38,942 nt of DNA from a virus. Both the position numbers and the translations under genes were made by a program. Position 1 is the first letter of the stretch, and each line of letters begins with the position of its first letter. Location of the stretch: the IMG/VR virus record IMGVR_UViG_3300010354_000216, positions 1 to 38,942 of that record. One strand, given 5' to 3'. Shown here piece after piece: positions 1 through 38,942 of this stretch. Below the pieces are notes generated by a model. The model worked only from the letters and a program-made list of their open reading frames with translations, ran no database searches and was not told the DNA's origin.

Positions 1-1
1 C

Positions 2-130
2 GGATTGCGCTACATCGAACAAAGCCACGGGCGCCTGTATGGCGTCGGATGGGATCGGGTCTATAAGAAAGCCGATCGACTCAAGCCCGCCCACGCCCTG
101 CCGGTGCCTGGGCAGGAGGTTGAAGGATGA
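2..130 (+). CDS. 3' end of a small protein of unknown function (truncated by window edge)
   Basis: Open reading frame entering from the left edge and ending at a TGA that overlaps the next ATG (ATGA). The 42 visible residues end in PAHALPVPGQEVEG, nearly the same tail as the DUF551-like protein ending at 686, so this is probably another member of that small-protein family. DUF551 proteins are short phage and bacterial proteins of unknown function that end in a W-x-P-L-P-x-P type motif. The last bases carry AGGAGG at 114-119, exactly 7 bases before the next start, so translation of the two genes is probably coupled. The N-terminus is outside the window. Confidence 0.6.
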   Translation, partial: GLRYIEQSHGRLYGVGWDRVYKKADRLKPAHALPVPGQEVEG

Positions 131-357
131 TCAGCAAAGAAGCCAAGCAACTGATCGGCAAACCCGTCAAGTGGTGCGGAAAACACACTTTTTATGTGCG
201 GTGGTATGAAGGGATAGTGCTTGATGTGAAAGGTCGAAATGTAGAGGTTGATCATGGCGGAATGACTGACTGGCTCTGGTTACCTGATACAGAAATTGTT
301 CCGCTAGAAACCGCACCAACGCCGAGTCCAAAACAACAACAACAACAACAACTGTAG
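127..357 (+). CDS. small protein of unknown function with poly-Gln C-terminus
   Basis: 76 aa. Start chosen at ATG 127 because it overlaps the upstream stop and has AGGAGG 7 bases upstream. The body is rich in Trp, Val and Gly (KWCGKHTFYVRWYEGIVLDV, then GGMTDWLWLP) and could fold as a small beta barrel; no family is recognised. It ends in PTPSPK followed by six Gln codons, all CAA, and Leu, encoded by a seven-unit AAC/CAA microsatellite. No transmembrane segment or signal peptide is visible. Function unknown. Confidence 0.7.
   Translation: MISKEAKQLIGKPVKWCGKHTFYVRWYEGIVLDVKGRNVEVDHGGMTDWLWLPDTEIVPLETAPTPSPKQQQQQQL
332..352 (+). repeat. AAC/CAA trinucleotide microsatellite (7 units)
   Basis: Seven perfect tandem AAC units at the 3' end of the gene ending at 357, read in frame as six CAA (Gln) codons. 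Length change by slippage would only alter the number of glutamines. Confidence 0.9.
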
Positions 358-365
358 GACCACCA

Positions 366-686
366 ATGACTGACATCTTGCGCGACAAACTGATCAACAA
401 AGGCTGGGTCACACCTTTCAATGCTGGCACACTGGTTCGTCTGATTGACGAGCACTACGCCGAACTGACTAAGCCGGTGCCGGTGAGTGAGCGGTTGCCG
501 GGGTCAAGTGATTGCGTACCTCACCCACGCACAAAAACTGGGAACTGGTGCTGGGGATTCGAGCGTTGTGAGGTGTCCCTGGCACGGCCTGCACGATGGA
601 GGCTAATGCACATGGAAACGGTCGAGATGGAGGCATCCCACTGGCTCCCCGCCCACGCCCTGCCGGTGCCGGAGGTTGAATCGTGA
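366..686 (+). CDS. DUF551-like small protein
   Basis: 106 aa, ATG 366. The second half has the DUF551 layout: KPVPVSERLPGSSDC, then Cys/Trp-rich GNWCWGFERC, then ASHWLPAHALPVPEV at the C-terminus. The N-terminal part (about residues 1-40, DILRDKLINKGWVTPFNAGTL) is a helical extension. DUF551 has no established biochemical function; it is common in tailed phages near small early genes. The stop overlaps the next GTG (GTGA), with GGAGG at 671-675 seven bases before it. A 23-base stretch at 648-670 is identical to 86-108 in the upstream gene, which suggests duplication or gene conversion within this cluster. Confidence 0.6.
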   Translation: MTDILRDKLINKGWVTPFNAGTLVRLIDEHYAELTKPVPVSERLPGSSDCVPHPRTKTGNWCWGFERCEVSLARPARWRLMHMETVEMEASHWLPAHALPVPEVES

Positions 687-892
687 GCAAGTACGAAAAG
701 CGGCTAAATGCAGCGATTGCCAGACTCAATTACGTCAAAGATCGGATGCCTTCTGTTCATAACGACACAATTCCTGTTGGTGAGTCGTGGAAAATGTGGG
801 AAGCCATCAACTCGATTGAACGCGCCATTCGTTATCTGGAGCCATTACAAAAGTACAAAAAGCCGCTGCCTGGGCAGGAGGTGGGTGAGTGA
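683..892 (+). CDS. small helical protein of unknown function
   Basis: 69 aa with a GTG start overlapping the previous stop (GTGA), supported by GGAGG 7 bases upstream. It looks helical (KYEKRLNAAIARLNYVKDRM, then MWEAINSIERAIRYLEPLQKY), perhaps two helices packed as a hairpin. The C-terminus PLPGQEVGE repeats the tail of the first gene in the window, and the encoding DNA at 868-882 is identical to 106-120. No family recognised. Confidence 0.7.
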   Translation: MSKYEKRLNAAIARLNYVKDRMPSVHNDTIPVGESWKMWEAINSIERAIRYLEPLQKYKKPLPGQEVGE

Positions 893-921
893 GTTACAAG
901 CTAAAGCACCTAGGAGGAACT

Positions 922-1098
922 ATGGTTTACGGTTTAAAACACAAGTTTGCCCGTGTCATGTTTATGTGGCACCCTTCTCACGCTCCTCACTGGCCCGTGT
1001 TTAGCGTTCGCGAGGATTCAGGTCGCATTGGTCGCGTCAAGTGGGTAAACTCCGACACGGAAAATGACGCTTGGGGTCGCTGCTGGTGGGGACGATGA
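922..1098 (+). CDS. small basic protein of unknown function
   Basis: 58 aa if started at ATG 922, which has AGGAGG at 912-917 with four bases between. An in-frame GTG at 889 (GTGA overlap with the previous stop, also with an AGGAGG 7 bases upstream) would give 69 aa, so both starts have support. The protein is rich in Trp, His, Arg and Lys (FMWHPSHAPHWPVF, ending GRCWWGR). Its stop overlaps the next ATG. Function unknown. Confidence 0.6.
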   Translation: MVYGLKHKFARVMFMWHPSHAPHWPVFSVREDSGRIGRVKWVNSDTENDAWGRCWWGR

Positions 1099-1478
1099 GC
1101 CCTTGCAGTTCCTGCATCCACTACCGCGTAACGTTTGGCAGTCTCCACCCCGTTGAAAGGTGGTGCGTGATTTCCGGCGAAGGTTTGAGCGCTAATGACG
1201 TTTGGCGGAACAATCCTAAAGCGCACACGCGGAAGTTCGGAGTCTACACCGAAGATGTCCCCGAGTGCAAATTCACGATGTCTGCTCGCGAGGTTGTCGA
1301 ATACGACGAGTGGTACGCCTCTAAAATCACTCTGTACTACAGAGAGAACCGTGGGACGTACGAAAGTTTTTACACGGACCAACGCAACCAACACTGGCTC
1401 GACCTCTTCAATGAAGAACGAGAAGTTGAGACTGCGAATCGTATGAAACTATGGGCTAGACTAAAGGCGAAACAATGA
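1095..1478 (+). CDS. protein of unknown function with N-terminal Cys cluster
   Basis: 127 aa. ATG 1095 is chosen because it overlaps the upstream stop (ATGA); an in-frame TTG at 1071 is less likely. The N-terminus has CSSC at residues 4-7, a further Cys about 20 residues later and another near the middle (DVPECKF), which could make a small zinc site. The C-terminal half is highly charged and aromatic (YDEWYASKITLYYRENRG) and ends in a helix (EEREVETANRMKLWARLKAKQ). No family is recognised. It sits in the overlapping small-gene operon 127-2526. Confidence 0.65.
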   Translation: MSPCSSCIHYRVTFGSLHPVERWCVISGEGLSANDVWRNNPKAHTRKFGVYTEDVPECKFTMSAREVVEYDEWYASKITLYYRENRGTYESFYTDQRNQHWLDLFNEEREVETANRMKLWARLKAKQ

Positions 1479-1762
1479 CTGCTTACTTGCGCTACGAACT
1501 GAAACACTTGGTTGACAAACTCAACTGGTGGTGCGACCATTATCACCCGGACATGTACGCTACCCCGGTGCCAAGTTTGCGTCTGATCGCTATGCAAGGG
1601 CAAGATGTTCTGGACTTTCCAGCTCCACCGCCGCGACTTAAACCGACGCGCGAAGAAGCGGTTGCTCTCTATTCCGAAGTGATGGCCCTTCACCATTGTC
1701 AGACTTTGGGCGAAATGGCAGAGCACTTCTCTCACGCCGTGCTTGAAAGGTGGGGTCAATGA
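1475..1762 (+). CDS. small protein of unknown function
   Basis: 95 aa, ATG 1475 overlapping the previous stop (ATGA), and ending in an ATGA overlap with the next gene. Features are an N-terminal helix (LRYELKHLVDKLNWWCDHY), a Pro-rich middle (FPAPPPRLKPT) and a C-terminal helix (EEAVALYSEVMALHHCQTL). No motif that would assign a function. Confidence 0.7.
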   Translation: MTAYLRYELKHLVDKLNWWCDHYHPDMYATPVPSLRLIAMQGQDVLDFPAPPPRLKPTREEAVALYSEVMALHHCQTLGEMAEHFSHAVLERWGQ

Positions 1763-2184
1763 ACTACAACTACGTTAGACAGCAAATCATCAACGATCTC
1801 ATCATGGAACGCGAACGCGAACTTATCTCCTTGGAACACCAAACGGTTTATGAGGGAGACCGCCTCGTAGAATTTGACTCGCTTCGAGATACGCTTCAAG
1901 AACTTCTCGATCGCATCGTCAGGCTTGAGGAAGCCGTTTACGAACAGCCGGAACAACCCGAGCCGGAACAACCGCCGTCGCTCAAATCGCTTGAGGACCA
2001 TAACAAACAAGCCCTCGGCATCTGGGGACCAACCAAGCTCGAATGCAAGGTGAAGAACGGCATCGCCTGCCCGAACTGCGGCGCTGAGTTGTTTGACTCC
2101 AACATCTTCGTGAAACTCTCATCCTACCCGCCGCAGTACCGCACCCACTGCGAAAGCTGCGATTACCAAGGCACGAGGTACTGA
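1759..2184 (+). CDS. zinc-ribbon protein with N-terminal coiled coil
   Basis: 141 aa from ATG 1759, which overlaps the preceding stop; an in-frame GTG at 1750 is rejected. Residues about 5-60 are a Glu/Leu/Arg-rich helical or coiled-coil region, followed by a PEQPEPEQPP linker. The C-terminal part has CPNC and, about 30 residues later, CESC, a four-cysteine zinc ribbon. Such ribbons bind zinc and often contact DNA or protein; the target here is unknown. Confidence 0.65.
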   Translation: MNYNYVRQQIINDLIMERERELISLEHQTVYEGDRLVEFDSLRDTLQELLDRIVRLEEAVYEQPEQPEPEQPPSLKSLEDHNKQALGIWGPTKLECKVKNGIACPNCGAELFDSNIFVKLSSYPPQYRTHCESCDYQGTRY

Positions 2185-2186
2185 CT

Positions 2187-2369
2187 ATGGGACTGAGTTC
2201 TGCTCTCGCGAGCCTCACCATCGTCGTGTTCGTGGCCGCGTTAGTTGTTCGCCCGGACATCGCGTTCTGGATGTTCCTTTCTGTCTGCGGCCTGGGCCTC
2301 ATCCTGTCTGCGCATCACGTTCTTACGGAGTTTTTCGATTGGTTACTGCCAGACCGCTTCCGTTGGTGA
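2187..2369 (+). CDS. small membrane protein, two predicted transmembrane helices
   Basis: 60 aa, ATG two bases after the previous stop. Two hydrophobic segments (about residues 6-22, ALASLTIVVFVAALVV, and 27-45, FWMFLSVCGLGLILSAHHV) predict an inner-membrane hairpin with a short charged tail (DWLLPDRFRW). It could be a lysis accessory or superinfection-exclusion type protein, but nothing beyond hydrophobicity supports either. Confidence 0.6.
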   Translation: MGLSSALASLTIVVFVAALVVRPDIAFWMFLSVCGLGLILSAHHVLTEFFDWLLPDRFRW

Positions 2370-2373
2370 GACG

Positions 2374-2526
2374 GTGAAAGATCAAACACGCAGGTTAACG
2401 CGAGAGGACATAGAGAGTTTTCTCTCCGGATTTACCACGAGAGAAGCCGCGCTAAAGTTTCTGCAAGAAGCCGGGTTCGTTGATGAAAACGGTGACCTAA
2501 CGCCGCCTTACCGACCGCTAAGTTGA
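2374..2526 (+). CDS. very small protein of unknown function
   Basis: 50 aa from GTG 2374, four bases after the previous stop. The frame stays open upstream to 2245 but only inside the membrane-protein gene, so 2374 is preferred. Sequence MKDQTRRLTREDIESFLSGF, then a helix (TTREAALKFLQEAGFV) and an acidic end, resembling a small helix-turn-helix-like or regulatory peptide, though no family is recognised. Confidence 0.5.
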   Translation: MKDQTRRLTREDIESFLSGFTTREAALKFLQEAGFVDENGDLTPPYRPLS

Positions 2527-2616
2527 CCAGGGGGGGTAAAGATTGTGGGGGTGCGTATAATAGGTCTTGGCGGACCTGTGGGTGCGCACCCTCACCACAA
2601 ACACGCCAAAATCAGT
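2527..2616 (+). promoter_or_regulatory. leader of the HNH gene: TATAAT box, hairpin and 12-bp palindrome
   Basis: This 90-base stretch has a perfect TATAAT at 2556-2561, a small inverted repeat just after it (AGGTC/GACCT arms) and a perfect 12-bp palindrome GGGTGCGCACCC at 2580-2591. No good TTGACA box lies 16-18 bases upstream of TATAAT. Together the elements suggest a promoter and structured 5' leader, and argue for ATG 2617 rather than GTG 2545 as the downstream start. Confidence 0.4.
2534..2541 (+). promoter_or_regulatory. GGGTAAA element, degenerate copy (1 of 11)
   Basis: GGGTAAAG between the gene ending at 2526 and the HNH gene. It matches seven bases of the recurring GGGTAAAACC element. 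A TATAAT hexamer follows at 2556-2561. Confidence 0.35.
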
Positions 2617-3381
2617 ATGTTAACTCAACAAGAGTTTGTTGAAGGCTGTCTAGCACAGTACGAAGAAATTTACCTGCAACCGGGAAACCCGGAAGACGGG
2701 GAATGGCATGAGTGTCATTACCCTAAACCTAAGTGTTTAGGTGGGACAGAAACGGTGTTCTTGCTCAAAAAACACCACGCAGTGCAAGGAGTGCTACAAT
2801 CAGAAGAGTATCAACACCCGTGTATTTACGGCTGGGAGAAAGCTTTTTTGCAAGGGGAAACGCTTGAGCGTTGGAAAAAATGGATGGCAGTCAAAGCTCA
2901 AGCCGCTGTAGACTATTGGCGCTCGGTGCCCGTCGAAGTAAAATCAGAATTAGGTAGGCAAGGTCAAGCTAAAATGACCAAAGAACAACTCAGAAGGGGA
3001 TGGGAAGGGATGCGCAACGGTATGTCCCCAGAACAAATAAGAGAACACGCAAAACACATGCACAATATAACTCCGGAAGAAAGGCGGGCGGCTGTTAAAA
3101 AAGCCACCGAATCCAACTTGAAAAGAAACCCTGATCATTTTTCGGACATGGCCAAAAAAGCGAGAAATAGTGAAAGTCCGGAACAAAAATCCGCCAGAGG
3201 ACGCGCTATTCCCGCTGAGGCTTCCGCTAGAGGCAGGGCACTCACCAACTCCAGGAAGTTTCGCTGTCTGGTTTCCGGTAAAGTAATGCCCGCAGGGCCT
3301 TTAAGCGCATATCAAAAAAGACTTGGAATAGACACCTCCCTCAGAGAGGAGGTTACCCCCTCGGACTCCGCGCTAAACTAG
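2617..3381 (+). CDS. HNH endonuclease-like protein (probable free-standing homing endonuclease)
   Basis: 254 aa from ATG 2617 (GTG 2545 in frame would add 24 residues that overlap the leader). Residues 29-55 have an HNH-type pattern: E32-C-H34, then PKPKCLGGT, then LLKKHHA with H53-H54. After YQHPCIYGWEKAFL comes a Lys/Arg/Glu-rich helical middle with repeated SPEQ/TPEE starts (about residues 115-200) that resembles NUMOD-like DNA-binding repeats. The end (RKFRCLVSGKVMPAGPLSAY, then a GIDTSL segment) recalls the tail of cyanobacterial and phage HNH proteins. HNH enzymes nick or cut DNA with one metal ion. It lies immediately before the topoisomerase gene, a common neighbourhood for homing endonucleases in phages. 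Activity is inferred. Confidence 0.6.
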   Translation: MLTQQEFVEGCLAQYEEIYLQPGNPEDGEWHECHYPKPKCLGGTETVFLLKKHHAVQGVLQSEEYQHPCIYGWEKAFLQGETLERWKKWMAVKAQAAVDYWRSVPVEVKSELGRQGQAKMTKEQLRRGWEGMRNGMSPEQIREHAKHMHNITPEERRAAVKKATESNLKRNPDHFSDMAKKARNSESPEQKSARGRAIPAEASARGRALTNSRKFRCLVSGKVMPAGPLSAYQKRLGIDTSLREEVTPSDSALN

Positions 3382-3385
3382 GTTT

Positions 3386-5386
3386 ATGGAAACACTGCAA
3401 CCAACCAGCCTCGTTAAACAAGTACAAGAAGATTATCTGGCATACAGTATGTCTGTACTGCTGGGCCGAGCCATTCCCGACCTTTACGATGGATTAAAAC
3501 CTGCTCAACGCAGAGTATTGCAAGTAATGTGGGAAGAAGGTTTGACCCCCGAAAAACGTTACGTGAAGTCAGCTCGCGTGACAGGTTTGACCATGGGACT
3601 CCTGCACCCTCACGGAGATTGCTACGGAACTTTGGTGAACATGGCTACCGATTGGAACAACAACGTTCCTTGGGTTGACGGACACGGCAATTTCGGTAGC
3701 ACTGTCGATAACGCGGCCAGTTCCAGATACACGGAATGCAAACTGCGCCCGTCTGCGGTTGACCTTCTGCTCCAAGACAAATCCGCTTGGGAAACCCGCG
3801 ATAACTACGACGGCTCGCGTCAAGAAGCCGTGCGCTTCAACAGTGCGCTGCCAACCGTTTTACTCAACGGCGATTCCGGCATTGCCGTAGGCTTTGCCAC
3901 CAAACTCGCTCCGCACAACCTTCGCTCCATTGTCGAAGCGATCAAACTCGCTTGCAAGTTTTCGAAACAAGGCGACATCGCTGCCGCCCAAGAAGTTTTG
4001 CTGCCGGACTTTCCTACGGGGTGCGACATTGTCGCTGATGCCGAACTTCAGAAGTACAAAGAGACCGGTGCGGGCAACATTCGCTGCCGCGCCAAAGTTG
4101 AAAAGGGCCTCCAGAAGAGAGACGGTCGCGCCAAAAACCGCGAAACTTTGACGTTCACCTGTTTGCCCCCAGGCGTCAACCCCGAGAAACTGGGTGAGCA
4201 AATTAAGTCCGAACTGGAGAAGGGTCGCATTACCGACGTGGCCGAAGTCATCGACGAGTCCGACCGCACCGGTGACCGAATCACGGTGGTTGCGAAAGCG
4301 GGTGCCAACATCGCCTCGGTAGAGTCTCAGTTGTATTCGTACACTGACCTCGATACCAAATACTGCGCAAAGACGTTGGTCATTGACGGTAGCAAACCTG
4401 TTGAGCTCAGCCCTACCGCAATTCTTCAAAAGTGGTTCGAATGGCGCATGGAGCGCCTGCTGGTGCGTTTCAAGCAGGAGCAAGAGATTGCCCGCAACCG
4501 TTTCCACATTGTCGAAGGTTTGCTGAAAGCGATTGACAAACTGGACGCAATTATCAAGACCATCCGCGCCTCTCAGAATAAGACGGAGGCGATGGTTGCT
4601 CTAACTTCTGCGCCGTTTAAGTTCACTCGTGCTCAAGCTGAAGCGATCCTGGAAATGCGGCTGCGTCAACTCACCGGGTTGGATGCGTCCGAGCTTGAGA
4701 CCGAAAAAGACGACCTGAAAGACAAGTTGGAGAAGCTTGAGGATCTAATCGAGCGACCCCAAGCACGGGCCACCTTCATCCACAAGCAGCTGGACCACCT
4801 GGGCAAGCGGCACGGAGAGGCCCGCAGGAGCGCCCTCGTGGAGGCTGCGCCGCTCACCGCAGGCCCCGGTCCGCGCACCAGCTCCAAGGCCCTTGCAGGG
4901 GCGCCTGCGGCCAAGCCCCGGTTCGTCAAAGTGGATGTCAAGAAGGGCATTGTTGACCAAGTTAAGGGGCCACGTGGCGCGATTGTCCTCGAAAAGTCGG
5001 ACAAACTGGTGCTGATGACTGAAGACGGAACTTTGAAGAAAGTTGCGTTCAACTTCAAAGGCACCGTGTCCACCGCTTACTCTCCGGTGGTTTTGGCTAA
5101 AAAAGAGTCGGAGGTGACTCAGCGCAAGTACCTGCTTGTTTTTGCTTTGGACGATCAGCTTAAGGCAATCACCCTTGAGGGTGCAGATCTTTGCCGGACA
5201 ACGAGCACTGGCAAGAAGTATTTGCCGGAAGGCGCAGTCATCAAATACTTCGGCGAAGGCCCCTACAATGTGCCGTTCTCATCCGCCCGTAAGAAAAAAG
5301 TTGCGCTGTCAGCCGCAACCGTGAAAGCCGGTAAACCCGGTGCAAAAGGAATCAAAGTGGCAAATCTTTCTGAGGTGAATCCGTGA
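3386..5386 (+). CDS. type IIA DNA topoisomerase, A (breakage-reunion) subunit, GyrA/ParC-like
   Basis: 666 aa. Conserved GyrA/ParC features in order: LVKQVQEDYLAYSMSVLLGR near the start, GLKPAQRRVLQ (about 37-46), HPHGD (74-78), GNFGS (101-105) and ASSRYTE with the DNA-attacking tyrosine at Tyr115, then the tower and coiled-coil region. A short C-terminal beta domain begins near residue 513 (RFVKVDVKKGIV). Known GyrA and ParC are longer (about 750-880 aa). No clear GyrA box (QRRGGKG) is visible, so relaxation or decatenation in a phage type II enzyme is likelier than supercoiling. The ATPase (B) subunit is not in the window. Odd features: the helix after HPHGD is two residues shorter than in bacterial GyrA, and codons at about 4750-4920 are far more GC-rich than the rest. 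The stop overlaps the next GTG. Confidence 0.9.
   Translation: METLQPTSLVKQVQEDYLAYSMSVLLGRAIPDLYDGLKPAQRRVLQVMWEEGLTPEKRYVKSARVTGLTMGLLHPHGDCYGTLVNMATDWNNNVPWVDGHGNFGSTVDNAASSRYTECKLRPSAVDLLLQDKSAWETRDNYDGSRQEAVRFNSALPTVLLNGDSGIAVGFATKLAPHNLRSIVEAIKLACKFSKQGDIAAAQEVLLPDFPTGCDIVADAELQKYKETGAGNIRCRAKVEKGLQKRDGRAKNRETLTFTCLPPGVNPEKLGEQIKSELEKGRITDVAEVIDESDRTGDRITVVAKAGANIASVESQLYSYTDLDTKYCAKTLVIDGSKPVELSPTAILQKWFEWRMERLLVRFKQEQEIARNRFHIVEGLLKAIDKLDAIIKTIRASQNKTEAMVALTSAPFKFTRAQAEAILEMRLRQLTGLDASELETEKDDLKDKLEKLEDLIERPQARATFIHKQLDHLGKRHGEARRSALVEAAPLTAGPGPRTSSKALAGAPAAKPRFVKVDVKKGIVDQVKGPRGAIVLEKSDKLVLMTEDGTLKKVAFNFKGTVSTAYSPVVLAKKESEVTQRKYLLVFALDDQLKAITLEGADLCRTTSTGKKYLPEGAVIKYFGEGPYNVPFSSARKKKVALSAATVKAGKPGAKGIKVANLSEVNP
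4750..4922. other. GC-rich patch inside the topoisomerase gene
   Basis: By hand count 94 of 120 bases at 4801-4920 are G or C (78%), against 25 of 60 (42%) at 4501-4560 in the same gene. The reading frame is intact and encodes the Ala/Gly/Pro/Arg-rich linker (residues about 456-512) between the catalytic core and the C-terminal domain. This looks like an imported or recently expanded segment. Confidence 0.75.
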
Positions 5387-5574
5387 ACGTAGACTTTGAA
5401 CGAGTTTTATTCTCCACCGTCGTTAACCCTGTTTACCGTTTGGTTCGGCGGACGACAATGGGCGCATGGATGTCCTTTGTAGTCTATCGCTGCTCTCCAT
5501 TTGAATGGAACCGCGTAAGGGGAAACTTTTGGGACACCCTCAACTCAGGGCACCTCGAGATGGGGGGGTCGTGA
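5383..5574 (+). CDS. small protein of unknown function
   Basis: 63 aa with a GTG start overlapping the topoisomerase stop (GTGA). Aromatic and basic (RRTTMGAWMSFVVYRCSPFEWNR); one moderately hydrophobic stretch is too short and polar for a confident membrane helix. Ends in MGGS, and the G-rich end of the gene (5563-5569) may act as ribosome binding site for the next gene. Function unknown. Confidence 0.5.
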   Translation: MNVDFERVLFSTVVNPVYRLVRRTTMGAWMSFVVYRCSPFEWNRVRGNFWDTLNSGHLEMGGS

Positions 5575-6155
5575 ACCCGGGTAAAATCCCTGCAGACAGG
5601 TTGAGCAAAGCTATGCAGATCACATATCCCGTCGCACGATTGCTTGCCGAACCTAAACTGTTCTATGCCATTGCTAACTATCTTGGCGGACCAGACGGGG
5701 CGACACTGAGAAGCGCCTTCTACGATCTCCTGGAGTACGGTGTCACAGATGGCGAAGATTACGAGTGCGAATTTGAGCCCGAGGAAGTTTGCTTTCAGGT
5801 GGAGGAAGACGGAGCAATCTGCAACATTCTTTTCGACACAGGCGTCATGTCTCGCATGGTTGCCGAGGACGGGGAAATTGTCTCCCAGATTAACGACGAA
5901 GACGAAATGATGGCCGCTTCCGTGTTTTATCAGCGGATCGTGAGCGCCTTAGAAGAGGCTGCTCCTCAATTTCAAGGTGACATTGCCCTGTGCTCTCCGC
6001 CGACACCTGGTAACGGTTTTCTTAAGTCGCCAGACGGAGAAGGTTTTGAGGGCAGCTTCCATCTGAAGGAAGACCCCGACAAGGTTTACGCCTTTCATGT
6101 CCAGGTTATAGATGCTGATGCCGACGAACTAAAAGCGACGATTCACCCGCTGTAA
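5571..6155 (+). CDS. acidic protein of unknown function
   Basis: 194 aa from GTG 5571, which overlaps the previous stop (GTGA) and follows a G-rich ribosome-binding-like stretch. ATG 5613 (180 aa) is an alternative and would leave the GGGTAAAATC element at 5579 outside the coding region. The protein is strongly acidic (YECEFEPEEVCFQVEEDG, INDEDEMM), begins with a helical segment (PVARLLAEPKLFYAIANYLG) and ends in beta-like sequence (DKVYAFHVQVIDADADELKA). No family recognised. Confidence 0.65.
   Translation: MNPGKIPADRLSKAMQITYPVARLLAEPKLFYAIANYLGGPDGATLRSAFYDLLEYGVTDGEDYECEFEPEEVCFQVEEDGAICNILFDTGVMSRMVAEDGEIVSQINDEDEMMAASVFYQRIVSALEEAAPQFQGDIALCSPPTPGNGFLKSPDGEGFEGSFHLKEDPDKVYAFHVQVIDADADELKATIHPL
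5579..5588 (+). promoter_or_regulatory. GGGTAAAATC element (2 of 11)
   Basis: Copy of the recurring element just after the stop at 5574. If the downstream gene starts at ATG 5613, the element is 24 bases upstream of it; if it starts at GTG 5571, it lies inside the coding region. Confidence 0.45.
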
Positions 6156-6165
6156 ACAAACAAGT

Positions 6166-6969
6166 ATGCAAGACAACCTACTGCTGGCGACCGAGAGTAT
6201 GAGGTCATCGGTTGCCGCCCTCAAAAAGAAGTCGTCTAATCTTAAGATCCATCTTGAGTTTCTAGACGCAGAGTTAGAGAAGATCAGCACCAAGTTTGAC
6301 AAAGTCGTCAACCAGGCCGAGATTTTTAAGGCCAAAGTGCAAAGAGAATCCAACCGAGAGATTCGCCGTCTTCAGCAAGAGATTATCAACCTGAAGAAAC
6401 AAATTCCGGGAGAAACCGCCAGCGGACCTGTTGCCTCTAACCAAGAACTTCAGGTAGCTTCGACTATCGCCATCTTCGAAAGTATCCTTCGTTTTATTTG
6501 CGAAGGCGCTGATGATTTCCGCCTGATGTCTTACTCCTACTTGTTTCCTGCCGTCTTCGAACGAGTGGTGACAGGAGAGCAAGAAGCCTACATGCTTGAA
6601 ACTTTGCCGGAGTCCGCTGCAGTTGTGATTCAACAAGGCAAAGAGTACGTTCAATGGGTTAGGAAAGATTGCGATGTCCACCTCACCGACCCTGAAGCCT
6701 GGAACGTTTACTCAGAGGAAATTTGTAACTGGTGGAGAAACACTGCGCTGCCTCTTATTTACGGCTCTCGCGACGATCGCTGGGACACGGATGAACCGTT
6801 GACCTTGCTTGAGATGCTGTCCTGGCGCGATGACCCCGCAGACCGCGCATTAATGATGCCCTACGCTTTCGATGCGTATGAAATCTACAAGAACAACAAA
6901 GACGCCGTGTTTGAAAGCACAGGACTGCGCGAGTTTGAACTCAGGATGTTCTCTTTCGGTGCCGGGTAA
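6166..6969 (+). CDS. coiled-coil protein of unknown function
   Basis: 267 aa, ATG 6166. Residues about 10-85 form a long heptad-rich coiled coil (LKIHLEFLDAELEKISTKF; IRRLQQEIINLKKQI). After a short GETASGPVASNQ linker comes a globular domain of about 170 aa rich in Trp and acidic residues (EEICNWWRNTALPLIY; WDTDEPLTLLEMLSW). The stop codon TAA is part of a GGGTAAAAC element. No known family is recognised. Confidence 0.7.
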   Translation: MQDNLLLATESMRSSVAALKKKSSNLKIHLEFLDAELEKISTKFDKVVNQAEIFKAKVQRESNREIRRLQQEIINLKKQIPGETASGPVASNQELQVASTIAIFESILRFICEGADDFRLMSYSYLFPAVFERVVTGEQEAYMLETLPESAAVVIQQGKEYVQWVRKDCDVHLTDPEAWNVYSEEICNWWRNTALPLIYGSRDDRWDTDEPLTLLEMLSWRDDPADRALMMPYAFDAYEIYKNNKDAVFESTGLREFELRMFSFGAG

Positions 6970-6972
6970 AAC
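6964..6972 (+). promoter_or_regulatory. GGGTAAAAC element (3 of 11)
   Basis: The element contains the TAA stop of the upstream gene and lies 20 bases before ATG 6993. The junction is AT-rich. Confidence 0.5.
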
Positions 6973-6992
6973 TTAAAAAATGCCTTGTAAAA

Positions 6993-7295
6993 ATGCACCC
7001 TCGCACAGTTCTAATGGCAGCTGCGGCAGGCGCCGTTGTTCCTACCGAGTATGGTAACATTTTGGATCGACCTACTTTCGGTTGGCTCAATCGCTCCAGC
7101 CAATACTACATGGGGCCTGACTCTCTCGGCGAGCCTTACCCTTTCAACCCCACAGTTCACCACTGGAAGGAAGGCGAGCCTTACTGGTCTCAAGGTCCGG
7201 TGAGAAACACCACCAACCAGTTTACTGGTTACCTGTACCCTCGCCCTGACACTGACACCCCACCTCCGTTGAGCGATCTGGTGGTCCCGGTCTGA
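6993..7295 (+). CDS. small Pro/Tyr/Trp-rich protein of unknown function
   Basis: 100 aa, ATG 6993. The first 16 residues (MHPRTVLMAAAAGAVV) are hydrophobic and Ala-rich, like a short signal or membrane-contact segment, but there is no clear cleavage site. The rest is rich in Pro, Tyr, Trp and Asn (STQYYMGPDSL-like, then GEPYWSQGPVRN, then YLYPRPDTDTPPP) with little predicted helix. An alternative ATG at 6980 opens only a 25-codon frame. Function unknown. Confidence 0.55.
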   Translation: MHPRTVLMAAAAGAVVPTEYGNILDRPTFGWLNRSSQYYMGPDSLGEPYPFNPTVHHWKEGEPYWSQGPVRNTTNQFTGYLYPRPDTDTPPPLSDLVVPV

Positions 7296-7296
7296 G

Positions 7297-7323
7297 TTTA
7301 CGACCCCCGTAACCCACTATACT
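7297..7323 (+). promoter_or_regulatory. possible promoter of the DNA polymerase gene
   Basis: The 50-base gap before the polymerase holds TATACT at 7318-7323 and a weak TTTACG at 7297-7302 with 15 bases between. The -35 match and spacing are poor. The start at 7346 has no Shine-Dalgarno sequence. Confidence 0.3.
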
Positions 7324-7345
7324 AAAATTACGACAACCTAACGCC

Positions 7346-10108
7346 ATGAAACTCACTGAACTTGGTTACCCTGTGCTCTCCGACGATCTTCACAGCAAGA
7401 TTTTCGGCAAAGAACAGCGCCCCAAGATGAGCCGTTTGTCCATTGACCGTGCTAAAACTTTGCTCGGTCAGTTTGGCGTTTCTGTGCCTGTTGACCACCC
7501 TGAGAATCTTTACGATGGCCCTTTGCCATTGCCAGATCTTCAGGGTGATTTTTTGCGCGATCATTTCGAAGCCGTCGCAACCAAACAAGTAGGACGTTAC
7601 AAGCAACTCGGGGAACAATTCGCGAAGGCAAATTTGCCCCAGCTGCCTCCGATGACCGTGGTGAGATTTAACCCTGGCTGGGTTCGCTACGAGTTTGTGG
7701 ATGGGCAATGGGAAATCGAGAGTGTGCCTCACCCGCTTGAAGAAGCCTTCACATTTGACACCGAGACTTTTGTTCAAGGCGGAAGTTTCCCGATCATTGG
7801 CACCGCTCTGTCTGACAAAGCTGCCTACCTTTGGCTTGCGAAGGAACTGATTGACCCCTCCGTTCCCGAAGACGATTGGGACTCTCTTGGACTGATCCCG
7901 ATTGGCGAAAATCGGTTTGTCGCGGGGCACAACATCTCCTACGATCGCGTTCGCGCCCAAGAAGGTTACGACCTTCATAGAACCAAACCCGAGAACTTCT
8001 ACTTTGACACACTATCTGCACACGTTGGCGTTTCTGGCCTTGCCGGTGGCCAGCGCTGGCTATATGTTCTGGCTGCTAAGGACCCTGAGAACCTTACTCC
8101 TGAAGAAAAGCGAAAGCTGAGATACGCCCCCAAGTGGCTTGAAGAAGGAGCTACAAACTCTCTAGTTGCTTGCTACAACTATTACGTCTACGAGATCAAG
8201 AAGTATTTCGGAGACGAAACTGTTAAGCCGCTTGGCGCCAGCGACAAAAAAGTTCGAGACATTTTCGTCAAAGCAGAGAACTTGTCTCAGATCCGTCAAC
8301 TTTTGACTCCCGCTGTTGAGTACGCACTCAACGACGCTTACTACACCGCTGAGTTGTTTCAATCGTTGTGGCCGAAGTACCTGGACAGCACCCCTTCAAT
8401 GACTGCGCTTTGCGGTCACTATCACCTCAATGGTTCGCTGATTCCGCTTGTTCCCGATTGGGGTGACTGGATTGAAGGCACAGAGAAAGTGTACCACCAG
8501 TTTAATGACGAGATGACGGCTCTCTGCAAAAGATTGGCCTTAAACGCCTTTCAAACTTGGGACTCTTTTGAGACCGAAGAAGAAAAAGAAGCCTGGCTTC
8601 AAAAGGACCCTTGGCTGTCTCAACTCAACTGGACTGTTGCCAGCCGGAAAGGCAAGTACGCGGGCATTCCTCATTGGTTTCGTCCATTCGTCAAAGACCC
8701 GAATCAGCACATCGGAGTCAAGTCCGATCTGGCTCACTTGGTACTCAACCTGAGGTGGGAAGGCCAACCAATGGAGTTGACAAAAAGCAACGGTTGGTGT
8801 TACCGCAACCCTGAGACAGGCAAGCTTGAAAAGCTCCCTCACCCTAAAGGCAAAGGAGACAACGTTGGCGGCGTGTTCTCGAAAGATTTCGTCAATGACA
8901 TGGAAGTGGGGCGCCTGAGCAGTGACCTGCCGGAGGCAAAACGCGCTCTGGAAATTGCTAACGCGACTTCATACTGGACCTCAGTGCGCAAGCGTGTGAT
9001 GGACCGGGTGTTTCTCCGTGCGGTAAACCCGCATGGGGAAGATGCCCTGGTAACGCTGCCCGAGATCCTTTGCCACGGCACAGTCACTCGCCGGACAGTT
9101 GAAAGCCTTATGGTGACAATGTGCTCCACGAAAAACTGGCGGATCGGCACCGAACTTAAGACACGAGTTCAAGCGCCCGACGGCTGGAAGATTGTGGGCG
9201 CTGACTTTGACGGCCAGGAGATGCAGATTGCTTCCATCTACTCTGACCGCTGGGAAGGTGGCTTTGTTGGTTGTTCTCCTTTCGGCTATAATGTTCTGTC
9301 GGGTTCAAAAGAGTTGGGTACGGACCCGCACAGCGCCCTGGCTAAACTTTGCGGCATTGACCGCAACACAGCCAAGATCGTTGGGTTTGCTATCCTGTAT
9401 GGCGCAGGAGCCCGAGCCGTTCAAACCTACATCCGTCAAAAGTACCCTGAGAAATCTCCAGAAGAAGTGAAGAACATTGCGTTCAAACTTCTTAAGAGTA
9501 AGAAGGGTGTGATGAGAAAAGGTTTGTACGAAGACGGATTCGACTCCGGTTGCTTCAACTTCATGGAAGAGATTGCCATGCGCAGCCGCGTGCCCCAGCT
9601 GCCTTGTTTGGGCACAAAAATCTCCACTGCGATGCGGCCCGCAGCCGTTGGCGACGACTTCAAAACTTCGCGAGTGAATTGGACGATTCAATCCTCTGGC
9701 GCAGAGATTCTGTCGATCATTCTGACTTCCGTTCATTGGTTGGCAGAAGAGTACAAAATCCCTTGCCGCTTCATCCTGAGTATTCACGACGAACTCTGGT
9801 TTATGGCCCCAGAGCGTTATGCTGAGCAGTTTGCTGTGGTACTTCAAATCGCTCACATGTACACCTGGGCACTGTTTCAATCATCAGTTGAAACCCCTGA
9901 TCTGCCTTTGAGCCGCGCCTATTTCTCCTCGGTGGCGATTGACGATCGCCTTCGTAAAAAGCCAACCGAAAGGACTGTCACCCCGTCCAACCCCCACGGT
10001 GACAGCGAGCCCCATGGTGTGGAGTACTCCATGACTGAGCTTGCTGAACGTGGCGCCATCGCCAAACTTACCACTCGTTACGAAACTATCAAGAAAGGTC
10101 TCCTGTGA
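7346..10108 (+). CDS. family A DNA polymerase of the mitochondrial Pol gamma type
   Basis: 920 aa. It carries both a 3'-5' exonuclease and a polymerase domain. Exo I is FDTE (D138, E140), Exo II GHNISYDR (D200) and Exo III YALNDAYYTAELF (D330). Polymerase motif A is GADFDGQEM (D620), motif B is R673-NTAK677-IVGFAILYGAG, motif C is IHDE (H814, D815, E816). Similarity to animal Pol gamma goes well beyond shared family A motifs, e.g. VSGLAGGQRWLYVLAAK after Exo II, GCSPFGYNVLSGSK and GTDPHS before motif B, and TSRVNWTIQSS, DLPLSRAYFSSV and TPSNPHG near the end. It is the presumed replicative polymerase, copying phage DNA in the host cytoplasm. F681 aligns with human Pol gamma Tyr951. No accessory (POLG2-like) subunit is seen. 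Stop and next ATG share an A (TGATG). Confidence 0.95.
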   Translation: MKLTELGYPVLSDDLHSKIFGKEQRPKMSRLSIDRAKTLLGQFGVSVPVDHPENLYDGPLPLPDLQGDFLRDHFEAVATKQVGRYKQLGEQFAKANLPQLPPMTVVRFNPGWVRYEFVDGQWEIESVPHPLEEAFTFDTETFVQGGSFPIIGTALSDKAAYLWLAKELIDPSVPEDDWDSLGLIPIGENRFVAGHNISYDRVRAQEGYDLHRTKPENFYFDTLSAHVGVSGLAGGQRWLYVLAAKDPENLTPEEKRKLRYAPKWLEEGATNSLVACYNYYVYEIKKYFGDETVKPLGASDKKVRDIFVKAENLSQIRQLLTPAVEYALNDAYYTAELFQSLWPKYLDSTPSMTALCGHYHLNGSLIPLVPDWGDWIEGTEKVYHQFNDEMTALCKRLALNAFQTWDSFETEEEKEAWLQKDPWLSQLNWTVASRKGKYAGIPHWFRPFVKDPNQHIGVKSDLAHLVLNLRWEGQPMELTKSNGWCYRNPETGKLEKLPHPKGKGDNVGGVFSKDFVNDMEVGRLSSDLPEAKRALEIANATSYWTSVRKRVMDRVFLRAVNPHGEDALVTLPEILCHGTVTRRTVESLMVTMCSTKNWRIGTELKTRVQAPDGWKIVGADFDGQEMQIASIYSDRWEGGFVGCSPFGYNVLSGSKELGTDPHSALAKLCGIDRNTAKIVGFAILYGAGARAVQTYIRQKYPEKSPEEVKNIAFKLLKSKKGVMRKGLYEDGFDSGCFNFMEEIAMRSRVPQLPCLGTKISTAMRPAAVGDDFKTSRVNWTIQSSGAEILSIILTSVHWLAEEYKIPCRFILSIHDELWFMAPERYAEQFAVVLQIAHMYTWALFQSSVETPDLPLSRAYFSSVAIDDRLRKKPTERTVTPSNPHGDSEPHGVEYSMTELAERGAIAKLTTRYETIKKGLL

Positions 10109-10296
10109 TGAAAAAAGTCCGCAAGCCTCGCGTCGTTTACGCTTCCGCACAAGAGTTGACCGGTTGCCACAACATTTACTACCTTGTCACTCCCTACGAC
10201 AAACGCGGCAGGGAGATCCCCTCCTCGGTTAATTGCGCCTACAATGCTGAGTACTACGACTACAACTCTGCGTTGAGAATGGCTCAGTCTCTCTGA
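10108..10296 (+). CDS. small basic Tyr-rich protein of unknown function
   Basis: 62 aa from ATG 10108, which shares its A with the polymerase stop (TGATG); GTG 10105 is also in frame. Basic start (MKKVRKPRVVYAS), then ELTGCHNIYYLVTPYDKRG and a Tyr-rich end (YNAEYYDYNSALRMAQSL). It is probably translated by coupling to the polymerase. No family recognised. Confidence 0.6.
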   Translation: MKKVRKPRVVYASAQELTGCHNIYYLVTPYDKRGREIPSSVNCAYNAEYYDYNSALRMAQSL

Positions 10297-10303
10297 GAAT
10301 GTT

Positions 10304-10597
10304 ATGCCTTTCCCTTTGCCCTTGTGTCCCGACCTTCGTAAAATAATCGTAGACGACTGGTTAAACGATGTTCAAGACAGGTTAAGCCTAGGGCAACCGG
10401 AAAACGCGGAGCAAAGCTGGAGGATAGCTAATAAGATTTACCTTGATCTTCCTCCCGGTTGCGGTGACACGGCTCTAGAGGGCAGGCTTTACCAGTTGAG
10501 GGTAAGTTTAGACAACCTCTCAATCACAATCAATGAAGACCGTGAGCACCACCCCAACCGTAACCGCTGCCAAGGGGGAGAACACCCAAACATTTAG
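10304..10597 (+). CDS. protein of unknown function
   Basis: 97 aa, ATG 10304. Mostly helical sequence with an N-terminal Pro-rich MPFPLPLCPDL. Its last 22 codons overlap the start of the tail chaperone gene in another frame (65 bases), a larger overlap than elsewhere in the window, so either the end of this gene or the start of the next could be misjudged. No family recognised. Confidence 0.5.
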   Translation: MPFPLPLCPDLRKIIVDDWLNDVQDRLSLGQPENAEQSWRIANKIYLDLPPGCGDTALEGRLYQLRVSLDNLSITINEDREHHPNRNRCQGGEHPNI

Positions 10598-10853
10598 CAC
10601 GACTCTCAGAGACGGTCGCGAAGTCACCATCCGAGAGATGACTGGCCGGGATCTTATCTATATGGAGAAAGAGCTAGGCAAACTGGGTGAGTTTGAAAAG
10701 GCCATGAGGATCGTGGAGCGCCTGATCGTGGGAGACGTTAAATTGACCTACGACGAAATTGTTGACCTTGGTGTCAACGACTACCGCAGACTCAATGATC
10801 TGGTCGAAAAGGCCAACGGTGACGACGCCGAAGGAGAAAACTCCCCAAAATAA
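10533..10853 (+). CDS. tail assembly chaperone (gpG-like product)
   Basis: 106 aa. Contains GREVTIREMTGRDLIYMEKE, typical of phage tail assembly chaperones (short helical proteins with a T-x-R-E-x-T-G-x-D motif), followed by helices (KAMRIVERLIV, DLVEKANGDDAEG). These proteins coat the tape measure during tail assembly and are usually made in a short and a frameshifted long form. The gene ends TCC CCA AAA TAA, so CCCAAAA, a canonical -1 slippery heptamer, sits right at the stop; the -1 frame continues open to 11257. ATG 10533 has no Shine-Dalgarno sequence. Confidence 0.75.
   Translation: MKTVSTTPTVTAAKGENTQTFSTTLRDGREVTIREMTGRDLIYMEKELGKLGEFEKAMRIVERLIVGDVKLTYDEIVDLGVNDYRRLNDLVEKANGDDAEGENSPK
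10831..10853 (+). promoter_or_regulatory. predicted -1 programmed ribosomal frameshift site (CCCAAAA)
   Basis: Heptamer C CCA AAA at 10844-10850, in the correct register for -1 slippage, is followed at once by the zero-frame TAA (10851-10853). AAGGAG at 10831-10836 sits seven bases upstream and may act as a stimulatory Shine-Dalgarno as in dnaX. After slippage reading continues ATA ACA GTT and so on into the downstream open frame. Confidence 0.8.
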
Positions 10854-11257
10854 CAGTTGAAGATTGCGAAGACTTTAGTTACTTGGTGTGGCTGGATGGG
10901 TTCGGTCCCGTCCACATCCGCGAAGTTATCCCCAAAGATTTCTACTTCACTCAAATTCTTCGCAACCAAAACAAAAGTTTTATCCCTTTAATTGAGCGCC
11001 TGATCCTGAACCCTGAGTGTTTAGATGAGATCTCAGCTCCCTGCTTTCGAGCTTTTGTGAACTGGGCAGCCGACAACCTTCTGAAAGAGTCAGTCTACAG
11101 CGCTGAAGACTGGATGGAAATAGCGTTCCATTTGTGTAAACAACGCTGGGAAAGTTCGATAGATTGGTTAGAAACTCAACCCATGAGCAAGATTAAACTC
11201 ATGCTTGACATTCTGAACAAGTTTGCGGAAGCCCAGAAAAAGGAGATGAGCAAGTGA
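10850..11257 (+). CDS. tail assembly chaperone, frameshift extension (gpT-like part of gpGT)
   Basis: This -1 frame has no convincing start of its own (the first TTG/GTG codons at 10883-10886 have no ribosome binding site), and the frame is open right back to the slip site. Joined to the upstream gene it gives a fusion of about 241 aa, 106 from the first frame and 135 from this one. The segment begins ITVEDCEDFSYLVWLDGFG and continues with HIREVIPKDFYFTQILRN, then a helical region (CFRAFVNWAADNLLK; MSKIKLMLDILNKFAEAQKK). In siphophage and Mu-like tails the T part contacts tail tube subunits. Its stop overlaps the next GTG. Confidence 0.75.
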   Translation: MTVEDCEDFSYLVWLDGFGPVHIREVIPKDFYFTQILRNQNKSFIPLIERLILNPECLDEISAPCFRAFVNWAADNLLKESVYSAEDWMEIAFHLCKQRWESSIDWLETQPMSKIKLMLDILNKFAEAQKKEMSK

Positions 11258-11667
11258 TCACTGTTAAGTACGGTCCTGGCGGCAAACCTAAAAAGTTAAA
11301 CGAAAATTGGTGGGCGCCAACTCAAAAACAGTGGGCGCCTATTTTGCTGCAAGAAAACAAAAAGTTCTGGGAGGCGGAAACTGACACCCAAGGTAGACCT
11401 TGGGCTGCGTTAAGCCCCCGTTACAAAGCTTGGAAAGTGGCAACCGTAGGAGGTTTGCCAATTCTAATCTTGACAGGCAAGATGCTAAATAGCGCAAAGG
11501 TAAAACCTCAAGGAGAAGGTTTTGCCGTGGATTCCACCTTTTACGGTAGATACCATCAGCTTGGGACAACTAAAATGGTTGCAAGACCGTGGATGGGCGT
11601 CCCTGAGGCCGCTCTTCAACTTCTCCCAGCAATCTCCTGGTCCAACATTTTATCCAAACGAAAGTAA
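11254..11667 (+). CDS. tail completion / virion morphogenesis protein (Mu gpG, P2 gpS-like)
   Basis: 137 aa, GTG 11254 overlapping the preceding stop with AAGGAG upstream. It has the family signature: TQGRPWAALSPRYKAWK, PILILTGKMLNSAKV, then YGRYHQLGTTKMVARPWMGV. Members of the phage virion morphogenesis family act in tail completion or head-tail joining. The C-terminus is basic (SNILSKRK). Stop and next ATG share an A (TAATG). Confidence 0.8.
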   Translation: MITVKYGPGGKPKKLNENWWAPTQKQWAPILLQENKKFWEAETDTQGRPWAALSPRYKAWKVATVGGLPILILTGKMLNSAKVKPQGEGFAVDSTFYGRYHQLGTTKMVARPWMGVPEAALQLLPAISWSNILSKRK

Positions 11668-12023
11668 TGGCACGACGTAGAGCAAAAAGCACCGATGGCA
11701 CGTTTATTGCCGACAATCCTGACACCCCAGGTGTCAACGAGGCTTGGGAAGAAAGCGCCCCCGGCGATCAATTGACTCACCTTCAAAACCCGGAAGAACA
11801 AGACGCTTCTAAACTTGCACCGGCTCAACCCAAAGAGGAAATTGAGACCAATGTGCGCAAAAAACTCGGGCGCAGGGCCGACGAAGACCCGTTTATCCCC
11901 TCTCATCCCGCGCAAGTGCTGGAAGACGCCAGAAAGATTGCCGAAGAAAAAGGCTTTCAGATGAACCGTGGTACCGAAGTTGGTGCTCGATTGATTGCCG
12001 CTGCTCGTAACAGAGGACTATGA
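11667..12023 (+). CDS. small charged protein, probably virion-associated
   Basis: 118 aa. Basic N-terminus (MARRRAKSTDGTFIADNPDT), an acidic, Gln-rich middle with little order, and a C-terminal region with helix (PAQVLEDARKIAEEKGFQM) and ARLIAAARNRGL. Similar short proteins occur between head-tail genes in several phages, but I cannot name a family. Overlaps the genes on both sides, so it belongs to the tail-completion operon. Confidence 0.6.
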   Translation: MARRRAKSTDGTFIADNPDTPGVNEAWEESAPGDQLTHLQNPEEQDASKLAPAQPKEEIETNVRKKLGRRADEDPFIPSHPAQVLEDARKIAEEKGFQMNRGTEVGARLIAAARNRGL

Positions 12024-12382
12024 AAACATTCCCCTTTCCGCCTGGTATGGATTGGGGTAAACTCGGCTTCACGCTGTACTCAAACTCACTGAGTTATCGA
12101 GAGGTTTTGGAGCAAAACCCGCAGTGGACTGTCACCGAGTTGCCTCCCATTGGCGCTGTTTTAGAGGTTACCGGAGGGCTCGAAACAGGAAGACTGCAAG
12201 GCAGTCCCCTTTCTTTTGGGGCCAACTCCGTTGGGGTGACAGATGCTATTTTTCCGTTTGACACGGTGGATAGCTATTTATCATCGTTAAACAAGTATAG
12301 CGCCGCTGCTCTTAAATCAGTTGAAAAGGTTAACGGCCTGTCAATGGTGAGTACTCCTGCAATCACTGGGTCAGAAGGGTAA
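12020..12382 (+). CDS. tail protein X / LysM-like protein
   Basis: 120 aa, ATG 12020 overlapping the previous stop. The first 50 residues (DWGKLGFTLYSNSLSYREVL, then EQNPQWTVTELPPIGAVLEV) match the layout of the P2 gpX/LysM-like tail protein family: a helix, a LYG-like turn, LxxNP and a hydrophobic end. The rest is Ser/Gly-rich with no motif. Such proteins are found in the baseplate and tail hub of contractile phages. The stop codon TAA is within a GGGTAAAAC element. Confidence 0.55.
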   Translation: MKTFPFPPGMDWGKLGFTLYSNSLSYREVLEQNPQWTVTELPPIGAVLEVTGGLETGRLQGSPLSFGANSVGVTDAIFPFDTVDSYLSSLNKYSAAALKSVEKVNGLSMVSTPAITGSEG

Positions 12383-12385
12383 AAC
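12377..12385 (+). promoter_or_regulatory. GGGTAAAAC element (4 of 11), start of tail sheath leader
   Basis: Contains the TAA stop of the upstream gene, 108 bases before the sheath ATG. The leader 12383-12484 holds no gene; it ends with a strong ribosome binding site, AAGGAGG at 12460-12466. Confidence 0.5.
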
Positions 12386-12484
12386 TCACTGTCTAGACCC
12401 GTCTCTTTGGCCTACGGGCACCACAGCTGGATTCATCCTCGCCAGCACAAAGAGAAGGAAAAGGAGGAACATTTTCTGAAAAAC

Positions 12485-15400
12485 ATGGCAACTTTCTCCC
12501 TCGGTGGCGGCGTAACTCCTGGCGCACCCGGCGTTTACATTAATGAAAGAGCTGGCAACGTTGCTTCTGCAGCAGTGGCCGACTTTAGCACAACCTATCT
12601 TCTGGTGGAAGCGCCGGAAAACGCATCTACAACGGTGTTTCCGTTCAACAAACCCATTGCCATCACATCACTAAGTGATTACAAGGCTTTGGTGGGTGGC
12701 ACAGTCCCCACCGGTCGCATCACTAAGCTTAGCTACAACGTTGTTGACGCCTTCTTCAAGAATGCCCAAGTCGGTGACCTGCGCGTGGTCAGAGTTGGCA
12801 CCCCCAACCAAATCGTTGAGATTGAAATTTTCCCTTCTGGTGAAAAGATCGGCACCTCCGGTTTGCCTTCTGCCCTTCAGGCCGGCAACGTAGTTTACGC
12901 TCAAATCGTACTGAACGGCACCCGTCTAGTGGCTGGAGACGGTTCCACCGGTTACAGCGCTGAAGGGGAATGGCTGGGTGTACCCGTCACGATCCCTGTG
13001 GATTATGTGGCTGGTGATGAAGCGAACAACCGTCGCATTTCTGCCGCTATTGTTAACGCAATTGCCTCCGCGATCGAGTCCAACCCTAGCATTGCAAGCT
13101 CAGTCTACGTTCGTAGCTCCGGTTTGGTCGTTGACCTTGACCCCACCTCCAACTCTCAGAACGGTTTCATCAACGTCGCCGCAACCACTTTTGGCGGTAC
13201 CGTTTCTGTTGTAACACAGGTGACTCCTGTCGGCTCTATTCAAGTTTTGACTCAGGGCACTTACGACATTCAAAACATTGTTGGCCTTCAGCAAAACGCT
13301 GTCCGTGTTCCTCAGGACTACATCCAGTGCCTGAATACCGCTTTCGACGGTCAGCGCGACCAAGGTTACGTTATCACCCCTACAGCCTACGCCCAGTTTG
13401 ATGCGGCTGGTAGAGCTGCTGTGGGAGCTGCGGGGACCGCTCTGGCGGCAGACAACAACTACAAGTGGATGCACTTGGCAGATTGCGGTCCTTTCCTTGT
13501 TACCGACATTAACGCCTACAGCAACTTCACCCCTCATGAGGCTGCCGAAGACTTGACCACCGGCAGTAAGTACCTGGTCGATAATGCTGTTTACACATGG
13601 GTTGGCTCCGATGTTACTTACACTCGCCTGAACCACCAAACTCTGGTTGGCGGGTACAACGCTCTCCCCGCAGTTGCTGAATCGGCGAACACGGTTGCAG
13701 ACGGACAAAAAGTTGGTCTGCTTGACTCAGCTGATTTTACATTCACGTCCACCGGTGGTTCCGCCAACATCGGTAAGTTTACAGTCAGCGGCAACGTCTG
13801 GCCAGTTGATTACCAAATTCAAGAAGTTACCTTGAGCAACAAAGGTGCAGACTTCTCCAGCTTGCCTGACTCCGTTTACGTGATTGCTCCTCCGGCTGAT
13901 TCTGCCGTCTACGGTCCTTACCCTACAGAGGTGTACATCGCCCTCACCGCTGCTGATGCCACTGCAATCTTGACTGAGGTTTTGGCGTCCGGGGGCTCTG
14001 TCAACCAGACAACTCTTCCTGCCGGTGCTTTTAGCGTTGGTTCTCCTACCGGTTCAACCGTTAAGGCAACCTACACCACTCCCGCCTGGAACCTTCCTGT
14101 TGAGATCAACGGTCAAACTTCTAACCTGATTGAGAACATTTCCGGTGCCACCGCTGGAGTAAACACCCTTCACCTTCCTGGAACTTTGCAGAACCCTACC
14201 GACACTTACCGTCTCGGTTTTGTTTCTCGCACTCTGTTCAACCCCTCCGCTCAAATTTCTACTGGCACTGGCACCTATGCCGGCAAAGCAGTGTTTGACG
14301 TTGCTAGCCATGGCTTGCAAACCGGTTACAAGGTGTTCTTCACCCAACCCGTGCTCGATGGCATGACGACTTTCCTCGCAGGAAGCAACCGCAATGCGGT
14401 GCAAGCTTACTACGTGAAAGTCATTGACGGAGATACTTTTGTTCTGGCTAACAGCCTGTCCAATTTCTCCGCCGGCTCTTACCTTTCTGCTCCCACTGGT
14501 TCTGTCTCCACTAAACCAACTATTCTGTACACTTCCACTCTCGGCGGCAGCACAACTGCTGTGAACTTGAGTGAGTTGGCCTCCGTTTCTTTGATTCGTG
14601 GCCGCAAGTACGGATTTGCGAGCGGAACTATTGCCAACCAGGCTGCCAACGCAACTTCCGCCCCCACTCCGTCTAGCTCCAACCCCACCGTTTCGGTGTT
14701 TTTGAACGACAGTCGCACCATTCTGGGTGCTGAGCAAATCTTCCCTTACGGTGAAGATACAAGTGCAGGTTACTTGGACGGTTTGCAACTGGTTAGCCCC
14801 GGTTCTTCTACTACCGTTACGGCAAACTTCATTACAACCCCTACTGTTGACCAATCTTACGCCTCCGAAGCGTATATTGTGCCCGCAATTAACGCAATTT
14901 TCGGCGGTGAGTTTGACCCTACTGCCACCGGTTCTCTGGCGCTGGCCACCAGCTACGTTACCGCAGTGGGTCTTGCAAACGGCGACAATGCCGCTGACCT
15001 TCAAGGCGAAATCACTTATCTTGACGGTGTGTATTTCGACGTTGTTGACTCCGGTTACGCGCCCGATGGCACTACCGCAGTTGTTAACGGTGATCGTATC
15101 GCAGTTGTGTTCAACGGTTCCTCTTACGGTTGGGTTGTTGTTCCTGCTGCAAGTCTTGGTGGAGATTTGACCTCTGTTGGTCGCGTTCTTTACGGAGCCC
15201 AAGTCGAACTGTCTCTTACTCCGGAGCAAACCCCTCCTGCCAACCTCTGGCGCTTTGATGCGGTGACTTCTACCGAAATCATTGACCTGGCTCTGCGTGG
15301 AGTGGGCTTCAACGGCGAGCCCCAGGCCGTCTTTGTTGAGGCTGGTGTGGATAACGTCACTCGCTTGTACGATGACAGCCAAAGATACTTCAACCCTCAA

Positions 15401-16078
15401 GGGTTTGTGGCTTTCTACGGTCCTTACATCGAGAACTCTGCTGGTCAGTACATCCCTGAGTCCCCTTACGTTACCGGCGTCGCTCTGCGTCGCTATCGTG
15501 CCGAAGGTTATCAGTTCCCGCCTGCTGGTGTGAAGTACCAACTCTCTGATGCCGTTGGCACTCAGATTGCTGTTAACTCCGCTCAGCAGAATCTTCTGAA
15601 CCCTGCTGGTTGCAACGTTTCGCGCTCTCTCCCTGGTTACCCTGACACTGCGGTGTTTATCTGGGGCGGTCGTACTCGCATCAACCCCGACGACGCTCAG
15701 CAGCGTCTGTACCAGTTTGTGAACACTCGCGTGATCATGAACGTGGTTTACGGTTCCCTCCGCAACGCCTTCGACAGCCAGATCTTCTCTGTTATTGACG
15801 GTTTCGGTGTGGTGTTCAACCAGATTGTCTCCGTGGGTAACAGCGTCCTCAGCCAACTCTACACTAATGGTGCATTGTTCGGCCGTCGTCCTTCCGATGC
15901 TTTCCAAGTCATCTGCGACGATCGCATCAACACTTCCGAGTCTCTTGAGAACGGAATTGTGAACGTGAAGGTGTTCGTCACTCCGGTCCCCACTCTTGAG
16001 CGCATCCAGATTGACCTGATTCGCGTTGCGATTGGTCAAATGAATCGTGAACTTGATTCCCAGGGTCTAGGAGGCTGA
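12485..16078 (+). CDS. tail sheath protein, unusually large (1197 aa)
   Basis: The start is ATG 12485, which has the classic sheath N-terminus (MATFSLGGGVTPGAPGVYIN) and AAGGAGG upstream; the frame is open further 5' but that is leader. Residues about 50-105 match sheath domain patterns (PIAITSLSDYKALVGG; YNVVDAFFKNAQVG), and 268-345 hold VRVPQDYIQCLNTAF with GYVITPTAYAQFD. The C-terminal 220 residues are typical: FYGPYIENSAGQYIPESPYV, a basic/aromatic segment, then a VFIWGGRTRINP and NGIVNVKVFVTPVPTLERI region. T4 sheath is about 660 aa. The extra length is a middle region (about 420-960) rich in Ser, Thr, Gly and Val, including a SHGLQTGYKVFF/YYVKVIDGDTFVLA module (607-655) seen in other phage surface proteins. 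The sheath contracts around the tube during injection. Confidence 0.85.
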   Translation: MATFSLGGGVTPGAPGVYINERAGNVASAAVADFSTTYLLVEAPENASTTVFPFNKPIAITSLSDYKALVGGTVPTGRITKLSYNVVDAFFKNAQVGDLRVVRVGTPNQIVEIEIFPSGEKIGTSGLPSALQAGNVVYAQIVLNGTRLVAGDGSTGYSAEGEWLGVPVTIPVDYVAGDEANNRRISAAIVNAIASAIESNPSIASSVYVRSSGLVVDLDPTSNSQNGFINVAATTFGGTVSVVTQVTPVGSIQVLTQGTYDIQNIVGLQQNAVRVPQDYIQCLNTAFDGQRDQGYVITPTAYAQFDAAGRAAVGAAGTALAADNNYKWMHLADCGPFLVTDINAYSNFTPHEAAEDLTTGSKYLVDNAVYTWVGSDVTYTRLNHQTLVGGYNALPAVAESANTVADGQKVGLLDSADFTFTSTGGSANIGKFTVSGNVWPVDYQIQEVTLSNKGADFSSLPDSVYVIAPPADSAVYGPYPTEVYIALTAADATAILTEVLASGGSVNQTTLPAGAFSVGSPTGSTVKATYTTPAWNLPVEINGQTSNLIENISGATAGVNTLHLPGTLQNPTDTYRLGFVSRTLFNPSAQISTGTGTYAGKAVFDVASHGLQTGYKVFFTQPVLDGMTTFLAGSNRNAVQAYYVKVIDGDTFVLANSLSNFSAGSYLSAPTGSVSTKPTILYTSTLGGSTTAVNLSELASVSLIRGRKYGFASGTIANQAANATSAPTPSSSNPTVSVFLNDSRTILGAEQIFPYGEDTSAGYLDGLQLVSPGSSTTVTANFITTPTVDQSYASEAYIVPAINAIFGGEFDPTATGSLALATSYVTAVGLANGDNAADLQGEITYLDGVYFDVVDSGYAPDGTTAVVNGDRIAVVFNGSSYGWVVVPAASLGGDLTSVGRVLYGAQVELSLTPEQTPPANLWRFDAVTSTEIIDLALRGVGFNGEPQAVFVEAGVDNVTRLYDDSQRYFNPQGFVAFYGPYIENSAGQYIPESPYVTGVALRRYRAEGYQFPPAGVKYQLSDAVGTQIAVNSAQQNLLNPAGCNVSRSLPGYPDTAVFIWGGRTRINPDDAQQRLYQFVNTRVIMNVVYGSLRNAFDSQIFSVIDGFGVVFNQIVSVGNSVLSQLYTNGALFGRRPSDAFQVICDDRINTSESLENGIVNVKVFVTPVPTLERIQIDLIRVAIGQMNRELDSQGLGG

Positions 16079-16082
16079 GCTT

Positions 16083-16370
16083 ATGGCAGAGAGAAACCAA
16101 GAGGTGAAATTACAACTGCCAACCTCTCTGTTTAATTTGCTCTCTCAAAAAGCAAAAGAGCAGGGTGTCTCTCTTGAGGCGCTCTGCCTTTATTTGCTTA
16201 ACCAAGACAGCAGTGTCGATTTAATTGAACCAACGTTTTACGGTTCTCTGAGCTTGCTCCAAGTGAGGGAAGAGGTGGAGAAAGTTCTCCTAAGTTCTTT
16301 GCCCGTCACGGACAAAAAGAAAAGAATCAGCAACCTGGAGGCAATGATGTCTCGCCGATACGTGAAGTAA
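16083..16370 (+). CDS. small protein, possible ribbon-helix-helix fold
   Basis: 95 aa, ATG 16083. Residues 7-37 (EVKLQLPTSLFNLLSQKAKE, then GVSLEALCLYLL) have the strand-helix-helix pattern of ribbon-helix-helix proteins, which bind DNA as dimers. The remainder is a helix with a basic end (KKKRISNLEAMMSRRYVK). It lies between the sheath and the gp25-like wedge, so a virion or regulatory role are both possible; this call rests on pattern only. Confidence 0.5.
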   Translation: MAERNQEVKLQLPTSLFNLLSQKAKEQGVSLEALCLYLLNQDSSVDLIEPTFYGSLSLLQVREEVEKVLLSSLPVTDKKKRISNLEAMMSRRYVK

Positions 16371-16371
16371 C

Positions 16372-16728
16372 ATGGCTACTATTCGCGGGTTGAGATACCC
16401 ACTTCAAGTTGCGAACGGCAACCTGGCCACTAGCACGGATTACGATTTGAAGGCGGAAGAAATTGTAAGCCTGGTCCAAACCCGCTACTTTGAGAGAGTT
16501 ATGCGGGCCAGTTATGGCGTAAGCGATAAAACTTTAGACGTAATTGATCCAGGTCTCATCAACTCCGAACTGCAGACCTCAATCTCTCAGAATGTTTCTG
16601 GTTTAACTTCTTTGTCCGTTCAAGGTGACTGGTTGACAAGTGGAGAAGACGGTGTGTACAAAGTTTTCATTGTCTACTCCATCGAAGGCGTTCCTCAACC
16701 TCCGCTTGAATTTGCATTGGCAAGCTAA
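16372..16728 (+). CDS. baseplate wedge protein, gp25/gpW-like
   Basis: 118 aa, ATG 16372. The family pattern is clear: RGLRYPLQVANGNLATSTDY, then an EEIVSLVQTRYFERVMRASYG segment matching the conserved helix with L-x-T-x-x-G/F-E-R-x-M-x-x-x-Y-G, then a C-terminal beta strand pair (VYKVFIVYSIEGV). gp25-like proteins seed sheath polymerisation and form the baseplate wedge core with gp6-like proteins (here the gene at 24132). Three bases separate it from the stop at 16370. Confidence 0.85.
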   Translation: MATIRGLRYPLQVANGNLATSTDYDLKAEEIVSLVQTRYFERVMRASYGVSDKTLDVIDPGLINSELQTSISQNVSGLTSLSVQGDWLTSGEDGVYKVFIVYSIEGVPQPPLEFALAS

Positions 16729-16730
16729 CC

Positions 16731-16740
16731 GGGTAAAACC
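16731..16740 (+). promoter_or_regulatory. GGGTAAAACC element (5 of 11) before the portal gene
   Basis: Perfect copy in the 41-base gap between the wedge and portal genes, 30 bases upstream of ATG 16770. TATAAA follows at 16742-16747. Confidence 0.55.
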
Positions 16741-16769
16741 CTATAAACGTGTGACTCTTAGAGGGTTGA

Positions 16770-18446
16770 ATGGCGAAAAGATTTAAGACTTCCCCTGTAC
16801 CCAACGGTGAGGTCGCCTCCTACACCAGCGACCCGTATAATCTTAGTTCGATTTACATGTTCGGGTCCAGTTCCCCTTTTACGGGGACTGGTAACACGAT
16901 TGTAAGACCTTCGGACGATTTGCTGATCTCCAAGGGCGGCAATCGTGCGCTGTCGGTCTATCAAAGATTATTGAATGACGAACAAGTCCAATCCTGTTTC
17001 TCTAAGTTACTTCAAGAAGTGACTTCGAGGCCCTGGTACGTAGAGGAATACAGCAACAAACCAGGAGACTTAGCGGTTAGAGACTTTGTAGCCGAAATTT
17101 TGGAAGAGATTGATGTAGACAACATTTACAAAGGTTTGGGTGAGGCGCTGATCGTTGGGTTCAGTGTTGGTGAAGTGATGTGGAAGAAAACCAAACGCGG
17201 GGTGGTCCCCTTTGACTTCCGTATGAGAGATCAGCGCCGGTTTGTGTTTCAGGAGTCGGAGGATTCGCAAACAGGTTTCGCCATGCGCTGCCTCACCTTT
17301 AATCGCATGTTTGAAGGCGTAGAACTCCCTGCACGCAAATTTATTGTCAACCGGTTCTGGGCTCACCATAACGGTGACCCTTATGGTTCATCTCTCGGAA
17401 GAATTCTTTACCCCTTGGTAAAATTTCGTCGCAGAGCGATTGAGTCCTACGTGCTCTACGGTGACCGTTATGCTACGCCTACTGCAGTAGCAACTGCCCC
17501 CCTCAGCGCATCCACAAAAGAACTGGAGAATCTATACAGTTTGCTCTCCAACTTGTCTCAGGAAACTGCCGTCATTCTACCAGAAGGCTACCAGCTCGAT
17601 TTTGCCAATCCTTCGGGGAGTCCAGATGTATTCAAAAATTTAATTGACTACATTGACAAAGAGATTAGCGTGCTAATTTGCGGAGAAAACGAGGCTGGAC
17701 AAGCTGAGGCTGGCTCTCGCGCCTCCTCTCAAGTGGCTAACTTGGTGCGCATTGTTAAAGCTTCTGAGCTGTCGGAAACAATCTCTCAGGTTTTGACTCA
17801 ATCTCTAGTTCGCTGGATTGTGGACCTGAACTTTGGTGTCGATGTCGCCGCTCCCACGATTAGTCGGGAGTTTCGCATCGAAGAGTCAACCATTACTGTG
17901 CCTGACCTTTCTTTGTTAATTCAGTCAGGGTTTAAACCCAAGAAAGAGTGGGTTGAACGGCATTTCAAAGTGGAACTGGAAGATGAGGAGCCAGCTGGTC
18001 CCGGGGAAGAGGAAGGTGAAAAAACCACTTATGACCCCGAGGCAGATGCCAACCTGTTTGAGAACACTTTTGGTGCTGAAGCTGCTCCTGCGGAAGAAAC
18101 TGCTCCGGCTGAAGTTGCTCCTGCTGAAGCTGCTCCTGCGGAAGAAACTGCTCCGGCTGAAGTTGCTCCTGCTGAAGCTGCTCCTGCGGAAGAAGCTGCT
18201 CCTGCTGAAGCTGCTCCTGCGGAAGAAGCTGCTCCTACGGAAGAAGTCAGCTTGGAAGACCTGTTAGGGGAAGAGGAGGAGGAAGAAGGGGAGCCCACCG
18301 CTGAAGCTGCTCCGGCTGAAGAAGTCGCTCCAACTGAAGAAGTCAGCTTGGAAGACCTGTTAGGGGAAGAGGAGGAGGAAGAAGAAGATAATCTGGAAAA
18401 CTTTTTAGTCGAGGAGGAAACCACAGATACGGAGGGTAAAACCTGA
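16770..18446 (+). CDS. portal protein (Mu gp29/DUF935-like) with acidic repeat tail
   Basis: 558 aa. Residues about 1-405 match the DUF935/Mu gp29 portal family: VYQRLLNDEQVQSCFSKLL, then TSRPWYVEEY, GLGEALIVGFSVGEVMWK, NRFWAHHNGDPYGSSLGRIL, then a segment with AVILPEGYQLDF and LICGENEAGQAEAGSRAS. The portal is the dodecameric ring through which DNA enters and leaves the capsid. The last 155 residues are an added low-complexity tail of PAEEAAPAE and EVAPAE units and long Glu runs, with two copies of a TEEVSLEDLLGEEEEEE block. Such an acidic tail is not standard for portals; a role in binding scaffold or terminase is inference. A GGGTAAAACC element ends the coding region. Confidence 0.8.
   Translation: MAKRFKTSPVPNGEVASYTSDPYNLSSIYMFGSSSPFTGTGNTIVRPSDDLLISKGGNRALSVYQRLLNDEQVQSCFSKLLQEVTSRPWYVEEYSNKPGDLAVRDFVAEILEEIDVDNIYKGLGEALIVGFSVGEVMWKKTKRGVVPFDFRMRDQRRFVFQESEDSQTGFAMRCLTFNRMFEGVELPARKFIVNRFWAHHNGDPYGSSLGRILYPLVKFRRRAIESYVLYGDRYATPTAVATAPLSASTKELENLYSLLSNLSQETAVILPEGYQLDFANPSGSPDVFKNLIDYIDKEISVLICGENEAGQAEAGSRASSQVANLVRIVKASELSETISQVLTQSLVRWIVDLNFGVDVAAPTISREFRIEESTITVPDLSLLIQSGFKPKKEWVERHFKVELEDEEPAGPGEEEGEKTTYDPEADANLFENTFGAEAAPAEETAPAEVAPAEAAPAEETAPAEVAPAEAAPAEEAAPAEAAPAEEAAPTEEVSLEDLLGEEEEEEGEPTAEAAPAEEVAPTEEVSLEDLLGEEEEEEEDNLENFLVEEETTDTEGKT
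18073..18392 (+). repeat. tandem and dispersed repeats coding the portal's acidic tail
   Basis: GCTGCTCCTGCGGAAGAA-type units alternate in tandem (period about 48 and 30 bases) over 18073-18250, and a block of about 50 bases coding for EEVSLEDLLGEEEEEE occurs twice, from 18239 and from 18335. High identity at DNA level suggests recent slippage or recombination. Confidence 0.8.
18434..18443 (+). promoter_or_regulatory. GGGTAAAACC element (6 of 11)
   Basis: Perfect copy straddling the last codons of the portal gene, 16 bases upstream of the protease ATG. Confidence 0.5.
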
Positions 18447-18449
18447 GTA

Positions 18450-20612
18450 ATGGATACCATGAATAGCAAGGTGACAACAAAACGTGTGCACGTATTCAAG
18501 GCGGGCGATCAAACCTCCGCTCAAGGTGTATCAAGGAGTTTCACTCCAAAGGAGCTTCAAGAAGTAGTAGACACTTACGACCCCGGCGTCCATGAAGCAC
18601 CTCTCGTTATTGGACACTCCGGGGACAACGACAGCGTTCCTGCCTACGGCTGGATTAAAAAGTTTGTTCGCGACGGAGACAATCTTTACGCGGACGTGGA
18701 CTTCACAGACCCTGCAAAGGAACTTGTGAAGAATAAACACTACCGTAAAGTGTCCATCTCCTTTTACTCTCCTGACAGCCAAATTAACCCGCATAAAGGA
18801 AAGTGGAGCGCCCGGCACTTGGCGTTGTTGGGGGCTTCACCCCCGGCTGTAAAAGGTTTAGAGCCATTCACTTTCTCTGAGGAAGAGGGTGTGCTTGACT
18901 TCGCCGCCGAGGTCACTCTTGACGCAGTTTTCGATGACGAGCTTGGCCCCACCATGATTGTGGAAAAAAGCCCGTTAGAGATGCTAAAAGAGAAACTTGA
19001 GGAAGCCCGTGAGAGTCTCTCCCCGGTCACTCAAGAACTCGAACAAAGCTCTGAAGAACAGGGCGAAAACAACGTATCTGAAGCTGCTAGCCAAGGCGAG
19101 GCGGCTGATACCTCCGATAAACCCAACCAGCAGTTTTCTGAAATGGACAAAAAAGAAAAGCGCCCAGGCGCTAAAGCCGCTGAGTCTACTCAGCAAACCG
19201 CCAATCTTGAGACTAAAATGCCCGAAGAACCGTTTGCTGAAAGTGGCAAAATTGCTCGCAAAAAAGCCGCTGGCGCTCATGGCCAATCTGTTCAAGTTGT
19301 AGAAGAAATCCACAGCGAGAGCGAAGACGAAGGGTCTGAAGTTGCTGAATTTGACGAAGTCAGCCACAAAACCGTAGTCAACGGTAAGGTGAAGTTTGGC
19401 ACTCACAAAGTTAACGAGGAGGAAGACGTTACTGGCCGAGGTGACACCGCCCGCTCGAAAGACGACAGTTACGCTGACCGCCAAGCTGTGGGCAAAGATG
19501 GTGCAGGTGCAGTGGGTGTAGACCGCGAGGGAGTTGCTAAAAGCGGCGCCCAAGAGGCTGACCGCATTAACTCTGACAAGAAGTCTGTCAAAAGCGGAGA
19601 ACAAGACGCTGATCGCGACAAAGCTGGCGTGGACGGCCACGCCGTCAAGAGCGAAGAAGGCGTTGGCGAAGATCGCTGGGCGGGCCAAGAAGAAACCGGG
19701 GGCAAGCGCGCAATGGAAAACGACCAATACGCTAAGCCAGATGTCGGTCTAGATGAAGCGGTTAAACCCGGCATTTCTAGCGGCACCGACCCTTACGGCA
19801 AAGACGAAGGGGCTACCAAAGTTCCAACCATCAGCGAAGAATCTCCTGACAACCTTGAGATGGCTGTGGATCTTGAGAGCGTGGAAGGTAACAAAACCGT
19901 TCGCGTCATGCGTCAAACCTCTGGTCAAAAACGTGCCCCTCTGAAGGGTGGCGCTATTGATCACGCGGAGGGCAAAAAGGTTAAGACCCAAAGCGGCGAG
20001 ATCGAGGAGGACGAGGATGAAAAAGACCCAATGACTCCAACCGGTAAAGGTTCCACCTACGTCGAAGGCGAAGACAACGAGGATGGCGAAGACACAGAGT
20101 TCTCCGAAACCGAAGATTTCTGCGGACCCGGAATGTCTTACGGCGGCATGGGCTCCACCAATCAAGCTCCTCCTGTCGGAATGGGTCAACAACTTTTCGA
20201 GGAGTTGCAAGCTCTGAAGGCTGAGAACGCCCGCCTCAAGCGCGATTACGAAGAGCAGCAAATGAGTGCCCGTCGTGACAAAATCGCTCGCTTTGTCGAA
20301 AACCTTTATGCAGAAGGTAAGATGACCGACGGCGTCATGCCTCAGTCTACTTTGCAGCATTATTGCGAAGGTTTGGAGTTCGGCACCCTTGAGTTCTCCG
20401 AAGGGGAAACCCCTGCTACCAAGTTGCTCGGCTTGCTTGACAGGCTCCCTAACTTGGTATATTTCGGTGAAGTTGCCGTTGGCGCCGGTGCCAATAACCT
20501 CGATGACGAAGACCTCAGCCCCCACGAATTGGCTCTCAAATACGTGGAAAATGGTGAGTGCTCTGATTACACCGAGGGCCTCAAGAAGGCAATGTTTGGC
20601 CGCACTAAGTGA
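18450..20612 (+). CDS. capsid maturation protease and scaffold (Mu gpI-like)
   Basis: 720 aa, ATG 18450 (ATG 18459 is an alternative). The N-terminal 140 residues match the Mu-like gpI protease family: HVFKAGDQTSAQGVSRSFTP, then YDPGVHEAPLVIGHSGD, PAYGWIKKF, KHYRKVSISFYSPDS and HLALLGASPPAVKGLEPF. H55 and a serine of KVSISFY (S102 or S104) are candidate catalytic residues, unproven. The middle (about 190-570) is very acidic and repetitive (EADRINSD/KSGEQDADRDKAG type units). The C-terminal part has a coiled coil (QLFEELQALKAENARLKRDY) and a conserved-looking end. In Mu the full-length product cleaves itself and the C-terminal portion serves as scaffold (gpZ); the same arrangement is likely here. 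Confidence 0.75.
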   Translation: MDTMNSKVTTKRVHVFKAGDQTSAQGVSRSFTPKELQEVVDTYDPGVHEAPLVIGHSGDNDSVPAYGWIKKFVRDGDNLYADVDFTDPAKELVKNKHYRKVSISFYSPDSQINPHKGKWSARHLALLGASPPAVKGLEPFTFSEEEGVLDFAAEVTLDAVFDDELGPTMIVEKSPLEMLKEKLEEARESLSPVTQELEQSSEEQGENNVSEAASQGEAADTSDKPNQQFSEMDKKEKRPGAKAAESTQQTANLETKMPEEPFAESGKIARKKAAGAHGQSVQVVEEIHSESEDEGSEVAEFDEVSHKTVVNGKVKFGTHKVNEEEDVTGRGDTARSKDDSYADRQAVGKDGAGAVGVDREGVAKSGAQEADRINSDKKSVKSGEQDADRDKAGVDGHAVKSEEGVGEDRWAGQEETGGKRAMENDQYAKPDVGLDEAVKPGISSGTDPYGKDEGATKVPTISEESPDNLEMAVDLESVEGNKTVRVMRQTSGQKRAPLKGGAIDHAEGKKVKTQSGEIEEDEDEKDPMTPTGKGSTYVEGEDNEDGEDTEFSETEDFCGPGMSYGGMGSTNQAPPVGMGQQLFEELQALKAENARLKRDYEEQQMSARRDKIARFVENLYAEGKMTDGVMPQSTLQHYCEGLEFGTLEFSEGETPATKLLGLLDRLPNLVYFGEVAVGAGANNLDDEDLSPHELALKYVENGECSDYTEGLKKAMFGRTK

Positions 20613-20615
20613 GTC

Positions 20616-21350
20616 ATGGATCTCCTCTCCCTAGTAAGCACTGTAACGAAGCGGAGGGGAGATTACTTCTCCCAAGCCAAAACTTTGGCTCGCAAGTACA
20701 AGACTCAACCTACTCTTGAAGACAACATGTTTAAAGAGGCTAAAGCGATTGTTTTAGCCTTGAGAGACAAACAAATTAAGTGGGAAGAGTACCAGCGGTC
20801 TTTGGTAGACAAAACTTTGATCTCTGCCTTAACCGCTGTTTACCTGGGTGCAAAAGACGCTCAACCTCAAGCCAAGATGGAAAAGGCTTGGCCCACTGTT
20901 GTCGGCGACATGCTTCCTCCCTTGATCAAATTTCTTGGAGAGACAAAAGCAAGGTTAGATGCTGGCGTTCTTCGAATTGGCGATAACACAGTGGACTTTG
21001 CGGATTACATCCCCGACGACATTCTGGACGACCCGGCTTACGACACGGATAGTCCTGCAATGCAAGCCGCTATTAACGCCGGTAACGGAAGAAGTTGGCC
21101 CGCACTTTTTGGTCGAGTCGTGAGGTATCTGTCTACTCCCACGTTTTCTTTCTTCAACCTCGGAGAATATTTCGTGCGACAAGAGCAAGGATTCGGTGAA
21201 ATGCGACGTGCCGCAAAACGCGACAAACGTACCTGCCCGGACTGTAAAACTTGGGACGCCCAAGGTTGGCAACCCATTGGATCTTTACCGATGCCCGGAA
21301 GAGGTTGCCGGTGCTATGATCGCTGTCGTTGCGAAATTGAATACCGCTAG
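20616..21350 (+). CDS. head morphogenesis protein (Mu gpF / SPP1 gp7-like)
   Basis: 244 aa, ATG 20616, three bases after the protease stop. N-terminal helical region (ETKARLDAGVLRIGDN after DMLPPLIKFLG), then a central domain, then a C-terminal Cys cluster: C207-P-D-C210, and GCRCYDRCRC with C231, C233, C237, C239, followed by EIEYR. The phrase WQPIGSLPMPGRGCRC is characteristic of the minor head protein gpF/gp7 family, which enters the procapsid with the portal. The cysteines could bind zinc. The stop abuts a GGGTAAACC element. Confidence 0.75.
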   Translation: MDLLSLVSTVTKRRGDYFSQAKTLARKYKTQPTLEDNMFKEAKAIVLALRDKQIKWEEYQRSLVDKTLISALTAVYLGAKDAQPQAKMEKAWPTVVGDMLPPLIKFLGETKARLDAGVLRIGDNTVDFADYIPDDILDDPAYDTDSPAMQAAINAGNGRSWPALFGRVVRYLSTPTFSFFNLGEYFVRQEQGFGEMRRAAKRDKRTCPDCKTWDAQGWQPIGSLPMPGRGCRCYDRCRCEIEYR

Positions 21351-21358
21351 GGTAAACC
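21350..21358 (+). promoter_or_regulatory. GGGTAAACC element (7 of 11), leader of the decoration gene
   Basis: Overlaps the last base of the upstream stop and is 80 bases before ATG 21430. Nothing else is seen in the gap 21351-21429, and the start has no Shine-Dalgarno sequence. Confidence 0.45.
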
Positions 21359-21429
21359 TTAGCAGCTTAACTGGGTGAAAAACAAGTCCCAGAGCAAACA
21401 AACTTGAAGTCCATTTCTTAAAGACAAAC

Positions 21430-21891
21430 ATGTCCTTGAACATCGCCCCCGTGTACGCTAAGCAGTACATCCGCTACGCTGAAACTTGGGAAGCTGCTAC
21501 AGACAAAGAAACTCCCGGTATCGGTGAAGTTGAAATCGGTGAGTTCCGCGCTGTTCAGTATGCCACTTATGCCGGCGCCGGCAAAGTTGCTGCTGGTGAC
21601 GCTTTCGACACCCAGCCTGACACCATTGTTGGTGTGAATCAGGCTTACATCCCCACCGCACTTTCCCAACCTCACACAGCCCGTCAAGCAAGTGTCGCAT
21701 CCAGCGGCATGCTCTTGATCGAAGTTGCTCCCACCTCCGGCGCCATTGCCCTCAATTCCCCCCTGGAAATTGACCTGGTTGGTCGCGCCACCGCTGCCGG
21801 CACTGCCGTGACTTGCAACGGCGCTGCCCCTTACATTCGCGAGGTTGTTGAGATCGGCGGTCGTAAGATCGCTCTCGTCAACTTCGCCTGA
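21430..21891 (+). CDS. probable capsid decoration protein (DUF2190-like)
   Basis: 153 aa, ATG 21430. All-beta, Gly/Ala/Val-rich sequence, with VAAGDAFDTQPDTIVGVNQA and SSGMLLIEVAPTSGAIALNS followed by LEIDLVGRATAAGTAVTC. This is the repeating beta layout of DUF2190-like capsid cement proteins, which sit on the outer capsid and stabilise it. Its place immediately before the capsid gene supports this. Similarity is by pattern only. Confidence 0.6.
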   Translation: MSLNIAPVYAKQYIRYAETWEAATDKETPGIGEVEIGEFRAVQYATYAGAGKVAAGDAFDTQPDTIVGVNQAYIPTALSQPHTARQASVASSGMLLIEVAPTSGAIALNSPLEIDLVGRATAAGTAVTCNGAAPYIREVVEIGGRKIALVNFA

Positions 21892-21993
21892 TAAACAGGG
21901 TTGGGCGACCGCAGTCGTTAGGCAAACAGCTTAAAGAGACACGGTGTAAGACCCAACCTTTGAAGACGTTTTAACTTTCGGAGCCTCCCTCCC
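21892..21993 (+). promoter_or_regulatory. leader of the major capsid gene with inverted repeat
   Basis: 102-base gap without a gene. GGTTGGG at 21899-21905 and CCCAACC at 21952-21958 are perfect inverted arms 46 bases apart, so the leader may fold. CGGAG at 21979-21983 is a possible but distant ribosome binding site for ATG 21994. Confidence 0.35.
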
Positions 21994-23046
21994 ATGATGA
22001 ACCTCCAGCAAACCTATGCTGGCGTAGACCCAATTCTGACTACGCTTGCACAAGGTTTCAACCTTCCTTCCACCAACATCGCGAACTTCATCGCGCCTGT
22101 TGTGGACACCCCTACCCGTGCCGGTAAGATTCTGCGCTTCGGCAAAGAGCAGTTCGCCATCAATGACTTCCGCCGTGCGCCCGGTACGAACATTCCTTAT
22201 GTTCAGAGCCGTTACGACAGCGAGCCCTACGCGCTTGAGCAAGAAGTTGCTGCGTGGGAACTCCCTGAAGAAGTCATCGAGAACGCTGGCGAAGGCCCCG
22301 CGCAGGTTGACCTCCGTGCGATCGAAACTCGCAACACCATGTCTCGTTTGATGAACTCTTACGAGTACACTGTTGCTCAAGCCGTTTCGGTCACCGGTTC
22401 CTATAACCCTTACGAGCCTTCCGCTGGCGCTGGCACTCAAACCGGTCTTGGTTTTACCAGCTGGGCTAACTTCAAGACAGCCTACAGCACCAAAGCTGGT
22501 GGCGCCGACTGGTCCAACGATCTGTCTAACCCGATCGAAGACGTTCTCAGCCTGAAGCGTTCTGTCGCCAACCAGATCGGTATTCGCCCGCACTCCATGG
22601 TGCTCGGCACCGCCGTGTTCGACCAGTTGCTGACCAACAAGGACATCCTTGATCGTATCCGTTACACCACTGCCGATTCAATTGACACCGACATTCTTGC
22701 CCGTTACTTCGGTCTTGAGCGCGGTCTTCGTGTGGCAGAGGGTCGTTATTTGGCCAACGACGGTAAGCTCCTGCCCGTGTTCCCTGAGAACGGCGTCTTG
22801 CTGTTCTACAGCCCTAACGGTCCTTCCGACTCCGTGATGCCTGCCGGTGGCGCTAACGCTGCTACCCCCGCATTTGCTTACACCTACCAGCTCACTGGCA
22901 CTCCTACGGTTCGCCCCGAGTACTACATCCGTGAGCGTCGTGTTGTTCGCGCCGAAATCACTGTCGAGCGCGTTGTTAACCTGGTTGGTCTTGGAGCCAC
23001 TGGTCTTATCGGTTCTGGCGCAATGATCACCAACGTCCTTTCCTGA
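21994..23046 (+). CDS. major capsid protein
   Basis: 350 aa, ATG 21994 (a second ATG follows at 21997). It has the layout of HK97-fold capsid proteins of the lambda gpE/Mu type: N-terminal FNLPSTNIANFIAPVVDTPT, an extended arm with FAINDFRRAPGTNIPYVQ, central helical IRPHSMVLGTAVFDQLL and RIRYTTADSIDTDILARYFG, then a beta region and RPEYYIRERRVVRAEITVE at the end. It forms the icosahedral shell. Codons here are strongly biased to C-ending forms, as expected of a very highly expressed gene. The strong terminator that follows the tail tube gene closes this transcription unit. Confidence 0.85.
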   Translation: MMNLQQTYAGVDPILTTLAQGFNLPSTNIANFIAPVVDTPTRAGKILRFGKEQFAINDFRRAPGTNIPYVQSRYDSEPYALEQEVAAWELPEEVIENAGEGPAQVDLRAIETRNTMSRLMNSYEYTVAQAVSVTGSYNPYEPSAGAGTQTGLGFTSWANFKTAYSTKAGGADWSNDLSNPIEDVLSLKRSVANQIGIRPHSMVLGTAVFDQLLTNKDILDRIRYTTADSIDTDILARYFGLERGLRVAEGRYLANDGKLLPVFPENGVLLFYSPNGPSDSVMPAGGANAATPAFAYTYQLTGTPTVRPEYYIRERRVVRAEITVERVVNLVGLGATGLIGSGAMITNVLS

Positions 23047-23058
23047 TAGGAAAGGTAA

Positions 23059-23073
23059 TAAGGAGGTGACACC
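23059..23073 (+). promoter_or_regulatory. near-perfect ribosome binding site of the tail tube gene
   Basis: AAGGAGGTGA at 23060-23069 is fully complementary to the 3' end of bacterial 16S rRNA and lies four bases before ATG 23074. Most starts in this window have no such site, so this one is likely very strongly translated. Confidence 0.8.
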
Positions 23074-23517
23074 ATGGCAATTTTCAGACCGCTTACCAAA
23101 GCCCAGTACGAAGTCTCTCTTGTTGCTCCTAACGGTCCAACTCTGACTGCGACTTTCACCAAATTCAGTGGAGTGAAGGATTCTTCCGACTCCAGTACTT
23201 ACGCCAACGGCACCGGGAACAGATTGTTCCACCTTGTTGGCCCGCGTAAGATGGACGACATTACGCTGAGCGCCCCTTACGATCCTTTGTTGTTCAAACA
23301 GCTTGAGCAATACTGGTTGACTTACAATTGCGAGTACATCACGGTTACCGTGACCCCTCGCGATTGTACTGGCAACGGTTCTGCCCCTGCCGGAGGACAA
23401 TACACTTGCTACGAGTGCCGATTCATCAGCCTCAACACTGCAGATGTAGACCGTGAAAGCGGCAACCCCCAGGAAATCGAAGTTCAATTCACCTGTAATT
23501 ACTTCGACAGAACCTGA
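23074..23517 (+). CDS. tail tube protein
   Basis: 147 aa, ATG 23074. Beta-rich: FRPLTKAQYEVSLVAPNGP, LTATFTKFSGVKDSSDSSTY, then KMDDITLSAPYDPLLFKQLE and a C-terminal QEIEVQFTCNYFDRT strand. The pattern, a tube-fold beginning followed by KMxDITLSxPYD and a helix with LFKQ, suits the contractile-phage tail tube family (T4 gp19-like). The tube is the rigid inner channel that penetrates the host. Position after the capsid gene rather than after the sheath is unusual. Confidence 0.7.
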   Translation: MAIFRPLTKAQYEVSLVAPNGPTLTATFTKFSGVKDSSDSSTYANGTGNRLFHLVGPRKMDDITLSAPYDPLLFKQLEQYWLTYNCEYITVTVTPRDCTGNGSAPAGGQYTCYECRFISLNTADVDRESGNPQEIEVQFTCNYFDRT

Positions 23518-23537
23518 CAAGGATCTAATAACTACTG

Positions 23538-23562
23538 CCCCCTCCTCGCGAGGGGGTTTTTT
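23538..23562 (+). terminator. intrinsic (rho-independent) terminator
   Basis: CCCCCTC and GAGGGGG arms form a 7-bp stem with a 5-base loop, followed at once by six T. It lies 20 bases after the tail tube stop and closes the capsid/tube transcription unit. This is the only clear terminator I see in the window. Confidence 0.92.
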
Positions 23563-23570
23563 CATGGGCA

Positions 23571-23580
23571 GGGTAAAACC
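23571..23580 (+). promoter_or_regulatory. GGGTAAAACC element (8 of 11) just after the terminator
   Basis: Perfect copy eight bases after the terminator T run and 27 bases before ATG 23607. Its place between a terminator and the next gene is the strongest positional argument that the element is a promoter. Confidence 0.6.
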
Positions 23581-23606
23581 AGTTATCAAGGAGTTCCTGT
23601 AAGTGG

Positions 23607-24107
23607 ATGGCCAAAACAAATTTCTCTAGTGGCGTCGTAGTTACAAGCAAGTGGTTAAACGGCGCCAAAGATATCGTGTTCGATGGGCAAGACCTGGATT
23701 GGCACTATAACCCTTTGGGACTTAATTCTCTTGTCCTCTCTGGCCCCAACGGCCTTGACTCTCGCTACGTGAGTTTGGCCAGCGATCAACCTACGCTCAC
23801 CGTCAGCGGAGTGTTTGTTTCCGGGGCGCCAATTAGCGGAGACAAAACCGTCACAGGGGCTTGGAACTTTGGCTACGAAGTGGTCCCAGGTCCGGGAAAC
23901 TCTCCGCCAAATCAAAACCCAGCGAACACAGTGGTTAACGCTCCTTTGAGCTTTACCACGAATGATAAGTATAATTACGCAAACGGCGTGGGAACTCCTT
24001 CCATCGCTCAAAAGTACGCCGCATTGAGCGACGCTGACCTTGTAACCAAAAAAGTTCTTGACGACCAACTTAGTTCAGTTGTGCTCGACAACGGCACCTA
24101 CTCCTGA
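23607..24107 (+). CDS. virion-associated protein with fibre-like motifs
   Basis: 166 aa, ATG 23607. Contains ISGDKTVTGAWNFGYEVV and near the end LSDADLVTKKVLDDQLSSVV, resembling the joint motif ATKxYVDxQL of phage tail fibre and fibritin proteins, plus DSRYVSLASDQPTLTVSGVF. Likely a fibre or baseplate-attached protein. It is the first gene of the second structural block (23607-36206). Confidence 0.55.
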   Translation: MAKTNFSSGVVVTSKWLNGAKDIVFDGQDLDWHYNPLGLNSLVLSGPNGLDSRYVSLASDQPTLTVSGVFVSGAPISGDKTVTGAWNFGYEVVPGPGNSPPNQNPANTVVNAPLSFTTNDKYNYANGVGTPSIAQKYAALSDADLVTKKVLDDQLSSVVLDNGTYS

Positions 24108-24131
24108 TCTTGCCAGCTAGCGTTAAACGTA

Positions 24132-26945
24132 ATGCCCAGATACGCACCACTTCCCAACATTTCTATCGACCCAAGAAATGAGGCGGAACTTGTTCAAGCC
24201 GCTGCGCAAAAGGTCTACGAAGCGTCTAACAACACGCTGAACGATTTTAGCGCGGGTAATCCTTTAGCCGCACTACTAGAAGGGCAAGCGTTTGCGCAAG
24301 GAGAGTTTCTGTTTTGGTTGAATCAACTCCCCCCTAAGATTTTAACAGAGTGGGTAGGACCTTTTCTCGGCGCTATGCGTAGGCTGGGTACTCCTTCCAC
24401 TGCTCAACTTCAAGTGGCCATCAACCCTTCTGACACGGGTGTGACCATTCCCGCAGGTGCTACTTTTTTAACGGACCCACAGGCCACGGGAGGCGAAAGT
24501 TTCACGTTTATTGTACAAGACAGCGTTACAATCCCTTCTGGAACAACCACTGCCAGGCTGGTGGTTTATTCTCAGTACGTGGGCTCCACCTATAACGTTC
24601 CTGCTAACTCTATTGTTAATCCCGCTGGAATCGCTACCTCTGGAATCAAAGTTACCAATCCTTTTCCCGCAGTTGGAGGCTCCGATGTAGAGACATTCGA
24701 GCAAGTGCAGGAAAGATTCTTCACTCTGATTCGCCGCAAAAACCCTGTAAGTGAGTCCGATTGGCAAGACTTTTTTACGGACTTTTTCGGAGAGGGCACG
24801 CAAACTGTGGTGAAACTGGGCGAAAGTTCAGAAGGTTCCTACAACTACTTGACCGATTACCTGAAAACAAGCGGACAAGTTTCCTTGTTTGTCCTGGGAC
24901 CCGAAGGTGTGGAGTTGACCCCTGTTCAACTTCAACGCGGCCAAAACGCCATTAACTTTTCCACACCATTGTCTTACGAGGCACACCTGTACCCTATTAC
25001 GGTCAGCCAACCCCAGTACAACTTGACAGTGGAGGTAGAGGCTAACGGTGGCTTTGGAGCGGACTTCAGAGAAAGTTCCCTCAACTTTAGGGACAGGCTG
25101 TACTCAATTCTGGTTCCTGGGGCAGTGTTTCCTTCGTCTATAGACCCAACCGTTAGCGATGTAGAATCTGCGTTCAATAACACCTTTGACAACCTTACTC
25201 GGTACAACGATCCGCACATCGTTACTTCTTCTGCTTACAATACCCCTTCCTTTTTGGATGTTGACACAGCGACTTACACCCAAGTTAAAACGTTCGACGC
25301 CGACCCAAACTTGCTTCAACAATACGATCTTATTCGTGTAGACAACCCCAACCCTGTTTACTACCCTGTCAACACAGGGTTCACACCGGTTTCTGCTGAC
25401 AAAGAAGATCAGCCTTTGTACGGCAATCTCCAACTCAAGCAGATTAAACTTCTCAGTCCAGGGGAGTACCTCAAAGGCGACGTGGTGTACTACGACGATG
25501 GCGCAACTGCCGGGCTTCGTGTGGTTTTAGAGAGTCTATCCATTGCGTCATCTTCTGAGATTCCGGCGGCTATTGCCAATGGCAAAATCTCTGCAATCAA
25601 AACCCTTTCTCCTTGGGTGGTCGGGAACTCCTATCAGTTCTCTGTTGGCGGAGTAATGGACCCCGATTTAGTGGCTTACGATTACGAACCGGGCGAATTT
25701 ATCCCTGACGTTAATTCAGTTGTTCCGGTTAATCAGCGCCCTGGGACTTTAATTTGGCTTGTGTCTCAAAACTTTACTCTAGCCGCTGCCACGAATAATC
25801 TAACTGGTGCCCAAGCTTTGTCTTTGTTAGGTTCCTCAGTCTCTCCGCAAGAGCTTGTGAGCGGTGTAACTTATCCATTGGGTTCTTGGGTGTTCACTCC
25901 TCAAGTGGGAGGGGGACCTAACAGTGCTGTCGATCCTAATTTCTACTATGTTGATGGTGTAGAAGGTGCTGTCTCCAAATTTGCAAGAGTAAATGCGACG
26001 TTCACTTGCGACCCTGGTGCTCTAACCCTAAAAGGGTACTTCGACGGTTTAGTGGAACAGGGTACACTGTCCGTGGTCTCTGTTTCAGATGGCACCACCG
26101 GGCTGCCAGTTTACCGTTACAAATCAAGATTCCCGGTCGGAGAGTATCTTGAGTACAGAACCGACGCGGGCCTGGAACCAAACTACTTCGTTGCAGCTGA
26201 GTTCTTTACACCGACGAGCACTAACGTCCAGGACTTAATTGAGGAAGGTTCGGTGATCCCTCTTTATCAAAGTCTAGCGCAGAAAGAACAGTTTGTGAGC
26301 GAACTTTCCACCGGGTCTTTGAAAGCCGTCACCAGGATGTTCACGTTTTTCCGTGGCGATCGCACTTACTTCCGCAGCGGTACAACAATTAAATCTTACA
26401 CTGCGACAACCAGTGTCACGCCACTTTTTGACTTTGGTGTTTACTTTAAGAACGGCGTGTTTGCAGAATCTGGCGACCAAAGCCTCACTTACTTTCACAC
26501 CGCGAACTACATTCCCTACTACAATCAGTCTTACGCCAACCACGCTGAGGACACAATCGTTGGCGAGTTGGACAGAAACATTTATCGGGTGGTTCGAGCT
26601 TTTACTCCCTCGGCCACGGCAACTGATTGGGCGGGGACTACCGTTGAGAACAACCCAAGGTTGGAGGAATACCGAGGCAACCTACTCCGGTATGTCACCG
26701 AGTACACTTGCTCAGAGGCTATTCAGCCTCAGTACGACACTGAGACATCTGTCATTAAACTGGGCACCGCACAAATTACTATTATCCCGAAGAACACAAC
26801 TCGCACACCCGGCTCTCAGCAGAATCTAACGTACGTGTGGGAAGCCACTGACACGTTAACGGAGGTTCCGGAGCTGTCCTGGTACACTGGTACACCGTTT
26901 GCCTACTCCCCACCGAAGTACGGACAAGGGACATTAGCGCTATGA
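24132..26945 (+). CDS. baseplate J-like wedge protein (T4 gp6/Mu gp47-like), long form
   Basis: 937 aa, ATG 24132. Residues 1-330 match the baseplate J family: LAALLEGQAFAQGEFLFWLN, FLGAMRRLGTPSTAQLQVAI, GVTIPAGATFLT, SQYVGSTYNVPANSIVNPAG, then DVETFEQVQERFFTLIRRKN and SESDWQDFFTDFFGEGTQTV. The family forms the wedge arms that join gp25-like and fibre proteins. The C-terminal 600 residues (from about 330) have no family I recognise and are beta-rich. Members of the family in Mu or P2 are near 300-360 aa and T4 gp6 is about 660 aa, so this is a large version. Its stop overlaps the next ATG. Confidence 0.8.
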   Translation: MPRYAPLPNISIDPRNEAELVQAAAQKVYEASNNTLNDFSAGNPLAALLEGQAFAQGEFLFWLNQLPPKILTEWVGPFLGAMRRLGTPSTAQLQVAINPSDTGVTIPAGATFLTDPQATGGESFTFIVQDSVTIPSGTTTARLVVYSQYVGSTYNVPANSIVNPAGIATSGIKVTNPFPAVGGSDVETFEQVQERFFTLIRRKNPVSESDWQDFFTDFFGEGTQTVVKLGESSEGSYNYLTDYLKTSGQVSLFVLGPEGVELTPVQLQRGQNAINFSTPLSYEAHLYPITVSQPQYNLTVEVEANGGFGADFRESSLNFRDRLYSILVPGAVFPSSIDPTVSDVESAFNNTFDNLTRYNDPHIVTSSAYNTPSFLDVDTATYTQVKTFDADPNLLQQYDLIRVDNPNPVYYPVNTGFTPVSADKEDQPLYGNLQLKQIKLLSPGEYLKGDVVYYDDGATAGLRVVLESLSIASSSEIPAAIANGKISAIKTLSPWVVGNSYQFSVGGVMDPDLVAYDYEPGEFIPDVNSVVPVNQRPGTLIWLVSQNFTLAAATNNLTGAQALSLLGSSVSPQELVSGVTYPLGSWVFTPQVGGGPNSAVDPNFYYVDGVEGAVSKFARVNATFTCDPGALTLKGYFDGLVEQGTLSVVSVSDGTTGLPVYRYKSRFPVGEYLEYRTDAGLEPNYFVAAEFFTPTSTNVQDLIEEGSVIPLYQSLAQKEQFVSELSTGSLKAVTRMFTFFRGDRTYFRSGTTIKSYTATTSVTPLFDFGVYFKNGVFAESGDQSLTYFHTANYIPYYNQSYANHAEDTIVGELDRNIYRVVRAFTPSATATDWAGTTVENNPRLEEYRGNLLRYVTEYTCSEAIQPQYDTETSVIKLGTAQITIIPKNTTRTPGSQQNLTYVWEATDTLTEVPELSWYTGTPFAYSPPKYGQGTLAL

Positions 26946-28180
26946 GTCAAACTTTAAAACCGGTCAACGGTGGCACGACAAAGATTCAAACCACTCCTAG
27001 TGCGGTTTCCGTCAAGTACCTGTCTCCGCAATATATTGAGACGGAGCGGCTCAGTTCTCGCCCCACGGAGTGGAGACCCGGTGGTAGACCGATTTACAAC
27101 AGGTTGCCCGCAGTTTCTCAAACCTATCGCACTAATTTTGACTACGACGAGAACAAGGGGTACGTCCTAACTTTGCCCGGCGAGTCAATCAATGGACCCC
27201 AAACTCTGCAGCTTTTGTCCTCAGAAGACAAAAAGTTTCTGATTGTGAAAGGGGGAGCTATTGTTTGGAAGTACGGCCAAACAGCGGTTGAACCTGTTAT
27301 CATAGACGTGAAAGCCGTTGGCCTTCAAAGCACACGTTACTTCGTAGGGTACCAACTTTACTATGATAATGCTCCCATCGCAGGTCAGTACGAAGTGTCG
27401 GACTTCTACTTGGGTGGTTTATCGCTCACAATTAATTCAAGCACCGATTCAGTGAAAGGGTGGAGGTATTCCCCCGCCAGCGCGTTTATTGATTCTCCGC
27501 GCATCTGGAGAAACAAAGACAGTTTCTTTCCTGCTTATGCCCAACCCGCGAGCGCCTACCTGAGTTGGGAATCTGCTTTAGCAGCCTACTCTAAGATCGT
27601 ATTGCGTTGCCCTTCCGGCGCTAACTTTACGGGCCAAGCATCCTTGAGCTACAAGGTGGGAGACAACTGGAGCTTTGTTCAAACGGTGGACATCCAATCA
27701 GACTCAACCAGTCAGTACTTTGAGTTCACAGTCGATTCTCCTTCTTTTCAAGAAGGTTGGAAAGTGTCTTGGACGGACTTGTCAATCCAGGTCGAAGAGG
27801 TCAAAGTGTCTGGGATCGTGACCGTGCAAACACAACCAAGCACGTACGTGCCTCAATCCAATCTTGTTGCTTGGCCGGCGAACACTGTGCCTTCTTCCTT
27901 CAAAAACAGTCAAGGCGATGACATACCGTTGATTTTTTGTGGCCTGGGTTATGTAGATGTGAACAACCTCTCCGAGGTAGAAAGAATCACAGACATTCGA
28001 GAAACTGTCAATGTTGGTTTTGAGCCGGTGTCTGACTGGTTAACTAAGCCCTGGGACGACAACCTTATTGAAAACTTCGAGCAAGTTTCGGACTACGCTA
28101 ATCTGTGGATGAACCCGCAAGAAGCCATGAGGCAAGAATACTCGGCGCTTTCCAAAGACTCTATTCAAATCGTGAACTGA
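26942..28180 (+). CDS. baseplate-associated structural protein of unknown function
   Basis: 412 aa, ATG overlapping the baseplate J stop (ATGA). Mostly beta sequence with many Trp and Tyr (TEWRPGGRPIYNRLPAVSQT; TRYFVGYQLYYDNAPIAGQY; CPSGANFTGQASLSYKVGDN) and an acidic end (DWLTKPWDDNLIENFEQVSD). The overlap, length and composition fit a wedge or fibre attachment subunit. No family recognised. Confidence 0.65.
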   Translation: MSQTLKPVNGGTTKIQTTPSAVSVKYLSPQYIETERLSSRPTEWRPGGRPIYNRLPAVSQTYRTNFDYDENKGYVLTLPGESINGPQTLQLLSSEDKKFLIVKGGAIVWKYGQTAVEPVIIDVKAVGLQSTRYFVGYQLYYDNAPIAGQYEVSDFYLGGLSLTINSSTDSVKGWRYSPASAFIDSPRIWRNKDSFFPAYAQPASAYLSWESALAAYSKIVLRCPSGANFTGQASLSYKVGDNWSFVQTVDIQSDSTSQYFEFTVDSPSFQEGWKVSWTDLSIQVEEVKVSGIVTVQTQPSTYVPQSNLVAWPANTVPSSFKNSQGDDIPLIFCGLGYVDVNNLSEVERITDIRETVNVGFEPVSDWLTKPWDDNLIENFEQVSDYANLWMNPQEAMRQEYSALSKDSIQIVN

Positions 28181-28181
28181 G

Positions 28182-31091
28182 ATGACCAACTACACAGCCA
28201 CTTTTGACCCCACTCAGTTCGAGTACACTGGACTCAAAAGCTTCTACCTGTCACCAGATCAAACCTCGCAAGTTAACACAACCATAGCACGTGTCAGCGG
28301 TCAACTAGATTGGCTTGCTCAACTAACCGGTTGGAACGGTCCTAACTATTGGACTAACTTGCCTGTTACCCTCAACCAGAAACGTCAGTTGATTGGGGGC
28401 TCTTTCGGGGTATTTAACGGTTACGTTTACCCTGAGGTTAAAGAGATCCGAAATTGGAGTAACGAGGTTGTTGTCAAGGCTGACTCCTCCTTAGATGGTG
28501 CCCAACGGTTTCTGTTGAAAAATCTTGAGCTTACACTTGAGTCTTTCAGCAAAGAGGGGGAGAATTATGTGCTCAATTTCGGTGAAATGAGCGACGAATT
28601 TCTTTCATTGCTGGCGGCAGGGGAGCAACTTAAGACCAGAGTCAACTCATTGCTACCTGCGCCTTTTTCTCGTAATGTGCCCGGTGCCTCAGCAGATCGC
28701 AGCTTTCACTGTCAGGCCGACGGCGGGTCTTTGCTCTTGTTTCCTTTGTATGATAAGCAAGGTTTGCAGCCTTACGCTTTCAACACTTTGTACCAAGGGG
28801 CCACCTACTTCTTCGATCAGTGCATTTATTTGGCAAGGTTCGACACTTTGACCGAGGTGGTGCCTGCATCCTACGATGATAACTTACAGCTTTGGTACTT
28901 CACGGTGCCAACACTGTCTTTAGATGATCAACTTGGTGGTGTAGCGTCTCTAGTGTGGCCTTACGCCGACACTTCCGCTTCCAACCCAGCCACTTTAACC
29001 GTAAACGTAATCCAGTGGTCAGACCCTTCTGACTGGAAACATGATGACGTGGTTGACTATTACACCGGCGCTTGGGGTAACAAAGGAGGGTTCTTGCCCT
29101 TCAACTTTGTTTTTGACTCTTTGTCTCTACACGGATTCAATGAGCGCACCTCAATTCGAACAAACTTGATTGAGAGGGAAGTTGCTTTCGACACCCTTCT
29201 TAATTTCGTGTATTCTCAACAGGCGTCCGTTGACCCCTCAGGTCCAGCCGGTCCGCAGCAAGCCAGTGTTTGGTGGAACCCCACCAACGGGCAATTTGCC
29301 GTTTGGCGAGGAGACACCTGGGAAGGGGTGACTTATTCTGACACCCTCCCTAATGGAATGGAGTCACAAGTGATTTTTGCAAACTCCACTGACTTTCTGG
29401 CCGGAGCTGGCAATGTGCAACCGGGTGTTTTGGTGCAAATCTTCAACGCAAACGGTTTAAGTCAAGATGACCCCATCCTTGGCATCCAGGGTGCCTTGGG
29501 TGGTTCAGGAGTTTTGTATACGTATTTCGACGAACATTTGAGTTGCTGGGTTCCCGCAAGGTTTCTATATCAAAACGAGTCAGGATTCGACACAGATGCG
29601 CTGGCTCTACCGTACGGGGTGGATGTCGTCATCTCTAACGCTAATTTGCTGAGTCCGTCCGGAATCAACTACCTGATTGAGAATTTGGGTGTGACGATTG
29701 GGGAAGACTTGCCGGTTCTGTTACGCCGCAGTGACCGCAATATGTGGCAACTGTCTCCGTTTAACGGGATGAAGTACATTGGCAAAACCCGGTTGTACCA
29801 GAGTTTTACTTCAGGTTCTCAGGTGGACGGAGAGTTGTATTGGAACTACGAGGAGGACCAATCCATTGCAAGAAGGGCGAGCGTGTTTTATTACAATCGC
29901 TGGGAGAAAATTGGCGGAGATTGGGTGTTGGAAGGAGATTGGGTAGACTTAAACACCGGGGTTCAAGTTGCACCACCGGAGGAATACGTTAACTTCAACG
30001 CCATCTCCGTGTATTGCGAAGGAGAGAAGTTCCCGAACAACGGTGGCACCATTCAAAGTGACTCGTATTCTCTGGGCTTAGAGATGAACGCAAACGGTCA
30101 ATTCATCTTCAGATACGCGCCAAAAACATTTGAGGCCGGGGTGAGATTCCCTAGGGTGACAATTAGCGACTCCTTGGTGTACGGTTTCACCCATGACATC
30201 ACAGACCTTGTATTTAGCGGGGTCGTCCACTACATCTCGCCAAACGTTGTGGACAGCGAAACTCTCTTACGATTGTGGAAAACACAGCAAATGTGTGCAG
30301 CGGGGACCCTGCAACACCTTGTCGAAGACAATTACATCAACCCCTTGATTGCCGACCAAAATAATGGTCCTGGCTCCCCCACCTGGGATCGATTCTTTTT
30401 GCGTCTTCCCCCTTCCTATGAGCGTAACGGAGCGGAATGGCAAAAGGTTAATCTGGTTTGTCAGAACTTTGCTTACTACGGGTCCAGCGTTGCTCCTGAC
30501 AGAACAGTGTGCCCTGAGACTGAAGTGTTACCTGAGGTTTACGAGGCCGCTTGCTTATTTGGCTCGTCTACGGAAACTAAGTTAATCTACTCTGAACCTT
30601 ACTTGTACTCTAATGTCGCTTTCTCCGCCCTGGCTATCTCGGAAGCATTTGAGAACTCTGGTGTGTACCCCACTCAAGATGTCCTTGCCGATGATTTCTA
30701 CGAGGCCAAACTCGTTGACTACGACCCCCTTCACGTCCGTCAAGTTCAGGGCAACGGTGACTGGGAAGGCATCTACTTGAGAGAAAATGAGGTTGGGAGC
30801 CTTAGCGGCTTTACTACAAACGACGTTGAAAATCGATCCCTCCTTCCGGTGGAAGCTCCTCTTTGGGACGCAAGTATCTACAAACTGCCTCCATCTTGCG
30901 TTGTTGCAGAAGGAACCTACGATGTGGACGCCAATCAATTCAAGATCGGATACGCTTATTTTGCGGCCGATTTATCGGCGGCCGAAGACGGTTTCTTTGA
31001 CATCGAACAAGAATCCTCGTGGGTTGAGCCAGAAAATTTGCAGCGTTCTTTATACCTAAGACGTAGGACACCGATCCAAGTTGCAGGGTAA
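28182..31091 (+). CDS. large virion protein of unknown function (probable baseplate or fibre protein)
   Basis: 969 aa, ATG 28182, one base after the previous stop. Beta-rich and aromatic, no signal peptide or membrane segment. A segment VWWNPTNGQFAVWRGDTWEG (about residues 365-384) has the same LWWN-x-x-N-x-x-x-x-VW-x-x-x-x-W pattern as the repeats of the fibre-like gene at 33679. SNANLLSPSGINYLIENLGV and VDGELYWNYEEDQSIARRAS follow. The stop codon TAA is inside a GGGTAAACC element. Confidence 0.6.
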   Translation: MTNYTATFDPTQFEYTGLKSFYLSPDQTSQVNTTIARVSGQLDWLAQLTGWNGPNYWTNLPVTLNQKRQLIGGSFGVFNGYVYPEVKEIRNWSNEVVVKADSSLDGAQRFLLKNLELTLESFSKEGENYVLNFGEMSDEFLSLLAAGEQLKTRVNSLLPAPFSRNVPGASADRSFHCQADGGSLLLFPLYDKQGLQPYAFNTLYQGATYFFDQCIYLARFDTLTEVVPASYDDNLQLWYFTVPTLSLDDQLGGVASLVWPYADTSASNPATLTVNVIQWSDPSDWKHDDVVDYYTGAWGNKGGFLPFNFVFDSLSLHGFNERTSIRTNLIEREVAFDTLLNFVYSQQASVDPSGPAGPQQASVWWNPTNGQFAVWRGDTWEGVTYSDTLPNGMESQVIFANSTDFLAGAGNVQPGVLVQIFNANGLSQDDPILGIQGALGGSGVLYTYFDEHLSCWVPARFLYQNESGFDTDALALPYGVDVVISNANLLSPSGINYLIENLGVTIGEDLPVLLRRSDRNMWQLSPFNGMKYIGKTRLYQSFTSGSQVDGELYWNYEEDQSIARRASVFYYNRWEKIGGDWVLEGDWVDLNTGVQVAPPEEYVNFNAISVYCEGEKFPNNGGTIQSDSYSLGLEMNANGQFIFRYAPKTFEAGVRFPRVTISDSLVYGFTHDITDLVFSGVVHYISPNVVDSETLLRLWKTQQMCAAGTLQHLVEDNYINPLIADQNNGPGSPTWDRFFLRLPPSYERNGAEWQKVNLVCQNFAYYGSSVAPDRTVCPETEVLPEVYEAACLFGSSTETKLIYSEPYLYSNVAFSALAISEAFENSGVYPTQDVLADDFYEAKLVDYDPLHVRQVQGNGDWEGIYLRENEVGSLSGFTTNDVENRSLLPVEAPLWDASIYKLPPSCVVAEGTYDVDANQFKIGYAYFAADLSAAEDGFFDIEQESSWVEPENLQRSLYLRRRTPIQVAG

Positions 31092-31094
31092 ACC
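31086..31094 (+). promoter_or_regulatory. GGGTAAACC element (9 of 11)
   Basis: Contains the TAA stop of the upstream gene and ends 13 bases before ATG 31108. No Shine-Dalgarno sequence is present between the element and the start. Confidence 0.5.
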
Positions 31095-31107
31095 TAATAA
31101 AAACACC

Positions 31108-31353
31108 ATGGCCACTAGACGCAAAAGCTCAACCAAACCGTTGGAAACTGCTGTGATGACGGACGACGAGAAGAGTTTTAACTTAGAAGAGACTTCTTTG
31201 TTGGAGCAACAACCGGTTGTTGAAGAGACTACCTTGGTGGTGGAACAACAACCGCAAGTGGAAACTTTTGAACCGCCCGTGTTCAATATCCCTGTAACAC
31301 CGGTTGCCCGCGCAATCCGCCGTAACACTCCACGGTTCACCCAGGTGAAGTGA
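31108..31353 (+). CDS. small acidic protein with Gln/Val repeats
   Basis: 81 aa from ATG 31108 (the frame is open to 31081 but that is inside the previous gene). Basic start (MATRRKSSTKP), a Glu/Gln/Val-rich middle with two EQQP(V/Q)VE-like units, and a basic end (ARAIRRNTPRFTQVK). Probably disordered; could be a linker or assembly factor for the neighbouring hub protein. One base before the next ATG. Confidence 0.5.
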   Translation: MATRRKSSTKPLETAVMTDDEKSFNLEETSLLEQQPVVEETTLVVEQQPQVETFEPPVFNIPVTPVARAIRRNTPRFTQVK

Positions 31354-31354
31354 A

Positions 31355-32158
31355 ATGATTCCGACCAGTCTAACACAAGTCCCCTTTATTGGGGACATGG
31401 CCCGCATGGCAGTCGCTGCTGAGCATGTAAACCGTTTCTCCGGATTGCCTCGCGGGACTGTTCGAGGCGTGGTAAAAGATGTCAATGACCCTGAAGAAAG
31501 AGGCAGGGTACGAGTGCTGTTTGATGCGTTTTCCCCGGACATACCAACAAACTCAGGAGCCGAAGGGGAATTTGTCAGTGAGCGGGCAGTCACGGAACCG
31601 GAGTTGTCCCACTGGATCGATGTTTCTCCCAGCTTTAAAGGCAAACAGTCACCCGGTCTGATTGGCTCTAGGGTCAATATCGTCACCTCGGATGGCGACT
31701 ACAAGTACGCAATTCTTGGGGACATCCTTTACGACCCAGAACGTTTGACGGAGGCAGCCGCTTCTAAGTTGAAACAACCTCGAAACAGCTCAATGACTCG
31801 GTTGCCGATTTACCCTGCGGGCGCTTTACCTCCTGCTTGCGAAGAAAATCATGGTTGCATGGTCATTGAGGAAGCCGGTCCTATGAACTCAGATTGGACT
31901 TGTGTTTGTTTGAAACGCAACGGTAAGTACATCTGGGTAAGGCATGTTGATTTGCAACACGGACATGCAGGAGAAGACGACGGCTCACAAAATCCCGACA
32001 GTCACGGGGACTCGGAAGCACCGGTCAAAGAGTCTAGCGTATGGGACTACGTATTCCCGACTTCTGACAAAGAGATGACAAAAACCTCTGCGTTTGGTCA
32101 ATCACCTCGCCCCAATCCCTACGGGAGTTCTGCAACCTGGCACTCTCCGCCTTCTTGA
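31355..32158 (+). CDS. baseplate hub/spike protein with OB-fold (gpV/gp5-like)
   Basis: 267 aa. GTVRGVVKDVNDPEERGRVR, then VLFDAFSPD, SHWIDVSPSF, SPGLIGSRVNIVTSDGDYKY and AILGDILYDPE (about residues 34-128) is the five-strand OB-fold with the D-P-x-x-x-GRV-R-V motif found in phage spike/hub proteins and VgrG. The OB-fold sits at the tip of the tube. The second half has two close Cys (MNSDWTCVCLKRNG) and a His/Asp-rich stretch (HVDLQHGHAGEDDG) that might bind metal. No lysozyme domain is visible. Confidence 0.7.
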   Translation: MIPTSLTQVPFIGDMARMAVAAEHVNRFSGLPRGTVRGVVKDVNDPEERGRVRVLFDAFSPDIPTNSGAEGEFVSERAVTEPELSHWIDVSPSFKGKQSPGLIGSRVNIVTSDGDYKYAILGDILYDPERLTEAAASKLKQPRNSSMTRLPIYPAGALPPACEENHGCMVIEEAGPMNSDWTCVCLKRNGKYIWVRHVDLQHGHAGEDDGSQNPDSHGDSEAPVKESSVWDYVFPTSDKEMTKTSAFGQSPRPNPYGSSATWHSPPS

Positions 32159-32160
32159 CC

Positions 32161-32577
32161 ATGTCAATCCGTCGTCCCAGCATCTACCGTCAATCTGAGT
32201 GGGTTTATCAGGACTTTTTATCCTACCAGAACGGTCTCGAAGAACTAAGGTACGCTGTCGTTAAATACGACGGTGAAACCTTTGAACAGTACAAACAAAC
32301 GTTTGATAATAGCGATCCGGGTCTAACCGGAGGTCCTATTGTGGCTCGCGTTGATTACACTTTGATGGGGCAAGCGATAACCATAGACTCCTGGGAAGTC
32401 AATTGGAGAGACGAGTGGCCCTTGCGGCTGCTTGTCGGGTGGCTTACACATTGCATCTACAGGCGATCTTTAGGTTACACGGTTGCAGTCGACAAAGATG
32501 CTTATGCCTTCTGGGTCTCTGAAGTATTTGTTCCCGCAACCAACAACCCTCAAGACTTCCTTATCTACGCAAACTGA
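32161..32577 (+). CDS. virion protein of unknown function
   Basis: 138 aa from ATG 32161; an upstream in-frame TTG at 32155 overlaps the previous stop but is less likely. Rich in Tyr and Trp (RQSEWVYQDFLSYQNGLEEL; SWEVNWRDEWPLRLLVGWLT). Probably tail-associated, from its place between the hub and the gp36-like gene. Stop and next ATG share an A (TGATG). No family recognised. Confidence 0.6.
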   Translation: MSIRRPSIYRQSEWVYQDFLSYQNGLEELRYAVVKYDGETFEQYKQTFDNSDPGLTGGPIVARVDYTLMGQAITIDSWEVNWRDEWPLRLLVGWLTHCIYRRSLGYTVAVDKDAYAFWVSEVFVPATNNPQDFLIYAN

Positions 32578-33635
32578 TGGCCATCCCTAAAGTTAAAGAG
32601 ATTCTGCTTAGCACGCCCAACACATTGATGCTGTACTTTGACAGTCCTTTGGACGACAAAGTTGCAGCTCCCATTACCTCATTCACCGTAAATTACGGGC
32701 AGTACGGAGTGGAAACCATGGTGTATTCTTCTGACACGATGGTTGCCCTTGGGTTGGATTCTTCCTTGTCCCCTTGGGACGAAGTGTTCGTGTCTTACGA
32801 ACCCTCCTTGAACCTAAGTTTGTGCTTACGTGGACCGGTACCTCCTGGCGCTTCGGACCTAATCAAAAAGAGGAACGCCGTCCGTGCTTTCTACCGCGTT
32901 CCCGCTCGTAACACACTGACACCGAACCCTGCTACAGACGGAAGCCGCCAAAACTCAAACGTTGGCCAAACAATCGGAGGCTACGGTTTCCCTTACCAGA
33001 ATCGCAACTCTGACCCTAAGACAGCATCCCCAGATGATTTTATTGTCGCTTACGGGTTAAAGGAAGCAATTCAGTTGACTAACATTGACGATGCGTCTGC
33101 AACATCGGTCAACGTGGCTAAATTGCGCATGGCAATTGAGGATGCCAACGCCCTAATCGACTCTTACATTGAACAGTCCGGCAAAGCTGGCAAAGTGCTG
33201 ATTACAAGTGGTCGCAGACGCACGGCACTCATCATTGCTCGTTACTACCTTGACACTGTTCGACGCAGAGAGGATGTTTACAAAGACTACACAGAGTGCC
33301 TGAAACAACTTGATGCTGAGCGTCAAATGACCGCAATTCGTGCGGGCAACGGTGACTCAGCTATTGACACTCCGGCAGGAATTTTGAGGGTTTGGCGCAC
33401 GCCTCAACGGTACAATGCTGTCAGCGGTAAAGGTTTCTCCGGTTGGGTTACGGACACCGCAGGAGATCAAGCACCCGACTACCGCCTTGGTTGGGGTTCC
33501 ATCGGACAAAACAACGATCAACCCAATTGGCTTAGCGCAAGGAATTACGAGGATTTGGGTGGGACACCGGTCATTTCCCAGCCTACCGATGCTGGCGGTC
33601 AAACTTACGGGGGCTCTGAACAAAGTTATCCTTGA
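32577..33635 (+). CDS. SwmB-like domain fused to a Mu gp36-like (DUF1320) head-tail protein
   Basis: 352 aa. N-terminal about 80 residues (PKVKEILLSTPNTLMLYFDS, LDDKVAAPITSFTVNYGQYG, then EVFVSYEP) match the bacterial Ig-like SwmB pattern (TLTLxFDxPLD...SxFTV...VxVSYxP), named after a cell-surface protein of motile marine Synechococcus. Residues about 150-260 (DDFIVAYGLKEAIQLTNIDD; AIEDANALIDSYIE; LIIARYYLDTVRRREDVYKD) match DUF1320/Mu gp36, a head-tail connector or tail terminator region protein. The C-terminal 90 residues are Gly/Asn/Gln-rich. The next gene but one looks gp37-like, as in Mu. Fusion of an adhesion-like domain to this family is unusual. Confidence 0.65.
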   Translation: MAIPKVKEILLSTPNTLMLYFDSPLDDKVAAPITSFTVNYGQYGVETMVYSSDTMVALGLDSSLSPWDEVFVSYEPSLNLSLCLRGPVPPGASDLIKKRNAVRAFYRVPARNTLTPNPATDGSRQNSNVGQTIGGYGFPYQNRNSDPKTASPDDFIVAYGLKEAIQLTNIDDASATSVNVAKLRMAIEDANALIDSYIEQSGKAGKVLITSGRRRTALIIARYYLDTVRRREDVYKDYTECLKQLDAERQMTAIRAGNGDSAIDTPAGILRVWRTPQRYNAVSGKGFSGWVTDTAGDQAPDYRLGWGSIGQNNDQPNWLSARNYEDLGGTPVISQPTDAGGQTYGGSEQSYP

Positions 33636-33639
33636 TTAC

Positions 33640-33649
33640 GGGTAAAACC
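33640..33649 (+). promoter_or_regulatory. GGGTAAAACC element (10 of 11)
   Basis: Perfect copy, four bases after the preceding stop and 30 bases before ATG 33679. Confidence 0.55.
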
Positions 33650-33678
33650 AATCATACGCACGAGTGTTGCCAGGGTGA

Positions 33679-34983
33679 ATGGCTTATAATTTCCCGTCCA
33701 ACCCAACGCTTAATCAAACTTACTCGTACAACGGTAGAGTTTTTGTTTGGAACGGGGTGCAATGGACTGCTATCTCAGCTGCCACGTCTACCGCCGTCCC
33801 CGTTTTTGTTTCGGCCTCGGCACCTTTGACTCCGAAGGTTGGGGCACTCTGGTACAACACCAATAACCAGGTTTTGTACATTCGCGCCCTCGACGAAAGC
33901 GATGTTGTTGCCTGGGTCCCCCTTACACAAACTCAAGTACCGCCCGCGTCCGTCCTTGTATCGGTGTCACCACCCCCTAACCCGGTTGAAGGAGAACTTT
34001 GGTTCAACCCCTCGAACGCAGAACTTAGGACGTGGGTTGTCAACCTGGGTGGGTCAGAGTGGGCATTGATTTCAACTGGCAACCCTACTCCCCAGCCGAT
34101 CAATGTAACCGTTTCTGCTACCTCTCCTTTAAATCCCGAGGTCGGGGAGCTTTGGTTTGACACTGTAAAGTCAAATCTTTACGTTTATGTTTCAAACCCG
34201 GGTGGAAATCAATGGGAAGTGGCTAACACGGCTGCTTTGCCCCCTCAGACTGCTCCTGTTACGGTGTCTTCCACTGAACCGGCAAACCCGATTGTGGGGG
34301 ATTTGTGGTACAATCCTATCTCTAATTCTTTGGCCGTGTGGGTGTCAAACCCCGGTGCAGGTAACTGGGAAACTATAACGCAGAACAACCCCGACCCGTT
34401 GACGGCAGATGTCGTTATCTCCTCAACCCCGCCGACAGGAGTTCAGCCGGGGGCTTTGTGGTACAACTCAATTGACCTTAATCTGTACATCTATGTGGAT
34501 AACCCTGGGGGAGCCTACTGGGCCTTAGCCAACCCCTACAATATCCCGCCGGAGGCGCCCACTATCCAAGTTTCATCAACCCCGCCGGCAAATCCGGTCG
34601 AAGGAAGTCTGTGGTACAATAACACCAACTCCGACTTCAATATTTGGTATGAAGATCTGGACGGGGGGCAATGGGTGTCCGTTGTGCCTTACCCTTTAAA
34701 CACGATCAGCGACCAGGGAGGGGTTTTCTACGGGCCGATTTATGCCGAGTACCCTGTACCAAATGACCCGAGAGCTTTCATCACAGTGGGTTGGTTTGAA
34801 GACAACGCAGGCCCGGCTCTTTTGAGCCCTTACTTACCTGGTAAAGGCTCCTTAGTCACTGCTTCGGCACCAGGTGTGCCTGTTCCTTTGGCTGTAGGGG
34901 GAGACGGAACTTTCTTGAAAGCCAACTCCAGTGTAAGTGAAGGCATTGGTTGGTCGAATCTAGTGGATTGCGGAGACTACTAA
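33679..34983 (+). CDS. repeat-rich virion protein, probable tail fibre/receptor-binding shaft
   Basis: 434 aa, ATG 33679. The first 33 residues (SNPTLNQTYSYNGRVFVWNG) are a degenerate unit; six repeats of about 50 aa follow, each with VSxTxPxNPxxGxLWYN, then L-x-(V/I)-(Y/W)-V-x-x-x-GG-x-x-W-x-x, for example SSTPPANPVEGSLWYN. The repeats differ at DNA level, so they are old. They end near residue 352, and a non-repeat end of about 80 aa with GPIYAEYPVPNDPRAFITVG follows. Beta-repeat shafts of this type are typical of phage fibres and surface adhesins. Related single units occur in the gene at 28182. Confidence 0.65.
   Translation: MAYNFPSNPTLNQTYSYNGRVFVWNGVQWTAISAATSTAVPVFVSASAPLTPKVGALWYNTNNQVLYIRALDESDVVAWVPLTQTQVPPASVLVSVSPPPNPVEGELWFNPSNAELRTWVVNLGGSEWALISTGNPTPQPINVTVSATSPLNPEVGELWFDTVKSNLYVYVSNPGGNQWEVANTAALPPQTAPVTVSSTEPANPIVGDLWYNPISNSLAVWVSNPGAGNWETITQNNPDPLTADVVISSTPPTGVQPGALWYNSIDLNLYIYVDNPGGAYWALANPYNIPPEAPTIQVSSTPPANPVEGSLWYNNTNSDFNIWYEDLDGGQWVSVVPYPLNTISDQGGVFYGPIYAEYPVPNDPRAFITVGWFEDNAGPALLSPYLPGKGSLVTASAPGVPVPLAVGGDGTFLKANSSVSEGIGWSNLVDCGDY
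33778..34705 (+). repeat. six about 150-base coding repeats (LWYN repeats)
   Basis: Six consecutive units of about 150 bases within the fibre-like gene, each encoding a conserved G-x-LW(Y/F)(N/D) core and a final W. DNA identity is modest, protein pattern strong. Confidence 0.75.
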
Positions 34984-36206
34984 TGGAACTACACACAGTT
35001 CAAAGAATTGAGCAGTATCTTTGTGACGCTTTAATTGCCTCTCCTTTGGTGCCCTTGAGTGTTAACGTTATGCGTCTCGCCGACGCTATCGAGAACGAGG
35101 GGGTAGTGAATCAGACAAACAACATTGTTGTTCGCTACACCGGGTCTTCAAATAACACTCTACAGCGCATTCCTCTGGTTTACGAGAAGAATCTGACTTT
35201 TGAGCTTAATTTTTCCTGTCAAAACTACCTCACCAGCTCTGGGCATGACTTTGCCACCCAGTTGTTGGCAGCCGCTGAAATAACACTCTCGGGCGGCGTG
35301 CCCTCGGGAGCAGGAGTAGAGGTGACCAAGGCGTTCACTTGTGAAACCACGTTGTTCACCGGCATCAATCAAAAGTCGTCACAGTACACTTACACTCAAA
35401 GTTACTCAGTGACGATTAGTCAAACAATGCCCTACGTGGCGCTTGACCCGTGTGTTCAGCGCGGAGATTGTAGGCAGTTGTTCCCTGGACTTGGCGTTGA
35501 AACTCGCCTACCTTTGGGCGGAGTAGTGGACGAAGCCACAGGGGAGATTTACGTGCCTTGGTACACCGGAGACGACCCTGACTTGAATGTAGACGCTTGT
35601 AAAGGTGTGCGTTGGAGCAACGAGCTTACCGGTTCAGGGGACTGGGTATTTATTTGCGACCCGGAAGAAATTTTCATCGAAGACCCAATTGGTTCACCAA
35701 TCTACCTGTTAAGCAACAATAGTTACACAGAAGATGGACGCTTAGTTGTCACGATCTGGGACGCAGAAACTCGCGAACCTTTGCGCGAAGTGTTCTATTG
35801 CAGCACAGGCAAGAAAATGGCGCGTTATGCGGTAGAGTTGTGGCGCAACACTATCACAGAAAAGGATGGAGGACTGGTTAGCCCGAACGCTCGCCTCGAC
35901 TCATCTTTCACGACTGCTTTCACTGTTGGGGAGTTTGCCGTGGTGAAAGGCGCCTTTAGCCTCTTCTATCAAGACCCGCTTAACCCGCAGGTCAAGACTT
36001 CGACACTTGATGGAGGCACCCTTGTCGGAGTTGTTCCCGACACTTTCATCCAAGGCCCCTCAGGAAGGTTTTACTTTGTGGCTCAATCGCCCCAGGGTAA
36101 AGGTTGGTTACCGGAGGGATCTTTCGAGTACGCGTCTATTAACTCTCTTTGGAAACTTGGTTGCCCGCCTTGCGAAGGATCGCCCCCGCCCAACATTCTC
36201 TGTTAA
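34983..36206 (+). CDS. probable Mu gp37-like (DUF1834) tail protein with long C-terminal extension
   Basis: 407 aa from ATG 34983, sharing an A with the previous stop (TAATG). Residues 1-155 fit DUF1834/Mu gp37: TVQRIEQYLCDALIASPLVP, VRYTGSSNN, RIPLVYEKNLTFELNFSCQN, then HDFATQLLAAAEITLSGGVP and YTYTQSYSVTISQTMPYV. The rest is a beta-rich extension with cysteines (CVQRGDC; LGCPPCEGSPPPNILC) and GPSGRFYFVAQSPQGKGWLP. Mu gp37 lies next to gp36, and here the gp36-like gene is two genes upstream, which supports the call. Confidence 0.55.
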   Translation: MELHTVQRIEQYLCDALIASPLVPLSVNVMRLADAIENEGVVNQTNNIVVRYTGSSNNTLQRIPLVYEKNLTFELNFSCQNYLTSSGHDFATQLLAAAEITLSGGVPSGAGVEVTKAFTCETTLFTGINQKSSQYTYTQSYSVTISQTMPYVALDPCVQRGDCRQLFPGLGVETRLPLGGVVDEATGEIYVPWYTGDDPDLNVDACKGVRWSNELTGSGDWVFICDPEEIFIEDPIGSPIYLLSNNSYTEDGRLVVTIWDAETREPLREVFYCSTGKKMARYAVELWRNTITEKDGGLVSPNARLDSSFTTAFTVGEFAVVKGAFSLFYQDPLNPQVKTSTLDGGTLVGVVPDTFIQGPSGRFYFVAQSPQGKGWLPEGSFEYASINSLWKLGCPPCEGSPPPNILC

Positions 36207-36208
36207 TC

Positions 36209-36361
36209 ATGAATATCTCTGTGCTTTGGCGACAGTACCACGATCTGATGAGCGAAGGTCAAGTCGCAGCGGCCCGAGCGGTGATGAAGCAGATTCAAAA
36301 CTTTAAGGGCAACCCTTTGCCTAAATCTAGCTGCAGATCTTGCAGCAGGAGACTCCGATGA
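36209..36361 (+). CDS. very small protein of unknown function
   Basis: 50 aa, ATG 36209 two bases after the previous stop. Helical (VLWRQYHDLMSEGQVAAARA) with a basic, Cys-rich end (KSSCRSCSRRLR). Its stop overlaps the next ATG (ATGA), placing it in the terminase operon. Confidence 0.5.
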   Translation: MNISVLWRQYHDLMSEGQVAAARAVMKQIQNFKGNPLPKSSCRSCSRRLR

Positions 36362-36660
36362 AAAAGACCAGCAAAACAATTCTGGAGCAGAAAGAGGAGC
36401 TGGCAGCTGACGCGCTGTTCCTCGCCAATGAAGCCTTGCGCGAGCTCAGCTCCAGCTTAGAAGAATGCTCTACACGAGATCTCGTCTCCATTTTTAACTC
36501 GGCCGTCAAGGCTCACCGCGACATTGTTTCTGACATTGTTGCCCTCACAGAAAAAGAGTCAAAAACTGAGAAAGAGTTGGCCCCCAGCTACAAGAGCGAG
36601 GCTGACAAGCTTCTCGAAAACATCTGCAATCTGAATAGATCTAATGAGACCGATCATTGA
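36358..36660 (+). CDS. candidate small terminase subunit
   Basis: 100 aa, ATG 36358. Entirely helical (ILEQKEELAADALFLANEAL; FNSAVKAHRDIVSDIVALTE), basic N-terminus (MKKTSKT), overlapping the large terminase start by 17 bases. Size and position fit a small terminase, the ring that recognises phage DNA for packaging, but there is no recognised DNA-binding helix-turn-helix, so this is positional inference. Confidence 0.5.
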   Translation: MKKTSKTILEQKEELAADALFLANEALRELSSSLEECSTRDLVSIFNSAVKAHRDIVSDIVALTEKESKTEKELAPSYKSEADKLLENICNLNRSNETDH

Positions 36661-38377
36661 GTACGCCAGTCAACTTGAGGAGCACTCTTCTTGGAGGCAC
36701 TACCAACGCGGGATTCGCCAACTTGAGCTGTTAGAGGCGCCAAAGTCGGTCATCCAGGACTTTAAGTACAGGGCGGCGAGAGAGTGTTTCTTGGCGTTCG
36801 CGGATTTAATGAAAAATGGCCACCTCAAGGTTGCGGACTTTCACGAAATTATTGGTTCCGCTTTTGAGGATCTTGCCAACAAACGCTACCCTCGACTGAT
36901 CGTATCTTGCCCTCCGCGATCAGGGAAGTCAATGCTGGCCTCAATGTTCATGGCTTGGCTTTTGGGTCGCGACCAAGAGACACAGCACATTATTGCGTCT
37001 TACGGACAAAGTTTGTCTAGCAAGTTTCATAAAGACGCGATTGGCATGCTCAAGTCGCCGGCCTTTCGCAAAATCTTTCCGGAATGGAAAGGGTTTTCTC
37101 CGGACTCAAAGTATGAGATGATTGGTGGAGGCTACATCCTGCCAACTTCCGTGGGCGGAGTGCTAACCGGTTTCACGGCAGGTACAACTCACCTGGAAAG
37201 CCCTGGCGTGGGTGCGATGATCGTGGACGACCCTCTCAAGAACTCCGAGTCTAAAGCAGCTTTAGATACCTTGGAAACTTGGTGGGCGGAGGAAGCTTCA
37301 ACCAGAAGAACAAACAGTTGGTGTCAGATGGTGATCGCCACGCGATTTCACGAACGCGACCTTCACGGCTTGGTAATGGAACGTGATGGGCTATTTGACG
37401 AAAGGTACAACCCGATGGGTTGGCGTTGGCTGAATATTGCGGGCATCATTGAAACTTCGGAGCAAGCGAGGCAAGACCCGCTAGAGAGAAAAATCGGAGA
37501 AACACATTGGCCTAGCAACACATCGTTCACGTCTGATATGCTTCTGGCGCAGAAAAAGACGATGGGTTCCTTCAAGTTCTCGGCGCTCTATCAAGGGATG
37601 CCGGTGGCAGCGGAAGGTCAAATTGTCAAACACAGCTGGATTCAAACGGTTGACCGAGACCAATGTCCTGAGTTCGACGTAATCTGGATCGGCGCCGACT
37701 GCGCTTTTGAAGAAGATGAACTTGCTGACGAGACTGCTATTTGCGTCGGAGGACTTTCAACAAGAGATCCTTCCACTGTCTACGTTATTGACGTTATCAA
37801 GGGCAGATGGGGTTTCCCTGATTTGTGCGCAGCCGTGAAACAAGCCTACTCTTTCTACAAGGCAAAAGTCCTTGTAATCGAGAAAGCGGCATCCGGGCGT
37901 TCGCTTATTCAGGTGTTGCGCCGAGAAACTAAAATCCCCGTGGAAGACATGAAACCGCTGCGTTCGAAGACGGTGCGTCTTCAAGCGGTGTGCCCATTTC
38001 TTGAGGCAAATAGGGTCAAAATTGTTAACTCCGAGTGGTCCGAAGCTTTCATCAAGGAGCTGACTTCTTTCCCCTTCACTAAACACGATGACAGTGTAGA
38101 CGCTTTTGTTTGGATGATGACGTATTACGCTATCAAGCTAGACGCCGTTGACAGAGCTGTCCAAGAATCAATAGTTCAATTGAAACGTTTTCGCGGAGAC
38201 TCTCAAAGAGAGGGTTCCAGCGATCCTTCAATGTTTGGGAGACCGGGGCGTCAACGTTTATTTGTTGGTGACACCGCTATGAATGACCCAGACTTCTCTC
38301 TGTCTGACGGAGATTCTTTCGGCGGGCGGCCTTTCGGGGGACGTAAGAGGGGAATCAGCTGGGGTACAGACTTGTAA
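36644..38377 (+). CDS. terL: large terminase subunit (packaging ATPase/nuclease)
   Basis: 577 aa, ATG 36644. ATPase: Walker A CPPRSGKS (89-96), Walker B MIVDDP with D195/D196, and a coupling motif IATRFHERD. Nuclease (RuvC-like): D352 in WIGADCAFEED, E413 in VIEKAASGRS, and HDDSVDAF (481-488). The last 60 residues are Gly/Arg-rich and probably disordered (MFGRPGRQR, FGGRPFGGRKRG). The enzyme cuts concatemeric DNA and pumps it through the portal into the capsid. In most phages terminase comes first in the head cluster, whereas here it follows the baseplate genes. Confidence 0.93.
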   Translation: MRPIIEYASQLEEHSSWRHYQRGIRQLELLEAPKSVIQDFKYRAARECFLAFADLMKNGHLKVADFHEIIGSAFEDLANKRYPRLIVSCPPRSGKSMLASMFMAWLLGRDQETQHIIASYGQSLSSKFHKDAIGMLKSPAFRKIFPEWKGFSPDSKYEMIGGGYILPTSVGGVLTGFTAGTTHLESPGVGAMIVDDPLKNSESKAALDTLETWWAEEASTRRTNSWCQMVIATRFHERDLHGLVMERDGLFDERYNPMGWRWLNIAGIIETSEQARQDPLERKIGETHWPSNTSFTSDMLLAQKKTMGSFKFSALYQGMPVAAEGQIVKHSWIQTVDRDQCPEFDVIWIGADCAFEEDELADETAICVGGLSTRDPSTVYVIDVIKGRWGFPDLCAAVKQAYSFYKAKVLVIEKAASGRSLIQVLRRETKIPVEDMKPLRSKTVRLQAVCPFLEANRVKIVNSEWSEAFIKELTSFPFTKHDDSVDAFVWMMTYYAIKLDAVDRAVQESIVQLKRFRGDSQREGSSDPSMFGRPGRQRLFVGDTAMNDPDFSLSDGDSFGGRPFGGRKRGISWGTDL

Positions 38378-38429
38378 CAGGCGATTCAGCAACCGCCTAA
38401 AAAGTTGTAGTCAACTTCACAACCATGTT

Positions 38430-38621
38430 ATGGCTATTCAACCCGTAGATCGCAACGAAGAGCTCATGTCTCAGGATTTCGGGACAGTGTGTCTAATCAC
38501 TGACCCTGTGGCAGAGCGTTACTTGTCTAGAGCGGCTAGGAACAACCCGGATCAAAAGAAGTTCAAAGAGTTTTGTGGAGGAGCCGGTGGCTGGACGGAT
38601 TACACCGAGCGCTGGCACTGA
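38430..38621 (+). CDS. small protein of unknown function
   Basis: 63 aa from ATG 38430; the upstream part of the frame overlaps the terminase gene and is ignored. Sequence MAIQPVDRNEELMSQDFGTV, then helix (VAERYLSRAARNNPDQKKFK) and FCGGAGGWTDYTERWH. No family recognised. No ribosome binding site is apparent. Confidence 0.5.
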   Translation: MAIQPVDRNEELMSQDFGTVCLITDPVAERYLSRAARNNPDQKKFKEFCGGAGGWTDYTERWH

Positions 38622-38672
38622 AAGTTACTGGTCCAGGCAAAACGAAAAGGGTCAATGGTGGACACTCTGACC

Positions 38673-38681
38673 GGGTAAAAC
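38673..38681 (+). promoter_or_regulatory. GGGTAAAAC element (11 of 11)
   Basis: Copy in the 82-base gap 38622-38703, 22 bases before ATG 38704. Nothing else is seen in that gap. Confidence 0.5.
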
Positions 38682-38703
38682 TTCGACAGAGTTAGGTCTC
38701 CCA

Positions 38704-38942
38704 ATGACTCTACCAACATTTTTTCAAGGGGGTGATGAGATTGAGTTAAGACTCGTAAGCAGCAAAGCGTATCAACTACCCACCGACTGTCACCCCCTTA
38801 ATTACATGCTGTCATCCAAAGAAAAGCGCAAAGTTCGCCGTCAAGTTCAAGAGCGAGAGACTCAAACTCGCGGAATGGATGTTCTTCCATTTCACCCGAA
38901 GACTGACGCCCAAGAGGATTTGTGGACGTCGCTGAACCAGAA
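38704..38942 (+). CDS. 5' part of a gene truncated by the window edge, possibly PhoH-like ATPase
   Basis: 79 codons visible from ATG 38704. A basic helix (LSSKEKRKVRRQVQERETQT) is followed by MDVLPFHPKTDAQEDLWTSL. In PhoH-like proteins a short P-x-T-x-x-Q helix of this kind precedes the Walker A motif GPAGTGKT, which would lie just past the window. PhoH-like genes are common in cyanophages. The evidence is thin because the ATPase motif is not in view. Confidence 0.4.
   Translation, partial: MTLPTFFQGGDEIELRLVSSKAYQLPTDCHPLNYMLSSKEKRKVRRQVQERETQTRGMDVLPFHPKTDAQEDLWTSLNQ

Follow-up and report, generated by a model that had tools for sequence, protein, structure and literature searches.

The window is an IMG/VR virus record, linear and 38.9 kb long (38,942 nt), that carries genes for the tail sheath, portal, protease, major head protein, topoisomerase, and polymerase. 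Its closest isolate is Synechococcus phage S-CBWM1 (NC_048106), an Aokuangvirus with a complete genome of 139 kb; the portal is 64% identical over the best segment. The window contains 17 copies of the heptamer GGGTAAA, 14 on the + strand and 3 on the - strand. The original prediction listed eleven + strand copies at or near gene boundaries, and all eleven were found (Table 1). The shuffle check proposed with it was also run: 17 copies on both strands compare with 4.63 ± 1.82 (maximum 9) in dinucleotide shuffles of the window. In an order-2 Markov model, 1.9 copies of GGGTAAA were expected on the + strand (maximum 6 in 400 simulations; 14 observed), and 0.53 copies of the octamer GGGTAAAA (maximum 3; 8 observed). 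The exact form GGGTAAAAC(C/T) was found 7 times on the + strand and never on the - strand. GGGTAAAA is the strong form of the element, and the copy at 2534 is its least certain member.

Table 1. Copies of the element and related features in the window, with counterparts in S-CBWM1.
Feature	Position	Strand	Context	S-CBWM1 counterpart
Weak or doubtful copy GGGTAAAGAT	2534..2543	+	Between ORFs ending at 2526 and starting at 2545; lacks the 4th A; 11 nt from the called start	
Putative promoter core GGGTAAAATC	5579..5588	+	34 nt before homology-supported ATG 5613; gene is a homologue of S-CBWM1 gp122	
Putative promoter core GGGTAAAACT	6964..6973	+	Holds stop TAA of ORF 6166-6969; 29 nt before ORF 6993-7295	
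Contrasting promoter-like sequence TTTAC-N16-TATACT	7297..7323	+	DNA polymerase gene (ATG 7346) 22 nt downstream; belongs to the clade's second promoter class	
Putative promoter core GGGTAAAACT	12377..12386	+	Holds stop of ORF 12020-12382; 30 nt before ORF 12407-16078 (tail sheath)	
Putative promoter core GGGTAAAACC	16731..16740	+	Portal gene 16770-18446 starts 39 nt downstream	Orthologous site 127025
Putative promoter core GGGTAAAACC	18434..18443	+	Within last portal codons; 37 nt before GTG 18471, head maturation protease	Orthologous site 128436
Putative promoter core GGGTAAACCT	21350..21359	+	ORF 21430-21891 follows after a long leader of 80 nt	Orthologous site GGGTAAAATT at 130696
Intrinsic-terminator-like hairpin and T-run	23537..23563	+	Directly upstream of the 23571 copy	
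Putative promoter core GGGTAAAACC	23571..23580	+	36 nt before ORF 23607-24107	Orthologous site 135703
Putative promoter core GGGTAAACCT	31086..31095	+	Holds stop of ORF 28182-31091; ATG 31108, 22 nt downstream	Same junction, 53039
Putative promoter core GGGTAAAACC	33640..33649	+	39 nt before ORF 33679-34983	Same junction, 61932
Putative promoter core GGGTAAAACT	38673..38682	+	31 nt before ORF starting at 38704	Same junction, 65887

Nine of the 14 + strand copies lie 15-45 nt before a start codon, and 2.8% of the window falls in this zone. The nominal binomial P is about 2e-11, for a zone that was picked after the data were seen. The spacing in these nine is 22-39 nt once two gene starts are corrected by homology to S-CBWM1, which begins at 5616 for the first gene (ATG 5613) and supports GTG 18471 for the second. 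The original prediction gave distances from 6 to about 100 nt. The distance does vary, as the long leader at 21350 illustrates, but the spread is partly an artefact of two miscalled starts, which homology places at 5613 and 18471. The observation that the stop codon of the preceding gene falls within three of the copies (6964, 12377, and 31086) was confirmed, as was the position of the 23571 copy between a terminator-like hairpin and the next gene. Coding sequence holds more copies than the single one reported at 1043, since those at 12055 and 36095 on the + strand are also coding. All three - strand copies (17407, 28426, and 31809) are inside coding sequence as well, and the coding-sequence copies on both strands are compatible with chance.

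The element is a clade-wide signal. GGGTAAAA occurs 33 times forward and once in reverse in S-CBWM1, and its counts on the coding and the other strand of whole IMG/VR relatives include 25/0, 24/0, 22/2, 22/0, 18/1, 18/3, and 31/0. Contigs recovered through a sigma gene have the same strand bias. Among 37 relatives identified by their portal, GGGTAAA (165 forward, 16 reverse) is the most over-represented 7-mer and one of the two most strand-biased. When k-mers upstream of genes were counted de novo in five genomes, GGGTAAA and GGGTAAAA came out as the top 7-mer and 8-mer, respectively, with 79 upstream copies of the former against 6.8 expected. No such bias was seen in the outgroups, where forward/reverse counts were 3/3 (contig G014), 0/2 (S-N03), 1/0 (S-CBS2), and 8/4 (S-TIM5, in which a reversed-pattern control gave 7/3). 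Seven sites of the window recur at the corresponding gene junction of S-CBWM1 (Table 1), although their flanks have diverged beyond alignment by eye (ungapped identity about 5-18/40). The copy before the portal gene was found again in many relatives, at shifting spacing and position.

Strand bias alone does not discriminate a transcription signal from a strand-oriented DNA motif for packaging, recombination, or replication orientation, since motif and genes share one strand. Such a motif is nevertheless very improbable, as the element is limited to gene boundaries and flips with genes on the opposite strand. In eight genomes, 105 copies of GGGTAAAA lie just after gene ends (8% of the sequence), 66 elsewhere, and 7 on the opposite strand; about a third of the major-strand copies are outside the boundary zone, a point against a promoter that is partly due to crude ORF calling. 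By our ORF calls, four minor-strand copies stand 11-32 nt before minor-strand ORFs (L092:2640, L201:1361, L165:16477, and L166:15179). A Chi-like or packaging motif was dropped because the copies flip with gene orientation.

Most single-base variants of GGGTAAAA are at background level in eight genomes, and GGGTATAA and GGGTAAA(C/G/T) are tolerated. The base preceding the element is A in half of the sites, and the two bases that follow it are pyrimidines. Further downstream, A is preferred 14-15 nt after the first G (56% and 49% of 246 sites, versus 34% and 28% in opposite-strand controls). Words resembling intrinsic terminators (CTTTTT and GGCTTT) are enriched in the upstream flanks. No conserved -35 was found upstream of the element when GTTT and TTGAC were sought; GTTT was present within -24..-9 in only 18 of the 246 sites, and a SigB-type -35 (GTTT with an N12-17 spacer) was not found. 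This arrangement would fit a promoter without a -35 element, in which GGG would serve as the extended -10 (about -15 to -13) and TAAAAY as the -10 (-12 to -7). The start of transcription would be the A that lies 14-15 nt downstream of the first G, leaving 5' leaders of about 15-25 nt ahead of most start codons.

Two readings at the RNA level were weighed against this promoter. The original prediction had named an RNA-processing site or another factor-binding site as alternatives, and these explain less than a promoter does. The element is always in the mRNA sense and lies in leaders, as an endonuclease processing site or a factor-binding site in the mRNA would. Upstream terminators would leave little RNA to process, however, many copies share bases with the upstream stop codon, and the base preference 14-15 nt downstream, with nothing else conserved, also speaks against an RNA-level element, which we consider improbable. 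A translation signal of the ribosome-binding type could be suspected from the preferred distance of 29-39 nt between copy and start codon. The original prediction had argued against it from the variable distance, an argument that is partly wrong, as the likely starts lie 34 nt after the copy at 5579 and 37 nt after the one at 18434. Still, distances range from 22 to about 100 nt, a ribosome-binding site would be nearer to the start, and only a subset of genes, mostly the first of their blocks, has the element. A role in translation is thus hardly credible.

From clade enrichment, strand bias, orthologous conservation, gene orientation, the lack of a conserved -35, the start-site-like base preference, and co-occurrence with sigma genes, all of which are seen directly, we infer that GGGTAAAA is very probably a promoter core, specific to these phages and mainly of the late class, and that it is most likely read by the host RNA polymerase core with a phage-encoded sigma. 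In S-CBWM1, it precedes the sheath, portal, protease, major head, tape measure, and tail fiber genes. By our own gene classification, 9 of 20 named virion genes have it, versus 2 of 21 replication and metabolism genes (P 0.012), and GGGTAAAA is absent from 27 to 47 kb of S-CBWM1. The element is not purely late because some tRNA and non-structural genes of S-CBWM1 are also preceded by it. Strand bias, orthologous junctions, gene orientation, upstream terminator-like sequence, and the spacing of -10 and start make a late promoter distinct from the T4 type the best supported reading, as originally proposed. A literature search with GGGTAAA returned unrelated matches only, and no paper on S-CBWM1 promoters was found in the literature searched, whose coverage missed the original description of this phage.

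T4-type late promoters consist of TATAAATA and depend on gp55, gp33, and the gp45 clamp. The element resembles them as a short -10-like 8-mer without a -35 before virion genes, with a similarly placed TAAA core and a dedicated phage sigma proposed for it. It differs in having GGG in place of the TA-rich start and in its proposed sigma, a SigB/F/G-like protein that has regions 2 and 3. TATAAATA was not enriched in the eight genomes (3 copies in boundary zones, 6 elsewhere, and 11 in reverse, versus 105/66/7 for GGGTAAAA). The T4-type clamp family PF02916 had no match in 8 records, which include the complete S-CBWM1 and some fragments; the positive control S-N03 was detected (E 3e-7), and a very divergent clamp could escape. 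The single-subunit T7-like RNA polymerase family PF00940 had no match in 8 records either, in a search where no positive control rang. In sigma-70 extended -10 promoters (TGnTATAAT), bases upstream of the -10 likewise stand in for a -35, but the element has GGG for TGn and TAAAAY for TATAAT. The Bacillus subtilis SigB promoter is GTTTAA-N15-GGGTAT (PMC9847131). It shares GGGTA at the -10, and the nearest curated family of the gp045-type phage sigma is SigB/SigF/SigG; unlike it, the element has no GTTT -35, GGGTAAAA is far commoner than GGGTATAA, and the sigma has no recognizable region 4.2. Cyanophage Ma-LMM01, which also has distinct temporal classes, lacks a homologue of gp55, and the promoters inferred for its late genes are similar to those of host SigA (PMC5780444).

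The original prediction placed no copy before the polymerase gene, and this was borne out. A second promoter class, TTTAC-N16-18-TA(T/A)(A/G)(A/C)T, occurs 106 times forward and 14 times in reverse in nine genomes, and in S-CBWM1 it stands ahead of the gp055 sigma gene and psbA. Its member before the DNA polymerase gene of the window (Table 1) accounts for the absence of GGGTAAAA there. This class may be served by a host sigma or by gp055.

S-CBWM1 and most relatives large enough to tell have two sigma genes; neither was found in the window, a 38.9 kb fragment. The best NCBIfam model for the gp045-type sigma is SigB/SigF/SigG (profile positions 3-142 of 227), and its score against TIGR02980 is 53 bits, versus a curated cut-off of 234, with a match to only the first 60% of the profile. 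Region 2 is kept in 21 of 21 orthologues. The predicted gp045 model (pLDDT 68, modest confidence) contains sigma2 and sigma3 helices, with a region-3-like segment at helices 103-143, and its residues 14-152 align structurally with sigma2-sigma3 of known sigmas. The C-terminus is short, with three helices and no recognizable region 4.2 helix-turn-helix in sequence or model. No cellular relatives of this sigma were found in GTDB contigs by tblastn. The gp055-type sigma matches regions 2 and 4 and has no region 3. Of the two, we lean towards gp045-type as the reader of the element because regions 2 and 3 without 4.2 are what a GGG-extended -10 promoter lacking a -35 predicts. SigB/F/G proteins normally require a -35, which counts against this assignment.

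The same promoter could instead be read by the gp055-type protein as a late sigma like T4 gp55. It is universally present alongside the motif, its phage database matches are mostly sigma-annotated genes of T4-like cyanophages, and T4 late promoters are likewise -10-only. Sigma region 3 normally reads the extended -10, however, and gp055-type lacks it while keeping the region-4 helix-turn-helix. The second promoter class, with its true -35, would be a better match for a region-4 sigma or for the host sigma; in addition, the clamp family was not found in any of the 8 records, and the S-N03 sigma examined resembles a full-length group 2 sigma, not gp55. We therefore regard a gp055-type reader as unlikely. 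The two sigmas co-occur throughout, and an attempt to tell them apart by co-occurrence failed: contigs G021-G023, seemingly without gp045, end before its expected place downstream of the nrd genes.

With gp045-type as the favored reader, a broader proposal is offered tentatively. This cyanomyovirus lineage may run its late program through a SigB-like sigma minus the -35-reading region 4.2, which would read the extended -10 GGGTAAAA alone and without the T4 sliding-clamp activator. That would amount to an independent way of achieving late transcription with no -35. If true, it would provide a natural setting in which to test how a whole late program can be driven by a sigma lacking region 4.2. 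A phage-specific promoter is ordinary in kind; new are the consensus, the candidate SigB-like sigma without region 4.2, and the lack of a detected T4-type clamp. The element offers a testable late-promoter code for little-studied cyanophages, namely S-CBWM1 and its many freshwater and estuarine IMG/VR relatives, and through it operons and start codons can be called from sequence in related contigs. Moreover, two promoter classes, GGGTAAAA and TTTAC-N16-18-TATAMT, can be told apart in one genome and paired with two phage sigmas and a host sigma.

The divergent contig G024 carries the most diverged gp045-type sigma. GGGTAAA is not enriched there; an ATAATAA signal is seen instead, often with GTTCAC upstream. 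This is suggestive of a joint change of sigma and promoter in a single 49 kb contig, which we do not count as evidence.

A second promoter-like class, TTTAC-N16-18-TATAMT, appears in the clade with a strong strand bias; 3' of it lie the genes for the polymerase and for a sigma factor, together with psbA and the thyX region. The repeat CGCCCTTTAC-N18-CTAAGCTGACT..AGTCAG of Synechococcus phage S-CBWM1, the nearest isolate, comprises a putative promoter of this class followed by a small palindrome, which could be an operator. Another S-CBWM1 repeat, around GATGTGAAAGATT..ACTGTCCCATGG, is present in eight copies, three of them with GGGTAAAACC immediately 3', and has no copy in the window.

Coordinates of promoter-like and repeated elements
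Element	Genome	Positions
TTTAC-N16-18-TATAMT	Window	7297-7323
TTTAC-N16-18-TATAMT	S-CBWM1	101581, 111145, 87410
CGCCCTTTAC-N18-CTAAGCTGACT..AGTCAG	S-CBWM1	2675, 11186, 23051
GATGTGAAAGATT..ACTGTCCCATGG	S-CBWM1	L008:26547, 26636; L009:15860, 46365, 46454; L010:26614, 32317, 35659

The divergent relative G024 (loci L213-L215) lacks GGGTAAA enrichment. ATAATAA is found 5' of its genes (e.g., 18675, 19749, and 24896), with GTTCAC approximately 20 nt 5' of several sites, and the gp045-type sigma that accompanies this signal (DFSRMVRVPRWV) is the most diverged one.

In the window, the true starts of 5505-6155 and 18447-20612 are likely ATG 5613 and GTG 18471, respectively, rather than the first in-frame start codons. 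On the minus strand at L165:16477 and L166:15179, an opposite-strand gene of approximately 270 codons beginning MEKI.IDIG carries its own GGGTAAAA 15 nt 5' of the called start.
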